A DNA stretch of 64,000 nt from contig NZ_JASJOU010000008.1 in NCBI RefSeq assembly GCF_030068605.1, positions 1 to 64,000 on the forward strand, in the 5' to 3' direction. Under the pieces are notes generated by a model, which did no database searches, was not told the DNA's origin, and saw only the letters and a list, made by a program, of their open reading frames with translations. Positions 1 through 64,000 of the stretch are shown here, piece by piece. The first letter of the stretch is position 1; each line of letters begins with the position of its first letter. The DNA comes from Xanthocytophaga agilis. GTDB taxonomy: Bacteria > Bacteroidota > Bacteroidia > Cytophagales > 172606-1. Both the position numbers and the translations under genes were made by a program.

Positions 1-64
1 CCTTTACTTTATCCTACTTCTTCTGTTTTTATTTCTTTCTTCGCCTTGTCAGCGAATCGGGATG

Positions 65-95
65 CAAAAGTAGAAGTTGTTTTTGATTGCTGCAA
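65..95 (-). promoter_or_regulatory. Consensus Bacteroidota promoter pointing off the left edge (proximal copy)
   Basis: Read on the minus strand this is TTG, a 20-nt spacer, then TACTTTTG, a full match to the Bacteroidota vegetative promoter TTG-N19/20-TAnnTTTG. Its target lies left of the window. A second, similarly built promoter lies 106 bp upstream, and both are followed by a short G/C-rich stretch (ATCCCG here), so the off-window gene probably has tandem promoters and strong expression. Confidence 0.6.
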
Positions 96-170
96 GAAAA
101 ATCTAAAATTTATTTTCTTCTTTTTTTCTTACGCTGCTCGTCTTTGACTCTTTATTTGCGAGCAGGGTTA

Positions 171-201
171 CAAAAGTATATACCCCAATCCTTTTCTCCA
201 A
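171..201 (-). promoter_or_regulatory. Consensus Bacteroidota promoter pointing off the left edge (distal copy)
   Basis: On the minus strand TTG, 20-nt spacer, TACTTTTG, identical in spacing and -7 sequence to the copy at 65-95. The downstream discriminator is also related (GTAACCCTGC versus GCATCCCGAT). No gene lies between the two copies, so they are best read as tandem promoters of one off-window gene. Confidence 0.55.
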
Positions 202-272
202 ATATATTTTCAACTATTTATAGAGTAAAATCATGGTAAATCAATAACTCTCTCTATATCATCCAGAACAAC

Positions 273-330
273 AAATAAACAAATACGCCTTCTTCAACAG
301 TAAAGTTGAAGAAGGCGTATTTGTTTATTT
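273..330 (-). terminator. Intrinsic terminator of the GH43 gene
   Basis: A 26-bp perfect inverted repeat (273-298 and 305-330) around a 6-nt loop. On the minus strand it is followed by T-rich sequence. The upstream arm overlaps the stop codon and last codon of the GH43 gene, which is an unusually tight fit and an unusually long perfect stem. Confidence 0.8.
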
Positions 331-1443
331 ATAGGCAGAGACTGTTTCAATAGTGCCATTAGGTCGATGTGTTAATTCGGTAACTTTCACACTTCTTAAA
401 TGAGTTTTACCACCGGATAAAGAACTATCATGATAAAATAGATACCACTTCCCTTTAAACTGAACAATAGAATGATGATTTGTCCATCCAATAACAGGTT
501 TAAGGATTACACCCTGATAAGTAAATGGACCATAAGGACTATCTCCAATAGCATATACTATATAATGTGTATCACCTGTAGAATAAGAGAAATAGTACTT
601 GCCATCATATTTATGTAACCAAGAGGCTTCAAAAAAACGACGATTATGATCTCCAGCTAATAAAGGTTTTCCGTCTTTATCCAGAATCTGCACATCTCTT
701 ACTTTTTCATCAAAGTGGAGCATGTCTTTGCTAAGTCTGGCAACTTTAGGACTTAAAGCTACTTCATTAGAATCGGGCTCTTTACTATTTACATCATATT
801 TGCCAGAACGCCATCTCTGTAATTGTCCGCCCCAGATTCCACCGAAGTACATATAATGTTTACCATCTGAATCCGCAAATACAGCAGGATCAATACTAAA
901 GCTTCCTTCAATGGGTGTAGGTTCAGCTTTGAAAGGCCCTGTTGGAGAATCACTTTTAGCTACTCCTATCCGAAAAATATCTTGTTTGTCTTTTACAGGG
1001 AAATATAAATAGTAGGTTTTATTTGCATATGCCGCATCTGGAGCCCACAATTGACGTCCTGCCCAAGGAATATCTTTGATATTTAATGCGATGCCATTAT
1101 CCTTTACACTTCCAGATACGCTATCCATAGATAAAATATGATAGTCTCTCATATCAAAATGATCTCCATTATCATTTTGGGGAATTCCAGCTTCAATATC
1201 ATGAGAAGGATAAATATATAGCTTTCCATTAAATACATGAGCAGAAGGATCAGCAGTATAAATATCTGTAACCAATGGATCAGATATAGGATTCAAGCTA
1301 TCTTCTTTAGTAGATGCTGTATGTACAGAGTCGGTAGCAGCGGATTCCTCTTTTTCGGAACTCTTGCTTGTGCAGGCACTCGTAAGACCCAGGACAAGTA
1401 ACACAATGAAAGTAGGTACTTTTAAAGAGAGGTGTTTGATCAT
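325..1443 (-). CDS. Glycoside hydrolase family 43-like lipoprotein
   Basis: This 372-residue protein starts with a lipoprotein signal (hydrophobic stretch 9-20, lipobox LTSAC with Cys24), then a low-complexity Ser/Glu linker, so it is probably a surface- or periplasm-anchored enzyme. From about residue 55 it has the GH43 five-bladed beta-propeller pattern: Asp65 in TADPSAHVF is the expected general base, Asp185 in SIDPAVF the pKa modulator, and Glu272 in FFEASW the general acid. GH43 enzymes usually cleave arabinosyl or xylosyl linkages in plant hemicellulose or pectin. Substrate cannot be told from sequence. It stands alone, with no SusC/D pair next to it. All three catalytic positions are present, so it should be active. 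Confidence 0.9.
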   Translation of the reverse strand: MIKHLSLKVPTFIVLLVLGLTSACTSKSSEKEESAATDSVHTASTKEDSLNPISDPLVTDIYTADPSAHVFNGKLYIYPSHDIEAGIPQNDNGDHFDMRDYHILSMDSVSGSVKDNGIALNIKDIPWAGRQLWAPDAAYANKTYYLYFPVKDKQDIFRIGVAKSDSPTGPFKAEPTPIEGSFSIDPAVFADSDGKHYMYFGGIWGGQLQRWRSGKYDVNSKEPDSNEVALSPKVARLSKDMLHFDEKVRDVQILDKDGKPLLAGDHNRRFFEASWLHKYDGKYYFSYSTGDTHYIVYAIGDSPYGPFTYQGVILKPVIGWTNHHSIVQFKGKWYLFYHDSSLSGGKTHLRSVKVTELTHRPNGTIETVSAYK

Positions 1444-1512
1444 TTTTCTATAAGTAGATAGGTGAAAGATTAGATTGTCTTACTCTTTCGCTAAAGCGAT
1501 CTGAATATGATC

Positions 1513-1520
1513 CAAATATA
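1513..1520 (-). promoter_or_regulatory. Possible -7 box of the GH43 gene
   Basis: TATATTTG on the minus strand, about 70 nt upstream of the GH43 start codon, fits the TAnnTTTG -7 consensus. No TTG is found at the expected -33 distance, so this is only a partial match. Confidence 0.3.
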
Positions 1521-1640
1521 GAAAAATATTAAATGTTATCCTGACACTTTTATTATTTTTATAGATAATAGCATTTTTTACAGACTTTAATTAAGCTATT
1601 TTATACAGATAGTAGCTACTATTTAAATGAAGGCATTAAA

Positions 1641-1687
1641 AAAGCACCCCTGCTGGAACTATACAAATAGTTTGGCAGGGGTGCTTT
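1641..1687 (-). terminator. Intrinsic terminator of the TonB-domain gene
   Basis: A 13-bp perfect stem (1641-1653 with 1675-1687) with a 21-nt loop, GC-rich at the base of the loop side and followed on the minus strand by a T-containing stretch. It lies 18 bp after the stop of the TonB-domain gene. Confidence 0.75.
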
Positions 1688-1704
1688 ATAGTTTAATAGA
1701 AAAA

Positions 1705-3171
1705 CTATTTCTTCTTATTTTTAAAAGGAATACGGATTTTCATTTTTTGTGATACTGGCTTTCCGTTTTCCTGAGCAGGAGTCCAGCGGGATGCATCTTT
1801 TACAGCTTGTACTGCGGTTTGATCTGATTCGCCACCAATACTTTTCAGTACTTTTACATTGGTAAGACTACCATCAGGTTCAACAGTGAAACCTATTTTT
1901 ATAGTACCAGATCCATAAGAACCAGCATTAGGAGATGCTTCCAGTTTTTGCTCTATTGTTTTCATAAACTCAGGCATACCTTTTTCGGGTTGTGCGGGAG
2001 TATAGGCTGTTTTACCACTTTTCTCATCTTCACTTCCTATTACTACTACCTCACTCAACGACTTCATATCAGGAGATAAGCTGGCATTGATAGTACCATG
2101 TTGATCCACAGGAATACGGTATGTTATATAACCTACAAAACTAAAGGCTAATTCTCCATCGGCCGGAACTGTAATTGCATATTCTCCATTCTGATTAGTA
2201 TACGTTGTAATGTTTGTTCCCTTTACAGTAACAACTGTTCCAGGAATAGCCATGCCATCTTCTGCATCCACTACTCTTCCTTTTACTATGCGCGGAGTTT
2301 GTACTCCTCCTGTTGTAGCTTTTACTTTTGATTTAGCGAATGTATTTGAATCGTCAATAGCAGTAGTATTCTTCTGTGCTGAAGGTTTAACGGAAGCAAA
2401 CGAATTTCCCTGGACAGATTCTGTTGGAGGCACTGCCATCTTTTCTTCCAGCAAAACAGGTTGATTGGATGTAGCAACTGGCAGGTCTTCTTTTGCCATC
2501 ATTGTAGCTGTTGCAGTAGTTGCAGGACTCTTATCTTTAGATTCTATTACAGTAGATTCTAATACATTTTCAGCTCTTGTTATAACAGCTTTATGTTTTT
2601 CACTTGTAGCCAGAAACGATTTAGTCACATTTTTATCAGCCTCTACTTTATCAGATTTCTTGAATTCGCTATTAGTAGTAGCAGGCTCCTGATAAGAAGG
2701 TGCTTGCTCCAATGCAATCTCATTTTGGTTGCGTTCATTAGCTAAAGGTGTTGCATTGGAAGAAACAACGGGATGTTCATTCTGAGTTTTAGCCAGAGAA
2801 GGAGTTATTTTCTCTGAATATTTAACATTGAACATTACAACAACAGCACAGCATAACAACAAAGCCACTGACGCAGCAATGGCATAAGGTTGCATACCAA
2901 AAGGAATGCTAATACCACCTCGTTTTTGTTTCTGTTGGGAAATCCGCTGATGTAAACGTGATTTCAAATCGTTCATATTGCCCTTCATCTGCTGTGCACT
3001 TTGTTGAGTGCCCAAACCATCAACAGCATCTGCTGTGAATGCATCATTGGCTAATTTGGATTCCACAGGGTAAGAAATATCGCTATTCTCTTTGCTAAAG
3101 AGATATTTCTCAATAATATCCTGAGACAAAGGTGACTGTAGGGAAGGGCTATTTTTTTTATGTCGGGTCAT
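1705..3171 (-). CDS. Membrane protein with carboxypeptidase-like and TonB C-terminal domains, possible anti-sigma factor
   Basis: The 488-residue protein has a cytoplasmic N-terminus of about 95 residues, one membrane segment (about 98-115, AIAASVALLLCCAVVVMF), a long Ser/Thr/Glu-rich linker, a carboxypeptidase regulatory-like (beta-sandwich) domain at about 292-370, and a TonB C-terminal domain at about 395-485 ending in a Lys/Arg tail. It lies 69 bp downstream of a sigma factor gene on the same strand, the place of an anti-sigma factor. I infer that the N-terminal tail holds the sigma factor and that the periplasmic domains sense or contact an outer-membrane partner; in related Bacteroidota loci anti-sigma proteins have the same topology but usually lack TonB. 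It could alternatively be only a TonB-like energy transducer. Confidence 0.75.
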   Translation of the reverse strand: MTRHKKNSPSLQSPLSQDIIEKYLFSKENSDISYPVESKLANDAFTADAVDGLGTQQSAQQMKGNMNDLKSRLHQRISQQKQKRGGISIPFGMQPYAIAASVALLLCCAVVVMFNVKYSEKITPSLAKTQNEHPVVSSNATPLANERNQNEIALEQAPSYQEPATTNSEFKKSDKVEADKNVTKSFLATSEKHKAVITRAENVLESTVIESKDKSPATTATATMMAKEDLPVATSNQPVLLEEKMAVPPTESVQGNSFASVKPSAQKNTTAIDDSNTFAKSKVKATTGGVQTPRIVKGRVVDAEDGMAIPGTVVTVKGTNITTYTNQNGEYAITVPADGELAFSFVGYITYRIPVDQHGTINASLSPDMKSLSEVVVIGSEDEKSGKTAYTPAQPEKGMPEFMKTIEQKLEASPNAGSYGSGTIKIGFTVEPDGSLTNVKVLKSIGGESDQTAVQAVKDASRWTPAQENGKPVSQKMKIRIPFKNKKK

Positions 3172-3240
3172 TTCACTTAGCTATATACCTGATAAGTCTA
3201 ATCTACTTCATAATTAGGAGTTAAAAGCTGACCGGAAGTC

Positions 3241-3822
3241 TTATCCGGTTTTGTCCAGATAGAGCTTAAGATTTCTCTTTCCATTCTGCAAATAGCTCTT
3301 AACCTGTTTAAAATCGAAACCAGTCATATCACATATCTCCTTGTATGACTTCTGGTCGATATAAAAAAGCTCAAGACAACGCTTTTGTTCTTCGGGCAAT
3401 TCGTTCATTCCATCTTCTATCTGTGTCAACCGATACTCTATGTCTTCCTCTTCTGGATGCGATGCAACCTCAAATTCCATATTCTCATCAGCAGATAAAT
3501 AAATCGTTCCCTGAGAAGTATAGGTTTTATGTACCCGTAACTGCATCAGACAGTGATTGCGTGCCAGTGTATGCAGCCAACTACTAAAGTTTTTTACTTC
3601 GTGAACTCTCAATTCAGTAACCAGCTTTTCAAAAATCTGCATGGTGGCATCTTTGCTGTCGTCTTCCTTTTTCAGATACTTCAGGCAAACCCCAAACACC
3701 AAATGCATATATCTTTCATAAAGCTCACCCAGTACTTTCAGATCACCAGACTCACGGTAACGCCGTAAGAGTTCTGCATCATCAGCTGGGGCTTTTTTAG
3801 GTGAACGGCGGAAAAAGAGCAT
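3241..3822 (-). CDS. Sigma-70 family (ECF-type) RNA polymerase sigma factor
   Basis: A 193-residue protein with region 2 at about 25-95 (LGELYERYMHLVFGVCLKYLK, then DATMQIFEKL) and region 4 at about 130-190 (LPEEQKRCLELFYIDQKSYKEI with a helix-turn-helix). It lacks region 3, as ECF sigma factors do. It is the first gene of a two-gene unit with the TonB-domain membrane protein, which is probably its regulator. It faces away from the VWA-domain gene across a 780-bp spacer. The target regulon is not visible from the window. Confidence 0.9.
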   Translation of the reverse strand: MLFFRRSPKKAPADDAELLRRYRESGDLKVLGELYERYMHLVFGVCLKYLKKEDDSKDATMQIFEKLVTELRVHEVKNFSSWLHTLARNHCLMQLRVHKTYTSQGTIYLSADENMEFEVASHPEEEDIEYRLTQIEDGMNELPEEQKRCLELFYIDQKSYKEICDMTGFDFKQVKSYLQNGKRNLKLYLDKTG

Positions 3823-4602
3823 GCAGCGACTGATTTAATAGTTAATGAATAAAATAATTTTCTCTCGACTATACTTTCTGCTCCACTTAGTATCAAGGTT
3901 CAAATTTGCTCTTCCTATAAAATTACAAACATCTCCTTAAATAGTAATACTATCTATTTATTCGATAGAGAAGATAAAAGTAATATTTTTTTTCACAAAA
4001 CTAATAACTATACTATATTTTCTTTAATTATTTAAATTCAATCAAAAGAGCAAAAACTTCTCATTTTACTGTCTGCGCATACAATATACTGTAGATCAAC
4101 ACCATACTATTTGAACTGTATACTAATCTAAAAATCCTTCCCGTTAAAAATCCAATAGCATATTTTTAGCCTTCCTCAGATTTGATTGCACACAATTACA
4201 GTAGAAAAAATCGTTCCACATGTAAGCGGAAACAGAAGATTATCTGCAGGTTGATCTGGATTATGCGTAGAGTAAGTCTTGCTGTGAATTCACCGCAAAT
4301 GATATATTGAAGAGTTAATTATGGTTGATCGAATCAAAACATTTTTGCTTATAACAAATCGTAGATATCACTAATGCACTGAATAAACCATAAATTTTGT
4401 ATTTGAGCGGAATTAATCGCAAAAAGATCTCATGCACATAGTTCAGGTCAAAACAAAAAATCCATAGAACTATGCACATGAAAACTATTTCACAGCTGTA
4501 TACAAACTAATATTAAAAGGCTAGCAAATAATCTTTGCAGAATAGGTGTGGAAATAAGAATAGGCATGCATCTATTGTAAAAACATCTAAAACCTATCAC
4601 TC
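3823..4602. other. Gene-free divergent spacer
   Basis: About 780 bp between the sigma factor and the VWA gene. It is AT-rich and has stops in all frames. It must contain the two divergent promoters. A TAGTTTTG box sits at 3996-4003 on the minus strand but has no -33 TTG at proper distance. I see no further gene, repeat or RNA. Confidence 0.5.
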
Positions 4603-6516
4603 ATGAGTAAACTACTTATAGTGCCTACCCTATTTTGCCTATCCTGGCTAGGTTTTGCCCTTATTCATACACACAAAACCATTACAGGTACAGTAACAGA
4701 CTCTGTCACCCATCAAAAACTGGCAGGAGTAAAAATTACAGTATATGGTACTGCTACAGAGACTAAAACCGATGGGCAGGGAAATTATTCAATTCAGGTA
4801 GTAGGTAATAAGTCCGTTCTGGTTTTTACATACAGTGGGTATGCTCCCAAAAGTCTATCGGTAAATAACCTGTCACAGATTGATGTAAAACTTGTTAAAG
4901 GTCAACGTAGATCGGTAATATCAGCAAAAGACAAAGCCTATCAGCCAAAATATGAGACCAAACAGGAAGATTTAACATTGAATGAAACTTCGATTACAAC
5001 TCAAGAAGGAGAAACATCTAAAGAGATGTATTTTATGGAGCCCAATATAGCTTCCAAAGTCGCTCCACCAGCTATAGCTTCTGATTACAATACAGAATCG
5101 TATAATACTATTCATGAAAATATATTCCAGGAAGCTCTTCGCAATCCGCTTTCAACCTTTTCCATAGATGTAGATGCTGCCAGTTACAGCAATGTAAGAC
5201 GTTTTGTTGAGTTGGGCCAAGCCCCTCCCAAAGATGCAGTCCGGATAGAGGAAATGATCAACTATTTTGAATATGACTATCCTCAGCCTTCGGGAAATGT
5301 GCCATTTTCGATTACAACTGAAGTATCAGAATGCCCATGGAACCCAAAGAACCGACTTGTACATATTGGGTTGCAAGGCAAAAATATTCCTACCCAAAAT
5401 CTGCCTCCTTCCAATCTGGTTTTTCTGATTGATGTTTCCGGCTCAATGCAGGATGCCAATAAGTTGCCGTTGCTTAAATCAGCCTTTGGATTACTTATTG
5501 AACAGCTACGTCCTCAGGACCATGTGGCAATAGTGGTGTATGCAGGAGCTGCAGGTTTGGTGTTACCTTCTACTTCAGGTAATCAGAAAGAAAAAATCAG
5601 GAATGCACTTAATCAGTTGGAAGCTGGGGGATCGACTGCGGGTGGACAAGGCATTGAATTGGCCTATAAAGTGGCTCAGGAATACTTTCAAAAAGATGGT
5701 AATAACCGGATTATTCTCGCTACTGATGGAGATTTCAATGTTGGTTCATCCAGTGATGCGGAAATGGAAAGGCTGATAGAGAAAAAACGTAGTACAGGCA
5801 TATTTCTGACGGTATTGGGCTTTGGAATGGGTAATTACAAAGATTCTAAAATGGAAATTCTAGCAGACAAAGGAGATGGCAACTATGCCTATATTGATAA
5901 CCTGCTGGAAGGCAAGAAAGTGTTTGTCAATGAATTTGGAGGTACATTATTTACTATTGCCAAAGATGTAAAGATTCAGATTGAGTTTAACCCGGCACAG
6001 GTTAAAGCCTATCGACTGGTTGGTTATGAAAACAGAGCCTTAAAAAACGAAGACTTTAACAATGATAAGAAAGATGCAGGAGAGTTAGGTTCGGGACATA
6101 ATGTAACCGCTCTGTATGAAATTGTTCCTACAGGAGAGTCTTCAGACAATTCATCGGACACTATAGATCCACTTAAATACCAAAAGAATGTTGTTGATCC
6201 CAAAGCTTATAAAGCCAGGGAAATGATGACAGTAAAATTACGGTATAAGAAACCAAATGAAACTACCAGCAGTCTTATTGAAACAACATTGGCTGATAAT
6301 AAAACACCTCTGAGTAAAACGTCTGACAATTTCCGGTTCTCAGCAGCAGTAGCAGAATATGCTATGTTATTACGTGATTCAGAATATAAAGGTACCGCTA
6401 CTTATAATCAGGTGATCACATTAGCTACTCAAGCAAAAGGTAAAGATGAGGAAGGGTATCGAATTGAGTTTATCAATATGGTAAAGGCTAGTGAATTTCT
6501 ACAAGCCAAAAGATAA
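4603..6516 (+). CDS. YfbK-type von Willebrand factor A protein with carboxypeptidase-like N-terminus
   Basis: The 637-residue protein begins with a signal or anchor segment (about 3-20), then a carboxypeptidase regulatory-like domain (about 27-95, GTVTD...GNYSI...YAPK). Next come a linker, a VWF N-terminal domain (about 165-250), a VWA domain whose MIDAS motif DVSGSM is at 277-282, and a C-terminal DUF3520-like region (about 450-635). This order matches the YfbK/YfbK-like family of the Bacteroidota. The intact MIDAS indicates metal-dependent ligand binding, probably in the cell envelope. Partners are unknown. The start codon was taken as the first ATG giving a signal sequence. Confidence 0.88.
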   Translation: MSKLLIVPTLFCLSWLGFALIHTHKTITGTVTDSVTHQKLAGVKITVYGTATETKTDGQGNYSIQVVGNKSVLVFTYSGYAPKSLSVNNLSQIDVKLVKGQRRSVISAKDKAYQPKYETKQEDLTLNETSITTQEGETSKEMYFMEPNIASKVAPPAIASDYNTESYNTIHENIFQEALRNPLSTFSIDVDAASYSNVRRFVELGQAPPKDAVRIEEMINYFEYDYPQPSGNVPFSITTEVSECPWNPKNRLVHIGLQGKNIPTQNLPPSNLVFLIDVSGSMQDANKLPLLKSAFGLLIEQLRPQDHVAIVVYAGAAGLVLPSTSGNQKEKIRNALNQLEAGGSTAGGQGIELAYKVAQEYFQKDGNNRIILATDGDFNVGSSSDAEMERLIEKKRSTGIFLTVLGFGMGNYKDSKMEILADKGDGNYAYIDNLLEGKKVFVNEFGGTLFTIAKDVKIQIEFNPAQVKAYRLVGYENRALKNEDFNNDKKDAGELGSGHNVTALYEIVPTGESSDNSSDTIDPLKYQKNVVDPKAYKAREMMTVKLRYKKPNETTSSLIETTLADNKTPLSKTSDNFRFSAAVAEYAMLLRDSEYKGTATYNQVITLATQAKGKDEEGYRIEFINMVKASEFLQAKR

Positions 6517-6554
6517 GTTGATAGTACCTTTTGTTGTACAGGTCTGCCCTAAAA

Positions 6555-6590
6555 CAAAGCTTCCCCAGCAGAATTACCGGGGAAGCTTTG
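6555..6590. terminator. Hairpin terminator after the VWA gene
   Basis: A 12-bp perfect stem (6555-6566 with 6579-6590), loop 12 nt, 39 bp after the VWA stop. The plus-strand T-tract is poor, so termination may be partial. Confidence 0.55.
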
Positions 6591-7078
6591 TAGCAAAAAC
6601 ATTCTGGCATTCCAATAGAATGAGATGTTTATCGTGTCTTTGTGCATAAACTCTTAATTCCGGCAAGATAGGAAAGATTCAAACTATTTAGCCACCGTAT
6701 TTTCACCCTTTTTTTATTGAGTATTTTTCCTTTCTTTGCGGAATTAATTAGTGCAATCTCCTGCCTTTTATAAATCGCATACCCAAAACAGCTTACAGAT
6801 CGTTTGTGATACAATGCTGGGTCAAACCTATACCTCGTTTTCAGAATAAGATACAGGTACTCATTTTGCGTTGATTTTTGTTTACACAACTAAGCTAGTA
6901 ACGCTCTTCTTTCAGAATTAGGAAATTCATGTAGTTAACTACATGAAATCAAAGAGTAAAATTGGATTCTATAAAAGAAAGTCGTTTGATAAATACAAAA
7001 CATAGTATATTTTTCAGTACATTTCACACCCTAACAATCTGAACTACCAAATGGTAATAGTTCGTGAGCAGTTATACT
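6591..7078. other. Gene-free spacer before the histidine kinase
   Basis: About 490 bp without a convincing gene. A reading frame on the minus strand (6629-6889) has no recognisable composition or domain and is not called. Confidence 0.4.
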
Positions 7079-8293
7079 ATGAAAGCGCCAGAAATTCCAT
7101 CAAATGAAGAATCTCGTCTACAGGCCTTACAAGGATATCACATTCTGGATACTCAACCTGAAAAAGATTTTGATGATATTGTGAAATTGGCGTCTCAGAT
7201 CTGTCAGACCCCCATTTCGCTCATTTCACTTGTTGAACAACAACGACAATGGTTTAAATCACGTGTAGGAATAGACTATAAGGAATTACCCAGAGAGAGT
7301 TCTTTTTGTGGGCATGCGATTCTTCAGGATGGAGTATTTGTTGTAAAAGATACACACACTGATGGTAGATTCATAGATAACCCTTTGGTAGAGGGAGATC
7401 CAGGTATACGGTTTTATGCCGGTGTCCCTCTTATTAATCCAGATGGTTTTCGCCTCGGAACACTCTGTGTCATTGACAAAGTACCCAGAGAACTTACTTC
7501 CGAACAACAATTTGCCCTTCAGGTATTAGGCCAGCAGGTAGTACACCAACTCGAACTTCGCCGACGCAATTTTAGTCTGATATCAGCCATTGAACAATCC
7601 CAAGCACAAGCCAATCGGATTAATCATTTGAATGAGATGAACAGCAAAATCATTTCTGTTATTTCACATGATTTGCGTAGTCCACTAAATACCATTCGGG
7701 GAATGATTAACTTTTTGGAAATTGAAGAAGGATTTCCTGCACAACTTCAGCATTTAATCCAAAAACTTAATGAAATGCTGGATTCTACAGATGAGATACT
7801 GACAACTCTTGTTCAGTGGGGTGCATCTCAGCTTTCTGGCAATGACATGATCCATTCAATAGTAAATCTGCATGAACTGGTTGAAAAAGTAAAATTGGAA
7901 CAGGAATATAAGGCAAAGCAGAAAAATAACACAATTGTTAATATGGTAACCCTTGAACAGATTCGTGCAGACAAAGATATGCTCTGGTTTATTTTGCGTA
8001 ATCTGGTAGGGAATGCGAATAAGTTTACGGATAGCGGTACAATCAAGATTTCAGCTGAGAAGGTAGACAAACAAATTAAAATAAGTGTCAGCGACACCGG
8101 ACATGGAATAAGCAAGGATATACTGGGCACCTTATTTTCCCAACGCCAAACCAGTAGAGGCACACAAGGTGAAAAAGGAATAGGCTTCGGATTGATTATG
8201 TGTCGAGAGTTTATTGAAAAACTGGGTGGAAGTATTGAAGTTGTAAGCGAAGAAGGAAAAGGAAGTCTATTTGCATTTACAATTCCTCATTGA
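7079..8293 (+). CDS. GAF-domain sensor histidine kinase
   Basis: About 404 residues from the ATG at 7079; an in-frame GTG 15 bp upstream is possible but less likely in this phylum. A GAF domain (about 20-165, with the conserved SFCGHAIL and RFYAGVPL motifs) is followed by a HisKA dimerisation domain with phospho-acceptor His at about 197 in ISHDLRSPLN, and a HATPase domain with N-box (RNLVGNANKF), G1 (DTGHGI) and G2 (GIGFGL) motifs. It has no membrane segment, so it is a cytosolic sensor. No response regulator is adjacent, so it is an orphan kinase. Confidence 0.92.
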   Translation: MKAPEIPSNEESRLQALQGYHILDTQPEKDFDDIVKLASQICQTPISLISLVEQQRQWFKSRVGIDYKELPRESSFCGHAILQDGVFVVKDTHTDGRFIDNPLVEGDPGIRFYAGVPLINPDGFRLGTLCVIDKVPRELTSEQQFALQVLGQQVVHQLELRRRNFSLISAIEQSQAQANRINHLNEMNSKIISVISHDLRSPLNTIRGMINFLEIEEGFPAQLQHLIQKLNEMLDSTDEILTTLVQWGASQLSGNDMIHSIVNLHELVEKVKLEQEYKAKQKNNTIVNMVTLEQIRADKDMLWFILRNLVGNANKFTDSGTIKISAEKVDKQIKISVSDTGHGISKDILGTLFSQRQTSRGTQGEKGIGFGLIMCREFIEKLGGSIEVVSEEGKGSLFAFTIPH

Positions 8294-8385
8294 TTGTTAC
8301 AATAAAATAATAATTCGGAAAAAATTAATTTATATATTTTTTTGTTAAAAATCTGTTCTTTGATTGTATTTTTTCTCTTATAAAA

Positions 8386-8416
8386 TTGTCTGGTAACATA
8401 ACATTAATTATATTTG
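8386..8416 (+). promoter_or_regulatory. Consensus promoter in the 8.3-9.3 kb spacer
   Basis: TTG (8386-8388), 20-nt spacer, TATATTTG (8409-8416), a full match to the Bacteroidota promoter. A transcript would start near 8423, 36 nt before the small reading frame at 8459. This is the main support for that gene. Confidence 0.55.
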
Positions 8417-8458
8417 ATGTAACAACTGATTTTTGTTTTTCTTCTATAAGTTTTTTTT

Positions 8459-8602
8459 ATGTTAAAAAGGACAAGTATTTTTCCGGCTGTTTTTGCAGGG
8501 AATCTCACTGTAATCAGCCAATATAGCTTGGCAATAGCACTCCTCTCTGCTTCTGTCATTTACTTAGTAAAGAATTTTTCATTACATGTCCATCCCAAAT
8601 AA
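8459..8602 (+). CDS. Predicted 47-residue single-pass membrane peptide
   Basis: ATG-to-TAA frame of 47 codons: a Lys/Arg N-terminus (MLKRTSIF), a hydrophobic, Ala/Leu/Ser-rich segment at about 16-38 (LTVISQYSLAIALLSASVIY), and a short polar His/Lys tail. It lies just behind a consensus promoter in an otherwise gene-free 1-kb spacer. I do not recognise a family. It could be a small membrane regulator or toxin-like peptide, or a chance frame. Confidence 0.35.
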   Translation: MLKRTSIFPAVFAGNLTVISQYSLAIALLSASVIYLVKNFSLHVHPK

Positions 8603-9356
8603 GAAACGGAATAAATGAGTTGTATTCTTAATTACAATAATACTAAGTAGTAGTATTGTAATAGTGGTATATACAGACTATCAAAATCATTATTTCTTAT
8701 TTCCCTGCAATTTCAGTTCTTAAAATATAGGTTCGCTTCTCAATGTCAATTAATCTGTTCTATATCTAAAATAGCTTTTTTTGTAAAGTAAACTTTTTTC
8801 ACTATCCAATAGAATATCTCTCATCACTTTACAACATACAGACAAAAATACAACCTTATCATTATAAGTTTATTAATAAGATTCCAATTAGGTAATTCAT
8901 TATCCACTTATACTTTAATATTAATCAGTATAAAATTATCTATATAAAAAAACTTTCATATTTACTTATAGCGCTTGTATAAGAGGCAAAGATTTGTTTC
9001 TCACTGAGTTACTCCAAAAATTGAGTTACTAGCTAAAAGGAAGAATAAAGATAAATGTAAGCTTAGACTTTGGATAAGCCTTGACCAAGAACAATAAAAC
9101 TCAGATCATGGGTCACATAATAGTGGCAAATATTCAACAAACAAAGAATACTAGAGATTATTTCTTATCCTCTATTCAATAGAGACTTAATAAGTATTTA
9201 AAAATACCATAATTTCCTACTCACTTGCAATCTATTACATTCGCAGATAAAAATAATTAATCATAAAGCACACACATATCAATCTTTTTAACATGTTACT
9301 CCACAATAAAAGACGATACAATATAGTTTAATATAACTCACAACCTCTTACGACCT
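8603..9356. other. Gene-free AT-rich spacer at the left border of the lanthipeptide island
   Basis: About 750 bp, very AT-rich, with stops in all frames. No repeat or att-like duplication was seen at its ends. Confidence 0.4.
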
Positions 9357-9587
9357 ATGGATTTCTTAATCTTCAATTCCACCAGCCCTTTTAAGATAAT
9401 ATCCAAACATATTGAACTGGTAAATACCAACGATATATGTTACCTAGAAGTAGACAATACATTCGAAAATATAGCTTCAATAGTAGAATGGAATATTGCA
9501 TTGACAGTGGAAAATGAATCCCTGAAGGAAAGAATTAAGATTTTGGAAGATCGTTTAAAGATCACTAATCTCAATAACCAGGAGTAA
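9357..9587 (+). CDS. Small hypothetical protein with C-terminal coiled coil
   Basis: A 76-residue frame. Its C-terminal half (about 50-70, ENESLKERIKILEDRLK) is a heptad-like coiled coil resembling the C-terminal tails of Bacteroidota XRE regulators, such as the one at 17416-17952; the N-terminal half has no helix-turn-helix. It may be a regulator remnant or an independent small protein. No homologous family is recognised. It sits at the left edge of the lanthipeptide island. Confidence 0.45.
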   Translation: MDFLIFNSTSPFKIISKHIELVNTNDICYLEVDNTFENIASIVEWNIALTVENESLKERIKILEDRLKITNLNNQE

Positions 9588-9656
9588 GACCTTGATAAAT
9601 TATATTATACCATAAAAACATTTTAAGATCACAACCATCATTTCGCTGGTTGGAAT

Positions 9657-9670
9657 AAGGTGATAACCTT
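9657..9670. repeat. AAGGT-N4-ACCTT inverted repeat, copy 1
   Basis: AAGGTGATAACCTT. A reverse-oriented copy is found at 17375-17387 (AAGGTTATCACCT), so 13 bp match across 7.7 kb. It may be an operator of the XRE regulator or a remnant of a shared border sequence. Confidence 0.35.
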
Positions 9671-9690
9671 AATATTTAACAGACTATCAA

Positions 9691-9748
9691 CAAGTTAATC
9701 TAAAAATCGGGATAAACGACTTGTGAGTTAAAAAAGATTAACTTGATA
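9691..9748. repeat. Inverted repeat downstream of lanB
   Basis: An 11-bp perfect inverted repeat (9691-9701 CAAGTTAATCT with 9735-9745), spacer 33 nt, 240 bp beyond the lanB stop. It may help end the lanB transcript or be a regulatory site; the long loop and absent T-run make a simple terminator unlikely. Confidence 0.3.
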
Positions 9749-9989
9749 AAGTTATTCAAATTCCATCTGAATTTTATAGCTTAGAGCTGAATTTCTCCTG
9801 CTTCTATTATAATAAATCTCAATCTATGCAAAGCATTCCACTGCACTGTTGTTTCGCTAGTTTTAGTATTCTCTACTGAGAAAAAAGTGCTATTTTGTAA
9901 GCTTGCTTATGGTCCATTGTTATAGGAGAAGGTCAAAAATATGCAATATTGCTACTTATCACTCATAAAATCTATCAGTATCATCCTTT

Positions 9990-12900
9990 TCAAGCTGATA
10001 AAATAGTTTCATTGTACTTTTCAGATTTCAGACTTTGTTTAATAAAATCATAGATAACCACCTCATTCAATCTTGGATGGGTAATCAAAATCCTATTGCA
10101 GCACATATGTAAAATGCTCTCAATTATTCTACATTTCCTATCATAGGATAAGGCTTGGATAATAGAATAAAACTCGCTACTTTGAGCATCTCTATCAGTT
10201 ATAATCTGCTTAATCTGACTCATCAAAATGGGAGTTTGTTCTTTTAGAAACTGTTTAATTTGTCTAAAGTTATTGGCGAGAATCTTTTTATGCTCAAGAA
10301 CAGAAGTCAACTGAAATTCATTTTTAAAGTTTGAAGATAAATTTTCTATAAAGTTGCTCTTTTCCTCAGGGGACAGCCCCACTTTTTCCAGTATTCCCTG
10401 ACAGCTAAGAAGAGCTACTATAATCCTATGTCTATGTGAATTTAAAAGTTTGACAGTATTTAGAGTTTCCAGTATGGCAATAGTACAATAGCTATCCATG
10501 TAAAAAAAGTGTTCGACCTGATCATAATCCAGTGTATAGCGATCTATTTCTCTTTTATAACTATCCAATTGGATAGACCAGATACTTCCAGCTTGAATAT
10601 AATTTTTAAGCTTTTTATTGACCAGATCTAGAATCCGGAAGATTTTGCTTTTTACTTTTACTTTTAATCTTAAACGTATATGTGAATCAGGAGCATTGAA
10701 CTTAACAAAAAAGTATCCTTCGACAATTTTCTGACTAATAAGACTTATTAATACTTTTTGTAATGAATGTACAATGATCTCATCCATTAATTGGAAATTG
10801 CAAAAGATATTAACTTGTAACCACTGACTTCCTGGAAAAAAATCAGTTACAATTTGTCTATTTATAGTTATATCAGCAGCATTAGCAGATAGGTTTAATT
10901 CGTTTTTGTTTAATTTAAGTGGTAATACAAATTCATGACTGTACTTTCCGGTTTCATTAGTAATGAAACACTGATTAGCGCTAAACAAACACTCTTCAAT
11001 CTTAAGAGATCTGTTTTTAGATAATTCTTCCCAGAAAAGATCAAAACAAACTTTACTCTCCAGATTAATATATAAATTGAGATCATTGCCACCTTTGATC
11101 AAAAACTGTTGTGGAATCTTCACTTCTGAGAAATAATTTTGGACTTTTGTATAAGATGGTAATTGTTTATTTTCAAAGAGGTGATCAAAATCAGACAACT
11201 CAATTATCCATGACTCTTTAGAGAGGATACACTTTTTATATACTACTCTTGGAAGATGTTTAAAACCTCCCATTAAATTTCCCCAATTCCAATATAACCC
11301 GTATAGACCATCCTGAAAGTGCAAATCTGAAAGGAAATAGTAAAAATTAAGTGCCTGATAGGTATAGTTATGAGCACTAGTCAGACGAGGCTTAACAATT
11401 CTATTTAACGATCTGGATTTTAAGATAACTTTATTATCACTACAATAGACAGTTAGATCATCAATGTTCAACTTAATAGCTGAACTATCTGAATTATTGA
11501 GAAGTGGTATTTCAAATTTTCGAAAATCAGTTTTGGTAACCACATTACTTGCCTTCCCAGAAGGAGCATGAATGATTTCAGCAAAGATAATATCATTTAT
11601 TCCCTCTTCTTCAGCATTAATACATTTTTGCAATTTTTGATCCAGATCTGAGTCCAGATTTGCGAATCTGCTTAATAGATTAATACTTGAAGGGCCTCCT
11701 GTATAGATATAATCAATTAAAAAATTGCCTTTATCAATTGCATCTTCATCTTGTGCAATCAATCGAAAACAACTAAACAAAGAAGAAGGAAGGTCCTTAG
11801 CTGATGTTTCTGCACTCTTAAACTCAGATAGATCTTCTTCGCTTAAAACCAGCATGCTTTTCTCAAAAGCATCTTTAGACTTCAGGTATTTATTAAATAA
11901 AAACAGATCCCAACTATTTAACATAAACTGATCAGCTGAATTATTGCTTAAACCTGCTAATCCTTTTAAAAACTCATTACCACCTGTATCAAGATGACTT
12001 TCCACTGGATACCCAATACCAGTTATTGTATCCAAAACATCTGCTAGATTTACTTCCTTACTACCATACCTTTCTCTGAACTTTTGTATAAAGGTTCGTA
12101 GTCTCGAGTTGGAACTATCTGCTTTTAATTTATTCAGATAATGGATACAATCATAAATCTCTGTCAATACATTCTTGTTAATTTGCTTTTCCTTGAAAGA
12201 TAAATACATATCTGAATGGAGCAAATCCACATTAGAGTAGTACTTATCTAAATTTTTCAGATATTTACCAATCTGAATATAGGAATGGAAACCCTGTCCG
12301 ATTTTGGTTTGGTTCAGTCTTTCAATCTCAGCTATTGCTAAAAGCAAATCCTGATTATCTGCTTGCTGTTTGAGTCTCTTTTGAAAGTCTTTGGTAATAT
12401 TATCAGATAATATATCTGGATAAAAGTCTGGAAGCAAGAGATAATTATCAATTAAATGAAAGATAAACTTGTCAACATCCTGTTCTGATTGAGTGACTCT
12501 ATTAAGTATAAACTTCCGAATTTGAGAAAAATTTTTTTTTCTTTTAGTGTACTTAATTATACTCTCAATCAAACTTGTGTTTTCTACTGTCATTTTAGAA
12601 AATGGATAATTATCTCCTTTTATATAATGAAGACCTCTAAAATTCTTATAGATTGTATTATTGCTAAAAAATTTCCCCTTAAACAGAAATTCTTTATCTG
12701 TGTATTTCCTTTTTAAATATTGAGTTATAAAATCAAAATTTAGGCGAACCTTTTTTTTATGCTTATCGCTACGGTTTAACTCAATTTTAGTTGAATCTGC
12801 AATATTTATAGATGCCAAACCTGCAGAAACTCCATAGGGTGTGCTTCGGTGAGAAATTCTTAGATAATATTTAAGAAGTTTGTTGACAACTTTTTTATCT

Positions 12901-13184
12901 GAAGCAGATAAATCTTGCTTCCGGTGCATGAGCTTTTCATAGGCATGAAATAATTCCTGTGATGAAAGCAAAAGAGCTTCTTTAAATAAGTCATTATTTA
13001 GAAAGTTTAATAACTCCAAATCTGAGTGGATATCTGCTAAACAAGATGTATACTGTTGAGTATTACCATTTCTGGAATAAATAGGCAGCAAAGGTGTCCG
13101 GATTATAATAAAACCAAAATCTTCGATCATACATTTATTGTTAAAAATTAGTGATTCAAATGAATTTAAAAATTCAACATTCAT
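9990..13184 (-). CDS. lanB: Class I lanthipeptide dehydratase (LanB)
   Basis: 1064 residues, the usual length of a full LanB. The N-terminal glutamylation domain (about 1-780) contains the family motif RSTPYG at 113-118. The C-terminal elimination (SpaB_C) domain starts near residue 785 (WLQVNIFCNF...) and ends with a helical region. LanB uses glutamyl-tRNA to glutamylate Ser/Thr of the precursor core, then eliminates glutamate to give dehydroalanine and dehydrobutyrine. The two halves are in one chain here, unlike the split dehydratases of pinensin-type Bacteroidota lanthipeptides. It lies 171 bp behind lanC on the same strand. The gene is strikingly AT-rich. The family assignment is firm; the substrate is inferred to be the precursor at 25939. 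Confidence 0.93.
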   Translation of the reverse strand: MNVEFLNSFESLIFNNKCMIEDFGFIIIRTPLLPIYSRNGNTQQYTSCLADIHSDLELLNFLNNDLFKEALLLSSQELFHAYEKLMHRKQDLSASDKKVVNKLLKYYLRISHRSTPYGVSAGLASINIADSTKIELNRSDKHKKKVRLNFDFITQYLKRKYTDKEFLFKGKFFSNNTIYKNFRGLHYIKGDNYPFSKMTVENTSLIESIIKYTKRKKNFSQIRKFILNRVTQSEQDVDKFIFHLIDNYLLLPDFYPDILSDNITKDFQKRLKQQADNQDLLLAIAEIERLNQTKIGQGFHSYIQIGKYLKNLDKYYSNVDLLHSDMYLSFKEKQINKNVLTEIYDCIHYLNKLKADSSNSRLRTFIQKFRERYGSKEVNLADVLDTITGIGYPVESHLDTGGNEFLKGLAGLSNNSADQFMLNSWDLFLFNKYLKSKDAFEKSMLVLSEEDLSEFKSAETSAKDLPSSLFSCFRLIAQDEDAIDKGNFLIDYIYTGGPSSINLLSRFANLDSDLDQKLQKCINAEEEGINDIIFAEIIHAPSGKASNVVTKTDFRKFEIPLLNNSDSSAIKLNIDDLTVYCSDNKVILKSRSLNRIVKPRLTSAHNYTYQALNFYYFLSDLHFQDGLYGLYWNWGNLMGGFKHLPRVVYKKCILSKESWIIELSDFDHLFENKQLPSYTKVQNYFSEVKIPQQFLIKGGNDLNLYINLESKVCFDLFWEELSKNRSLKIEECLFSANQCFITNETGKYSHEFVLPLKLNKNELNLSANAADITINRQIVTDFFPGSQWLQVNIFCNFQLMDEIIVHSLQKVLISLISQKIVEGYFFVKFNAPDSHIRLRLKVKVKSKIFRILDLVNKKLKNYIQAGSIWSIQLDSYKREIDRYTLDYDQVEHFFYMDSYCTIAILETLNTVKLLNSHRHRIIVALLSCQGILEKVGLSPEEKSNFIENLSSNFKNEFQLTSVLEHKKILANNFRQIKQFLKEQTPILMSQIKQIITDRDAQSSEFYSIIQALSYDRKCRIIESILHMCCNRILITHPRLNEVVIYDFIKQSLKSEKYNETILSA

Positions 13185-13355
13185 TGTATAGGTTAACAGT
13201 AGCTGTGAAACCCTATCTCATATAAATTTTGAAGACTTTTTATTGTATGCATCCTAAAGAAGAATTCTTATATCCAAACTATATATCCATCAGTCCATAA
13301 ACGAAGAAGACATACAATTGACCTATGTATGCATTAGTAGCTACACTCTTTCAGC

Positions 13356-14597
13356 TTACTCTGCAACTACTGTAGATAGGGTATGGAAATTATTTAACAA
13401 CATTAAATTATGCCATTTGGGTGATAGAAAAGATTGATCTTGAAATGCAACCAGACAAGCTCCCGACTTTCCATAAAGAAGGGAAGTATCATCAATAATC
13501 TTTTTTAAATCCAGGTTTTGGAGAGTACCTTCTTGTAATGTTTTAATTGTCTTTAAAGAACTATAAAGTAATCTCAGATAATAGAAATACTTACTGGAGA
13601 AAGTTCTTTCATGAGTAAATTCATAGAAAAGTCTATAAAAAAGACACACACCTGCCAATCCATGACAAATACCAATGTCATAAAATCCCTCTATATACTG
13701 AATCTGGGAGTCAGTGATGTTCCGTTTGCAAGAATGTAAAGCAATCTCTAATGCACTATAATAAATTTCATTATCTTTTAGCACTTGTGCTGCAACAAAA
13801 AGAGAGTAGGCAACTCCTAAATCTCCATAACACCACCCAAGTCTACTGGTTTGCTCGCTTATGTTTGCATTCGAGAAAGATGACAAACCGTTTTGTTGTT
13901 TTTTGGAAAGTAACCAGTTAACAGCCCCTCTAATCATTTGTAAAGAAACCATTTTTCGTGTATTTACCTGTACATCAACATATATATCTCCGGCAAGGTA
14001 AAAAAAACACAAGGTACAAATGATACTGGGTATACCATGAGCTAATCCATAATTTTGAATTTTCTCTCCCTTAAATTTCTTATCGTAGTAGTAGTCATAC
14101 CAAAAATTCCCGTTACTGTCCCTTTCCGCTATCTGTTCAATACCTTCAACAATTGTAGTAACCACTTTCGTGTTATTTAACCGCAGGTACGGATAATCTA
14201 AAAATACCAGAGCTTTCCCTATCACGCCATACAACAAATCATAATCTCTATTCTCAATATCAACAGAGACAGACTTTTCTAATTGTCGAGAAATATAATT
14301 CATCAATTCTTCTTTTGCTGATGTCATTTGCAGCAACTTATGCTGTTTCAAATATTCTACCAGCCATAATATACCAGCAAATCCGCTTGCCAATGAAGAA
14401 TCCTGACGTGAGATAACAGTCGGTATATCATCAAAATAGCTGGTGATTAATAAATCCAGTCGATCTTTGAATTGACTATTCTTCGTTCTATGATATAAAG
14501 AGGCGTTTAGTAAAATGGGCCCACCTAGTCCTATATATAAAGAACAGGAAGAGTATGATGGAGTGGCCTGAGCTGTATCACATATGAGTTGATTCAA
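13356..14597 (-). CDS. lanC: Lanthionine synthetase cyclase (LanC)
   Basis: 413 residues with the LanC alpha-toroid repeats. Zinc ligands are visible: Cys256 in LGWCYGDLG and Cys311-His312 in ICHGLAG. LanC catalyses Michael addition of Cys thiols to dehydro-residues to form (methyl)lanthionine rings. With three Cys in the precursor core, up to three rings are possible. It is the first gene of a lanC-lanB pair and faces the glycosyltransferase gene across a 133-bp region that holds a long palindrome. All key residues are present, so it should be active. Confidence 0.93.
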   Translation of the reverse strand: MNQLICDTAQATPSYSSCSLYIGLGGPILLNASLYHRTKNSQFKDRLDLLITSYFDDIPTVISRQDSSLASGFAGILWLVEYLKQHKLLQMTSAKEELMNYISRQLEKSVSVDIENRDYDLLYGVIGKALVFLDYPYLRLNNTKVVTTIVEGIEQIAERDSNGNFWYDYYYDKKFKGEKIQNYGLAHGIPSIICTLCFFYLAGDIYVDVQVNTRKMVSLQMIRGAVNWLLSKKQQNGLSSFSNANISEQTSRLGWCYGDLGVAYSLFVAAQVLKDNEIYYSALEIALHSCKRNITDSQIQYIEGFYDIGICHGLAGVCLFYRLFYEFTHERTFSSKYFYYLRLLYSSLKTIKTLQEGTLQNLDLKKIIDDTSLLYGKSGACLVAFQDQSFLSPKWHNLMLLNNFHTLSTVVAE

Positions 14598-14652
14598 AAT
14601 ACGCTACAATCTTTATGTTTAACATTAAATATACTGCAATATAAATATTTAA

Positions 14653-14684
14653 TAAAATATAACGAATTAATTCATTATATTTTA
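14653..14684. promoter_or_regulatory. 32-bp palindromic operator between lanC and the glycosyltransferase
   Basis: Almost perfect dyad symmetry: 15 of 16 pairs match, the exception being C14663/A14674. The right arm contains TTCATTATATTT (14671-14682), exactly the 12-mer found in both arms of the inverted repeat before the precursor gene (25847-25858 and 25895-25906, AAATATAATGAA). It lies in the divergent promoter region, so one regulator probably controls both transcripts. Confidence 0.6.
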
Positions 14685-14730
14685 TTTTTTATTCAATATA
14701 TTTACAAAAAACATATAAAGGTATGTCAAT

Positions 14731-15678
14731 ATGCAAATTGCAATTACTACAACAGTAAAATCATGTTCAGCAGAAACGCTGGCCAACTTTGCCAGTTATC
14801 ATTTAAGTATCGGATTTGATTATATTTTCTTTTTTTTTGATGATGAAAATGAAATCCCTCCAGATGTTACGATCAAAGAGGAAAGAATTATTATTATCAA
14901 AAATGATGACCTATTACAGCGCTCATGGCAAAAGACTAAGCTAAGACATATGTTAGAATATACGTCTAGTGATTTAATTGCGCGTCAAGTACTGAATATA
15001 GAGGCAGCTATTAATCTTTCGCTTCAGTTAAATGTCTCCTGGATTTTGCATATTGATGTAGATGAACTATTTTATGCACCTGCCTATAACAATGTTAAAG
15101 ATCATTTTAAGTATATGGAACAACAACATATACAATCTATTAACTATGTGAATTATGAGGCTATCTGTGAAAAAACCTATATTGATAATTATTACAAGGA
15201 AGTTACGCTTTTTAAAAGAAATCCACTCACTTTAACTTTAAAGCAGAAAGATCTGATTCAATGTCACTATCCAGGAGGGATGAAAAATTTCTTCTTGTTT
15301 TATGGTAATGGTAAGCCTGCCGGTAAAGTATCTGCCAGACTTACACCAAACGGGCCTCATTTTTTTAAGAATGCTATTCAATTTTATCCAAATACCGGAC
15401 CAATTATATTGCATTATCCTGTTTGCGGCTTTGAAAATTTTTATAACAAATATCATACACTTGGATTCTTTCCTGATCTATGGCTAGGTGAATACTCTAT
15501 TGAGCAACAGTTGCCCTTCCATATTCGCGCCAGAAATATAATCCATTCTCAAACAAGACAGCAGGCAGAAAAATTTTATAACCATGAGGTAGTTATTAGT
15601 GATCAGAAACTTATTGAACAGTTACTTATAAATGAAATTTTTTGTAGAATTCATAAGCCTTCACAAGCTTTTAAATAA
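14731..15678 (+). CDS. Glycosyltransferase (GT2/GT92-like, Glyco_tranf_2_4 type)
   Basis: 315 residues without membrane segment or signal. An N-terminal GT-A pattern (MQIAITTTVKSC...) is followed by an acidic loop, and HIDVDELF carries the metal-binding Asp109-x-Asp111. The family transfers sugars from nucleotide donors; many are in capsule or surface-glycan loci. Here it is in a lanthipeptide island and is divergent from lanC, so a role in decorating the peptide, for example on the hydroxylated Pro/Thr tail, is inferred. The sugar donor cannot be read from sequence. An out-of-frame ATG lies 8 bp upstream; the start at 14731 is the one giving the GT fold. Confidence 0.8.
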   Translation: MQIAITTTVKSCSAETLANFASYHLSIGFDYIFFFFDDENEIPPDVTIKEERIIIIKNDDLLQRSWQKTKLRHMLEYTSSDLIARQVLNIEAAINLSLQLNVSWILHIDVDELFYAPAYNNVKDHFKYMEQQHIQSINYVNYEAICEKTYIDNYYKEVTLFKRNPLTLTLKQKDLIQCHYPGGMKNFFLFYGNGKPAGKVSARLTPNGPHFFKNAIQFYPNTGPIILHYPVCGFENFYNKYHTLGFFPDLWLGEYSIEQQLPFHIRARNIIHSQTRQQAEKFYNHEVVISDQKLIEQLLINEIFCRIHKPSQAFK

Positions 15679-15761
15679 AGTAAATTTGAACTTCACAACA
15701 AGATATATATTTAATTTATTGAGGAGTAACAAACTTTTGGCTGCTTAAATTAATAACCATC

Positions 15762-15830
15762 AGTAGCAACGGTTTTCTACTGCTTTTTGTAGACGCTTTT
15801 TCAGTTACAAAAAGCAGCTCTATTGCTACT
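15762..15830 (+). terminator. Two-part stem-loop after the glycosyltransferase
   Basis: A 12-bp perfect inner stem (15780-15791 with 15806-15817) is capped by a 14-nt loop and continued outwards by an 8-bp stem (AGTAGCAA, 15762-15769, with 15823-15830) after an internal loop. About 85 nt after the stop. It separates the glycosyltransferase from the peptidase transcript and may be a terminator or a structured RNA end. Confidence 0.55.
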
Positions 15831-15859
15831 TATTATTATATTTAAATTAAGTAGCGTAC

Positions 15860-15890
15860 TTGTTTACTCTTCTGAATGAAACTATATTTG
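15860..15890 (+). promoter_or_regulatory. Consensus promoter for the HExxH peptidase gene
   Basis: TTG (15860-15862), 20-nt spacer, TATATTTG (15883-15890). A transcript would start near 15897, leaving a 5' leader of about 195 nt. The leader opens with a 10-bp stem-loop (15911-15920 with 15947-15956). Confidence 0.55.
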
Positions 15891-16091
15891 TATTCAAGAT
15901 AATGAAATACCTTAACAAAAAATTACACGACAGGTGTTATAAAGTATTTTGTTAAGTGTTATTAGCCAACCTGTAGATTAGCTACCAGAGCTGTAAAAGT
16001 AAATCCAGGTCCCTGCCGGCTGTTAAGCGTAAATATACTCAAGTCCTTATATAGGCTTATTTTTATTATTTTTTATCTAAATATTCCTCAT

Positions 16092-17300
16092 ATGAAAAGT
16101 CCATGTATTGAAAAAAAACATTATTTATTTAATTTCATCTTATTGATATATATGGGTTTATCAGGTATGCAGGTATACAGTCAAAAGAAGGATAAAAACA
16201 CCTCTGTATCTACCAAAGAAAATAATCTACAGAGCTCAAGCTCCAATAAAACCTTATCTCAATTACCTACTGACTTTATCGATGTATCTGCTGTGAAAGC
16301 TTACTTTGTCATTGCAGATCGATTTAGAGCTCATCAGGAACCAACTGTACAAGAATGGACATCTTTGTTTACTTCGCCTATTCACACAATGATGATAACA
16401 GCAGGTGTCTTAGATACAACAAAGTTTAAGCATGACATGCAACTAATCTACACTGAGGGTATGGCCAAAAACAAAACAGAAGCAAAGAATGATGCAAAAA
16501 ATGTACAAACTGATTCTGATTTAGCTCATCATTTGAAGTATCAAAAGCTTGAGAAGCAACTTCTTGCCCATATTTCCTTTTTGGAGGCATCTTCTATACA
16601 ACAAAATATCTTTAGTTACCTACAACCTTTTCTTCCTGCTCGTTTACTGATAAAAGACAAACTACCTAAGCAATATTATGTCTTTTATGGTAATGAAGAT
16701 GCAACTGCAGGCCCAGGAATGGTCATCAACGACTTATTACTTTCTTACAAAATTGATAGATATAAATTGGGTATTTTATCAGCACATGAAACCTTTCATG
16801 CCATTGTTTCAGAAGCCTTTACAAACTTATTAAAGAACGATTTTTCCAATCAGGACCCTAATGCGATTCTATTGTATTTTTTGAGCAATGTATCACAAGA
16901 AGGGGTTGCAGACCTGATAGACAAACCAGCACTAACACAGTCAAATTCTCCTGTATTAAAGGAAATGGAATCCTTGACTGAAAATGAAATTATGCTTAGT
17001 AAAAGCTATATTACTAAGCTTGATAGCTTAATTCAAGCCAAGAGTACCAATATTGATTATAATTTATTATTTCAAAAATTTAGCAAACACGGCGGACACA
17101 TTCCAGGAAGGGTTATGGGGCAAGCTATCAAACAGGCAGGCCTACTTCCTACCTTAATCCATTCAATAGAGGATCCCGTTTTATTCTTTGAACTTTATAA
17201 TCAGGCTGTTCAAAAAAACAAATCCGAATTACCATCTTTATCAGTAACAAGTCTATCATACTTAAGAGAGATTAGAGAGCGTTATCTTAAGCAAATATGA
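16092..17300 (+). CDS. Secreted HExxH zinc metallopeptidase (DUF5700-like)
   Basis: 402 residues with a signal peptide (hydrophobic stretch about 11-28, ending near VYSQ) and a low-complexity Ser/Lys stretch. The motif HETFH at 232-236 is a HExxH zinc site; Glu270 in SQEGVADL is a likely third ligand, the gluzincin arrangement. The fold resembles the DUF5700 'putative zinc-dependent peptidase' family of the Bacteroidota. It lies between the glycosyltransferase and the regulator, but has its own promoter. A role in trimming or destroying exported peptide, or in processing an envelope target, is inference. Confidence 0.65.
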   Translation: MKSPCIEKKHYLFNFILLIYMGLSGMQVYSQKKDKNTSVSTKENNLQSSSSNKTLSQLPTDFIDVSAVKAYFVIADRFRAHQEPTVQEWTSLFTSPIHTMMITAGVLDTTKFKHDMQLIYTEGMAKNKTEAKNDAKNVQTDSDLAHHLKYQKLEKQLLAHISFLEASSIQQNIFSYLQPFLPARLLIKDKLPKQYYVFYGNEDATAGPGMVINDLLLSYKIDRYKLGILSAHETFHAIVSEAFTNLLKNDFSNQDPNAILLYFLSNVSQEGVADLIDKPALTQSNSPVLKEMESLTENEIMLSKSYITKLDSLIQAKSTNIDYNLLFQKFSKHGGHIPGRVMGQAIKQAGLLPTLIHSIEDPVLFFELYNQAVQKNKSELPSLSVTSLSYLREIRERYLKQI

Positions 17301-17374
17301 TCTGTTTTGATAATAATACTGAAATAGGTATCATCATCTTTAAAATGTAGCCTTACTTTGAGATTATCTTGAGA

Positions 17375-17387
17375 AAGGTTATCACCT
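17375..17387. repeat. AAGGT-N4-ACCT inverted repeat, copy 2
   Basis: AAGGTTATCACCT, the reverse-oriented match to 9657-9670. It sits between the converging peptidase and regulator genes. Confidence 0.35.
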
Positions 17388-17415
17388 AACCACAAAAGTT
17401 AATCAGAATGCTCAA

Positions 17416-17952
17416 TCAGGCAGACTGCAGATTATTCAAGTCTATATTGTTACGATTCTTGTTATCGGTAATATTTTTGTAATGTTGAACTATATCTTTC
17501 AGATCCTTATTAGTTGAAGTTAGAACTTCAATTGAGTTCTTATAGGCATCAATGGTTAATCCTTGGTAGTTGATCATGCTTTCCAGAAACTGAATCTTAT
17601 GTTTAAGTGTTTCAACGATTTCTTGTTGTTTTTTCTCCTGGTTAAAATCCTGATCTGTTTTAGGTACAAGATGATTCTGTTCGGAAGCGTTTTTATTCTC
17701 AATTACAAGCATTTTTCCTTTACCTTGTAAGAGCCAAAGCAAATTCAGATCTGGATAAGAATCAGTAATCTGAAGTAGTTTTTCTATACTAAAATTTTTA
17801 CCGTGAACAATATTGGAAATCTGGGCACCTGAAATCCGGGTACTTCTTCCAAACTCGCTCATCTTTATATTCTTAAAAGTTAAATATTCTTTTAAGCGTT
17901 GTCCAACTAATCTCAGTTCCAGTTCCATACTATCTACATTAATGCTGTCCAT
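17416..17952 (-). CDS. XRE-family transcriptional regulator with C-terminal coiled coil
   Basis: 178 residues. A helix-turn-helix at about 17-62 (VGQRLKEYL...ISGAQISNIVHG) is followed by the Bacteroidota signature LNLLWLLQGKGKML (69-82), then a linker and a long coiled coil (about 104-170). Many proteins of this build are phage-type or island repressors. It is the only classical DNA-binding regulator in the island, so it is the best candidate to bind the palindromes at 14653, 18027 and 25845. A 26-bp palindrome lies about 75-100 bp upstream of its start. Confidence 0.85.
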   Translation of the reverse strand: MDSINVDSMELELRLVGQRLKEYLTFKNIKMSEFGRSTRISGAQISNIVHGKNFSIEKLLQITDSYPDLNLLWLLQGKGKMLVIENKNASEQNHLVPKTDQDFNQEKKQQEIVETLKHKIQFLESMINYQGLTIDAYKNSIEVLTSTNKDLKDIVQHYKNITDNKNRNNIDLNNLQSA

Positions 17953-18026
17953 AATTTACCAAAATAATTTAGTGAGGCTTCATATTTATATTATATCTCT
18001 GTATATAGATTGTATTGAAAAACCAT

Positions 18027-18052
18027 TTTAGCTGAATTTAAATTCAACTAAA
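18027..18052. promoter_or_regulatory. 26-bp palindrome upstream of the XRE regulator
   Basis: Dyad TTTAGCTGAATTT followed by its near-complement (12 of 13 pairs; mismatch C18032/A18047). Position fits an autoregulatory operator. Its sequence differs from the operator-like repeats at 14653 and 25845. Confidence 0.45.
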
Positions 18053-18639
18053 GCAAAATTATATTAAAAAATGATTCATTCAAATTTGTCTGTTGTATGT
18101 TTACATTATATTATTTTTTAATGTAGAATACCAAAAGTACTATAGCTGTAAGACTGACAGGAATCTATTGGGTTTATTATGAATTTCTGTTCAAATATAT
18201 TTATAAGATATAGTATCTTCAGGCCAACCTTATATATCAGAATGAATGTGCCTATATGATATTATTTTTATCAAAGATGAGATTCTTTTATCATATATCT
18301 GAAGCTAAAAAAATGATATCAGAACTAGTATAATAGGAGATGTATAGACACAAAGATAGTAGTAATTACAAGCTATATTTTCCAATACCGCCTGTTATTG
18401 CTATCCAGCATTAAAGTAGCTATCTAAACTGAGGAAATACTTATCTTGTTCGTGCAGATAATTCTTATGAGATCTGTTTGTAATTTAATCATGTAATACA
18501 ACATGTTTTCCAGACTTTCTCATAAAGCGTTTAAGATGTGATTGCCTGATTGTAATTATAAGTATCAGAACAATTCAAATTGTGGTAGTAATGTCTTTTT
18601 TATAAATCCCATTGTTACTATCGGGGATTAAAGAAACCA
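18053..18639. other. Gene-free spacer between regulator and HlyD gene
   Basis: About 590 bp of AT-rich DNA with no frame above 20 codons worth calling. A weak hairpin (18605-18610 with 18624-18629) lies just after the HlyD stop. A 7-bp dyad is at 18102-18125. No second precursor peptide with a double-glycine leader was found. Confidence 0.4.
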
Positions 18640-19935
18640 TTATGGAGTATGAAACATTTGTTCAAGTCCAACAATAAATTTCTCTATAAGGCGCTTATCA
18701 CGAGTTATAATTTCAGCAGAGGCAGTCATCCCTTGTTTAAAAACCAGTGTTTTATGATAAGATGTAAATAACCCTTTAGGTAAACGAACTCTGGCAAAAA
18801 ATGTATTGTCACTTGAAGGAATCTGAGAGATAAAATCAACTTCCCCCTCTACTAAACCAAATTCCTGAAATGGATAAGCTTCAAACTTTATAAGCACTTT
18901 CTGGCCTTTTTTTACTTTTCCAAAATTACTCTGAGGAATCTTAACCATTCCCAACTCTCCAGAAGTGGAATTTCCAATATAAAACAATTCCTGACCTTCC
19001 TTAACCATTTGATCCTGCTGAAGCCAGTCAGATACTAAAATTACTCCATCCATAGGAGCCTGTATTATATATTGGCTTTTCCAAATAGTAATCTTGCTTT
19101 TTAAAATTTCAATAGATTGAATAATATTGGTTTTATGTTCAGCAATTACTTTATCCAACTCAAGTAGCTCCTTATATATACTGGCTTGTTTTACATTGTT
19201 ATCAATCAGTTGAGTTTGTAGTTGCAAGAGAGGAACTCTTTTAGCTAAGTACTTACTTTCTTCTCTGTTAAGTTCCAGGTGGGTAATAACTTTTTCTGAT
19301 GCAAGTTTTTTCTGAACCATGAACTCAGTCTGTGCTAGCTCTGAATCTTTCTCAAGAAGTACTACCTGATCTTGCAGATTCTGTTGTGTTCTCGTAAGAA
19401 ACTGAAGATCCGTCTTTAAAAAGAGTCTTTTTTTCTCATAGTATCGATTGGAAAATAGAGAAAGGTATTGATTATATGCCTGATTAAATAGTTTAAACTC
19501 AGACTGGATCTCTCCCAGATTTTTAAAATTTATCTCTTCAAGTCTGGCTAGCTGATCCGGATTAGCAGAGATAATAATGGTATACAAAGAATCCAATTTT
19601 TTATCTAATTCAAGTATTAAAGTATGTTCGGCAGTACTTTCTAGAAAAGCCAAAATATCTCCTTTGTGAACCTTATCATTTTCATTAACCAGCAATTTTA
19701 CCAATCTGTTGTTATTTTTGGCAGTTACTGGTTTAGCAGCATTAGCAGATGTAAGTTGAAAGGGTACTATAACAATGTCTGGATACTTTATAACTACAGA
19801 CAACAGGAGAATGACCAGTAATAATATAAAAAAAATACTATTACCTGATCGAACAATTATGCCAGGTACTTTGCTTACAATCTCTTCAATTTCATAACTA
19901 TGAATTTGAGAGTTCTGCTGTGGATAGGGTGTCAT
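18640..19935 (-). CDS. HlyD-family membrane fusion protein (peptide export adaptor)
   Basis: 431 residues: a cytoplasmic N-terminus, one membrane anchor at about 31-50, a barrel-sandwich/lipoyl-like half (LLVNENDKVHKGDILAF), a long coiled-coil hairpin (about 100-290), the second lipoyl half (QAPMDGVILVSDWLQQDQMV), and a C-terminal beta-barrel. This is the adaptor that couples a C39-type peptidase/ABC exporter to the outer membrane in Gram-negative bacteria. It lies 34 bp downstream of the exporter gene, so co-transcription is nearly certain. An outer-membrane TolC partner is not in the window. Confidence 0.9.
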   Translation of the reverse strand: MTPYPQQNSQIHSYEIEEIVSKVPGIIVRSGNSIFFILLLVILLLSVVIKYPDIVIVPFQLTSANAAKPVTAKNNNRLVKLLVNENDKVHKGDILAFLESTAEHTLILELDKKLDSLYTIIISANPDQLARLEEINFKNLGEIQSEFKLFNQAYNQYLSLFSNRYYEKKRLFLKTDLQFLTRTQQNLQDQVVLLEKDSELAQTEFMVQKKLASEKVITHLELNREESKYLAKRVPLLQLQTQLIDNNVKQASIYKELLELDKVIAEHKTNIIQSIEILKSKITIWKSQYIIQAPMDGVILVSDWLQQDQMVKEGQELFYIGNSTSGELGMVKIPQSNFGKVKKGQKVLIKFEAYPFQEFGLVEGEVDFISQIPSSDNTFFARVRLPKGLFTSYHKTLVFKQGMTASAEIITRDKRLIEKFIVGLEQMFHTP

Positions 19936-19969
19936 ATTTACTAACTTAAGAATCCATAGGATGAAACAA

Positions 19970-22207
19970 TCAATCGTCTAGTTCAAGTTGGTTCTTTATC
20001 AGTTCATAATATTTCCCTTTTGCTTTAATAAGTTCATTGTGGGTACCTTCTTCAACTAAAAAACCCTGATTTAAGACAACTATCTTATCTGCATTTTTTA
20101 CTGTACTTAATCGATGGGCCACTACAATGACAGTTTTACCGGAAAAGAAACCTTCAAGGTTTTGTGTAATAATCTTTTCATTGGTAGCATCGAGAGCATT
20201 CGTCGCTTCATCAAAAAAAATAAAGTCAGGATCTTTGTAAATAGCCCGTGCAATTAATACACGTTGCCGTTGTCCTTGGCTCAGCCCCACCCCTTCAGTT
20301 CCAATTTTAGTATTATATGACATTGCCAGACTTTCAACAAATTCTTGCAAATTTGCTTTTTGTATAGCCTCCAACAAACGTTCAAAATCAATATTTTCTT
20401 CCCCTACAGCAATGTTGCGAGCGATAGTATCTGAAAAAATATATCCATCCTGCATAACTACTCCACATTTACTTCGCCATAAACTAGGACTGAGCCTTTT
20501 TAAGTTAGTATTACTTACATGAATAGAACCTTTCTCAGGATTATAAAACTTTAAAAGTAATTTTAACAAAGTTGTCTTTCCACTCCCGCTCATACCTACG
20601 ATTGCAGTCTTCTTTCCTTCTTCAATCGTTAGGTTTATATTCTGAAGAACCAACCTATCTGTCCCTTCATAGGTAAAACAGATGTCTTTCAAGGTAACAG
20701 TTCTGCCTTGGGGTAAGAAATTTATCAGGTTAGCAGATATAGGTTCCTCATCAGGTAAGGTATGTATCTCATTCATTCGTTCAAGACTAATTTTAGCGTC
20801 CTGCAGATTTTGGAAGAATTGAATTAGCAAATAAACTGGTGAATTAAGCATTCCAGTCATATATTGAATAGCAAGCATTCCTCCCAATGTAAGTTGCCCA
20901 TCTAGTACCAATTTGGCCGAAAGAAAAGTGATGATAATATTTTTGCATTCATTAATCAAAAATCCACCCATACTCTGATATTGAGATAGAGTTAAACTCT
21001 TCACATTTAAGTAAAATGTTTTAGCCTGAACCCGTTCCCATTCCCACCGTTTTTGTAACTCAGCATTTGCTAGCTTAATTTCCTGCATACCCGCAATCAT
21101 CTGAATCAAAAGGCTTTGATTTTGCGAACCAATATCAAATCTTCTTGTATCCAGATTTCTGCGTTGTTTGAAGAAAATAGTAATCCAAAACCCATATAAA
21201 AGGCTCCCAACACAAAAGACTACAAAAATCAGCCAATTATAATAAGCTAAAGCAAAGCTAAATAAGATAAGATTAATAAATGAAAAGAGAGTAGTCAGAG
21301 CTGTTCCTGTCAGAAATGACTCTACACGCTGATGATCGCCGATTCGCTGAATTGTATCTCCAAACATTTTTACATCAAAGTAAGACAGCGAAAGCCGCAT
21401 AAGTTTGGCTAAAAAATCCGAAAGCAAAGAGATATTGACTCTACTACTGATATGAAGCAGAATCCAGCTTCGGACAAAGTCTACAACTGTTCTTCCTGTA
21501 AGCAACGTCAGTTGAGCAGCTAAAACCAGATATATAAAATTAAGATTCTGTGTATTAAGACCGACATCAATGATTGATTGTGTTAAGAAAGGAAAAATCA
21601 ATTGTAGAATACTTCCAGATAAAATTCCTAAAAAAAGCTGGAACAATAACCGTTTATAAGCAAGTAAATATTTCAGGATATGATCAAAAATCAGGGCACT
21701 TCCGATTGGTTGGGGTTCATCCACATTGTCAAAAAAAACAGGTGTGGGTTCTAAAAGTAGAATAATACCTTCCTTTCTTTCATTATATGAATTATTTAAC
21801 CATTCTACTAGAAATTCATCCTTTGTATAGGTAAGTAATCCCCTTTCTGGATCGGCGACATATAACAGTTCACCAGATCGTTTCTTTGAGGGTAGAAAAA
21901 ACTTATCTTTTATTTTGTTAGTGACTTTATAAACTATAACAAAGTGGTTTTGCCTCCAGTGTACAATACATGGTAATGTAGCCTCTTTTACCAAACTATC
22001 ATACTCAATCCTTGCTCCTGTTGTTCTGAAACCTAATTTCTCTGCTGCTTTGCTGATATTTAGTAAAGACACTCCCTCTCTACCCAAATTGGAAATTTCT
22101 CTTAAGGACTGAAGTTTGTAGCTTTTGCCATAGTATTTTGCAATCATCTGCAGACATGTAGGGCCACAATCCATGTAATCATATTGCTTATAGAAAGGAA
22201 ATGCCAT
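19970..22207 (-). CDS. C39 peptidase-containing ABC transporter (double-glycine leader processing exporter)
   Basis: 745 residues. The N-terminal C39 peptidase (1-145) has an intact active site: Gln8, Cys14 in MDCGPTC, His88 in NHFVIV, Asp119 in VADPERG. A six-helix ABC transmembrane domain (about 165-480) is followed by the nucleotide-binding domain, with Walker A GMSGSGKTT, signature LSQGQRQR, Walker B FIFFDEATNALD and the His loop AHRLST. It cuts leaders after Gly-Gly and exports the core, which fits the KGG site of the precursor at 25939. In an operon with the HlyD adaptor. Confidence 0.95.
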   Translation of the reverse strand: MAFPFYKQYDYMDCGPTCLQMIAKYYGKSYKLQSLREISNLGREGVSLLNISKAAEKLGFRTTGARIEYDSLVKEATLPCIVHWRQNHFVIVYKVTNKIKDKFFLPSKKRSGELLYVADPERGLLTYTKDEFLVEWLNNSYNERKEGIILLLEPTPVFFDNVDEPQPIGSALIFDHILKYLLAYKRLLFQLFLGILSGSILQLIFPFLTQSIIDVGLNTQNLNFIYLVLAAQLTLLTGRTVVDFVRSWILLHISSRVNISLLSDFLAKLMRLSLSYFDVKMFGDTIQRIGDHQRVESFLTGTALTTLFSFINLILFSFALAYYNWLIFVVFCVGSLLYGFWITIFFKQRRNLDTRRFDIGSQNQSLLIQMIAGMQEIKLANAELQKRWEWERVQAKTFYLNVKSLTLSQYQSMGGFLINECKNIIITFLSAKLVLDGQLTLGGMLAIQYMTGMLNSPVYLLIQFFQNLQDAKISLERMNEIHTLPDEEPISANLINFLPQGRTVTLKDICFTYEGTDRLVLQNINLTIEEGKKTAIVGMSGSGKTTLLKLLLKFYNPEKGSIHVSNTNLKRLSPSLWRSKCGVVMQDGYIFSDTIARNIAVGEENIDFERLLEAIQKANLQEFVESLAMSYNTKIGTEGVGLSQGQRQRVLIARAIYKDPDFIFFDEATNALDATNEKIITQNLEGFFSGKTVIVVAHRLSTVKNADKIVVLNQGFLVEEGTHNELIKAKGKYYELIKNQLELDD

Positions 22208-22263
22208 CTGATCTCTTATTAAATAACCTTGTACTCATTATTTGTTTGTATATAACACTAACT

Positions 22264-24072
22264 CTATTGCACATCCACTGTATCAACAGTAGGACCACAG
22301 ATTACATGGGTTTTATTAGAAACCGATTCCTCTATTACTGGATTAGATTCATATATAAGATTAGCAGGCTGTATATCTGAAGGGTGTATATTCATGAAGA
22401 CATTCTTTACCAATTTCTCGTACAAAATCCCTTCAGCCCATACATAATTTACTTTTCCCCAACGTGTAGCACTATTTATGTCAGGAAAAAAGCCACTTCC
22501 CTTAAAATTAGCACTTGTGTTACAAAGTACAGGGATACCTGTTAATTTATAATAATGAGTCAATAAGCTGTACAACGTCTCATTATCCTGCCAGTTAACA
22601 GTCTGAAGACGAGCAGTTTGATCTGTATGGCAGATAGAAGGTATTCGCAGTTGCCACTCTTCGCTAACATGATGTTCAAATAGCATAAAAGGGTCACTTC
22701 CACCAGGCCTAAAAATGGTACTGGCTTTATCTTCCAGACAAACCGGAGCTATAGGCCTGTAAGATTCCCTGTATTTTATTTGATTCAATATATCTTTTAT
22801 AAATATAGATGAGGCACTACAGAGAATGCTGCGATTACCTAAAGCTCTTGGGCCCAGCTCCGCTCTGGACTGTAGAAAGATGACAGGTTCGCCTGTATCA
22901 TGTAGCAAGTGGGCTAGTTGTTCAAGTGTACAGTTTTTTTTCTCCCATCCTTCATAAGGCTTATTAACTAATAATTTTGGCCCTTTATATACATCCCAAT
23001 CAAGTTTAGGTGTATGCCAACTCAAACGGTCAGAATATTTTTTTGTATATAGCCATTCGCTACAGGCAGTACCAATGGCACTACCTGAATCGTTTGGAAA
23101 TGGGCATATCCATATCTTGTCAAAAAAGTTTGCAGATCGTAAAGCATTATTCCATTTTATATTTAGCGCAGCACCACCAGAATAACATAGGTTTTTAGAA
23201 GCCTGACTGGTTTTCATCAGAATCCTAGATAAATTATCAATGAGCATCTCTTGCAAAAATCCATGAAAAGAAGCCAATATATCCTCATCATAAAAATAGT
23301 GTTTTGACAGTTCCTCTCTGAAACGAGTAGTGAAATGATAAGGATATAGGGAAACGTTTTTGAGTTCCTCCTCACTGGCTGATTGATAAATATTATGAAA
23401 AAGCTTGATAAGGGTTGAATTCTGCTTACCAAATGCGGAGAATGCCATTACCTTTCCAGCAACAGATAATTCATCTTTAATTACATTTTCATTAATCTTG
23501 AATGGGCCAAAATGCTGCGAGAAGATAGAATAAATATTTACTCCCAATTGAAAAAGCTCATCTATATAGGTTATTTCCCAATTAGCCCCTGAAATAAAAT
23601 AGAGCTTGGGAAACATACCTCCATCCCATACCAAAACGTATGAATCTTCTCTGTCAGCAGCAAACGGACTGGTACAATAACAACTAAAAATATGGCCTGC
23701 TACATGTGAATAGCTCGTATACGAAAATATCTTGTTACCGATAGGCAGCCCTGTAAAACTATACCGATGAGAAACGCTATGTATACTGGTCTGCTGATAG
23801 GGAGCAACGGGCAGCTTAAAAGGTAGAGACAAATTTTTTGTCTGAATCTGAGCCAACTCTTCGCCTACCCATCCATCTACTACATACTGATCTATATCTT
23901 CTACTCTGTAGCCATTTTCATTAAGTATGTTTTCAATGAATGAAAGATCTTCAATTATTTTAAACCGATTGTTGTTATTAACTTTTTCAAGTTCAATACA
24001 AAATTTAAGTTCGTTGTTTTCAATTAAAGCAATTGAACTATCATGAGTTAGTTTAAGACCACAGATACGCAT
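22264..24072 (-). CDS. NodU/CmcH/TobZ-family carbamoyltransferase
   Basis: 602 residues. The N-terminal Kae1-like domain has His10-Asp11 in LTHDSS and the metal-binding pair His123/His127 in SYSHVAGHIF, here a variant of the HHxAHA motif. The C-terminal carbamoyltransferase domain has RAELGPRALGNRSIL. These enzymes make carbamoyl-AMP from carbamoyl phosphate and ATP and pass the carbamoyl group to a hydroxyl of a sugar or antibiotic. Here it is in the peptide-tailoring operon, 56 bp before the exporter gene. A likely target is a hydroxyl on a sugar, hydroxyproline, Ser or Thr of the modified peptide. The substrate is inferred. Confidence 0.88.
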   Translation of the reverse strand: MRICGLKLTHDSSIALIENNELKFCIELEKVNNNNRFKIIEDLSFIENILNENGYRVEDIDQYVVDGWVGEELAQIQTKNLSLPFKLPVAPYQQTSIHSVSHRYSFTGLPIGNKIFSYTSYSHVAGHIFSCYCTSPFAADREDSYVLVWDGGMFPKLYFISGANWEITYIDELFQLGVNIYSIFSQHFGPFKINENVIKDELSVAGKVMAFSAFGKQNSTLIKLFHNIYQSASEEELKNVSLYPYHFTTRFREELSKHYFYDEDILASFHGFLQEMLIDNLSRILMKTSQASKNLCYSGGAALNIKWNNALRSANFFDKIWICPFPNDSGSAIGTACSEWLYTKKYSDRLSWHTPKLDWDVYKGPKLLVNKPYEGWEKKNCTLEQLAHLLHDTGEPVIFLQSRAELGPRALGNRSILCSASSIFIKDILNQIKYRESYRPIAPVCLEDKASTIFRPGGSDPFMLFEHHVSEEWQLRIPSICHTDQTARLQTVNWQDNETLYSLLTHYYKLTGIPVLCNTSANFKGSGFFPDINSATRWGKVNYVWAEGILYEKLVKNVFMNIHPSDIQPANLIYESNPVIEESVSNKTHVICGPTVDTVDVQ

Positions 24073-24158
24073 ATGAGTAATGGTTTAGGCAGTTAGTTTG
24101 TAATTTTATATCACCTCTTTTTGTTCAGCCCTCTATCGATATCCATAATAGGATACGA

Positions 24159-25163
24159 TCATTGGAACGGAGAATTATTTACCCATAAGTTGCAAGCGTA
24201 TTTGACTCCCGTTTTAACAGGAAGACCAGCATGTGCAGAGTAAGGTATAATATTTTCATACTCATCCATATTCTGGAATACTACACAGCGGCCTGTTTTA
24301 GGGGTTATTCTGATTCCTAATTCGGGAAAGCTGGTTTCGCCACCTTCAAAGGTTTCATTCAGATAGATCAAAAAAGTGTGAGTGCGTCTAATATCTTTAT
24401 TAGAGTCAAAGTGATATTTAAATTCCTGTTTAGGGTGATATCTTACACATTGTAAAGATTCAAAATAGCTGAGATCTTTTTTTATCAGTTCTGATGCTTT
24501 TTGATAAATATGACAAAAAACTGGATCATTTCGACTTTCTATATAAGCACTGTAGCTGGTTCTGTGCATAGAAATTTCCTTGCCCTCTTTTCCTAACTTA
24601 CTCCGGTTAAATAGATCATTTTTCTGACTAGTCTCTATAATATATTCACTTTCTGCGTTTGTAAGGAAATCATCAATAATGTGCAGGGATTTTTTATAAT
24701 CACGTTTGGCTTTTTGTTCAGCTTGCTTGTTCTTCTTAAAAAATTCCTCTCCTGCAGTATTGTCAAAGTCTGGCACTAAAACGACTCCTGACCACTTTGC
24801 TTCAAACAAACTTACCGACTCACAACAGTGGCCCAATGACGGATGGATATACTTCACTTTGTCAGAAGTAACAAAGGTCACTACAACAAAGGTTGCGATG
24901 TTATCTTCCTTTAGATAAGCAATGATAGGTAGAGGTACTTGCTGCAAAGTAGCAGAATCCAGCTTACAACCAAGACCTTGAATATGCCATTCATTTAATA
25001 CTGTTACTAAATCACTTAACGAAATATTAGGAAAATTCGGGTTTGAGTAGAGTGCATTTCTAATTGTAAATCGTGTGACATTAACTTTTAATAATTCTAT
25101 TAGAGTAATTGCAGAATTAATTGTTTCATCAAAGTAAACAAAGTCGGGCAGGATAGTATTCAT
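24159..25163 (-). CDS. Prolyl-4-hydroxylase-type 2OG-Fe(II) oxygenase fused to a dead C39-like domain
   Basis: 334 residues in two parts. The N-terminal part (about 1-133) resembles the C39-peptidase-like domain found fused to vitamin-K-epoxide-reductase-type proteins in the Bacteroidota (LLKVNVT..., FPNISLSDLVTVLNEW, LPIIAYLKEDN, WSGVVLVPD). The catalytic Cys and His positions are absent, so it should not cut. The C-terminal part (about 155-334) is a P4H-type oxygenase with iron ligands His251-x-Asp253 and His311, and the 2-oxoglutarate-binding Lys321. P4H enzymes hydroxylate proline in Pro-rich sequences. The precursor has ten Pro in 20 residues. The dead C39 part may recognise the double-glycine leader and so direct the hydroxylase. 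Leader guidance is inference. Confidence 0.85.
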   Translation of the reverse strand: MNTILPDFVYFDETINSAITLIELLKVNVTRFTIRNALYSNPNFPNISLSDLVTVLNEWHIQGLGCKLDSATLQQVPLPIIAYLKEDNIATFVVVTFVTSDKVKYIHPSLGHCCESVSLFEAKWSGVVLVPDFDNTAGEEFFKKNKQAEQKAKRDYKKSLHIIDDFLTNAESEYIIETSQKNDLFNRSKLGKEGKEISMHRTSYSAYIESRNDPVFCHIYQKASELIKKDLSYFESLQCVRYHPKQEFKYHFDSNKDIRRTHTFLIYLNETFEGGETSFPELGIRITPKTGRCVVFQNMDEYENIIPYSAHAGLPVKTGVKYACNLWVNNSPFQ

Positions 25164-25292
25164 CTTAGCAGTCAGATTAAATTTGATATATTAAAATAAC
25201 TTGTTTCTTATCCTCCTTATATGATGTATCCGAATTTATCTCAATAAAAAGATCCTGTTCCCAAACGCTTATAAAACATCATATTTATATAA

Positions 25293-25832
25293 CTACATAA
25301 TTCTCTCTTTTATCATCTTTATTTGCCCTAAATGATTTAACTCATCTTCCATAATATGAAACAAACAATAATAGTTGTTTACCGGGCTACCAAATGGATA
25401 ACGTGTTTCAGAAAACAGCCATTGGTCATCCTTATATTTTAAACTTTCATAGGTTTTATTGCGAGTTTGCTCTAATATATTGATGTAGTAATTTAATTCA
25501 TGTCCATTAACGAGTCTTAGATACAACTCTCCACTTAATGATCCTTTCCAGAATTCTTTTTCATTAGGAGTAAGATCCCGAACTTCAAATACTACACATT
25601 GAAATAAGGTTTCTAATGCTGCTATATGTCTGAGTAGTATACCAATAGAGTTAGCCTTTGAGTCTATATAGAAGTCCAGTTCATATTGTGTTAATGCATG
25701 AATACAGGTTAATGTTGAATACCTAGAATACCTTAATAATGAGACAAGATTGCCAATGCATGGTGTATAACACCCATCTGGTGGCATTATATTAAATTTA
25801 GTAATAGTATACGTAACGTTTTCTTTATCCAT
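25293..25832 (-). CDS. DinB/YfiT-like (DUF664-type) protein
   Basis: 179 residues, a four-helix bundle pattern with three metal-binding His: His69 in SIGILLRHIAALE, His159 and His167 in HIMEDELNHLGQI. DinB-family proteins are divalent-metal proteins, several being thiol-dependent transferases or isomerases. It is the first gene of the tailoring/export operon and faces the precursor gene. Its chemical role here is unknown; a peptide-tailoring or thiol-related step is possible. Four Cys occur in the chain. Confidence 0.75.
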   Translation of the reverse strand: MDKENVTYTITKFNIMPPDGCYTPCIGNLVSLLRYSRYSTLTCIHALTQYELDFYIDSKANSIGILLRHIAALETLFQCVVFEVRDLTPNEKEFWKGSLSGELYLRLVNGHELNYYINILEQTRNKTYESLKYKDDQWLFSETRYPFGSPVNNYYCLFHIMEDELNHLGQIKMIKERIM

Positions 25833-25844
25833 TACTAAAGGTAT

Positions 25845-25908
25845 TTAAATATAATGAAAATTGCAAAATATATTAAAAATACTTTGTTTATATTTTCATT
25901 ATATTTAA
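25845..25908. promoter_or_regulatory. Inverted-repeat operator flanking the precursor promoter
   Basis: A 17-bp perfect inverted repeat (25845-25861 and 25892-25908) with 30-nt spacer. Both arms contain AAATATAATGAA, matching the palindrome at 14653-14684. The only promoter-like sequence before the precursor lies between the arms, so a protein bound to both could block it. It also covers the divergent start of the tailoring operon. Confidence 0.6.
25861..25886 (+). promoter_or_regulatory. Candidate promoter of the precursor gene
   Basis: TTG (25861-25863), 16-nt spacer, TACTTTG (25880-25886), one base short of TAnnTTTG. Start of transcription would be near 25893, 46 nt before the ATG. Confidence 0.35.
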
Positions 25909-25938
25909 TTTTAAAAACACCATTTTAACAACATATCT

Positions 25939-26178
25939 ATGAAAAAACGTTCTCTCTCAGAGCTTTCTCTGAACATTTTATCAGAAAGCGAATTGTCTTC
26001 TGTAAAAGGAGGCCAGTCAGATTCGGCAGGTTTAACCTCCAGATGCTGGGGAAATACCTCAGGATGTTGGGGTGCAAGTGTAACTACTATCGGCGTTCAG
26101 TGCCAACCCGCACCTGCACCCACGCCTACACCGACACCTACAACGCCTACACCGACACCATCACCTTGGTCTGCTTAA
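25939..26178 (+). CDS. lanA: Lanthipeptide precursor with double-glycine leader, CWG repeats and Pro/Thr tail
   Basis: 79 residues. Leader 1-25 (MKKRSLSELSLNILSESELS...) is amphipathic, ends in KGG (23-25), and fits the C39 exporter. Core 26-79: Ser/Thr at 27, 29, 33, 34, 40, 41, 47, 49, 50; Cys at 36, 43, 55; two units Cys-Trp-Gly (36-38 and 43-45), each followed by Ser/Thr. Residues 57-76 are alternating Pro with Ala/Thr/Ser (PAPAPTPTPTPTTPTPTPSP), then WSA. LanB/LanC would act on the first part; the tail fits prolyl hydroxylation and O-glycosylation. The tail DNA is a degenerate ACC/CCT/ACG repeat, richer in GC than the surroundings. A strong terminator follows. A second frame over the 3' end is a shadow. 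Function as lanthipeptide is inferred from neighbours. Confidence 0.85.
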   Translation: MKKRSLSELSLNILSESELSSVKGGQSDSAGLTSRCWGNTSGCWGASVTTIGVQCQPAPAPTPTPTPTTPTPTPSPWSA

Positions 26179-26208
26179 TAAATAGAAGACTAGTTAACTT
26201 AGTATTAC

Positions 26209-26246
26209 AACCACATCAGCTTTTTATGAAGCTGATGTGGTTTTTT
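26209..26246 (+). terminator. Strong intrinsic terminator of the precursor gene
   Basis: A 12-bp perfect stem (26211-26222 with 26229-26240), plus two A-T pairs, 6-nt loop, followed by TTTTTT. It shows that the precursor is a monocistronic, abundantly made unit. Confidence 0.85.
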
Positions 26247-26591
26247 ATAGAATGTAACTGACTATAACATTGGGAGATCCTTATATTCCAATTAAAATTT
26301 CACCAGAAAGCTTTCCATGGTGCTAGTATCTCCAGAAAATAGCTCATAAATCAAACCTATTTGTAACAAGCAGATTAGAAATTCTATAATACCTTACATT
26401 ATACAATATCATATTTTTACCCTCTTGTTTTGCTACAGATCATTTAAACCTCTATAAACAATCGTTCGTCGATAGTTTGACTATGTTAGTCTTAAAGTAG
26501 TTAACTTATTACTTACCTATTCTATTCCAGCAGAATCTATCTGTACCAATCCAACAATATTTATTACATCCCTTAAAAACCTCTCTCGATC
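26247..26591. other. Gene-free spacer behind the precursor
   Basis: 345 bp, AT-rich. No second double-glycine leader, no Pro/Thr-rich frame. TAGTTTG at about 26480 resembles a -7 box lacking one base; it could serve the small frame at 26592. Confidence 0.4.
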
Positions 26592-26699
26592 ATGGAAGTT
26601 ATAGAAATGTTCTCTCTGCCTGTTATCGCTGCTATATTCTTCGCTATGGGCTTATTGAGCAGCTACATAGGACGTAGCAGTAAACACAAGCCTAGTTAA
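26592..26699 (+). CDS. Predicted 35-residue single-pass membrane peptide
   Basis: ATG-to-TAA frame: an acidic start (MEVIEM), a hydrophobic helix at about 7-25 (FSLPVIAAIFFAMGLLSSY), and a basic tail (GRSSKHKPS). Such inside-positive single-pass proteins are typical of small membrane proteins, including toxins and immunity peptides. It is closed by a good terminator 88 bp later. No family recognised. It lies at the right edge of the lanthipeptide island, which makes a self-protection role thinkable. Confidence 0.5.
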   Translation: MEVIEMFSLPVIAAIFFAMGLLSSYIGRSSKHKPS

Positions 26700-26786
26700 T
26701 AAGAAGAAATGCTTAGTATATATAGTGGTGGAGATAAGACTCTTTTTTCTCTAATCCAGATAAGATACCTGTTTATAGAAAACACA

Positions 26787-26811
26787 AAAGCCCTTCCAGA
26801 AGAAGGGCTTT
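26787..26811 (+). terminator. Terminator after the 35-residue peptide gene
   Basis: A 10-bp perfect stem (26787-26796 with 26802-26811) with loop of 5 nt, followed by TTTGTTGTT-type sequence. It supports transcription of the small frame upstream. Confidence 0.7.
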
Positions 26812-27055
26812 GTTGTTAGTAATATCTGAGTATAACACTAAAGTATTAACTCTACAGCGATGCAATTTGCATATATGCAATTCTATTTACAAGTAGGTGT
26901 AAGGAAATTATTATTTTTGTAAAAACCTCATACTAAGACCTCTACCTAAATCAATAATTGCAAACATCCTACATCAGTATAGAAAATAAAGTCGAAGGTG
27001 TGTAGGTAGCAGAAAAGGTAAAGCTAGGGTATATTTGACACACAAAATGATAGAT

Positions 27056-27292
27056 CTATGTAAAATGTGACCACACAAATGTATCTATAGGGCCGTCTTC
27101 ATTGGCAATAAACCAACCCATATAACGCATCGTTTCTTTGTCTTCAGGAGTTATATCTGTTATGGATTTACCTCCTGGTGCACCAGCCCAGATCTGGTCA
27201 TGTTCTGTTTCAAAAATATGCGTATCCATTTCTTCTGCATCATATTTTGCAATTATGGTTAATCCTGTAAGTATTTGATTAAGTGTAGCCAT
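27056..27292 (-). CDS. Small conserved-type hypothetical protein
   Basis: 78 residues, acidic, with the pattern of soluble small Bacteroidota proteins (AKYDAEEMDTHIFETEHDQIWAG, then DITPEDKETMRYMGWF). No domain is recognised. It has balanced coding-like composition and a plain ATG start. Its function is unknown; the stretch 'TPEDKETMRYMGWF' suggests a compact fold of one helix followed by a Trp-containing turn. Confidence 0.6.
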   Translation of the reverse strand: MATLNQILTGLTIIAKYDAEEMDTHIFETEHDQIWAGAPGGKSITDITPEDKETMRYMGWFIANEDGPIDTFVWSHFT

Positions 27293-27580
27293 TTTCAGAC
27301 TTGAATTAATTTTTCTCCGGTGATAAGATATTCTGTTTTATACTTTTAGTTAGTTCCTATTTTACCCCTTTCTGCCTTCAAAAGAAAAAAGAAAGCATCA
27401 TTGTATTTATATAGATTACTACTCCAACTACTCGCTACCTGAAGTTTATACATATACTATTTTATCAAAACCAACATCTGTAATAGCAGTACAGAAATGC
27501 AATGCTTTTTATATAAAACTTATTTAAGTTTGTATAAACAAAAAAGGTGTTATCCTTTTTAATTGAAATTCAGGTGTATG

Positions 27581-27613
27581 AAAAATCCCGCCAGCTTTGC
27601 ATGTGGGATTTTT
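27581..27613. terminator. Orphan bidirectional terminator-like hairpin
   Basis: A 9-bp stem (27581-27589 with 27605-27613) whose arms are A5/T5 plus TCCC/GGGA, followed by more T. A smaller A5GG/CCT5 hairpin lies at 27541-27560. No convincing gene ends here on either strand. Confidence 0.5.
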
Positions 27614-27616
27614 TTT

Positions 27617-28140
27617 GGAAAAAATTCACTTACGCTGTAGTCAATGTACAAATTTCTAGATACAAAAAAAATAGGCCATAAATAAAAAAAGTACAACTCT
27701 GCAATGCCACTCATAAGATTGTACTTTTCTGAATTATTTTTATATTTTGCCAATATCTCCTAGCATTCTTGCTATTATTCTCATAAAGGCACTAACTAAT
27801 CCTCAATTAATTATTTGACTAACTGTAACCAAAGCACAAAATTGTCTAATTTTCTCCATATGACAAAGAACTTAGGACTATGTGATATAGAATTATAGAC
27901 TACAATTGATATTCTCTCTATTTTATATCTGATAATAACTATTCTGAAAACCTCAAGCATTTACTATTGTTAAGGAAAACTGATTTCTCACTTTTACTCT
28001 GCAGAGAGAATACTTTAACAAACAGAGCCTAGAACTTTTTAAGAGAGGGGTGTTAAATGGAAAGAGCTAAACTTGCCAAAATGAACAAAAAATTCTTAAA
28101 CAGCTTTCTGTTAATGAGAATAGTCATAACAACCTGTATA
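27617..28140. other. Gene-free AT-rich stretch
   Basis: About 520 bp without a credible frame, promoter or structure. Frames on both strands lack coding-like composition. Confidence 0.4.
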
Positions 28141-28158
28141 CAGATTATCTCGGAAAAC

Positions 28159-28669
28159 AACCTTAACTCCAGTTGCTGTTTTGGCTCTTTTTCATTCCTA
28201 ACCTATGTGCATGTTAAACAGGAGGACAACCGTAATTCCGGTTAGCTTTTTATACAACTGGAGTTATAGTTGTTTCTCTGAGTAACTGTAATTCCAGTTG
28301 TGCTTTTCGCCAACTGGTATACAGATCAAATTAACATACCAAGCGTTACTAACCATTTTAACACGAGGAGTTTACACATATCGGCTAACGTATTTATCAT
28401 TTATGAGTAGAAATCCTGTAAATCCCTTAATGGTAGTTAGCTCAACATACCAAAACGACACAAGGCAATCTGCCCTTGCAGGAAAAGGAGCGCTCACTTC
28501 CCTCCCGCTTTTTTCTATAGTCTTTAGATATTACTTTTCACACAGATCTGAACTGGTTGATCACTGGAGAAGGCGAACCCATTCGTTCTTCTGGCATCAG
28601 ACGCAAAACCACACAAACCGCTGAAAACCAACCATAACTGTAGTTACGACAATCGCAACTACAGTTGGA
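28159..28669. repeat. Cluster of short related repeats (about AACCNTAAYTCCAGTTG)
   Basis: Six copies of a 12-18-bp motif in both orientations: 28159-28175, 28228-28244, 28255-28272 (reverse), 28284-28300, 28630-28647, and about 28655-28669 (reverse). The last two form a 10-bp perfect hairpin (28636-28645 with 28657-28666). The motif is itself partly palindromic (AACTG...CAGTT). The intervening sequence has no clear gene. It may be a decayed gene with repeat units, or a small non-autonomous element. Confidence 0.45.
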
Positions 28670-28840
28670 CTGGTATCTGGATAATACCAATCTTTGTATC
28701 AGAAAATCGGTTAGAAAAGGGACTTACTTCCCTGTCTGCAAGCGATTCTGGATCTTTGATAGTAGTGCAACTAAAAACCCCTCTACCCTACCGTTCCCGT
28801 GTTCACTAGTCTATTACGATAACTTTCCACAAACCCAACT

Positions 28841-29002
28841 ATGGCATTGCCGTTACCCTTACTGACAACCAAAGCCGACTGTGGCAAAGTTCTTGAAGAG
28901 CTTACAGACCTGAAAAGCGATCTGGAATTCAAGAAGATTACCCTAACCCATAGCCGTGAGAATGCGTATGACAGAGCCTCGATAGTAAATTTCCTAAGTT
29001 GA
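28841..29002 (+). CDS. Short coding-like frame, possible gene fragment
   Basis: 53 codons with strong coding-like composition (KVLEELTDLKSDLEFKK, HSRENAYDRAS), helical and charged, possibly a coiled coil. It ends abruptly and the sequence behind it keeps coding-like texture without an open frame. It is probably the start of a truncated or frameshifted gene. Family not recognised. Confidence 0.3.
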   Translation: MALPLPLLTTKADCGKVLEELTDLKSDLEFKKITLTHSRENAYDRASIVNFLS

Positions 29003-29176
29003 CAGTACTGTGTGGATGTCGGTTTCCTATAGAAAGGTCGAATACTATTGGATGGCTTTCTCAAAAACAACCTGATAGTCCGGAAAAACTTCTTTGATAA
29101 TCGTGAGTATGACTGTTAACTCTGCAATCGTGTTTTCTTTATGCCACCAGAAACGATCAGGAAGGTTTGTATCTTT

Positions 29177-30067
29177 TTAAACAATGTAGGCTATTTGTAT
29201 ATCTTCCAGCAGCCCAACTTGTGTAGGCTTCCAGTCCAGAATTGTATACGTCTTTTGACTTGATGAGGCACAATTTATAGAGGCAAAGTGTAAAAACCAG
29301 CTAAAATGTTTTTCAGCATCTGCTCCTTCCAGACCTTCTGTCGGTAGTTGTATACCCTTGCCAATTCTCTCGGCAATGTCTTTAAAGGTAATACCTTCTT
29401 CTGCCACTGCATGGAATACTTTCTGTTTAGGCTGCTTTTCTACAATCAGGCGGTATACCTTTGCAGCATCCAGCCGATGCACAGCAGGCCATCGATTTTG
29501 TCCATCACCTATAAAGGCAGATCGACCATTTGTTTTCGCCATGCCGATCAGGATAGAGATAAAGCCGTGATCGCCATGACCATGCACTGTAGGAGGCAAA
29601 CGTACGATATATACATTTACACCTTTGGCAGCAGCAACAGCAGAAGCCTCTTCAGTGGCAACCCTTGGTAACACTTCCGAACTCACTGCAGGCTTATCAT
29701 CTTCAGTTAGAAGACGATCGTATCGAAGCAGTCCTATTCCTGAGGTTACCACCAGTGGTTTTTCGGTGCCTGCTAAAGCATCACCTAATGCTTCGATGAC
29801 AAGGCGGTCAGCCTCACAGTTAGCTTTAAATTTCGAAAAATCGTGGTTAAACGCTGTGTGAATAACTGCATCACAGCGAATGGCGCATTTTTTAATCGTT
29901 TCCAGATCATTCACATCACCCAATTGAACTTCGGCACCCATATCCTGTAGCTTTTGGAAAGCAATTTCAGAACGTACCAGTCCCAGTACAGTATGCCCTG
30001 CGGACAATAATTCATTTACAACAGCGGAGCCTACAAAACCTGAAGCTCCTGTAACAAATACATGCAT
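29177..30067 (-). CDS. NAD(P)-dependent epimerase/dehydratase-like SDR
   Basis: 296 residues of the extended/atypical SDR class. The dinucleotide-binding loop GASGFVGSAV is at 7-16, and NDLETIKKCAIRCDAVIHTAF marks the end of the second half of the Rossmann fold. The usual YxxxK is not evident, so this is an atypical member, possibly a binding protein or reductase of unknown substrate. It lies 74 bp downstream of a Crp/Fnr regulator on the same strand, with a TGGTCA/TGACCA dyad between them. Such pairs in the Bacteroidota often respond to reactive or toxic organic compounds; this is inference. Confidence 0.85.
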   Translation of the reverse strand: MHVFVTGASGFVGSAVVNELLSAGHTVLGLVRSEIAFQKLQDMGAEVQLGDVNDLETIKKCAIRCDAVIHTAFNHDFSKFKANCEADRLVIEALGDALAGTEKPLVVTSGIGLLRYDRLLTEDDKPAVSSEVLPRVATEEASAVAAAKGVNVYIVRLPPTVHGHGDHGFISILIGMAKTNGRSAFIGDGQNRWPAVHRLDAAKVYRLIVEKQPKQKVFHAVAEEGITFKDIAERIGKGIQLPTEGLEGADAEKHFSWFLHFASINCASSSQKTYTILDWKPTQVGLLEDIQIAYIV

Positions 30068-30119
30068 AATAGTATAGTTTAAGGTGCTGCAAAGTAAAAT
30101 AAACCCTATCCGAAAAACG

Positions 30120-30133
30120 TGGTCATTTGACCA
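30120..30133. promoter_or_regulatory. Dyad between Crp/Fnr gene and SDR gene
   Basis: TGGTCA-TT-TGACCA, flanked by an outer inverted repeat GCAAAGTA (30089-30096) and TACTTTGC (30134-30141). It lies 53 bp upstream of the SDR start and next to the regulator's stop, so it may be an operator of the regulator or a terminator stem. Confidence 0.35.
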
Positions 30134-30141
30134 TACTTTGC

Positions 30142-30720
30142 TTATCGATACAATTGTGCGTGACGTATTCTCGTGAGTGTTTTGAGGGAAATGCCCAGAT
30201 AGGCGGCTATCATATGCAAAGGCAGACGGGCAATGAGGTGAGGATTGTTGCGGATAAAATCATCGTACTTCTCTTCGGGAGTAGCACTTATCGCAGTTAG
30301 TAAACGTTGCCTATTTTCGTATATTTTCCTGGAAATCAATTGTTCCGAATACTTTTTTAATAGTGGAAGGCTAGCCAGCAATGCATTGAAATCATTCTTC
30401 TTCCAAAGAACCGCCTCGGTAGGCTCTACAGCTGCTATATTTACAATAGAAGGTATTTCCAGATCATAGCTTTCAATATCTAGTGTCCATTCCTTCTCAG
30501 ATGAAAATTGCACTATATGTTCATTGCCATTGACCCCGATACTATATGTACGCAATATACCACTGACAATAAACACCTTATGACGGCAAACGTCCCCAGC
30601 CTGAAGCAACAACTCATTGCGACGCAGTTTTCTGGGTATAGCACTACTCAGAATAGACTGTATCTCTTCATCAGGCAATCCCAAATACTCGCTAAGATAT
30701 TTTTTAAATTCGGATAACAT
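30142..30720 (-). CDS. Crp/Fnr-family transcriptional regulator (1 of 3)
   Basis: 192 residues from the ATG at 30720; a longer frame adds 24 residues without family resemblance. The cyclic-nucleotide-binding-like beta-barrel is at about 20-115, with a long helix and a winged-helix at about 150-190 (LIARLPLHMIAAYLGISLKTLTRIR). Ligand-binding residues of true CRP (RxS phosphate-binding cassette) are not obvious, so it may sense something other than cAMP. It lies on the same strand as and directly before the SDR gene. Confidence 0.88.
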   Translation of the reverse strand: MLSEFKKYLSEYLGLPDEEIQSILSSAIPRKLRRNELLLQAGDVCRHKVFIVSGILRTYSIGVNGNEHIVQFSSEKEWTLDIESYDLEIPSIVNIAAVEPTEAVLWKKNDFNALLASLPLLKKYSEQLISRKIYENRQRLLTAISATPEEKYDDFIRNNPHLIARLPLHMIAAYLGISLKTLTRIRHAQLYR

Positions 30721-30816
30721 CACAGACAGCAATGAAATAAATTCAGAAAACAATCGTAATTTTATAAAGAAGCGATTATAGACAATAAACACTAAATAAC
30801 TTAAATAAATCCTCTC

Positions 30817-31338
30817 TTGAAAATTTTACTCTACCTGCTACCCTTCTGCTTTTTGGTAGGTGGCAATCCTGAAAATGATCATACCCATAAATCCACTATA
30901 CATAGAATAGATGAATGGCATACCATTACTGTTTCAAAGAATGAGCAGATTTATGTTTATATTAAACAGGATTCACTATACAATTTGTTTATTACAGCCT
31001 ATGACAAACACAGAAATGTGTATGGCTCTCAAGCTGTCATGTTCTCTGATGTAATCAGAAAACCTACTCTCATTACGGCTGTACAACTGGACAATACAAC
31101 AAAAGAAAAAGAGTTTGTAATCAAATCTTTTAATAAGGGTTCTACTTATGGTGCACAAAGTCTATTTATTATATGGACAGACGATTATACATGGTATGTA
31201 ACAAGAGACATATTCCAAAGAGCTATGTTAGAAGACCGCAACAAGGATGGCGTTTATGAAATAGTAGAATACTATGGTAGTTCGAATAAAAAAGGCAAAG
31301 TGTACCGATTCAGAAATGGAGGCTTCCAGGAACTGTAG
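30817..31338 (+). CDS. Hypothetical secreted protein
   Basis: 173 residues. The best start is TTG at 30817, which directly gives a signal peptide (MKILLYLLPFCFLVGG); the next in-frame ATG would lose it. The mature part is a beta-rich domain with a repeated K-F-I/W pattern (TYGAQSLFIIWTDDYTWYVT, DRNKDGVYEIVEYYGSS). The DxNxDGxxE motif (DRNKDGVYE) looks like an EF-hand or VCBS-type calcium-binding loop. Function unknown; probably periplasmic or exported. Confidence 0.6.
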   Translation: MKILLYLLPFCFLVGGNPENDHTHKSTIHRIDEWHTITVSKNEQIYVYIKQDSLYNLFITAYDKHRNVYGSQAVMFSDVIRKPTLITAVQLDNTTKEKEFVIKSFNKGSTYGAQSLFIIWTDDYTWYVTRDIFQRAMLEDRNKDGVYEIVEYYGSSNKKGKVYRFRNGGFQEL

Positions 31339-31592
31339 TAGAGGAGAATTACTAAGCATTCCAAACTGCGTTTTTCTATCTTTTAAAGACGAATGTTATT
31401 CTTGTCTTCCCTGTGGCCTTGTAACAAAGCTCACAACCTTGCTTGTAGGATTCTCTTAGAATGTAATCGCTACCCTATTTGGTAAGAGACTTTTTCAGAA
31501 GGACAAAGATGGTATTCTTCCAGGAAAGCAACACCAATTGAAAAAAAAATTACGATTGCGTTCATTCTGAGACTACAAGTGAATACCATTTA

Positions 31593-31856
31593 TCAGCTTG
31601 TTCTAATCACAAAAAAGATAATCGGGATTAGCGTTAGCACCGTCAATAACAGCAAATAAACCTTGGAGATGGATTTTTTGTATAAAAGGATAGATTTAAT
31701 CACCAGGAAAATAAGTAAGTAATACAATGTCAGAAGAAACTGCACAAAGTAAACTACATAAACTCCAAACTCTCCATCTACAGAGATGAACAATGTGGCA
31801 AAAAGAAGCAGGCAAAAGAGTAAATTGGTATACTGTAAAATTTTTAAGAATGCCAT
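31593..31856 (-). CDS. Small hypothetical integral membrane protein
   Basis: 87 residues with three hydrophobic segments at about 7-25, 31-53 and 66-84, separated by short charged loops, and a Lys/Ser-rich turn (LYKKSISK). No family recognised. It lies in a run of small accessory genes. Confidence 0.5.
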   Translation of the reverse strand: MAFLKILQYTNLLFCLLLFATLFISVDGEFGVYVVYFVQFLLTLYYLLIFLVIKSILLYKKSISKVYLLLLTVLTLIPIIFFVIRTS

Positions 31857-31968
31857 ACCATAACATCATACTTGTATTAGTATAGCTACCTGTTTTTTAA
31901 TTAAACATATGTACTTAGATATCCAGCAATTTTGCCTAACCTAGACAATTCTTTCTGTAAATCTAGAT

Positions 31969-32430
31969 TTATCTAGTCAATTTGGTAGTCTCGTCTTCTA
32001 CCCTTATACCTTTTGCAAGAAGATACTTTACCATAAACTCTACTTCTGCTGCGTTCTCTATAAGCCATACAGAGTCAGAACGTTTATTATAAAGCAGGCC
32101 ACCAGACAAGATGTAATCTTCAAGGTAAGGTATTATATGCTCTTCCATAAAAGCTATTACTTTTGGTTCATCCACAGACAAGAAGGAAGCATCCAGTTTG
32201 TATACAAATCCTTGTTTATCTAATTTATCAGCAACGTCATCTTTCGCTCCTATAAAGTCAACCTCTATCTCATTATTTACAAGGAAACATTCATTAATCT
32301 TAAATACATCCAATCTGTCAAATATATCTCTACTTTCTGTTAAAGAAAGACCTGTTTCTATCGAAAGAAATTTTATTCTTTCCATTCTATTCTGCGTATG
32401 TTGTATTCCCAGTAATGTTATTTTAGCCAT
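31969..32430 (-). CDS. Hypothetical protein with ribosomal L7/L12 C-terminal-like domain
   Basis: 153 residues. Residues about 15-78 show the alternating pattern of the L7/L12 C-terminal domain: a strand (RIKFLSIE), then TGLSLTESRDIFDRL, then DDVADKLDKQGFVYKL, as in 'TGLGLKEAKDLV...LEEAGAKVEL'. The rest is acidic and helical (VIAFMEEHIIPYLEDYIL). This domain type also occurs in small proteins outside ribosomes. Function unknown. The similarity is a by-eye reading. Confidence 0.55.
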   Translation of the reverse strand: MAKITLLGIQHTQNRMERIKFLSIETGLSLTESRDIFDRLDVFKINECFLVNNEIEVDFIGAKDDVADKLDKQGFVYKLDASFLSVDEPKVIAFMEEHIIPYLEDYILSGGLLYNKRSDSVWLIENAAEVEFMVKYLLAKGIRVEDETTKLTR

Positions 32431-32581
32431 ACCAGATTAACGGAACATATAAAATGATAATGTTTTTTCTGTATCAAGAGCACATTAATCAGCCAGTATA
32501 ATAATATTCTTTATATGATTTTTACTACCTTCATCCAAACCTATTGAATGTCTAATGTAGTTGGATTTGTGTGAAGATGAA

Positions 32582-33158
32582 TTATCCAATGAACAATCCA
32601 TTCTTAAAAATACTTTCGTTGATTTGTTTTAAAGGTAAATCAAATGTAGAGAAACCGACATAGGCATAATAATCATATCCAAACCCAATTTCGCAGATCC
32701 CATTATCGCTAAGTAATCTGGACCACACACATTCCCTTAAATTAAGGATTAATATATTTTTCATCTCATCCATACTATATACCTTATCCAATTCAAAGTT
32801 TTCAAATATAGTGATCAACGCAGGATCATTCTCTAACATTTTCTTATAAATAAGGGCTTTTGTTTGTACTGTTGTAAACTTCTCACAAGCTATCACGACA
32901 ACCTGTTGGGTATTACATAAACGCAAGATCTCTGTGATTACTTTAATGTATCGCCCTTCTGTCTCTAAAGTATTCTTCTTTTGTAAAAACAGATTCCTCA
33001 TATATTCTCCCTATATCACTAAACGAAGTCCATTCATCTTTTGTGTATGCGCCATTTTCATTCCTGTAAATAGGATTATATTTACTAATTCTCCATTCTA
33101 ATTCCATAGAGCTATTAACTGAGGTAAATTCTACTATTGGTTCAGATATAAACAACAA
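32582..33158 (-). pseudogene. Frameshifted hypothetical gene
   Basis: Two overlapping frames make one protein. The first (from about 33158) reads ...KYNPIYRNENGAYTKDEWTSFSDIGRIYEESVFTKEEY; the second (to 32582) continues ...LETEGRYIKVITEILRLCN and ends ...GFGYDYYAYVGFSTF. Joined, the junction gives a normal helix. A +1 base at the TTT run near 32967-32970 breaks the frame. The upstream part also lacks a good ATG (TTG at 33158; ATG at 33180 in a different frame), so a second indel is possible. The style resembles small antitoxin/immunity-like proteins, but the family is not identified. Confidence 0.6.
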
Positions 33159-33318
33159 AGGTAAAATCAGAAGTATTCATTAAAAGAAGTATTTGTTCTT
33201 GCCGTTAATAGTAAGATTGATCTGAAAGTAACCTGTACCACTGTCTGGAAACGCACCCCAATCTTCAACCACTCAACTTGGAGATGTTTCTTCAAAATAT
33301 TTTTGTAAAATCAGATCC

Positions 33319-33338
33319 ATTTTAACTTAAGTTAAAAT
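33319..33338. promoter_or_regulatory. 20-bp perfect palindrome before Crp/Fnr gene 2
   Basis: ATTTTAACTTAAGTTAAAAT, a perfect dyad 95 bp upstream of the regulator. The core TTTTNACTTAAGTNAAAA returns at 34767-34784, before the DUF308 gene. Likely the operator of this regulator. Confidence 0.65.
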
Positions 33339-33433
33339 TATTGTCCTGAGCAGTTACCGAAATTTACAGTGTTTTGTCTGCTATTTATGTATCAGACATG
33401 GATATGTACTAACTCACTTGATCTATAGAACCA

Positions 33434-34021
33434 ATGACTGATAAAAACGAAATCATAGCACAGCATCTGAAAAACTTTGCTGCACTTACTGATAAAGATA
33501 TAAGTGAAAGTCTGCCGTTCTGGAAAGCTCGAAAAATCAACAAGGGTGATTTCTTTAACATGCAGAGTATGGTTTGTAATGACCTCGGTTTGGTCGTAAA
33601 GGGAATCTTCCGGATTTACTATCACGACCCGAAGACAGAAGAAGACAAAAACCTTTTCTTTTTTTCGGAAAATCAGTTCGTGGTTTCTTTTAGAAGCTTT
33701 ATATCACAAAATCCCTGCTGGTATTTTATAGAAGCAATGGAAGATTCTGAAATTGTCTTTATTTCCTATAAGGATCTCAACAGTCTTTATGAAACCAATC
33801 CCAGCTGGGGAAAATTTGGCAGGCTATTAGCTGAATTGTTCTTTTCCTATGCACAAACCCGTACAGAAGAATTTATGTTTTTTTCGCATGAAGAACGATA
33901 CCTTAGATTGTTAAAAGAACATCCCAATATTGTTGAACGTATTCCAGCCTATCATATTTCTTCTTTTTTAGGCATTACAAACCCTTCGCTGAGCAGGATC
34001 AGGAAGCGTATTAAACGTTGA
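33434..34021 (+). CDS. Crp/Fnr-family transcriptional regulator (2 of 3)
   Basis: 195 residues with an N-terminal cyclic-nucleotide-binding-like domain (about 20-120) and a winged-helix at about 155-192 (RIPAYHISSFLGITNPSLSRIRKR). It is convergent with the DUF308 gene, sharing a hairpin terminator. The same palindrome occurs before both genes, so it probably autoregulates and controls the DUF308 gene. Confidence 0.88.
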   Translation: MTDKNEIIAQHLKNFAALTDKDISESLPFWKARKINKGDFFNMQSMVCNDLGLVVKGIFRIYYHDPKTEEDKNLFFFSENQFVVSFRSFISQNPCWYFIEAMEDSEIVFISYKDLNSLYETNPSWGKFGRLLAELFFSYAQTRTEEFMFFSHEERYLRLLKEHPNIVERIPAYHISSFLGITNPSLSRIRKRIKR

Positions 34022-34053
34022 AACACAATAGTTTAAGGCTTACCTTAATAAAA

Positions 34054-34089
34054 GCTGCTGGTTTCACCTTAAACGGAAGCACCAGCAGC
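34054..34089. terminator. Bidirectional hairpin between Crp/Fnr gene 2 and DUF308 gene
   Basis: A 9-bp GC-rich perfect stem (GCTGCTGGT at 34054-34062 with 34081-34089), loop 18 nt, between convergent genes. The T-tracts are poor on both strands. Confidence 0.5.
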
Positions 34090-34127
34090 GTCATTCTAAC
34101 TTGGAATCAACCTAAAAATTCGCTTAT

Positions 34128-34709
34128 TTAACGCATCTGATTAATTGACCTTGACAAACGGATAGCTGAAAGGAGATAGTAAAATGCACCAAATGCAGAG
34201 TAACCGGCAAGATTAGCAATACCCGTTTTCGGATCATGTGCCAGAAGGATAAAAGAGACCCCCGCAAGCATAGATTGCCCGCCACTGATAATCATGGGCC
34301 ATTGTCCACCCACTACTTTTCTGCGTCGTAAACCTAAAACCAGTTGGATTAATCCTGTAACAATTGCCCAAACACCAAAAACCTGTATGGTTTCAGGAAT
34401 ACCTTTTTGTAATGCCAGACCTACCGCTACTGTAGTTACCGCACTAATGCCAGCATTAATATATAACATCTTTTTTGATGAGCTGCTTTGATTAGCACGA
34501 ATATCCATAAAAGTCCCGATCAAGTCCCAGGCCGGATAAATGATCAGTAGAATACTGGCTATTTCTACTGATGTTTTGGCGAAAAGGCTAACAAGTATCA
34601 CCCAGATTACTGAAAATATTGTGCGGATGAAATAGAGTTTGCGTAATGCTCTTGCTGTTTCAATGGGTTGTGCTTCCTTTGTTGAACTTGAATATGTGGT
34701 AGATGTCAT
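34128..34709 (-). CDS. DUF308 (HdeD-like) membrane protein
   Basis: 193 residues with six predicted membrane segments in the DUF308 pattern (IRTIFSVIWVILVSL, ILLIIYPAWDLIGTFMDIRA, GISAVTTVAVGLAL, ...). HdeD-like proteins are linked to acid or general stress; the exact role is unknown. It is under the TTTTCACTTAAGTTAAAA site 58 bp upstream, shared with the neighbouring Crp/Fnr gene. Confidence 0.82.
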   Translation of the reverse strand: MTSTTYSSSTKEAQPIETARALRKLYFIRTIFSVIWVILVSLFAKTSVEIASILLIIYPAWDLIGTFMDIRANQSSSSKKMLYINAGISAVTTVAVGLALQKGIPETIQVFGVWAIVTGLIQLVLGLRRRKVVGGQWPMIISGGQSMLAGVSFILLAHDPKTGIANLAGYSAFGAFYYLLSAIRLSRSINQMR

Positions 34710-34766
34710 AACTTTAAATTTTAAGTATTTTGATAGGCTAAAGTTCGACAGTATTATTCAGTCCGT

Positions 34767-34784
34767 TTTTCACTTAAGTTAAAA
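34767..34784. promoter_or_regulatory. Palindrome before the DUF308 gene
   Basis: TTTTCACTTAAGTTAAAA, dyad with one mismatch, the same core as at 33319-33338. Confidence 0.6.
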
Positions 34785-35049
34785 TGGACAATAGGAAAGA
34801 CAACTTCTTATAAGTACCCGTAGTATATTTGTTGATAGTCTGGAACTGATAGTAAAGATATATGGGATTTTGATACCATCATGGGCCTATTCAAACAAAG
34901 AAAAAAGCTCTCTCTTACATTGGGAGCATTTTGTGGACTCCTAAAACGTCCTTACTATAATAATTCAAGTGCTTCCGTTTGTCTGATCTGAAATAGTACA
35001 TGAGTACTGGAATTACCTTCTTTTCTTTTACAGAGTAAAGTGATGAAGA

Positions 35050-35057
35050 TACATTTG
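35050..35057 (+). promoter_or_regulatory. -7 box before the peroxiredoxin-like gene
   Basis: TACATTTG matches TAnnTTTG 45 nt upstream of the start codon. No TTG at -33, so an activator may be needed. Confidence 0.4.
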
Positions 35058-35101
35058 TGGGTACGATGCATTCTTAGTGATTCACTCCATTAGACAAACA
35101 T

Positions 35102-35653
35102 ATGAAACTATCCCTTGGGCAAACTGCTCCAGAATTTTCTACCACAGACGTATACGGAAAACAAATTAGTTTAAAAGACTTTCAGGGACGCAAGCTATTG
35201 CTGGCGTTTCAGCGAAACGCTGCCTGTCCGTTTTGTAGCTACCAGCTTTTCCGACTCAATAAAATCTATCCTCAGTTACAGGAAAAAGGGTTGGAAGTAT
35301 TAGTATTCTTTGAATCACAGGCGGAGGCCATTCTCAAAAGCAGCTTCCTGACAGATCAGAAGCTAACTATCATTTCCGATCCGAAACGAAAAATCTATAC
35401 ACAATACGGCGCAGAGATAACTGCTGATAAGATAGAGAAAGTATTTGCCATTCCCAGCCGCATGGAAGATCTCCAGGCGTCACAAGCTTTGAAGTTAGCC
35501 AGTACGGAAAAAGAAGATGGAGTTAATCAGGCTGCCTTACCAGCTGCTTTTTTACTGGATGAAAAAGCAATCATTCGTCACATTCACTATGGACAGGATC
35601 TGGGAGACAATATTCCATTGGATGCGGTTTCGGCCTTTGCCAACCAAAAGTAG
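35102..35653 (+). CDS. Peroxiredoxin-like (AhpC/TSA-superfamily) protein
   Basis: 183 residues with the redoxin fold (LGQTAPEFSTTDVYGKQISLKDFQGRKLLLAF) and a CPFC motif with Cys42 and Cys45. The spacing CxxC is more like thioredoxin than classical 2-Cys peroxiredoxins, which have TxxC. It probably reduces peroxides or disulfides in the cytosol. It lies among stress-type genes controlled by Crp/Fnr regulators. Confidence 0.85.
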   Translation: MKLSLGQTAPEFSTTDVYGKQISLKDFQGRKLLLAFQRNAACPFCSYQLFRLNKIYPQLQEKGLEVLVFFESQAEAILKSSFLTDQKLTIISDPKRKIYTQYGAEITADKIEKVFAIPSRMEDLQASQALKLASTEKEDGVNQAALPAAFLLDEKAIIRHIHYGQDLGDNIPLDAVSAFANQK

Positions 35654-35675
35654 TTTGTAGCCAGTACAAAAAATT

Positions 35676-35720
35676 ACAAAGACGCTTCTCAGTAGTCCAA
35701 CTACTAAGAAGCGTCTTTGT
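35676..35720 (+). terminator. Terminator after the peroxiredoxin-like gene
   Basis: A long stem (35676-35695 with 35701-35720), 19 of 20 pairs, loop 5 nt, 22 bp after the stop. Followed by CTTTAC. Confidence 0.75.
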
Positions 35721-35787
35721 CTTTACAGAATATCTACAATCTGGATGCAACTCTTATTAGCTGATTCGGTTTATGATATTAGTTTTA

Positions 35788-36459
35788 TCAGGACTCTAAA
35801 ATGGCAACTATTTTTTCCCCTACCCCTTTGGCTGAAGCAGGGTTCTGACCTGTTACAATATGGCCATCCGCAATACTGTTGGCAGACCAGGGAGACGCAG
35901 CATGAAAGATAGCACCTTGGTTGGTAAGAGCCGTTTGCAGATCGAATGGCACATCAGGTCTGGCATAGTTATCTTCTTCTTCAGTTGTGAATGATGCGAT
36001 GTTTTTGCCATTGACTAAATAAGAACCATCACTCAGTTTTACATTCAGCAACGATACCGGACCATGACAAACGGCTCCCACAACTGCATTCCGTTCATAG
36101 GTTTCTGCAATTACTTTTTTCAGTAGTGCATTTTCCGGCATATCGACCATTGGGGCTAGCCCTCCCGGTACAAATACGGCATCGTATTTACTCACATCTA
36201 CATCTGAAAGCTTAACAGCTTTTTGCATGGAAGCCCAGCCTTTACCGGTTAAAAATGCTAGATTATCAGGATCATCTGCCAGATTCAGTGCATCCAGATA
36301 AGGAGTATCTCCTGTTAAACTGGCAAAATCTATCTGATATCCTGCTTTGTCAAATTCAGCATAAGGGTGTGCTACTTCAGGTAAAAAGGTACCTGTTCTT
36401 CTGTTATGAGGGCCAATAGCATTGGCGTTAGAAACGATAATAAGAATTCTCTTTTTCAT
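35788..36459 (-). CDS. DJ-1/PfpI (Hsp31-like) class I glutamine amidotransferase-like protein
   Basis: 223 residues. The nucleophile is Cys131 in GAVCHGPVSLL, with His132 next to it and Glu28 in FLPEVAHPY, the Hsp31-type triad layout. Members act as glyoxalase III, chaperone or protease. It is divergent from a Crp/Fnr regulator with a perfect 13-bp-arm dyad between them, so it is likely its target. Confidence 0.88.
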   Translation of the reverse strand: MKKRILIIVSNANAIGPHNRRTGTFLPEVAHPYAEFDKAGYQIDFASLTGDTPYLDALNLADDPDNLAFLTGKGWASMQKAVKLSDVDVSKYDAVFVPGGLAPMVDMPENALLKKVIAETYERNAVVGAVCHGPVSLLNVKLSDGSYLVNGKNIASFTTEEEDNYARPDVPFDLQTALTNQGAIFHAASPWSANSIADGHIVTGQNPASAKGVGEKIVAILES

Positions 36460-36545
36460 GATTTTAACTTTTAATGGTTTGGAAATGAATTAATTGAGCG
36501 ACTTTCAATAAGACAAAGGTAGGAGTGCGAAAGCACTTGGAGGAG

Positions 36546-36578
36546 GATTCAAATCACTAAGAATGAGTGATTTGAATC
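36546..36578. promoter_or_regulatory. Perfect 13-bp inverted repeat between PfpI-like and Crp/Fnr gene 3
   Basis: GATTCAAATCACT (36546-36558) and AGTGATTTGAATC (36566-36578), spacer 7 nt, in the 222-bp divergent region, 87 bp from the PfpI start. It is the expected size for a Crp/Fnr dimer site. Confidence 0.65.
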
Positions 36579-36630
36579 ACACTTTTCAGTGTATGACATT
36601 GTAAACACTGCATATACTAGAGGAAAAACC

Positions 36631-36638
36631 TAAATTTG
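36631..36638 (+). promoter_or_regulatory. -7 box of Crp/Fnr gene 3
   Basis: TAAATTTG, 44 nt before the start codon. No TTG at -33 in the expected window. Confidence 0.4.
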
Positions 36639-36681
36639 GCATCACTCACTTATGTAAGCAACTTCAATAACTCAGAAATAT

Positions 36682-37260
36682 ATGTTTGAACAGGTTCGAA
36701 AAAAGTTTTCGCTTGAAGAGAAAAAATGGGACGACTTTGTTGGTTGTTTCAGACACATGAAGGTTCCTGCCAAAACTACCCTTCTAAACGAAGGCGAAAT
36801 ATCCAAAAAGATGTTTCTTATCGAAACAGGTTGTATTCGTGTATGGTTTAACAACAAAGGAAAGGATATCACTACACAATTTTTCTTTGAAAACAATATG
36901 GTTGGCTCTATTGAGAGTTTCAGAAAAAACATTCCCAGCCTTGTAACCATGGAAACTATCGAACCAAGTACGATCTGGTGGATATATAAAAAAGATATGG
37001 ACAGATTGATTGAGGAGATAAAAGAAACACCCGTATTGCGGGATCTGTTTATTGATGCCATATTTGACCGGACATATGACTATATACGACAGTTCGTATC
37101 CTCGATCAAAGACACACCTCAACAACGATATCTTAACCTCCTTAACGAAAGGCCTCAGATCGTTCAGCGTATTCCTCAACATTATATCGCTTCTTATCTG
37201 GGCATTAGCACGGTTCACCTGAGCCGTATCAAAAGCAAACTGGCAAAAGACGGAATTTAA
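36682..37260 (+). CDS. Crp/Fnr-family transcriptional regulator (3 of 3)
   Basis: 192 residues: beta-barrel sensor domain at about 15-115, winged helix at about 150-190 (RIPQHYIASYLGISTVHLSRIKSK). Divergent from the PfpI-like gene and followed on the same strand by a quinone-oxidoreductase-like gene. It likely controls one or both. The ligand-binding cassette is not of the cAMP type by eye. Confidence 0.88.
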   Translation: MFEQVRKKFSLEEKKWDDFVGCFRHMKVPAKTTLLNEGEISKKMFLIETGCIRVWFNNKGKDITTQFFFENNMVGSIESFRKNIPSLVTMETIEPSTIWWIYKKDMDRLIEEIKETPVLRDLFIDAIFDRTYDYIRQFVSSIKDTPQQRYLNLLNERPQIVQRIPQHYIASYLGISTVHLSRIKSKLAKDGI

Positions 37261-37317
37261 TAACAAATGTTATCGTCTGCGGGTAGTGGAACATCTAGCT
37301 TTGTATTGTATTTCAGA

Positions 37318-37374
37318 ACAAAGGAGATAAAATATCTCTCAGAATCTTTAACATGAGATTATTCTCTCCTTTGT
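37318..37374 (+). promoter_or_regulatory. Hairpin in the leader of the MDR gene
   Basis: A 10-bp inverted repeat (ACAAAGGAGA at 37318-37327 with 37365-37374), loop 37 nt, after a possible -7 box TAGCTTTG at 37296-37303 and before the ATG at 37425. It could end the Crp/Fnr transcript or form a leader structure. Confidence 0.35.
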
Positions 37375-37424
37375 CTGTGAATGCTACAATTACATTTAGT
37401 ATAACAATTCAAAGCTAATCAACA

Positions 37425-38396
37425 ATGAAAGCAGCAGTAATATTTTCCCAAAGTGGTATACCACAATACACAGAAAATTTTTCAGAACCAATCACAACCA
37501 GTGATGAACAAGCTATTATTTCGGTAAAAGCCGCAGCAATTAAGAATCTGGACAAAGCAAAGGCAAGCGGCAAACACTATTCTACAGAAAGCGAAAAAAG
37601 CCAGGCAATCATACCCGGAGGTGATGGAGTAGGATTGTTGGCAGACGGAACGAGAGTGTATGCATTGGGTGTCACCGGAATGCTGGCAGAAAAAGCAGTA
37701 GTAGAAAAAAACAGAATGATAAAGTTGCCGGACGGCATTGATAATGCTACTGCGGCAGCCCTGCCAAATGCGGTTGCAGGCTCGGCTATGGCATTACGAT
37801 TCAGTGCCAGAATGAATGGCGGAGAAACCATTTTAATCAATGGAGCTACAGGATTTACAGGCAAACTAGCCATTCAGATTGCGAAATTATATGGTGCTGG
37901 AAAAATTATTGTAACAGGCAGAAACGAATCAGCCTTACAAGCCCTGCAAGCACTCGGTGCTGATGAATATCTGTTAACTACCCTTGATGAAACCTTTGTG
38001 AAACAGCTCAAGAAGATTCACCAGCAGACACCCATAGATATCGTAGTAGACTATTTATGGGGTCGTACAGCAGAGCTTATTTTGGAAACTTTAAAAGGTA
38101 CAGGTGCATTTACACACAGAACCCGCTTTGTTTCTGTTGGCTCTATGACAGGTGATACCATTCAACTATCTTCACAAATTCTCAGAAGTGTTAATTTGCA
38201 ATTATCAGGTTCAGGCTTGGGTAGCTGGACAAAAGAAGAAATGCAGCTTCTGCTCACCGAAATCATTCCCGAAATGTTTCAATTGGCAGCTGATAATAAA
38301 TTAAAAGTAGACACGATGAGTATTCCTCTCAAAGAAATTGAACAAGTATGGGATACAGATATATCAAGTGGGACTAGATTAGTGGTAGAGATATAA
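37425..38396 (+). CDS. Quinone-oxidoreductase-like MDR (zinc-free alcohol dehydrogenase) protein
   Basis: 323 residues: GroES-like N-terminal domain and Rossmann domain with INGATGFTGKLAIQIAKLYGAG (NADPH-binding). The catalytic-zinc Cys/His/Glu positions are missing, as in quinone reductases. It probably reduces electrophilic quinones or enones. It is in a Crp/Fnr-controlled stress neighbourhood. The stop codon lies in a 14-bp tandem duplication (38384-38397 and 38398-38411). Confidence 0.85.
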   Translation: MKAAVIFSQSGIPQYTENFSEPITTSDEQAIISVKAAAIKNLDKAKASGKHYSTESEKSQAIIPGGDGVGLLADGTRVYALGVTGMLAEKAVVEKNRMIKLPDGIDNATAAALPNAVAGSAMALRFSARMNGGETILINGATGFTGKLAIQIAKLYGAGKIIVTGRNESALQALQALGADEYLLTTLDETFVKQLKKIHQQTPIDIVVDYLWGRTAELILETLKGTGAFTHRTRFVSVGSMTGDTIQLSSQILRSVNLQLSGSGLGSWTKEEMQLLLTEIIPEMFQLAADNKLKVDTMSIPLKEIEQVWDTDISSGTRLVVEI

Positions 38397-38468
38397 AGGT
38401 AGAGATATAAAGGCAGACTATAAAATATCATTCTCTAGAAATGGAAAGAACCTCAAAGCTTTCAATAC

Positions 38469-38700
38469 AAAAGTTTCTTGTTTTTTAAAGAATTGCTTCA
38501 GCATTCCTGTCCTCCTGAAAGGATCTCCCCTCTCTGTCCTTCTGAAAGAATCTTGTGACAAATAGAGTGGCGTTTGGTTTCTGAGTGAAAAAATACACTC
38601 CAATCGGAAAGGCCGCCGGTCTTGTCACGGGTTCCTTTCAGGAGGACAAAAAGGTGAGTCCAGAAAGGCAGGAAGGTCCTTTCAGGACAAGAAAAGTTTT
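38469..38700. repeat. Inverted-repeat cluster
   Basis: A perfect 16-bp inverted repeat, TGTCCTCCTGAAAGGA at 38508-38523 and its reverse at 38633-38648, plus degenerate copies at 38535-38550 (TGTCCTTCTGAAAGAA) and 38677-38689. The outer ends also resemble each other. There is no gene in it; it may be a small non-autonomous element or a decayed one. Confidence 0.5.
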
Positions 38701-38778
38701 TTAAATTTATTATGTTGATAGTATTGATCTGTCTTTTTTAAAAGTTGTATATTCATAGCAACCTTAACCACAAACCAA

Positions 38779-39192
38779 ATGGAACCGCACTTTGTATTAA
38801 CTGACAACGAATTTGAAGAACAATTCCACGCCTACTTGCTTGACCCACACCTCTTCACTCACGAAGCTCATTTGCGACTTGCCTGGATACATATTCATAA
38901 GTATGGTGCAGATGCAGCCATTGACAATATCCGTTGTCAATTACAACAGTTTGTTGACCATTTGGGTGCAACAGATAAGTATAACGAAACAGTGACGATA
39001 GCTGCCATAAAAGCCGTGTATCACTTCATGATTAAATCAAAGACAGATAATTTTAGGGACTTCATTACGGAAAATCCAAGACTGAAATACAATTTCAGAG
39101 AGCTAATGGCATTTCATTATACAACTGACATTTTTAACTCACACCTGGCAAAAGAAAAGTATCTGACTCCGGAATTACTACCTTTTGATTAA
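38779..39192 (+). CDS. Conserved hypothetical protein
   Basis: 137 residues, all-helical. The His-rich helix FTHEAHLRLAWIHIHKYG and the later NETVTIAAIKAVYHFM resemble a bacterial family of unknown function seen in many phyla with the pattern 'FxHxxHxRLAW...YxETxT'. The paired His could bind metal. Function unknown. Confidence 0.7.
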   Translation: MEPHFVLTDNEFEEQFHAYLLDPHLFTHEAHLRLAWIHIHKYGADAAIDNIRCQLQQFVDHLGATDKYNETVTIAAIKAVYHFMIKSKTDNFRDFITENPRLKYNFRELMAFHYTTDIFNSHLAKEKYLTPELLPFD

Positions 39193-39379
39193 TGCTTTTA
39201 TAAGGCACCTGTTCATTAAAATAAGAATATACAGTCTCGTGCCCTACATTTTCCATATGAACTGTGTTATTAATCTTTGTGAGTGAGAGAAGTAGTTATT
39301 CATTTTTGTTTCCTTTCAACAGGAAATAACATTAATAGTATGATGGTTTTATTGCTCCAACATACATTTAGATCAACTA

Positions 39380-40219
39380 ATGGATAAAAGCATCTTCATA
39401 ATCCTACTCTACTTTATACTACAAGTAAATACCATAGCACAAAACATTCCTCTTTCTATTACGCTGAATCAGAAGGCAGATATTCGATATAGCAAGGCAA
39501 AAAAGATAGAAGTACACGAGCATGCCTACTTTGGAGGGAGTAAACCTGTTGCTGTCACAGAATATATTCAGTTTTTGAATAAGAATAATCTGGTGATTTC
39601 AGAAGAAAGTCTGGAAAAGACCAAGTTCTTCTATAACCACAAATATACCATTGATAGCTTAACAGGTTTGAAGCTTTTTCACGCATCTGAGAGATGGGAC
39701 CCATTCTTAGGCCATAATCTGTCTCTGTATGTCTATCACTACGATCAGCATGGCTTTCATATAGGAGTTACCCACTATAGCCCTGATACACTGGGAAGGA
39801 AAATCAGTAAAACTATTCTTAAAGTCAATGAAAGAGGACATCCTATAGATTTAGCTTTTTTTGATAGTAAAGACAGCTTATCTAAAGGGCCTAACAGTGC
39901 AAGATATCTGTATAATCAAAATCAATATATCTTAACTCATTTATCTGTAGATGGAAAGAAAGTAGAAAAAGATACACTTGTTTTAAATCCATTGGAGGAC
40001 TATAAATTTAAAAATCCGAATAAGAAGTTTAACCAACAAGGGGATCTGCTTTGGGAAAGTATTTCCAGAAATAGTTACAAGTTATATGAATACAAGTATG
40101 ATCAGCAAAATAATTGGCTGGAAAAGAAAGAATATATAGTGACAATAGATAAGAATGGAAAAAAGAAGAAAAAATCAGAACGATTTTACACCCGAAAAAT
40201 AGAATACTGGAAAGAATAA
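39380..40219 (+). CDS. Hypothetical secreted protein
   Basis: 279 residues, signal peptide (about 4-21, IFIILLYFILQVNTIAQ). The mature part is beta-rich and repeats a Tyr-x-Tyr/Asp pattern (NLSLYVYHYDQHGFHIGVTHY, YNQNQYILTHL, YKLYEYKYDQQNNW), like YD-type repeats of Bacteroidota secreted proteins. C-terminus Lys-rich. Function unknown. Confidence 0.6.
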   Translation: MDKSIFIILLYFILQVNTIAQNIPLSITLNQKADIRYSKAKKIEVHEHAYFGGSKPVAVTEYIQFLNKNNLVISEESLEKTKFFYNHKYTIDSLTGLKLFHASERWDPFLGHNLSLYVYHYDQHGFHIGVTHYSPDTLGRKISKTILKVNERGHPIDLAFFDSKDSLSKGPNSARYLYNQNQYILTHLSVDGKKVEKDTLVLNPLEDYKFKNPNKKFNQQGDLLWESISRNSYKLYEYKYDQQNNWLEKKEYIVTIDKNGKKKKKSERFYTRKIEYWKE

Positions 40220-40249
40220 GATAGAGTAAGCTTATAGAAAAAAGCACAT

Positions 40250-40531
40250 TTATGATAATTCATCAACAATAGAAATCACATAACTAAGCCAGAAAATACC
40301 TGCCAGAACAATGCTTATACCTATCAATTTACTCTTTTTATACTTTATAGCTTGGACAAAAGCAATGGAACCTATAGTTAACAATATAGGCCCAACAAGA
40401 AAAAGACTATAGAAAAATAACAAAATTTCTCCTTGTTCAAACTGAATACCAATAGACATAAACATATACCACAGAACTACAGGTAAACAAATTCCTAAAG
40501 CGGATATAATATATTGTTGATTAGAGTACAT
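40250..40531 (-). CDS. Small hypothetical membrane protein
   Basis: 93 residues with three membrane segments (about 7-27, 36-61, 70-88). Same strand and 62 bp downstream of the DUF3592 gene, so possibly co-transcribed. No family recognised. Confidence 0.5.
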   Translation of the reverse strand: MYSNQQYIISALGICLPVVLWYMFMSIGIQFEQGEILLFFYSLFLVGPILLTIGSIAFVQAIKYKKSKLIGISIVLAGIFWLSYVISIVDELS

Positions 40532-40593
40532 CTTTTGTATACTAATAGTATGCTTTATAAAAACCAGGATTTTTTACAATGTTCCAGAAAAGG

Positions 40594-40977
40594 CTACATA
40601 AACCAGGATAGCACCACAAAAATAAGAGTACCTCCCCAACAACAACCTCCAACAATAATCCAAAGCCAGCAGACTAAGTACTCTGCACTATCCACTTCGT
40701 AAATATTGCCTTTGTAATAACTAATCGTAACAGACTCTCCTTTAACATAAACACTAAAACCACCAGCTCGAAGCGTGGCTTGTTGAATCTGTTGGTTCTG
40801 ATCAATAAATTCAATTACAGCAAAAACATCCATATGTCGTCCGCCCCATTTCTTTTTTATATCGATTATCTTACCTTTTGCATGGTAGCCCGACTTTATA
40901 GCTTCACTGAGTTCATTAAGTGTCAATATACCAACACTAAAAAATCCCAGTCCAAGAAAGAAAAAGAATAAATACAT
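40594..40977 (-). CDS. DUF3592-type membrane protein
   Basis: 127 residues: N-terminal membrane segment, a beta-sandwich (AKGKIIDIKKKWG...VFAVIEFIDQNQQIQQATLRAGGFSVYVKGESVTISYYKGN), and a C-terminal membrane segment. This is the DUF3592 plan. Function unknown. Confidence 0.7.
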   Translation of the reverse strand: MYLFFFFLGLGFFSVGILTLNELSEAIKSGYHAKGKIIDIKKKWGGRHMDVFAVIEFIDQNQQIQQATLRAGGFSVYVKGESVTISYYKGNIYEVDSAEYLVCWLWIIVGGCCWGGTLIFVVLSWFM

Positions 40978-41208
40978 AGACAGCTTTATTCTTTTTATGT
41001 CCAGTTAGATCAATAGGTAACTTTTGCCAACATCTTATTTCTTTTAGATGTGGTAAATACCTACTTGCGGTAAATACTTAATTACAAAAACAGGTATTTA
41101 TTCGCATTTCTCAAAGACACAACTTTACAAGCTTTGCAGCCAAAAGAATACAGCGCTTACCCCATTACTGCATTCCAAAACAGATGCAGATTGTTTGTAT
41201 ATAGATAA

Positions 41209-41565
41209 ATGACTATCACTTTAATAAGACTAGTAACCGGCTATTCATTCGATTTTATATTGCCTAATTGGGAAAATGTCCCCGCTGTAGGAGAAGTTAT
41301 AGAGTTATATATGGGTAACTTTGGTATACAGGTTCCCTCAGACCTTCCATTTATAGAGCAGGAAAAACGTATGCGTATGGTTGAAAAATTATTTCAACTC
41401 CTTCCTATTGTACGGATTAAAATTATCCGTAAGGAGATATTTTCTGAAGATCAGCAGATCCATCTGTACATGTACAAAGAAGATAGCCAAAGTAGCCACG
41501 AAAAAAACTATGATTCCAATGACAAAATCATTGCATTAATGAGAGAGCTTTCTGAAAACGCATAA
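41209..41565 (+). CDS. Hypothetical protein
   Basis: 118 residues, one alpha/beta domain (FDFILPNWENVPAVGEVIELY), acidic C-terminus. It converges with the next gene with only 9 bp between stops. No family recognised. Confidence 0.5.
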   Translation: MTITLIRLVTGYSFDFILPNWENVPAVGEVIELYMGNFGIQVPSDLPFIEQEKRMRMVEKLFQLLPIVRIKIIRKEIFSEDQQIHLYMYKEDSQSSHEKNYDSNDKIIALMRELSENA

Positions 41566-41574
41566 GGTTATCTC

Positions 41575-42081
41575 TCAATCATCCCAATGATTAAAAAGCT
41601 CATACCCAATATTCTCTCCATGAAAAAGCCGGTAATCAAATTGGTTACATCTTATTGTACTTAATGTTAACTCAATCTCTTTCCGCTCAACTCCAATCTG
41701 TTTGAGTTTATACTCTAATTCTGCTTCACTAGCAAAGGACAAGTTTAAAACCTCAGGGGTCAATATGTTGTATTCAGTATGATGAGATGTCAGAGATAGA
41801 GTAAGGGCTTGTTCAATTTCTGGTTCCCGGACAAAACCGGCCTTAAAGAATCCGTTATTCTCTAGTAAATCAGCATCAACTATTCCGAATATAGGAGCAT
41901 ATACATTGGAAACAACTATCCTTTGTCTTTTAGGTCTTATCTGTGATTCCAGAACTGCATGGTGGAAAGTGGTTGGATACTGATTTTCAACAATTTCTTT
42001 AACTAGCCACTTTCGGCTAGTATATGCCTCTATATCGTAAATAACGGATCTGAATAAATGTTTTGGATAGTGCTTCTTCAT
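41575..42081 (-). CDS. Hypothetical protein
   Basis: 168 residues from the ATG at 42081; an in-frame TTG 9 bp upstream is possible. Soluble, mixed alpha/beta (VVSNVYAPIFGIVDADLLENNGFF; SEAELEYKLKQIGVERKEIELTLS). No domain recognised. Confidence 0.5.
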   Translation of the reverse strand: MKKHYPKHLFRSVIYDIEAYTSRKWLVKEIVENQYPTTFHHAVLESQIRPKRQRIVVSNVYAPIFGIVDADLLENNGFFKAGFVREPEIEQALTLSLTSHHTEYNILTPEVLNLSFASEAELEYKLKQIGVERKEIELTLSTIRCNQFDYRLFHGENIGYELFNHWDD

Positions 42082-42177
42082 TTGAACCAATAAGCGATTT
42101 GTCTACCATAGGGAATAACCATAAGTATACTAAATTACACCTTCACTCTCCTATTTATGGGTATAGTATTAAATAAC

Positions 42178-42209
42178 AATAGCCTCTACAATACTGTAAT
42201 GAGGCTATT
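42178..42209 (-). terminator. Terminator of the DUF3078 gene
   Basis: A 9-bp perfect stem (42178-42186 with 42201-42209), 14-nt loop, followed on the minus strand by TTGTTATTT, 27 bp after the stop. Confidence 0.65.
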
Positions 42210-42235
42210 ATCTAAATGGCTAGTATATCGTCTAT

Positions 42236-43189
42236 CTATTTCTTTGTTTCCTTAAAAGTAGTGACGTTGTATAAAAACCCAATACCCAATACTTGTTGTA
42301 CTTGTATATCTCCACTGATATCAGAATCATAGATACTGGTTAAGCCGAATGTAGAGCTAAAGAATCGGTTGATCTTTGCGGTTAAAGAGATATCCAGTCT
42401 GTGATCCGGATCGAATGTCTCATAGTTCAAAAACATCTGGTAACGAACTTTCAGGTTTACATTAGGAGCAATGTCCTTATTTAATTCTGACTGAAGTTGA
42501 AACGCCAGCCATTCAGTACGTACAGTCTTACCCGCAGCAACACCATAAGCTACAGCAGTAGGATCTTGTACAAAGACACCCGAACCAGCGACCGTCTCCC
42601 GATATCGGACTGCATCATCTGTTACAAACGTAAAACGGGGAGCAAATGGTGAGACACGCAGAGAAAACCAATCGACAGGCTTATAGGCCAACCCCCAAGC
42701 AAATGTCAGGAAGGCAGGTGAGAAAAATCTGGATACAAACAAGTCACTATCTTTTGTACCATCATTATTACTATCACGCTCTCCATATTTATAGCCGGCA
42801 GCAAAGAAAGAGTTAAATGTACCAGACATAAACAGGTCGAGATGATTGGCAATCTTATACCCTGCCACCGAATTCAGATAAAGCTGATCAGCAGCTTTTC
42901 TTACTCCAATATTCTGTTGTTTCACGAAACCGAGTTGCAGATCTGCTACATTGTCCCATGACCATTTTTCTTTTTGATACAAAGCACGCCCATTAATCAA
43001 ACCTCCCAGAGAAATAGAGTTTACACCACCCCCAGCCCAGTTAGAGCTAAAAGATGCCTGATTAAAATTGATTCCACCATTAAAGGATTTTTGCCAGTAT
43101 GTGGTATCTGTCCGAAGTGTATCTGTTTGTGCATACCCCACAAAGGTTATTGATAAAAACAGAACAGTTAATAGTTGTTTTTTAGTCAT
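42236..43189 (-). CDS. DUF3078 outer-membrane beta-barrel protein
   Basis: 317 residues with a signal peptide (about 1-20, FVGYAQ) and the DUF3078 start FNGGINFNQASFSSNWAGGG. The rest has alternating strands ending in aromatic residues, typical for outer-membrane barrels. Many Bacteroidota carry one or more. Function unknown. The gene has its own promoter and terminator. Confidence 0.85.
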   Translation of the reverse strand: MTKKQLLTVLFLSITFVGYAQTDTLRTDTTYWQKSFNGGINFNQASFSSNWAGGGVNSISLGGLINGRALYQKEKWSWDNVADLQLGFVKQQNIGVRKAADQLYLNSVAGYKIANHLDLFMSGTFNSFFAAGYKYGERDSNNDGTKDSDLFVSRFFSPAFLTFAWGLAYKPVDWFSLRVSPFAPRFTFVTDDAVRYRETVAGSGVFVQDPTAVAYGVAAGKTVRTEWLAFQLQSELNKDIAPNVNLKVRYQMFLNYETFDPDHRLDISLTAKINRFFSSTFGLTSIYDSDISGDIQVQQVLGIGFLYNVTTFKETKK

Positions 43190-43293
43190 GCTGCCTACGA
43201 TTTAGAATTGAAATAAGTGGTAAACGAAAGTATTGAAATAGCACATTTCAAATACTAACTTCTTACAAAGGAAAAAGTTTTTATACCTGGCGA

Positions 43294-43323
43294 CAAATAT
43301 ACATTAGTATATAAAAGATCCAA
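43294..43323 (-). promoter_or_regulatory. Consensus promoter of the DUF3078 gene
   Basis: On the minus strand TTG, 19-nt spacer, TATATTTG. Transcription would start near 43287, about 100 nt before the start codon. Confidence 0.55.
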
Positions 43324-43483
43324 TACAATGTATTTAAAGATAGAACTCTGATTTATAGGACTCTATAGACATTTACAGTATATTCCAGACAGTTGTGTGT
43401 TTCTTTCAGCTTGAAAAAATCGTAGAAGAAGCACTACAGATATAGGATTTTTAAAATATACGAATGTATTCACTTATAAAAAA

Positions 43484-43519
43484 TAATACCCTGTAGAGAT
43501 GTTATTCTACAGGGTATTA
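43484..43519 (-). terminator. Terminator of the GMC operon
   Basis: A 14-bp perfect stem (43484-43497 with 43506-43519), 8-nt loop, followed on the minus strand by TTATTTTTTAT, 25 bp after the stop. Confidence 0.8.
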
Positions 43520-43543
43520 AGACAAGAATTTATCTTTTTGGAT

Positions 43544-44149
43544 CTAATAGCTCAATCCATATTGTTTAAGTACATCTTCAGGAACTCCATCCCATTGATT
43601 GGGTGTATTTCCCATATATCCGATATCCTTAATTCCCATCTGGCTGCTAAAGAATCCCGCAGCAGTCAGATTACGCATTAGGTTAAAGAAGGCAACCCCC
43701 TGGCTCATTTCGGGTTTAGCCTGTTCCGGATAAGCTATATCATCTACTATCTCAATGCGTTGAGCAGCAGTACACAGAGCAAATGCTTTTCCAAACCGTT
43801 TATTGGACTGCTGATTAATCCATTGTAATCCTCCTGTCAGAGGAGTCTGGAGCGAAGGAATATCTTTTGCCATAAATTCAATAAACTCAGGCACCTTAGC
43901 TTGTGACGCACTTCCCGAGCGTGCATCAGCAGGAATAATAATATCACACAAGATGCGAATAGTTTGTAATTCCGTATCTGTGAAATACTTTTCAGACATC
44001 AGCTTTGCGTCCCGGATCGCTTCCTTTTTGGTACGTCCACCTGGAATAGTTACAGGTGTCTGCGGTGGCTTGGTGTCTACGGGTGCTGTAACAGTAAGAC
44101 CAGCAAGTGAACTCAGCGTTAAAGCTTTAAGTGACTCTCTACGTTTCAT
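43544..44149 (-). CDS. Gluconate 2-dehydrogenase subunit 3-like protein
   Basis: 201 residues with an N-terminal Arg-rich signal (MKRRESLKALTLSSLAGL), possibly Tat-type. The domain pattern YFTDTELQTIRILCDIIIPAD...GVAFFNLMRNLTAAGFFSSQMG is the small-subunit family. It assists or anchors the GMC enzyme encoded just upstream (63 bp gap). Periplasmic. Confidence 0.9.
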   Translation of the reverse strand: MKRRESLKALTLSSLAGLTVTAPVDTKPPQTPVTIPGGRTKKEAIRDAKLMSEKYFTDTELQTIRILCDIIIPADARSGSASQAKVPEFIEFMAKDIPSLQTPLTGGLQWINQQSNKRFGKAFALCTAAQRIEIVDDIAYPEQAKPEMSQGVAFFNLMRNLTAAGFFSSQMGIKDIGYMGNTPNQWDGVPEDVLKQYGLSY

Positions 44150-44212
44150 ATCTTAATTAATGCTATCGGTTTTGATCATATCCAGACAATGGTACTTTAG
44201 TCAGCTAGTTTC

Positions 44213-45958
44213 CTATATATTTCCCTTCTTCACCTCTTCAGTCAGGTATTCTGATGTACGCATAGAAGAAGCGAGAATAGTCCATGTTACGTTTTTGTCA
44301 CCTTGAGATACAAATGGGGCTGCATCTACCACAAATAAATTTTTCACAGCATGCGCCTGCTGAAATTTATTCAGTGCAGATCGTTTCGGATCATTTCCCA
44401 TACGTACCGTTCCAATCTCATGGATAATTTTACCAGGAGCTTCCAGTCCATAGTTACGATCAGCACCTGGCTTCTGTCCTAATGGAATTCCACCCATTGC
44501 ATGAATAATCTCCTCAAAGGTATCCTGCATATGTTTTGCTTGCTTTACTTCGTAATCAGACCACTTATAGTGGAATCGCAGTACAGGAATACCAAATCTA
44601 TCCACTGTAGTAGGGTCAATCTCACAATAGTTGCTTTCCAATGGTACAGGCTCGCCTCGTCCGGCCATACCGATAAACGCCCCATAAAAGCGACGATAGT
44701 CTTCTTTCAGTGAAGCACCATATCCTCCGGCAGGCTTCATCTTACCATCTTTTCCAGGTACCTTTCCATTCACCCCTTCCAATCCAGACATAAAGCCATA
44801 GGTTGGCATTCCCATACCTCCCCCATATTCAATATGATACCCTCTTGGGAAATCCAGTTTCTTGTTATCCAGCCACCAGGGCGTATACACGTGCATTCCA
44901 CCTACTCCGTCTTCATTGTATCTTTTCCGATCCATCAATGCAGGTACAAATGCAGAGCGTCCTGCCCCTGTAGAATCGTTCAGATACTTACCAATGATAC
45001 CACTGTCGTTAGCTAGTCCATTCGGGAATCGAGCGGATTTAGAGTTCAGTAACAAACGAGCAGACTCACAGGCACTGGCTGCCAGTATGACTACTTTTGC
45101 TTTTACCTTATATTCCTGCAGGTTAACTGTATTGACATACGAAACGCCTGTACATAAACCAGTCTTGTCGTCTGTCAATACCTCTCTTACCATGGCATTG
45201 TTAACCAGTGTCAGTTTACCTGTTTTTAAAGCAGGTTTTACCAGCACAGACGAAGAAGAAAAGTCTGCATAGGCCTGACACCCGCGATTACACTGATGGC
45301 AATAGAAACACTGGCCTCTTTCATCATTGATAGGCTGGGTCAGGATAGACAAACGAGATGGAATTACAGGTACTCCAATATCCTTTCCGGCTTTTTTCAG
45401 CATCAGCTCATGTAGACGTGGTTTAGGTGGAGGAAGGAAAATACCATCTGGTTCATTTGGAAAGTTCTCCACTGTTCCAAAAACACCAATCAGCTTATCT
45501 ACTCTATCATAATAGGGCTTGATATCATCATAGGTAATTGGCCAGTCGTCTCCGATTCCTGTCAAAGTACCTCGTCTGAAATCGTCCGGGCCAAAACGAA
45601 GAGAAATACGTCCCCAGTGATTGGTGCGTCCACCTAACATACGGGAACGGAACCAGTGAAACTCTGTTCCGGGAGCTGCAGTATAAGGTTCTCCCTCAAT
45701 CTGCCATCCGCCCCATGCCGCATCAAAATCCCCGAAAGGACGGGTTGTACTGGCACCTCTCCGTGGAGATTCCCATGGCCATTTAAGCTGCGTAATGTAC
45801 TTAGCATCAGCAGGATCATAATAGCCGCCGGCCTCCAATAACAAAACATTTGCTCCTGCTTTGGTTAGCATATAAGCTGCCATACCCCCACCAGCACCAG
45901 ACCCAACAATGCATACATCAAACACCTTGGGTTGCTCCTGAATATTAAAATCGGACAT
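44213..45958 (-). CDS. GMC-family FAD oxidoreductase
   Basis: 581 residues. FAD-binding GSGAGGGMAAYMLTKAGANVLLLEAGG is at 20-46 (loop GSGAGGG). The substrate-binding and C-terminal GMC domains follow, with HEIGTVRMG and NLFVVDAAPFVSQGDKNVTW near the end. Such enzymes oxidise sugars or alcohols in the periplasm. It is the first gene of a two-gene operon with the subunit-3-like gene. A CxxCxxxC-like cluster (CFYCHQCNRGCQ) near residue 217-228 is unusual and may bind metal. Confidence 0.92.
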   Translation of the reverse strand: MSDFNIQEQPKVFDVCIVGSGAGGGMAAYMLTKAGANVLLLEAGGYYDPADAKYITQLKWPWESPRRGASTTRPFGDFDAAWGGWQIEGEPYTAAPGTEFHWFRSRMLGGRTNHWGRISLRFGPDDFRRGTLTGIGDDWPITYDDIKPYYDRVDKLIGVFGTVENFPNEPDGIFLPPPKPRLHELMLKKAGKDIGVPVIPSRLSILTQPINDERGQCFYCHQCNRGCQAYADFSSSSVLVKPALKTGKLTLVNNAMVREVLTDDKTGLCTGVSYVNTVNLQEYKVKAKVVILAASACESARLLLNSKSARFPNGLANDSGIIGKYLNDSTGAGRSAFVPALMDRKRYNEDGVGGMHVYTPWWLDNKKLDFPRGYHIEYGGGMGMPTYGFMSGLEGVNGKVPGKDGKMKPAGGYGASLKEDYRRFYGAFIGMAGRGEPVPLESNYCEIDPTTVDRFGIPVLRFHYKWSDYEVKQAKHMQDTFEEIIHAMGGIPLGQKPGADRNYGLEAPGKIIHEIGTVRMGNDPKRSALNKFQQAHAVKNLFVVDAAPFVSQGDKNVTWTILASSMRTSEYLTEEVKKGNI

Positions 45959-46047
45959 GATGATAAATTAGAAGGAATTGAAAATATTTTTTATAAAACT
46001 AATACAATTTTAAAGAATATTTACTTTATAGTGAAAACGAAAGCAAC

Positions 46048-46079
46048 AAAAAAAGCACGCATTAATGCGTGCTTTTTTT
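46048..46079. terminator. 32-bp perfect palindromic terminator
   Basis: A7-GCACGC-ATTAAT-GCGTGC-T7, a perfect palindrome in the short gap after the lipoprotein gene (stop at 46097). With T7 on both strands it can act in both directions. Confidence 0.85.
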
Positions 46080-46096
46080 CATCAGAGCCAAAACGT

Positions 46097-46624
46097 TTAT
46101 TCAACAGCAATGAAAGTATAAGTAAATGATCTACCGCCTCCAATGGGAAAAGTGACTTCCAGCTTACTATTATCCAATTGTGTTATTTTCCAGCTTTCAG
46201 AGATAGATACTCCATAGAAATAGGCTATATAATAACTTGCAATAAAACCATTCGACAAATAAATCTCCGTTTCATCAGAACTTAGCACCCAGGATCCTAC
46301 TTGCCAGATTGCGGAAGTACTACCTGGACATGCAGTACCAACATCTTCTGCAGTATATATTTTGTTTCCATCGTTTCTAAAGCTGATGATATCATCTTTT
46401 TCACAATCACCAAGTACATTGTTATACCAGTCAGTAGGAGCTACAGGTTGTCCATTAACAGTATCTAATACCAAAGGGTTATTAATTGTCAGGCTCTGTA
46501 TTTTCCACTTTTTAGATGCCAGTAAATCTGCCTTGGTACTAGGAGAAGGATCATCGTCTTTGCTACAGGCAAAGACAGTCAAAGCAAGAATGGCCAAAAG
46601 AAAAAGTTGTCGAAATTGTCTCAT
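46097..46624 (-). CDS. Lipocalin-like lipoprotein
   Basis: 175 residues, lipobox TVFAC (Cys20), acidic linker (SKDDD), then a beta-rich domain (ASKKWKIQSLTI, GSWVLSSDETEIYLS, ESWKITQLDNSKLEVTF) of the lipocalin-like type in Bacteroidota lipoproteins. It has the same plan as the lipoprotein at 49170. Last gene of the SusC/D unit. Confidence 0.78.
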   Translation of the reverse strand: MRQFRQLFLLAILALTVFACSKDDDPSPSTKADLLASKKWKIQSLTINNPLVLDTVNGQPVAPTDWYNNVLGDCEKDDIISFRNDGNKIYTAEDVGTACPGSTSAIWQVGSWVLSSDETEIYLSNGFIASYYIAYFYGVSISESWKITQLDNSKLEVTFPIGGGRSFTYTFIAVE

Positions 46625-46744
46625 GGTTAGGTTCGGATTAAATTATCTTGTACAAAATGAAAAATCTGTCTATAATAAACAATATTTCTCTGCTCTATTT
46701 ATACTAAAAATGCAATTCTATACCTCAAGGTCACTTCCACACTA

Positions 46745-49120
46745 TTAAATTTTTATAATTTTTCGCATTACCTTCCAGCCATTCAACTGAAATTCTACAA
46801 TATATATTCCAGAAGCTACTGATCCCAAGTCGATAGTTTTCACATATTCTACATTTGTCTTTTGCTCCTTTACACCTGCTACCTTTTGTCCAATAAAATT
46901 ATACAGTGAAATTTCAACGTTACCTCTTATCGAATTGGATAATGCAAACTGCAATTGATCTTCAGTAGGATTAGGGCTGACAATCAGATTTCGTTCGATA
47001 GGATTGGGTTCTACTGCGGTAGGATTTCGTACAAAAACAGTAATAGAAGCTTCTGTATTACATAAATCTACACCTGTTCCCGTTACAGTATAAGTAGTTG
47101 TCTGTGTAGGATAAGCTACCACCTGTGCACCCAGTGAAGAACTCAATGTAGCAGCAGGTGTCCATGAAAATAAACCTGCGCCTCTGGCATTGAGCGTAAC
47201 TGGCTGTCCTGCATCTATAAATAGGGTTGAAGCACCTACTTGTACTGAGGAGTTCATTCCTACCTCAGCACTTATAGCATGTGCCACATTAATACCTCTT
47301 GAGATAGAATAGGTTTGCCAGACACCCTGAGAATTACGTTCCCAGGCAGTGATCTGAGAGGACTGACCATTTTGATTGGAAACAACCGCTACAGAATCTT
47401 TCTTATCATAGTTCAATACTATACCTACAAAAAAAGGATAACCACCAACAGGTACGTTTCGGTCAAACGTAATCTTTGTTTCTCTATTTTGAGCCACATC
47501 CTGCAAAATAGTTCTCAGTGGTATGTCTTTCTGTTCAAGAATTTGCCCTGGACTACTTTGCAAACCACGTGCATTCCATACCACAACAGTCACTGTTGAT
47601 TCGGTGGCAGATCCTTCAGCAGCATAGGCATAGCCAAAACGGATAGAGGTACCACTTACATTCTCATAGCCAAGATTATTGCCAAAATATTCAGCTTTCG
47701 CCTGATCCTTCCGGGAGTTATGCCCTGTTATGTAACCTGTTGCAGGAGAGGTTTCTTTCAGGACAGTAGCGGTGCCTTTAAAGTTTGTAATGGAATTGCA
47801 CAAACCTGCTTCTAATACTTCAATATAATCTGTGCGAACTAATGGAGCAGAAGATCCTATAGAGTTTGTAGCCACCAGTGTCACATTAAACTTACCTGGA
47901 GTATCATATGTTACAACTGGGTTTTGAGAGGTTGAGGTAGATGGATTGCCACCTTCAAATGTCCATTGCCATTGAGTTGGCAGGTTAGCAGATAGATCTG
48001 TAAAGGTTACCTTACCACCACGTAATACTTGTTGTTTATCTACCCGGAAGTTAGGAATAGGAGCTTCTACAATGGCATTACCACATACATTAGATGAAAT
48101 CAGTTCGCGTCTGCGTGGACTGATCTCCATCACAGCCAGCATTCTTGTTTTTTGTCCTCTTGTAAAGATATTCGAACAGGCATCGTCCGAATAATCCATA
48201 TAGTTTTCTACCATATTGGTAGTACCACAAGAAACTCGTCCTTTTTGGCACCCGCGACTTTCTGACTGTTGAGTAGGTGTATCATCTACATAATCTGTAG
48301 CACAATTGCCATCCCCCCATATATGGCGTAAACCTAACCAGTGACCTGTTTCATGTGTAAGCGTACGACCCAGATCATAGGGAGCTTGCAGAACAGGAAA
48401 ACTACCTTTGTCTTTAGACCCAAAGGCTGTATACTTAATTACTACCCCATCTGTACTTGCAGGACCACCATCTTCAGGCATACCACCTAATCCTGATTTG
48501 CTGGGAAACTGGGCATATCCCAGCAAATTTTGTGCGCTGCCTGTAAAATCAGCAACCCAGATATTATAATAACGATTAGGATCCCAAACGGTTAATGGTT
48601 TTACTTCGCCATCCATCTGTTCTTTGGTAAATGCAGCCCGGGAACCTTGTCGACGGTCAATACCTTTCTCTGCCATTGCTACTCCCTGAGGATTGAACGC
48701 GGCCAGACAAAACTCTATTTCGATATCTGCACCACGAGAGTCCGTATTAAATCCACGTGAACCTTCTTTCCGACGAAAGTCTTCATTCAGAACAGCTAAC
48801 TGCGCCTGTACCTGAGCAGCACTGATATTACGTCCTTGTCCCACAGCTTCTCCATTATGGATAATATGAACTATAACAGGAATAGTAAGCACAGTAGCGG
48901 TAGTTCGTCCTGATTTTTGCCGTAACTCTATCTCTTTGATTTTTCCCTGCAACTCCATCTCAAAATCGATAAGGCTTCCAAGCTTAGGGTATTTCTTTCG
49001 TAACAGAGAGTCCATCTCCATCGTGGCACAACGGTCAATCGTATGTTGCCCCATAACAGGATAGATTAGCGAGACAACGAAAACACTGAGAAAGAATATT
49101 TTTAGTACTGGTTGTATCAT
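46745..49120 (-). CDS. M43 (pappalysin-type) metalloprotease with PKD domain and T9SS signal
   Basis: 791 residues. A signal peptide is followed by an M43 catalytic domain with zinc site HETGHWLGLRH at 256-266 and Met-turn region VENYMDYSDDAC. A PKD-type beta domain follows (about 355-440), then a Cys-containing region, and the C-terminal sorting domain NLIVSPNPTEDQLQF...GIYIVEFQLNGWKVMRKIIKI. The last domain sends the protein out by the type IX secretion system. It is likely a surface or extracellular protease supplying peptides to the SusC/D pair upstream. Confidence 0.93.
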   Translation of the reverse strand: MIQPVLKIFFLSVFVVSLIYPVMGQHTIDRCATMEMDSLLRKKYPKLGSLIDFEMELQGKIKEIELRQKSGRTTATVLTIPVIVHIIHNGEAVGQGRNISAAQVQAQLAVLNEDFRRKEGSRGFNTDSRGADIEIEFCLAAFNPQGVAMAEKGIDRRQGSRAAFTKEQMDGEVKPLTVWDPNRYYNIWVADFTGSAQNLLGYAQFPSKSGLGGMPEDGGPASTDGVVIKYTAFGSKDKGSFPVLQAPYDLGRTLTHETGHWLGLRHIWGDGNCATDYVDDTPTQQSESRGCQKGRVSCGTTNMVENYMDYSDDACSNIFTRGQKTRMLAVMEISPRRRELISSNVCGNAIVEAPIPNFRVDKQQVLRGGKVTFTDLSANLPTQWQWTFEGGNPSTSTSQNPVVTYDTPGKFNVTLVATNSIGSSAPLVRTDYIEVLEAGLCNSITNFKGTATVLKETSPATGYITGHNSRKDQAKAEYFGNNLGYENVSGTSIRFGYAYAAEGSATESTVTVVVWNARGLQSSPGQILEQKDIPLRTILQDVAQNRETKITFDRNVPVGGYPFFVGIVLNYDKKDSVAVVSNQNGQSSQITAWERNSQGVWQTYSISRGINVAHAISAEVGMNSSVQVGASTLFIDAGQPVTLNARGAGLFSWTPAATLSSSLGAQVVAYPTQTTTYTVTGTGVDLCNTEASITVFVRNPTAVEPNPIERNLIVSPNPTEDQLQFALSNSIRGNVEISLYNFIGQKVAGVKEQKTNVEYVKTIDLGSVASGIYIVEFQLNGWKVMRKIIKI

Positions 49121-49169
49121 AATGCACTGTCTTTATCCGTAAGTATTCTGTCAATTGTACCTGTCTTAT

Positions 49170-49688
49170 TTAGCCACTTGTCTGTGCTGTAAAAATGAAC
49201 CGATAACTGGCATCTATATCAAAGAAATAATATTCAACTGTCAAAGAAGTAGCAGTAAGTTCTTTAATTGTAAAAGGAACTGCAGTAGTACCTGTAAATA
49301 TTGGTAATGGAAACTGTAGGGTTGCTGTTGCATTAATCACAGACCAATTCCCTGTTACATACACATCGGGATCACCTGAACTACATTTTGAAGCTCCTTC
49401 CTGTGCTTCAAAAGTCCTATCTCCATTTGCGTAAAACACATATAAATCATCTGCAATACAGGGATGAAAAAACTGATAAGCGCTACCTGTCTGTACAATT
49501 CCCTCATCTACAATCTGTATGGAAGTAAGTAACCATCCTTTACTGGTTTTACCAGTCAATAACTGAGAATAAGTATATGGTTCCGGTTCAATCTTTTCTG
49601 AGCAGGCAGAGCCACCTATAAGAAGGCCTCCCCAAACCAAGCAGGCTTTCCCTATTCTCCAAGCCCTCTTTTGTATAGATATATACAT
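49170..49688 (-). CDS. Lipocalin-like lipoprotein
   Basis: 172 residues, lipobox IGGSAC (Cys29), then a beta-rich domain (GWLLTSIQIVDEG, GNWSVINATATLQFPL, LTVEYYFFDIDASYRFIF). Same plan as the 46097 lipoprotein: Trp-x-hydrophobic opening, Cys-containing middle, G-x-W strand. Part of the SusC/D unit; may bind cargo or help the protease on the surface. Confidence 0.75.
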   Translation of the reverse strand: MYISIQKRAWRIGKACLVWGGLLIGGSACSEKIEPEPYTYSQLLTGKTSKGWLLTSIQIVDEGIVQTGSAYQFFHPCIADDLYVFYANGDRTFEAQEGASKCSSGDPDVYVTGNWSVINATATLQFPLPIFTGTTAVPFTIKELTATSLTVEYYFFDIDASYRFIFTAQTSG

Positions 49689-49700
49689 ATATATTCAGCG

Positions 49701-50567
49701 TTAATTTTTTTGTGGAATGAAAGTCAAAGTTGGTAAAGCAACAACCGTATCTCTGTCCGGATTGGTAAGAGGGACCTTTAGTTGAATGTTTAATAGCAGA
49801 TTTCCATTCTGAGGATTCCACGAACCTGTTCCACTCAACTCTATACTACTATTGAAATAGCTATTGTTCTGTGCAGGTATCTCTATTGAATTGTCTTTTT
49901 TGTCAATAAGGCGTAATGTAGGATGATCTGCATCAAATGAAAAAATATCGAAGTCTGTCCGGTTTGCCAATCCAATATTCCAGTTGGATAAAAGGAACTC
50001 GTTACAATCTGCACTGGTAACCTGAACATTTGGCACAGTAATCGTGGATGATCCTATCTTACGGGTACCAATATAATAACCACCTAAAATGCAATCATCT
50101 TCGATGGTATAGGTCATACGCCTACCTATATTGTTGTTTTTGCCAAAACCTACAATTAATGAGGTTGGGCTTACATCTGTCAGTGTAAATATAACAGTCT
50201 GTGATTCCAGCCGATCATTTGCATTATTAATCAAACGTAATTGAATCTCGCCAAAGCTTTGGTTTGCAGGTATCACTACAGTGCCTTTTGTTCCCAGTAT
50301 TGTATAATCTATACCCTCACGAGCTGTGCCACCTATTAGGTATTTTACTGTGACAGCCTCATCTAACTGAGGACCTACATTGTGTATCTGAACTTTGATA
50401 ACTTGTGGATAACTTTCCTTGATTGTAGCTACAGTATCTGTGAAACGTATATGATAAGGCCCTTGAAAAGTAATTTTATCAGCCTCACAGGAAAAGACAG
50501 AGCCTATCAAGCCTGCAATAAAAACGATCTGTATAACCTTTGTAAGTAGTAATTTCTTCATTTGCAT
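49701..50567 (-). CDS. Calx-beta-like surface lipoprotein
   Basis: 288 residues from the ATG at 50567 (a longer frame starts at TTG 50612 and overlaps the SusD stop). Lipobox SVFSC (Cys27). Residues about 35-160 show the Calx-beta pattern (EAVTVKYLIGGTAREGIDYTILGTKGTVVIPANQSFGEIQLRLIND-like). The C-terminal half is beta-rich. Such lipoproteins accompany SusC/SusD as accessory surface-binding proteins. 41 bp after the SusD stop. Confidence 0.8.
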   Translation of the reverse strand: MQMKKLLLTKVIQIVFIAGLIGSVFSCEADKITFQGPYHIRFTDTVATIKESYPQVIKVQIHNVGPQLDEAVTVKYLIGGTAREGIDYTILGTKGTVVIPANQSFGEIQLRLINNANDRLESQTVIFTLTDVSPTSLIVGFGKNNNIGRRMTYTIEDDCILGGYYIGTRKIGSSTITVPNVQVTSADCNEFLLSNWNIGLANRTDFDIFSFDADHPTLRLIDKKDNSIEIPAQNNSYFNSSIELSGTGSWNPQNGNLLLNIQLKVPLTNPDRDTVVALPTLTFIPQKN

Positions 50568-50608
50568 TGTACTAAAAAATATAATTTCGGATCTGTGCTT
50601 GTTATCTA

Positions 50609-51976
50609 TCAATATCCTGGATTCTGGCTTCCTCTCAGTGCGGGGTTACGTTGTATCTCTATTTGAGGAATAGGCCAGACATTATAGGTATCTTTCCAGT
50701 TTGAAGAGAATGTTGTCATCACAGCATTTGCTCTACCAGTACGAACCAGATCATACCACCGATGTCCTTCAAATGCCAGTTCATACAACCGTTCATTCTC
50801 TATTGCAGTCAGTATATCCGACTGATTGCCTGAAACAATGGTATTTGCTTTTGCACGAGTTCTAAGTACATTAATATCTGTTATAGCCCCATTTGCCCCT
50901 GTTAACTTTCCCTGACGTGCTCTGGCTTCTGCCCGAATCAAATACATTTCGGCCAATCTGAATAATACAATGTTGTTGTTATCCTCATCGGAAGTACCAT
51001 ATTTAGCAACAGAAAATCCATTATCATTACCTCGTTGATTCCGTACATCGAAACTTACAGTCAGATTACGCTCTCCAGATTCATTACTAAAAATCTTCAG
51101 AAGAAATGAATTGGCAGGAATCACCTCTCTCCTTCCAACAAAAATGTTATTCAAACCATAAGTAGAAGTACCTGGATCATCTGTTATGGTATATCCCACT
51201 TCCAGAATAGACTCACGGGTAAAATCCTGGGTAACTATTGTATTGAAATTAGGTTCAAGTAAATATTGTCCTGAATTAATAACCTGTGTAGCAAACTGTT
51301 CTGCCTGCACCCAATCACTCTGATATAAATAATATCTGGCAAGCATCGCTCTGGCAACATGTTTTGTAGCATACCCTACTCCTGTAGTGGCAGTGTCTGG
51401 TAGATTTTCTATGGCTTGAGTAATATCTTCCAGAGCAAACGCAAGTATTTCTTCTTTAGAAGAACGGCCAATATTACTATTTGCATCCACATCTGTAGTA
51501 GTTACCAGTGGAATACCTCCAAAAGTATTTGCGCCAATAAAATAGGCATATCCTCTTAAAAGACGAGCCTCTGCCAGCAAGTGATTCTTATCTGTAGTAG
51601 ATACACCAGCTAGACCTGGTAAGCGTTCTTCTATAAAATTAGCGATGTATACCACATTATATACTCCTGCCCAAAATGTTGCAGCTGCACTATTAGTGGA
51701 AAGTATTTTTTTGTTACTTAACTCATTGTATACAGTAAATGTACCATTATGAATAGCCAGATCAGCTGTCAGATCACCTGCTACAACAGATAAGGCTGCT
51801 GTACCACGTAAAGCATTATACAACCCAATCCGCACCTGAGGCACATCATCTGGCGATGTTAGTACAATATCTGCAGAAAGAATATTATTAGGCTTGGGAT
51901 TCAATAAGTCCTGACATCCGGTCAAAAACCAGCCTGTAAAGCATACTAGAAATATCTTTTGTATAGAGAGTTTCAT
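50609..51976 (-). CDS. SusD/RagB-family outer-membrane lipoprotein
   Basis: 455 residues, lipobox LTGC (Cys21), then the TPR-like SusD fold (LLNPKPNNILSADIV..., AEARLLRGYAYF, NERLYELAFEGHRWYDLVRTGRA). SusD forms the lid over the SusC channel and binds the substrate at the surface. 26 bp after the SusC gene. Confidence 0.95.
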   Translation of the reverse strand: MKLSIQKIFLVCFTGWFLTGCQDLLNPKPNNILSADIVLTSPDDVPQVRIGLYNALRGTAALSVVAGDLTADLAIHNGTFTVYNELSNKKILSTNSAAATFWAGVYNVVYIANFIEERLPGLAGVSTTDKNHLLAEARLLRGYAYFIGANTFGGIPLVTTTDVDANSNIGRSSKEEILAFALEDITQAIENLPDTATTGVGYATKHVARAMLARYYLYQSDWVQAEQFATQVINSGQYLLEPNFNTIVTQDFTRESILEVGYTITDDPGTSTYGLNNIFVGRREVIPANSFLLKIFSNESGERNLTVSFDVRNQRGNDNGFSVAKYGTSDEDNNNIVLFRLAEMYLIRAEARARQGKLTGANGAITDINVLRTRAKANTIVSGNQSDILTAIENERLYELAFEGHRWYDLVRTGRANAVMTTFSSNWKDTYNVWPIPQIEIQRNPALRGSQNPGY

Positions 51977-52002
51977 TTACTGAATTCTTTTACTATTAGA
52001 AA

Positions 52003-55000
52003 TTAAAAGCCAACCGTTATACCTGCCATAATAGTTTTTACCTGAGGAAAAGTAAAGAGATCTATTCCCTGAGCCGCAGTAGAACCGTCTAATGTACTTA
52101 CTTCAGGATCAGCTCCTGTATAACGGGTAAGAGTAATCAGATTGGTTGCAGATAATAGAACACGAATTGATTGCACTTTGAATCGGGAAAGCCATTCCTT
52201 AGGCACATTGTATCCCAATGATATATTTTTCAACCGGAGATATGAACCATCTTCTACAAAACGACTACTCATATACGTATTAGGATTATCCTCTTCACTT
52301 CTGTCCGGATTGTATTGATAGCGGGGAATATCTGTTATATCACCTTCTTTACGCCATCTGCGTAAGGCAGCTTTGGACTGGTTGTTGAGAATATCCTGTC
52401 CGGAATTAAGTAGTGTTGTATTACTAAAATTGAGAATCTCATTTCCATACGAAAACTGGAAGAATACACTTAAATCCAGATTTTTCCAGGAGAAGGTATT
52501 AGTTATACCACCAATTAGCTTCGGCTGGGCATTGCCTATTACTTGAGCATCATCAGCAGAAATAGTTCCATCACCTGTATTATCTCTATAAATAGCATCA
52601 CCCGTTGCCGGATCAACCCCTAAAAACTGCAATCCCCAAAATGTTCCCAGTGGTTCACCTACCTTAATTATATTCGTATTGGAAGACCCACTAGCTTCAT
52701 AACCTCTGTAAAGAGGTAGGGAGTCAGCAAGAGATTCTACTCTGTTTTTATTATGGGAAATATTAAAATTAGTACGCCACTTAATAACTCTATCAACAAT
52801 AACAGCATTAACAGATAACTCAATCCCTTTATTGGAAACCGAACCAATGTTTCCCTGAAATCCTCCAAATCCTGTAGTAGTAGGCAATGGAAATGTGTTT
52901 AATAACTTAGAAGTTAAGTTGCTGTATACATCCAACGTTACTCCCAAACGTCCACTCCATAAAGAAGTTTCTATTCCTACATTTATTTCGCGAGTCTTTT
53001 CCCATTGTAAATTATTATTTCCCAATGCAGAAGGAGATAACCCAGTTGCACCATTATAGTTAGATCCACCAAATTGCGTTAAGAACTGAAAATCTCCAAT
53101 TCGTTCATTTCCTGTAAACCCATAACTAGCTTTTAACCGCAAGTCATCAAAGAATGTATATGCCTTCATAAAATCCTCAGAAGAGATACGCCAGGCTGCT
53201 GAAACAGATGGGAATACTCCATATCGTTTACCTCGCCCAAACCTTGAGGAACCATCATAACGGGCAGTTGCCCCAAATAAATATTTGTCTTTAAACTTAT
53301 ACTTTGCTTCTCCAAAAAAGGATACGAGTCCGTTGGAAACTAAAAATGAACCTCCATCATCAACAATCGCCCCCGCTCCGGAAATGTAGGTAAATTCATC
53401 CCGAGGATATAATCGCCCTTGTACAGAGGTAGTTCTCTCTGTACGTTGTAACAGTTCATTTCCCAACAAAAAGTCAAAACTATGTTTATCATTTTCACCT
53501 TTTGTAAAGGTATAGGTCAACAAGTTGCTATTATTTAATGTTATATATGTCCCACTCCCATATATACCATACCCCTTGCCTCCAACTGAAGGAAGGTAAC
53601 CTCCAATAGCCGTTGTGGAAGGCTCAAACTGATCATCTGTTACTCCATTATAATCTGTACTTACCTTGGTACGAAACCGTAAATTTGGCAGGAATGCATA
53701 TTCTGCGGTCAAACCAGCTACAATTTTGGTGGTAAATGTCTGAAAACGTGGCAATAGTGCTTGTCCCACAGGGTTAAAGTTAGGAAATCCGGGATATCCG
53801 GGGCTGTTCGGACCCAGCAATTGCCCTTGTTCATTATATGGGCTATAGTAGGGTAAACTTTTAATAGCTCCAGAATAAACGCCATCCAAAAAATTATCTC
53901 CCTTTACCCGATCATTACGTGTACGAGAGATCATCAGATTGTTTCCAAAGGATAATTTATCAGTAGCTTTATGATCTAAATTTAATGTACCAGAGAAACG
54001 GATGAATCTATTGTTTAACTGTACCCCTTCTTCATCCCGATAATTAATACTTGTATAGAAACGAGTACGTTCATTACCGCCTCTGGCACTAAGTTGATAC
54101 TGCTGATAGATAGCTCTACGTAATACAGCGTCGACCCAATCTGTATTGGTAGCATCTGTCACCCCTGTAATTAACCCCAGCTGATCCGGATCGCCACCTC
54201 CGTTTATAACAGCCTCACGCTGTAATTCGAGAAGTTCTTTTGAATTCAGTAATTCAGGCTTTCTCACGACCTCAATAAACCCTCTTTGCACATCTCCTTC
54301 AATCGTAGTCCGACTATTGGATTTTCCTCTTTTTGTTGTCACTAATACTACACCATTTGCAGCCCGAGATCCATAAATCGCTTTAGCAGAAGCATCTTTC
54401 AAAATCTCGATGGATTCAATATCGTTGGTATTAATGGTGGAAAATGCATTGTCGTTCTGTCCACCAAAGTCTCTCAATCCCAATGCACCATCTTCAACAG
54501 GAATACCATCTACAATAAACAAAGGTCTATTGGAAGCTGAAATAGAAGTACTTCCTCTAACCCTAACTGAGATTCCTCCGCCTGGTGTTCCTGAAGATTG
54601 AGTAACTTGTACACCAGCTACCTGTCCTTGTAAAGCCTGATCCATTCCCATTACTGGAATATCCTTAAACCTATCACTCGTTATAGTTGCAATAGAGCCA
54701 CGAATATCCCGCCTTTGTTCTGTCTTATACCCTGTTACTACTACCTGAGTCAGCTCTGTCACATTGGGCTCCATCTGTACATTTATGGTAGCTCGGTTAC
54801 CAATAGGAACCTCCATTGTTTGTCGACCAATAAAGCTGAAAACAAGCAGCGCCTTTTCGGGTACGTTTGAAATCGAGTAATTGCCACTGACATCTGTAAG
54901 AGTTCCATTGGTAGTTCCTTTTACAGATACAGAAACTCCAGGCATTACCTCATTGTCTTCAGACTGTGTTACCTTACCAGTTATCGTGCGGGTCTGCTGG

Positions 55001-55068
55001 GCAGAAAGCTCACAAAGGAGTAATACAGAAACAAAAAATGATAAACCAAATCGTAAAACTATAGTCAT
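52003..55068 (-). CDS. SusC/RagA-family TonB-dependent outer-membrane receptor
   Basis: 1021 residues: signal peptide (ending near ELSAQ), carboxypeptidase-like domain (TITGKVTQ..., about 27-100), TonB box/plug (VVVTGYKTEQRRDIRGSIATI, VSVRVRGSTSI-type repeat, AKAIYGSRAANGVVLVTTKRG), and a 22-strand barrel ending in TVGF. It imports substrates bound by SusD, powered by TonB. Its operon holds a T9SS protease and lipoproteins and no glycosidase, so a peptide/protein substrate is more likely than a glycan. Confidence 0.95.
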   Translation of the reverse strand: MTIVLRFGLSFFVSVLLLCELSAQQTRTITGKVTQSEDNEVMPGVSVSVKGTTNGTLTDVSGNYSISNVPEKALLVFSFIGRQTMEVPIGNRATINVQMEPNVTELTQVVVTGYKTEQRRDIRGSIATITSDRFKDIPVMGMDQALQGQVAGVQVTQSSGTPGGGISVRVRGSTSISASNRPLFIVDGIPVEDGALGLRDFGGQNDNAFSTINTNDIESIEILKDASAKAIYGSRAANGVVLVTTKRGKSNSRTTIEGDVQRGFIEVVRKPELLNSKELLELQREAVINGGGDPDQLGLITGVTDATNTDWVDAVLRRAIYQQYQLSARGGNERTRFYTSINYRDEEGVQLNNRFIRFSGTLNLDHKATDKLSFGNNLMISRTRNDRVKGDNFLDGVYSGAIKSLPYYSPYNEQGQLLGPNSPGYPGFPNFNPVGQALLPRFQTFTTKIVAGLTAEYAFLPNLRFRTKVSTDYNGVTDDQFEPSTTAIGGYLPSVGGKGYGIYGSGTYITLNNSNLLTYTFTKGENDKHSFDFLLGNELLQRTERTTSVQGRLYPRDEFTYISGAGAIVDDGGSFLVSNGLVSFFGEAKYKFKDKYLFGATARYDGSSRFGRGKRYGVFPSVSAAWRISSEDFMKAYTFFDDLRLKASYGFTGNERIGDFQFLTQFGGSNYNGATGLSPSALGNNNLQWEKTREINVGIETSLWSGRLGVTLDVYSNLTSKLLNTFPLPTTTGFGGFQGNIGSVSNKGIELSVNAVIVDRVIKWRTNFNISHNKNRVESLADSLPLYRGYEASGSSNTNIIKVGEPLGTFWGLQFLGVDPATGDAIYRDNTGDGTISADDAQVIGNAQPKLIGGITNTFSWKNLDLSVFFQFSYGNEILNFSNTTLLNSGQDILNNQSKAALRRWRKEGDITDIPRYQYNPDRSEEDNPNTYMSSRFVEDGSYLRLKNISLGYNVPKEWLSRFKVQSIRVLLSATNLITLTRYTGADPEVSTLDGSTAAQGIDLFTFPQVKTIMAGITVGF

Positions 55069-55411
55069 GCAATAATCATTATGAATGTGGTCAGGCAGAT
55101 ACTATTTCTAAAGAATATTCTTACTAAAGGTACACTAGATCTCTGCTTATCTATTTTCCGGATTTTCTATAATCCATATGTAAACCAACAGATAGTATGC
55201 AAATACCCTGTCTATTGCTAGTTTTGACCGTACAAACAGATTCTTTTTTAGAAAACAAGCAGATGAAGAGAAGACTTGTACCAAGGTACTATTTTTTACA
55301 AAAAAAACACAGCACGTTGTTATAAAACATTAAAATTATCCTGTTTTATTATTTTTTCGTTATTGCATTTCCTTTTTTTGTATATTCGTTGTCAATGCAT
55401 AAACTGAGCAT
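55069..55411. other. Divergent spacer between SusC and GNAT gene
   Basis: 343 bp without gene. No full TTG-N19/20-TAnnTTTG match on either strand, so the SusC promoter may need an activator such as an ECF sigma factor. Confidence 0.35.
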
Positions 55412-55960
55412 ATGCTATTTAGCCGAGCCCGAACTATCCCGTTTCAACTACGCCTGTTACAGGCAGATGATGCCAGTCAGCTCTTTTATACTATCCATAC
55501 GAACCGCGCCTATCTGAGACAATGGCTCCCATGGGTCGACGGAACGTTGAATGTAGATGATTCTCTCGCATTTATTGAAGACACGATTGCGCAATATAAA
55601 CAAGGAGAGTGTGTCGTAGCTGCAATCTGGTGCGAAAACAGGATTGTGGGATGCATTGGTTTGAATAATATACAAACATTCCATCAAAAAGCTGAGATAG
55701 GCTATTGGCTTGCCCGTAACTATCAGGAAAAAGGAATTATTACTCGAGCTTGTCGGCAAATGATCAATTATGCGTTTGATGAACTGAAACTTAACCGGGT
55801 TGAAATCCTTGTCGCTGAAAAGAATCGGCGTAGTCGCTCAGTAGCCGAACGACTTGGCTTTGAAGAAGAAGGTTTATTACGAAACTATTATCGGCATCGT
55901 CAGGAATTTGTAGATGTAGTAATCTATGGCATGTTGAAAAAGTACTGGAAATCAAGTTAG
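55412..55960 (+). CDS. GNAT acetyltransferase, RimJ/RimL type
   Basis: 182 residues of the RimJ/RimL GNAT class: RLLQADDASQLF...YLRQWLPWVD at the start, acetyl-CoA-binding GYWLARNYQEKGIITRACRQMINYAF, then LNRVEILVAEKNRRSRSVAERLGFEEEG. It probably acetylates a protein N-terminus or small molecule. Stops overlap by 4 bp with the next, convergent gene. Confidence 0.88.
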   Translation: MLFSRARTIPFQLRLLQADDASQLFYTIHTNRAYLRQWLPWVDGTLNVDDSLAFIEDTIAQYKQGECVVAAIWCENRIVGCIGLNNIQTFHQKAEIGYWLARNYQEKGIITRACRQMINYAFDELKLNRVEILVAEKNRRSRSVAERLGFEEEGLLRNYYRHRQEFVDVVIYGMLKKYWKSS

Positions 55961-57069
55961 TTTTTTTTATCTGTTAACTTTTTGACTGTTACATCTGAGC
56001 TCTTTGTAGTTAGTCCATCAAATAAAAATAAACCATACAGCCATACCCAGGCATTGACAACTCCTCCTACTCCCATCAGTATATATGTGCCACTATGAAA
56101 CAAAACACCTACTGGTAAGACTACCCAACGGGCAGTAGGAAAGAAAACGATAAGAATAAAACTTAACTGAAAGAGCAAAGCCATTGCCGGTAAAACTATA
56201 CAGAGCCAATCATACCTGGCAATCCACATTCCAGTGAGTGTTGGATGTAAATACAAGTAGTTTTGAAACGTTTCGGGGGCCAGCCATTCAATCCCACCTA
56301 CCAAAAGTTTTTCCAAACCAGCCTGAAGATATACTACCCCTATTACCATCCGGATCAATGGCAAAGCCCATTGTGTATAGGAATGTTTGGCTTGTATAAT
56401 CAAAAGTGGCATAAGCCACAACACATACGTCAGAGGTGCAAATGCATGATCCAGTTTCTCAAAGCTGTAAAGCCACCCCTGCAATAAGGTAAATACTATT
56501 GCTACTACAATTGCGCATATACTACTCTGAAAACGAAACAACATTCCAAGACAGCTAATTAATAATACTCCATACCAGATACCTATCCATACAGGAGAAG
56601 GGAATGAGAGGTGCAATAATCTCAGTAGCAATAAAGGCTTATATAGTACCTGCGCCTCATAAAGATGAGTTAGAACGATATACCAGTCATAGGTAAAATA
56701 GATGACACAGGTATATACAATCCATGTGTATAGCTGAATATTCTTCTGCGAAATTCGTACCTGCCACAGTTCATCTAACCAGGTTATACCAGATTTCCAA
56801 TAGTTTCTAGCAAACCAAGTAAATACCAGGAAGCAAGTAATCAATCCCAAACGGATAATGATCTGATCGGCATGTCCAAGAAAAAAAGAAAGCTCAAAAC
56901 GATGTTTTTCTATTGGAAACCGGGGATACAGACTATTTATCAGTAGATTGAACCAATCAGGCGCCCTACCATAAAAGCTTTGCACTACCAGATTGCGTAT
57001 CCATAGTATATAGACCAAAGTTGTGACCACCCAGATGCTACTCCATCCTATTACTAACTTTTTATTCAT
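55957..57069 (-). CDS. HTTM-like integral membrane protein
   Basis: 370 residues from ATG 57069, about ten hydrophobic segments. The fragment VVYLQAGLEKLLVGGIEWLAPET resembles HTTM/DoxX-type proteins, related to gamma-carboxylase membrane domains but with no carboxylase site visible. It overlaps the upstream gene's end by 8 bp, so the two are translationally coupled. Confidence 0.65.
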   Translation of the reverse strand: MNKKLVIGWSSIWVVTTLVYILWIRNLVVQSFYGRAPDWFNLLINSLYPRFPIEKHRFELSFFLGHADQIIIRLGLITCFLVFTWFARNYWKSGITWLDELWQVRISQKNIQLYTWIVYTCVIYFTYDWYIVLTHLYEAQVLYKPLLLLRLLHLSFPSPVWIGIWYGVLLISCLGMLFRFQSSICAIVVAIVFTLLQGWLYSFEKLDHAFAPLTYVLWLMPLLIIQAKHSYTQWALPLIRMVIGVVYLQAGLEKLLVGGIEWLAPETFQNYLYLHPTLTGMWIARYDWLCIVLPAMALLFQLSFILIVFFPTARWVVLPVGVLFHSGTYILMGVGGVVNAWVWLYGLFLFDGLTTKSSDVTVKKLTDKKN

Positions 57070-57460
57070 GTAAACTGGGTTTAAAAGAAGCCACAACAGT
57101 GGTATCTACCTCGTGGTGAGCCACCTCACTTACCATACGCAGCAACTGCCACTCAACAATTGTATCCGCATGCGGGGTAATGCAATAAATACGTCTCAAT
57201 AGTGTATCTGCTTCATGACGATAGTAATAATTACGCATCAGGTATGCCAGACTACCCAACCTCGTTTCTTCAGGAGATAGTATATATGTTTTATCTGCAT
57301 TACTGATTATTCGCAGGGCAAAAGACTCTGTTTGTATCTCACGACGTACAGGTTCTGCAAACATTCCAAACCGGAACAAAGGATAAAGATCTGTTTGAAA
57401 AACAAAAGGTATCCATACTAGTAGCAACACAGCGGGTATGACAATCTTCCCTGTTTTCAT
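57062..57460 (-). CDS. Small hypothetical membrane-anchored protein
   Basis: 132 residues from ATG 57460; the longer frame upstream overlaps the divergent gene and lacks signal features. N-terminal membrane anchor (KIVIPAVLLLVWIPFVF) and a soluble domain (RREIQTESFALRIIS, ...IYCITPHADTIVEWQLLRM). Overlaps the following HTTM-like gene by 8 bp; the pair probably forms a complex, as small partners of HTTM proteins do. Confidence 0.65.
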   Translation of the reverse strand: MKTGKIVIPAVLLLVWIPFVFQTDLYPLFRFGMFAEPVRREIQTESFALRIISNADKTYILSPEETRLGSLAYLMRNYYYRHEADTLLRRIYCITPHADTIVEWQLLRMVSEVAHHEVDTTVVASFKPSLHE

Positions 57461-57515
57461 AATGCATGATAAGTGATGCGCCAAAGTTGAAAAAAAATGT
57501 TCATCTTCGCTAGTT

Positions 57516-59279
57516 ATGAAAACAACTTCAGGCAAAATCCGGATCATGCAGATTATAGGTAGTCTGCTCATACGATCAGGATTCATACTAATTATTGTAC
57601 TACTCTTGGTAGTAAGTTGCCTGTTAGTTAGTTATTCTTATTCTGACATTATCCAATGGATTACTCAAACTTATATACCTACGGATAAGCTGGACAAATT
57701 TCAGCATTCTATCCTGACTCCATCCAGATTTGTGCTGGTACGCTATCTCTCTGTGATGGCAACACTTGTTTTAGCTCTATGTACTTACTTAATCTGGAAA
57801 AAAATACCACCAGCTATACAACTAACAACTGAATGGGCACTATATCTCTATAGATTAATACAAAAGACATATTATAAGACAACTAGTATAGAACGAGTAT
57901 GTTTACTGAGCTTAGCTCTACTAATTTGTATCTGTAGAATATACTTTCTCACTAAACTCCCACTACATGTAGACGAACGGTTTACCTATCTGTACTTTGT
58001 AAGTAAAGGATGGATTGTTTCGGCTATATACTATCCAGGTCCCAACAATCATATTCTGTTCTCTTTACTTTGCACAATATTCAATTTTTTTCTCCAAAGT
58101 CCGTTGTGGGTATTACGCCTTCCAGCATTACTATCTGGTGCATTAGCACTTTTTGGGATTTGGGTTCTTATACGTCATTATTTTTCAGCATTCATTGCTA
58201 TCGGTTCAGTAAGCTTACTGGCTTTCTCACCACAAGTTTTTGGATATAGCATTCAGGGGCGTGGATATAGCCTGCTGCTTTGCTGGATAATACTGGCGAC
58301 AGGTTGTCTACTTTCAATTCTGTCTGCAAAAAAGATAAGTAGTATTACTTCGTTTCTATTTGTTATCAGCTGTTTTCTAGGATTTTATACTATCCCGATT
58401 TTTCTCTATCCATTCGCCGGCCTGAGTTTATATCTGATGCTTTTCTTTCTGACACAAAAAAATATGCATCAACTTATTCGTCTTCTTTGGATGGAAATCT
58501 GTGTTGGTATATTAGTAGCTTTAGTGTACCTCCCTGTAACATTGCTCAATGGTTGGGGTGCGGTTACAGCAAATACCTGGACAACCCAGTTGGAATGGCC
58601 TACATTTTTGGAGGGTTTACGTACTACCCTTACTGACTTAGCAGACTTTATGTGGAATAGTATTCCTTATTCTACCTGGTTTACGCTGATTATCAGTACA
58701 GGCAGTATACTTCTGATCTTAACTCGCCAGATTACTGGTTTCCAGAAACACTGGCTGCAACTGTATCTTCTTACACTATGGATCATCATTCCCATTATGG
58801 TTTTACAAAGAGTATTACCTTATGGTCGTATTATGATCTATATCCTGCCTCTGCAATGGCCTGCCATAGCAATCTTAGGACAGCATGTATTTTCTTATTT
58901 CCAGTATTATCGTGTTTTTATAATAGGTGGGCTTATAGTATATGCCTTATCATGCATTGACACCTTTCAGCAATTAACGACGCCAGAAGGCAAAGGAATA
59001 TATAACAGCCTGGACAATGTCAGTCACTGGCTATACGATCATCAGGCAGATGGAGTATTTGTACAATATTATGAATATGGATTGTGTATTTTGTTTCAAT
59101 ATGAAACGAATCACCGAACAATTCAGTTAGATATTGGCGCAGATCGGTTTTCCACGAAAAAAAAATATAATTTTGTCGTGGTTCACAAGGATCATCTATT
59201 TCCGGCATCTTTATCAATGTCTTCATATCAGATTGTATACAAAGACACGGATGCCACCATTTATCAATACAAACATTGA
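57516..59279 (+). CDS. GT39/ArnT-like membrane glycosyltransferase
   Basis: 587 residues with about 11 membrane segments. After the third, the loop LPLHVDERFTYLYFV carries Asp153-Glu154, the catalytic acidic pair of GT-C enzymes of the PMT/ArnT class. They move a sugar from a polyprenyl carrier to a lipid or protein. Acceptor unknown. The next gene encodes a NeuD-like acetyltransferase. Confidence 0.78.
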   Translation: MKTTSGKIRIMQIIGSLLIRSGFILIIVLLLVVSCLLVSYSYSDIIQWITQTYIPTDKLDKFQHSILTPSRFVLVRYLSVMATLVLALCTYLIWKKIPPAIQLTTEWALYLYRLIQKTYYKTTSIERVCLLSLALLICICRIYFLTKLPLHVDERFTYLYFVSKGWIVSAIYYPGPNNHILFSLLCTIFNFFLQSPLWVLRLPALLSGALALFGIWVLIRHYFSAFIAIGSVSLLAFSPQVFGYSIQGRGYSLLLCWIILATGCLLSILSAKKISSITSFLFVISCFLGFYTIPIFLYPFAGLSLYLMLFFLTQKNMHQLIRLLWMEICVGILVALVYLPVTLLNGWGAVTANTWTTQLEWPTFLEGLRTTLTDLADFMWNSIPYSTWFTLIISTGSILLILTRQITGFQKHWLQLYLLTLWIIIPIMVLQRVLPYGRIMIYILPLQWPAIAILGQHVFSYFQYYRVFIIGGLIVYALSCIDTFQQLTTPEGKGIYNSLDNVSHWLYDHQADGVFVQYYEYGLCILFQYETNHRTIQLDIGADRFSTKKKYNFVVVHKDHLFPASLSMSSYQIVYKDTDATIYQYKH

Positions 59280-59317
59280 AAATGGATTTCAGAATCTTTA
59301 CTTTTATTAGTTAATTT

Positions 59318-59956
59318 ATGGAAAACCCGGTTATTATTTTTGGTGCAAAAGGTCTGGGACGTGTAGCATTGGATATTTTTCAGAGTAATGAAGTGGTAGT
59401 ATATGGATTTCTGGACGATGACAAACAGTTACACAATACAGAAATTATGGATATCTCTGTACTTGGAGATACAGATGATGATGGCTTTCTGAAGCTGATT
59501 GGCAAAAAATGTGAAGCATTTATAGCGACAGACGACAATAAATTACGAAAGCATCTGGTGGAAGTACTACTGGAGAGACGTAAAACAATGCCTGTTAATG
59601 CTATTCACAAACAAGCCTATATTGCCCCTTCTGCATCAATCAGTCATGGAAATTTAATCAGTGCAGGTGTAATCATCAATTCAGCTGCCAGCGTAGGCAG
59701 CCATTGCATTTTACATGCTAATACCGTAGTTGACTATGAAGCTACACTTGGTGATCTGGTACAGATAGGCACAGGTAGTATTATTGGCAGTGGTGTAACT
59801 ATTGAAAGTGGTGCATTTATAGGAAGTGGCGTTACTATTGTTTCAGGAATTACCATAGGCAAAAATGCCCGAATTGGCGCGGGATCTGTAGTTATTGAGA
59901 ATGTTAAAGCAGGAGCAACCGTATTTGGTAACCCGGCAAAGGTTATCGAAAGATAA
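59318..59956 (+). CDS. NeuD-family sugar O-acyltransferase
   Basis: 212 residues: Rossmann-like N-terminus (VIIFGAKGLGRVALDIF, YGFLDDD) and hexapeptide left-handed beta-helix (VGSHCILHANTVVDYEATLGDLVQIGTGS...IGKNARIGAGSVV). It acetylates a sialic-acid-like or amino-sugar intermediate. It is 38 bp behind the GT39-like gene. Confidence 0.88.
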   Translation: MENPVIIFGAKGLGRVALDIFQSNEVVVYGFLDDDKQLHNTEIMDISVLGDTDDDGFLKLIGKKCEAFIATDDNKLRKHLVEVLLERRKTMPVNAIHKQAYIAPSASISHGNLISAGVIINSAASVGSHCILHANTVVDYEATLGDLVQIGTGSIIGSGVTIESGAFIGSGVTIVSGITIGKNARIGAGSVVIENVKAGATVFGNPAKVIER

Positions 59957-60033
59957 ATGAATGATGGCTTGATGGATGCAAGTTTTCTTGTACTACTATT
60001 CTGCCATTATTCTATTCATAAATCACTCAGAAA

Positions 60034-60444
60034 ATGAAACTCAAAAACTTCAATCTTACTTTCGGAAGTCAACTATTCAAAACTTTCAGTGACGAATCCC
60101 GGGTACGCATTTTATTTCTTCTTTATAAAAACAAAGAAATGTGCATATCTGATCTGGAACAAATTCTGGACTTTACACAGGCTAAAACATCCCGTCATGT
60201 GTTATACCTGAAAAATTCCGGACTATTGAGTTTCAAGAAAATGGATCAATGGGTATACTATTATCTGAAAGATGAGTTTACTGAGATTGTAGGACAGTTG
60301 TTTCAGTATATGAGCAAAGATACCACTTTGCAAAACGACTATGAGACTTTTCAGGTGCTGTATTCTAATCGTGAGTTAGCGATTAACAAACTTCATCAGG
60401 ATCGGCAACGAATGAAAGAGTTTCGTTTACGTGGGAAAGAATAA
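60034..60444 (+). CDS. ArsR-family transcriptional regulator
   Basis: 136 residues; winged helix at about 8-95 (FKTFSDESRVRILFLLYKNKEMCISDLEQILDFTQAKTSRHVLYLKNSGLLSFKK). The ELCVCDL-type metal site of ArsR is reduced to MCISDL, a single Cys, so a different signal is likely. 38 bp before a thioredoxin-like [2Fe-2S] protein gene, probably co-transcribed. Confidence 0.88.
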   Translation: MKLKNFNLTFGSQLFKTFSDESRVRILFLLYKNKEMCISDLEQILDFTQAKTSRHVLYLKNSGLLSFKKMDQWVYYYLKDEFTEIVGQLFQYMSKDTTLQNDYETFQVLYSNRELAINKLHQDRQRMKEFRLRGKE

Positions 60445-60482
60445 TCAACCAATTTATTACTTATCTATACCAACAATTTATC

Positions 60483-60788
60483 ATGAAATTTAAGAAGCAC
60501 GTATTTATCTGCACAAATCAGAAAGAAGCACCTAAGAAGTCGTGTGGAGAAGCAAACGGGATGGCTTTGGTAGAAGAATTTAAAAAAGAATTGAAAGAAA
60601 GAGGTCTTCAGATCGAAATCAGAGCACAGCGTGCAGGCTGCCTGGATGCCTGTGCATTTGGCCCAAGTCTGGTTGTATATCCGGAAGGCATCTATTATGG
60701 CAATGTACAGCTGACAGACGTAAAAGAAATTGTTGAGGAACATCTGGTAGCAGACCGCCCTGTTCAACGATTGGTTCTGCCCTTTTAA
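60483..60788 (+). CDS. Thioredoxin-like [2Fe-2S] ferredoxin
   Basis: 101 residues with four ligands Cys10, Cys21, Cys53 and Cys57 (FICTNQ, KSCGEA, AGCLDACAFGP), the thioredoxin-like [2Fe-2S] ferredoxin pattern. A small cytosolic electron carrier. Confidence 0.9.
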   Translation: MKFKKHVFICTNQKEAPKKSCGEANGMALVEEFKKELKERGLQIEIRAQRAGCLDACAFGPSLVVYPEGIYYGNVQLTDVKEIVEEHLVADRPVQRLVLPF

Positions 60789-60810
60789 AGAAAGCAATTG
60801 CTTTATACAT

Positions 60811-60850
60811 AAACTGTCTATCCGAAATCTCTCTTCCGGATAGACAGTTT
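60811..60850. terminator. Bidirectional terminator between ferredoxin and Hsp70 genes
   Basis: A 14-bp perfect stem (60811-60824 with 60837-60850), 12-nt loop, T-run on the plus side, between convergent genes. Confidence 0.8.
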
Positions 60851-60873
60851 TTAGCTTTACTCATCAAGCCTGC

Positions 60874-62133
60874 TTATCTACCAAACTTATTTTGGCTATC
60901 ATAAGCCAATCCAAGCCCTACACTGGATAATTTGTTTTCATCAGCTATGGCAGCATTTGGGAACAATAGCTTAAATTCCTGTTGCACTAATGGCACTTCT
61001 GTAGTTCCACCAGTAAGTATAACCAGATCAATATCTTCCCGCTTCACTCCTGCTTCCTGGACGCATTGTCTGGCAGAATCAGAAATCTTCTCTACCTCTT
61101 CCCGTATAGCATCTTCGAATAATTTCCGTTTGATCTGAATAGAAAAGCTGTTCTCAATAAAGTCAAAAGAGGCATTATATTCTGCCTGCTCGGTTAAGGC
61201 AATCTTTGTATCTTCAACACTTGCCAATAATGCATGTCCACTCTCCTGCTCTAACACACGCAACAATCTGCCAAACCGTGTCTTGTCATGTGACTGAAAC
61301 AACATTTGACGTGTTTGCACTACCATCTTGGTCGTATATAGAAAGTTAATTTTACTCCATTCCGAAAGATCAAAATAGGGTTTTAAAGGCACTTCCAGCC
61401 TTTTATCGCCATAGGTAGTTTTATAGCCCAGCTCTGGCATTACAGCAGCCAAACTCAAATCCTTATCAAAATCGTTTCCGCCAATCCGAACACCAGTATT
61501 TGCCAGTATATCTGAAGTTCGGTCTGTTTTATGTACATACTGGTTAGACAAACGAATTACTGTAAAATCTGAAGTACCTCCACCCAGATCTACTACAATA
61601 GCCAGCTTTTCACCTGATAGCTTGACTTCATGTGCAAATGCAGCCGCAATAGGTTCAAACTGAAAATCTATATGTGCAAACCCTACACTACGAGCCACCT
61701 CACGTAATTCGGCCTCTGCTCGTTTATCAGCCTCTGGATCATTGTCAACAAAGTGTACAGGGCGTCCCATAACTACATGCTCTATTCCCTGACCTGCCAT
61801 ACTTTCTGCTTTGGCCTTCAGATTAATCAGGAACTCTGCTATGATCTTTTCAAACTTCATCGGACGACCATTGATGATTGTTCCTTGTTTCATCACAGAT
61901 GTACCCAGCACACGTTTCAAACTACGCATAAAGCGTCCTTCTTTCCGTTCAAAGAACATGCTAATGGCCGCTTTGCCATAATGAGGTATATTCTCTTTAT
62001 AAGGATAAAAGATTGCACTGGGAATGGTTACAGACGTTCCTTCTATAGGAACCAAACTGATATTTCCATTATTAGCAACAGCGATACTTGAATTGGATGT
62101 TCCAAAATCAATTCCACAGGATATATTTGTCAT
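60874..62133 (-). CDS. Hsp70-family protein (YegD-like)
   Basis: 419 residues from ATG 62133; a longer frame adds 11 residues without homology. Phosphate-1 motif GIDFGTSNSSIAV and phosphate-2 motif VVDLGGGTSDFTV are present, plus LVILTGGTTEVP. Only the ATPase half of Hsp70 is there, without a substrate-binding domain, as in YegD. The target is unknown. Confidence 0.88.
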   Translation of the reverse strand: MTNISCGIDFGTSNSSIAVANNGNISLVPIEGTSVTIPSAIFYPYKENIPHYGKAAISMFFERKEGRFMRSLKRVLGTSVMKQGTIINGRPMKFEKIIAEFLINLKAKAESMAGQGIEHVVMGRPVHFVDNDPEADKRAEAELREVARSVGFAHIDFQFEPIAAAFAHEVKLSGEKLAIVVDLGGGTSDFTVIRLSNQYVHKTDRTSDILANTGVRIGGNDFDKDLSLAAVMPELGYKTTYGDKRLEVPLKPYFDLSEWSKINFLYTTKMVVQTRQMLFQSHDKTRFGRLLRVLEQESGHALLASVEDTKIALTEQAEYNASFDFIENSFSIQIKRKLFEDAIREEVEKISDSARQCVQEAGVKREDIDLVILTGGTTEVPLVQQEFKLLFPNAAIADENKLSSVGLGLAYDSQNKFGR

Positions 62134-62197
62134 AGTAGGAGGTTTTAGCAATCTCAGAGAAAACATGTAGATCTGTGGAGTAGTATAAAGACGATGA

Positions 62198-62234
62198 TAC
62201 CACTATAAATATGAACTCCATATTTATAGTGGTA
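62198..62234. promoter_or_regulatory. Hairpin upstream of the Hsp70 gene
   Basis: A 15-bp perfect stem (62198-62212 with 62220-62234), 7-nt loop, 65 bp upstream of the Hsp70 start. No T-run on either side. It may be an operator or leader structure. Confidence 0.4.
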
Positions 62235-62451
62235 CATGTATTTCAAACTATACCTAATCAAATCTTACCCTTATTTGCAGTAAGTTAACTCAGTAACTTA
62301 TATTTCAGAGAAACTTGTTCAGTCGAATCCGCTATGCTTTGCAAAAAGGGGGGGCAAAAATAAGAAATATAAATTTATTTTCCTGTATCCATGCCCTATT
62401 TTCATTGAATGTGGAGAGAGTGTACACTGAAAAGTAGGCTCAAACTACTTT

Positions 62452-62934
62452 TTACCAGAACATTTCCTGACTATCTATTTCACCTTCCACTAAGGGTACC
62501 AACTGAAGTTGCTTCATTACATCGTATTGCTCTTTACTCATTAGCCCAATACAAGTCCAGTCGCTGACATGAAATTGAGAGAATCGCAACGAACAGGTTG
62601 TACGTTCACAGAGAAACAGATTTAGCTTATCACACAATTGATCATCCGAATAGTGGGTATCCTCTTTTTCATAAATAAGTTCCTCTCCATCTATGAGCAG
62701 ATAGATAAAAGGACCATCATAAGATAGAACCTGAAAATCAAGATCAGGCTTGCAGAAAGTCGAAAATTCGTGAAACACACTTACATAGCTTTCTGTATCG
62801 TAGAAAGATTTATAATCCAGAAAACAATAAAACTCTCTTTTTAACAAGCACTTTGCCCAAGTCATATTCTTAAGACTGGTATCCTTAAAAGGCTCATACC
62901 ATTCCTGTCCCTGAAAATCTTTTTCAAATAACAT
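62452..62934 (-). CDS. Hypothetical protein
   Basis: 160 residues, soluble, with many Phe/Tyr/Cys (CLLKREFYCFLDYKSFYDTESYVSVFHEFSTFC; CDKLNLFLCERTTCSLRF). No family recognised. Alone between the Hsp70 and ABC-F genes. Confidence 0.55.
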   Translation of the reverse strand: MLFEKDFQGQEWYEPFKDTSLKNMTWAKCLLKREFYCFLDYKSFYDTESYVSVFHEFSTFCKPDLDFQVLSYDGPFIYLLIDGEELIYEKEDTHYSDDQLCDKLNLFLCERTTCSLRFSQFHVSDWTCIGLMSKEQYDVMKQLQLVPLVEGEIDSQEMFW

Positions 62935-63054
62935 AGTTGTGAAAAGTCCTGTTTATAAAATAACACTTTGAATCTATATAAACGAAATACGGAAAAGGTA
63001 AACGCACTGAATCAAATTACCATTTTATCAGCCGCTTAGGGTAATGACAAAATA

Positions 63055-63088
63055 AAACCCTCTGCCTTGTGATTAAGACAGAGGGTTT
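63055..63088 (-). terminator. Terminator of the ABC-F gene
   Basis: A 10-bp perfect stem (63055-63064 with 63079-63088), with three more inner pairs after a bulge, followed on the minus strand by TATTTTG, 25 bp after the stop. Confidence 0.75.
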
Positions 63089-63112
63089 CTATATGTAGTA
63101 GAATACTACAGT

Positions 63113-64000
63113 TTATTTTACAGCTTTTCGCTCAATTTCACGTAAATTTTCCATTTTCTTATTTCTCAGGAAGCCATTAATATCTTCAAAGTGTTCCTTA
63201 ATACGTTTATTACCAAACTCAAATACTTTATCAGCCAAACCATCCAGGAAGTCACGGTCATGCGATACCAGAATCAATGTACCATCAAAAGCCTTGAGTG
63301 CATCTTTCAGAATATCTTTTGTTTTGATATCCAGGTGGTTGGTAGGTTCATCAAGGATCAAAAGGTTTACAGGCTGTAACAACAGCTTAATCATAGCCAA
63401 ACGCGTTCTTTCCCCTCCGGATAGTACCTTTACCTTCTTATCTATAGTTTCCCCACTGAACATAAAAGCTCCCAGAATATCTTTGATTTTTGTACGAATC
63501 TCTCCTACTGCAATCTGGTCAATAGTCTGAAAAACAGTTAGTTCACTATCCAGCTTGGAAGCCTGATCCTGTGCAAAGTATCCAATCATACTATTATGTC
63601 CTACCTGAAGTTTTCCTTCAAAATCAATTTCTCCCATGATTGCCTTCACCAGTGTAGATTTCCCTTCACCATTCCGACCTACAAATGCTACTTTCTGCCC
63701 ACGTTCGATAGTTACAGAAGCATCCGCAAATACCACATGATCTCCATAGCGCTTGGTTAATCCTTCTACCACAACAGGATAGTTACCTGAACGAGGGGCT
63801 GGAGGAAACTTCAGATTCAAATGTGAAGTATCCACTTCATCCACTTCAATGATCTCAATCTTTTCCAGCATCTTCACACGAGATTGTACCTGAAGTGTTT
63901 TGGAATAGGTTCCTTTGAACCGATCTATGAATTCCTGAATCTCAGCAATCTGCTTCTGCTGATCATCATATTGTTTTTGCTGCTGTTCGCGACGTTCTTT
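63113..64000 (-). CDS. ABC-F family ATPase, C-terminal part (cut by window edge)
   Basis: The frame runs open to position 64000; 296 residues are in the window. It contains the inter-domain linker (coiled, QQQKQYDDQQKQIAEIQEF), then the second nucleotide-binding domain: Walker A GRNGEGKSTL, signature LSGGERTRLAM, Walker B LLILDEPTNHLD. ABC-F proteins bind ribosomes and help translation or give antibiotic resistance. The N-terminal ATPase domain is outside the window. Confidence 0.92.
   Translation of the reverse strand, partial: KERREQQQKQYDDQQKQIAEIQEFIDRFKGTYSKTLQVQSRVKMLEKIEIIEVDEVDTSHLNLKFPPAPRSGNYPVVVEGLTKRYGDHVVFADASVTIERGQKVAFVGRNGEGKSTLVKAIMGEIDFEGKLQVGHNSMIGYFAQDQASKLDSELTVFQTIDQIAVGEIRTKIKDILGAFMFSGETIDKKVKVLSGGERTRLAMIKLLLQPVNLLILDEPTNHLDIKTKDILKDALKAFDGTLILVSHDRDFLDGLADKVFEFGNKRIKEHFEDINGFLRNKKMENLREIERKAVK

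Follow-up and report, generated by a model that had tools for sequence, protein, structure and literature searches.

A predicted class I lanthipeptide locus of Xanthocytophaga agilis with a degenerate C39-prolyl-4-hydroxylase fusion, a glycosyltransferase and a carbamoyltransferase

Class I lanthipeptide systems of Bacteroidota (the pinensins and families with GG leaders), as described in excerpts of PMC7268733, have a LanB, a LanC, a C39 exporter and the Bacteroidetes class I leader motif LxLxKx5L followed by GG. The X. agilis island described here shares the enzymes and the exporter, has a GG leader close to this motif, and differs from these systems by a C39-prolyl-4-hydroxylase (P4H) fusion, a glycosyltransferase (GT), a carbamoyltransferase (CT), a Pro/Thr tail on the precursor and Ile in place of the leader Lys. 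Decorated lanthipeptides are also on record: NAI-107 has di-hydroxylated Pro, and NAI-112 and cacaoidin are glycosylated (PMC10373908, in whose available text on decorated lanthipeptides the word 'carbamoyl' does not occur). However, hydroxylation of NAI-107 is by a P450, whereas the island enzyme is of the P4H type, and the sugar is on Trp in NAI-112 and on Tyr in cacaoidin, whereas here it is proposed on hydroxyproline or on Thr/Ser. Similarly, the available part of PMC7268733 already notes α-ketoglutarate oxygenases and glycosyltransferases in lanthipeptide clusters; those oxygenases belong to PF03171, whereas that of the island is of the P4H type (PF13640) and carries a C39-like domain.

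Within the 64,000-nucleotide stretch of DNA that was analysed (the window), we found the full class I set that a preliminary description had claimed, as well as its three tailoring genes. The LanB (9990..13184, minus strand) is a full-length dehydratase with both glutamylation and elimination domains (PF04738, 360.6 bits; PF14028, 155.8 bits), its profile matches are nearly full length, and among the LanBs that match it at E ≤ 1e-60, from 28 other genomes, none is more than 29% identical. The LanC cyclase (13356..14597, minus strand, with the TTG start of the ORF listing; PF05147, 116.7 bits) has WCYG and ICHG motifs, which we take to hold the Cys/Cys/His zinc ligands. The HlyD-type adaptor (18640..19935, minus strand) matches PF16576 with 35.6 bits and TIGR01843 with 105.5 bits, below the cut-off of 208.65, and the C39 peptidase ABC exporter (19970..22207, minus strand; PF03412, 102 bits; PF00005; PF00664) retains the catalytic residues Cys14, His88 and Asp119. 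Since the series P4H, CT, ABC exporter and HlyD is separated by gaps of only 86, 56 and 34 bases, we regard it as an operon. The gene content supports a lanthipeptide locus of class I that includes tailoring genes.

The precursor peptide (25939..26178, plus strand) consists of a 25-residue GG leader, a 30-residue Ser/Thr/Cys core in which Ser and Thr lie upstream of three Cys, and a 24-residue tail after the last Cys (26104..26175, plus strand) with 10 Pro, 7 Thr and 2 Ser; an intrinsic terminator (26209..26242, plus strand; 15-pair stem and T-run) directly follows its stop. The tail had been called nearly pure Pro/Thr, which is slightly generous for 17 of 24 residues; it had also been seen as singular, and Pro-rich tails turned out to be present in other fusion loci. 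The leader fits LxLxKx5L plus GG with Ile replacing Lys, scores 22.6 bits against TIGR04149 (E 7e-5, below the cut-off of 25), and does not match the class I leader model NF038153, which a precursor of locus L024 matches. The precursor gene is 12 kb from the LanB gene and on the opposite strand; we infer that LanB acts on this precursor of its own island.

The fusion protein (24159..25163, minus strand) combines an N-terminal C39-like domain spanning roughly residues 1-135 (PF03412, 40.1 bits) with a P4H domain (PF13640, 56.8 bits). The C39 part is degenerate, a refinement of the earlier 'P4H-C39 fusion': its catalytic Cys and His are replaced in all 10 fusions, that of the window included, whereas both are kept in 8 of the 9 exporter C39 domains compared. 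By contrast, His251, Asp253, His311 and Lys321 of the P4H half are kept in 10/10 fusions; we presume that the first three are the HxD...H iron ligands and that the Lys binds 2OG. The predicted structure of the fusion is confident (pLDDT 85.7), and the closest structure to the P4H half is that of the algal P4H 3gze, which contains a (Ser-Pro)5 peptide; the two align across 180 residues with Z 24.7. No match listed in the fold search spans the C39 part, so that its C39 fold is predicted from sequence profiles and the confident model. Algal and plant P4Hs, which act on Ser-Pro and Thr-Pro repeats, share the P4H fold, and in these organisms hydroxyproline is then glycosylated; the island enzyme differs in being bacterial, in being leader-guided by hypothesis, and in having a short secreted peptide as its putative substrate.

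The C39-like domain is N-terminal on three unrelated kinds of enzyme, P4H, GT (fused directly in locus L027) and a VKOR-thioredoxin type, and most of these enzymes are near GG-leader peptides or RiPP enzymes. In a tree, the C39-like domains of the three kinds of fusion split from nine exporter C39 domains on a branch supported 100/100, with many end branches longer than one change per site. The 10 P4H fusions occur in class I lanthipeptide, radical-SAM and graspetide loci and in loci without an assigned class. Catalysis is lost and the domain is nevertheless kept in 10/10 fusions, which fits a binding role; hence, the degenerate C39 part is probably the substrate finder of the P4H enzyme. The control locus L036 was rejected as a carrier of the fusion, since its match was an overlong 22% alignment and the best match is a VKOR-type protein (27% over 541 residues); the controls L101, L102 and L104 have C39-domain matches without P4H.

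The full C39-P4H protein was present in 4 of 291 sampled genomes; two other genomes of the genus, one of them 72% complete, yielded no full fusion, no precursor and no close LanB. In a draw across the phylum, where the fusion profile was applied at E ≤ 1e-25, one of 394 genomes matched besides the window, with the P4H part only, and the draw could have missed a fusion because at most five candidates were scored per genome. Among plasmids, 19 records matched the P4H fusion, none counted as reaching at least 80% coverage (the top one is printed as 80%); the first two of the 15 listed among these 19, from Thioalkalivibrio (a 2OG dioxygenase) and Aureibacter (a plain P4H), show no RiPP gene in the annotation displayed. 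A search of viral contigs for the P4H fusion gave 11 stretches with the pattern, none of them a relative.

We found that Pro-rich cores accompany the P4H: the Pro fraction per locus was 0.134 in six fusion loci, against 0.028 in the 14 LanB loci that served as controls (p = 0.001, or 0.0025 once the window is left out), a comparison of few and partly related loci. Candidates had to have a GG leader, at least two Cys in the core and a position outside larger ORFs, a stricter rule set post hoc because the first one gave spurious ORFs; candidates passing it came from 6/10 fusion and 14/44 control loci, and among the controls L066 and L067 share two precursors, while L081 resembles L084. The two L024 precursors, with cores ending in SPSPG and SPAPVPV, were not counted, probably owing to their overlap with large antisense ORFs. 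L121 and L122 fell outside the test for want of a GG, the former with a Pro-rich core and the latter with one Pro, and L023 had no candidate. The L119 cores have only modest Pro (0.06); the LanB/rSAM-module peptides of L119 and L120 start with TPSTPG or TPTTPG and, having no Cys, lie outside the rule. In view of the Pro-rich cores, the P4H would hydroxylate core prolines of the precursor.

The GT2-type glycosyltransferase (14731..15678, plus strand; PF13704, 34.2 bits against a cut-off of 27.5) is 8.5 kb from the P4H gene of the window and on the opposite strand. In a scan keeping 500 targets per ORF, it was in the fetched stretch of 6/10 fusion loci, the window included, and of 0/44 control LanB loci; the P4H-GT pairing recurs in five other loci beside RiPP genes. 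GT homologues (E ≤ 1e-8) occurred in three of the 291 genomes, all among the four with the full fusion, which has a chance probability of 7e-5 with the window left out. P4H and GT identities also co-vary (Mantel r 0.79, p 0.0056, n = 6), a correlation that leans on the close pair L119/L120. In a wider scan, which was not exhaustive in that it missed the GTs that L119 and L120 carry in the genus Spirosoma, 19 of 23 GT loci had neither P4H nor C39-like domain nearby, and many GT relatives in other phyla were without RiPP genes recognisable by the query set. The GT had no match in plasmids or among PDB sequences, and its AlphaFold model, built from four input sequences, was poor (pLDDT 46.7) and was set aside.

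The CT (22264..24072, minus strand), located between the P4H and the exporter, has both Carbam_trans_N and Carbam_trans_C domains (PF02543, 218.2 bits; PF16861, 152.3 bits), the same pair as in the NodU/TobZ family, and its relatives in the PDB are TobZ, GdmN and a decarbamoylnovobiocin CT. Its score against the NodU equivalog NF041651, 633.5 bits, is under the cut-off of 1000, so that we rejected a NodU nodulation locus. Carbamoyltransferases are found in RiPP pathways: the accessible portions of PMC13174530 and PMC10070186 describe NodU-like StdF, which carbamoylates a Lys amine, and CgnI of crocagin, which we read as acting on an amine. Crocagin and the std product differ from the present case in not being lanthipeptides, and StdF has a protease domain in the same polypeptide.

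A CT was near the fusion in only one of the 10 fusion loci, that of the window, and we rejected the idea that it regularly accompanies the P4H. Of the three closest relatives found for the CT, two adjoin NRPS genes (Condensation and AMP-binding domains) and the third is beside a CmlA-type hydroxylase; locus L040, which has no P4H, contains a GT relative and, at a distance of about 9 kb, a CT. As a check, the preliminary description had suggested a neighbourhood search for LanB, the fusion and the CT together; what recurs is P4H with GT, whereas the CT joins the fusion in the window only. The pattern it had named as contrary, tailoring genes elsewhere always with another partner, is approached by the CT. 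Its hydroxyproline-glycan-carbamate reading is thus partly supported, the carbamate step being the weakest because of the single fusion locus with a CT and the NRPS neighbors of its relatives.

We put forward, at even confidence, a class I lanthipeptide cluster with a decoration cassette, in which the dead C39 domain would serve as a dock for the GG leader, with hydroxylation by the P4H, glycosylation by the GT and carbamoylation by the CT following in that order. Three proteins would engage the leader one after another: LanB first, then the P4H fusion through its degenerate C39 domain, and finally the exporter through its intact one. LanB would dehydrate Ser and Thr of the core and LanC would close the rings; the dead C39 domain, as a docking module, would then hold the leader uncut and offer the core to the P4H, which may hydroxylate prolines, here within the Pro/Thr tail. 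The GT could glycosylate the hydroxyl so formed or a nearby Thr or Ser, and the CT might place a carbamate on the attached sugar or, less likely, on the peptide, before the exporter cleaves at GG and the product is released.

The enzymes may instead act independently, the P4H on Pro or another core residue, the GT on tail Thr or Ser, and the CT on a peptide hydroxyl or the N-terminus. The 7 Thr and 2 Ser among the prolines of the tail would serve such a GT, four of the 10 fusion loci have no GT in the fetched stretch, and carbamoylation without a sugar has precedents in StdF, which modifies a Lys amine (PMC13174530, in part), and, as we read it, in CgnI of crocagin (PMC10070186, in part). However, the confinement of GT homologues to C39-P4H genomes in the 291-genome sample and the co-variation of P4H and GT identities, to which one close pair contributes, speak against this, and we consider independent action somewhat unlikely.

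We judge it improbable that the CT, alone or together with the GT, belongs to the synthesis of something else, for instance a polysaccharide or a metabolite of the NRPS type, and is merely located in the island. The neighbors of the closest CT relatives, the single fusion locus with a CT, the many GT relatives of other phyla without recognised RiPP genes, and a generic NAD-dependent epimerase-family gene directly right of the island (29177-30067) are consistent with this idea, whereas the position of the CT in the middle of the P4H-exporter operon argues against it, as does the absence of any recognised NRPS gene from the 10 island proteins scanned. An equally improbable alternative is that the C39-like domain is a relic with a structural or regulatory role. 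Its strong sequence divergence, seen in the long end branches, would fit this, but the domain is kept at the N-terminus of P4H, GT and VKOR-thioredoxin enzymes that are mostly near GG-leader peptides or RiPP enzymes, and its retention after loss of catalysis fits binding.

The newest part of the proposed cluster, and one that goes beyond the preliminary description, is the degenerate C39-like domain of the P4H fusion. RiPP recognition elements (RREs), which are PqqD-like winged helices, resemble it in docking leaders, as is proposed here, whereas the fusion domain matches Peptidase_C39. Fusions of RREs to carbamoyltransferases and glycosyltransferases are reported in the available text of PMC12710340. 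Degenerate C39-like domains (CLDs) are described, in excerpts of PMC6363468 and PMC8277102, in ABC transporters of type I secretion, HlyB among them, where they recruit the substrate uncut; however, a CLD belongs to a transporter and HlyA lacks a GG leader, whereas the domain of the island is fused to a biosynthetic enzyme beside a GG-leader precursor.

Tentatively, and with confidence somewhat short of even, we suggest that in Bacteroidota the dead C39 domain is a portable, RRE-like leader dock that has been shuffled among tailoring enzymes (P4H, glycosyltransferase and VKOR-thioredoxin), that a cassette for proline hydroxylation and then glycosylation is used across RiPP classes (lanthipeptides, graspetides and radical-SAM peptides), and that its product here is a lanthipeptide with a carbamoylated glycan tail resembling plant extensins. 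If so, a protease specific for GG leaders has become a domain that only reads them and has found a second use on decorating enzymes, which would account for a single hydroxylase acting in several RiPP classes. It would also provide a class-independent search handle, beside the RRE, for modified peptides of Bacteroidota and a route to proline-hydroxylated, glycosylated peptides in bacteria.

The island also has three genes that the preliminary description did not mention: a DUF5700 putative peptidase (16092..17300, plus strand; PF18958, 167 bits), whose membership in the cluster is doubtful, an HTH regulator (17416..17952, minus strand; PF12844, 27.4 bits, below the cut-off of 30.2) and a DinB/mycothiol-transferase-like gene (25293..25832, minus strand; PF04978, 41.1 bits) divergent to the precursor. 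Since none of them recurs in the 87 other fetched loci, we rejected them as cluster members and consider them probably incidental. Between 8 and 28 kb, 2-kb windows have a G+C content of 30-37%; to the right of 28 kb, 14 of 18 such windows have 37-45%.

We found all genes named in a preliminary description of the 9990-26178 island by open reading frame listing and domain matches, confirming that observation: LanB with both domains, LanC, a GT2-type glycosyltransferase (GT, 14731-15678, forward strand), HlyD, a C39-ABC exporter, a NodU/TobZ-type carbamoyltransferase (CT, 22264-24072, reverse strand), a prolyl-4-hydroxylase (P4H) with an N-terminal C39 match (24159-25163, reverse strand), and a 79-residue precursor (25939-26178, forward strand). 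The P4H, CT, ABC and HlyD genes are spaced like one operon, inside which CT sits, and a 133-base gap separates the divergently oriented GT and LanC genes.

The C39-P4H fusion keeps the iron/2OG-type residues of its P4H domain (His251, Asp253, His311 and Lys321) in 10/10 fusions including the window's, and in the same 10/10 the catalytic Cys and His of the C39 part are replaced. The predicted structure (pLDDT 85.7) aligned over 180 residues (Z 24.7, rmsd 2.5) with the solved structure of an algal P4H that includes a (Ser-Pro)5 peptide. The N-terminal part resembles C39 both in Pfam (E 4e-10) and in a profile comparison with C39 domains of the PDB (E about 1e-7). Exporter C39 domains retain both Cys and His in 8/9 cases, including the window's; the exception is the exporter at comparison locus L122 (7257-9461), whose own C39 domain lacks both and whose cluster has a split LanB (650 + 277 aa). 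A tree of 24 C39 domains separated nine exporters from 15 fusions (P4H 10, VKOR type 4, GT 1) by a 100/100 branch, with several long branches and no resolved order among the fusions. VKOR-thioredoxin-type proteins with an N-terminal C39-like domain lie at L028:9276-10904, L035:12591-14318, L036:4708-6318 and L124:8280-9911 (assigned by Pfam for L028 and L035 and by similarity for L036 and L124), and their neighbours are GG-leader peptides, LanB or grasp-with-spasm genes.

Full-length fusions were present in 4/291 genomes of the order (the window's genome G000, G082 with two, G059 and G234), and 394 further genomes from the phylum yielded one match, partial and to the P4H part only. Targeted searches added fusions from G692, G678 and G675 among 36 genomes of G059's genus, and from G710 and G728 among 148 genomes of G234's family; the G710 and G728 frames (331 and 329 residues) have the terminal stop as their sole stop. 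The resulting set is 10 loci, with metagenome bins G082 (estimated 7% contaminated) and G059 among its sources. LanB/LanC clusters host the fusion in the window, L024, L025 and L122. Radical-SAM genes and likely precursors are near it in L119, L120 and L121; the first two of these loci have a LanB/rSAM module close by as well. In L039 the setting is grasp-with-spasm (TIGR04192, 302 bits; TIGR04193, 334 bits); this Chryseolinea sp. H1M3-3 cluster (L039/L124) holds C39-P4H and two glycosyltransferases, and its precursor ends in PDSYPVDDTPPGPIPA. The L026 fusion has as neighbours a 396-aa protein matching HExxH-hydroxylase weakly (16 bits, cut-off 40) and a protein with a metallo-beta-lactamase fold; a GG-leader peptide with core ELADCHQLLPKGTVIITTPTTPTTCHPH lies next to these two (L026:6391-9494). 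No RiPP gene was recognised in the fetched L023 locus.

GT homologues (E ≤ 1e-8) occurred in 3/291 genomes, each of which also has the fusion, a co-occurrence with a chance probability of 7e-5 (window excluded). GT was in the fetched DNA of 6/10 fusion loci, including the window, L119 and L120, vs 0/44 control LanB loci. The P4H and GT genes adjoin in L024 and L025, have one small gene between them in L119 and L120, and are 4 kb apart in L039 and 8.5 kb apart on opposite strands in the window. A second GT2-type gene (PF00535) is next to GT in L119 and L120, and L039 also holds an alpha-1,4-GT-like gene. When a GT profile was run over a collection of 84,980 species, each represented by one genome, 23 loci were recovered: the P4H fusion is in the fetched DNA of L039, L046 (=L024) and L047 (=L025); in L042 (=L027) the GT itself (9660-11174, 504 aa) bears a C39-like domain, with no clear precursor close by; and the remaining 19/23, some on short contigs, had neither in fetched DNA.

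In the window precursor, a GG leader of 25 residues is followed by a core holding three Cys, with Ser/Thr ahead of them, and then by a tail in which 10 of the 24 residues are Pro and seven are Thr; a 15-pair terminator lies directly 3' of the gene. Using an identical candidate rule for both groups, fixed after a first look, we found that the per-locus Pro fraction of cores averaged 0.134 for six fusion loci vs 0.028 for 14 LanB control loci (p 0.001; p 0.0025 with the window left out), these loci being few and partly related, and the fusion loci spanning several RiPP classes vs the LanB controls. G082 offers a within-genome contrast: precursors adjoining P4H on contig C345 end in CSPSPG and CSPAPVPV, whereas those on C325, where the P4H fusion was searched for and not found, end in CSPQEVQQ, CNPQEVQQ, CVPYEVQQ and CSPQTISDSPQ. 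The peptide adjoining the L121 fusion ends in DSCPPVVTKPQPPCKPPDEMAY.

The most economical reading is that the dead C39 domain would dock the GG leader, P4H would then hydroxylate proline, GT would glycosylate after hydroxylation and CT would carbamoylate after glycosylation, while LanB/LanC would form rings on the Cys core and the exporter would cleave at GG. P4H probably acts on Pro of the core, and there is a good prospect that the C39-like domain of the fusion binds the leader; we lean, somewhat less firmly, towards GT placing a sugar on the precursor peptide, and the case for this peptide as the CT substrate is evenly balanced. The part worth following is a portable decoration cassette with predicted leader docking.

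The hydroxyproline-glycan-carbamate decoration first proposed is supported in part. P4H and GT recur together, as described, but CT was in the fetched DNA of 0/9 other fusion loci. CT relatives of at least 47% in the 291 genomes were G082:C182, G082:C208 and G226:C14. The two from G082 adjoin genes with Condensation and AMP-binding domains and so belong to NRPS clusters; that of G226 is near a CmlA-type diiron hydroxylase in a cluster of unsettled type. On a 17.5-kb contig of Agaribacillus aureus (L040), a CT (25-1206, truncated where the contig stops) and a GT relative (9992-10954) are about 9 kb apart, and the intervening or adjacent genes include asparagine synthase, ABC and radical-SAM genes; P4H was not found on this fetched contig. 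StdF (PMC13174530) and CgnI (PMC10070186) are precedents for carbamoylation in a RiPP.

Within the terms searched and among the hits listed, the open-licence literature gave neither a P4H-type hydroxylase in a lanthipeptide nor a RiPP tailoring enzyme with a C39-like domain. Novelty is not full, since related oxygenases, degenerate C39-like domains and RRE fusions are already on record. Published sources describe lanthipeptide clusters with alpha-ketoglutarate oxygenases of PF03171 (PMC7268733), whereas the window hydroxylase is of P4H type; degenerate C39-like domains in transporters (PMC6363468, PMC8277102), whereas the window's is on a P4H, a predicted RiPP tailoring enzyme; and RREs joined to carbamoyl- and glycosyltransferases (PMC12710340), whereas the window fusion has a C39-like domain on P4H.

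In 28 other genomes searched, two of the same genus, the window precursor was not found and no match to the window LanB exceeded 29% identity at E ≤ 1e-60. The window's 9.77-Mb genome has two more LanB loci (C11 158633-161737, L037; C15 88320-91313, L038), whose fetched 20 kb contain neither P4H fusion nor GT. The island stretch has a lower G+C content than most of the flank to its right. Beyond the precursor on that side, about 3 kb (26250-29170) contains short open frames only, and the one scanned (27056-27292) had no Pfam match. Just beyond the island is an NAD-dependent epimerase/dehydratase-family gene (29177-30067), possibly linked to sugar supply.
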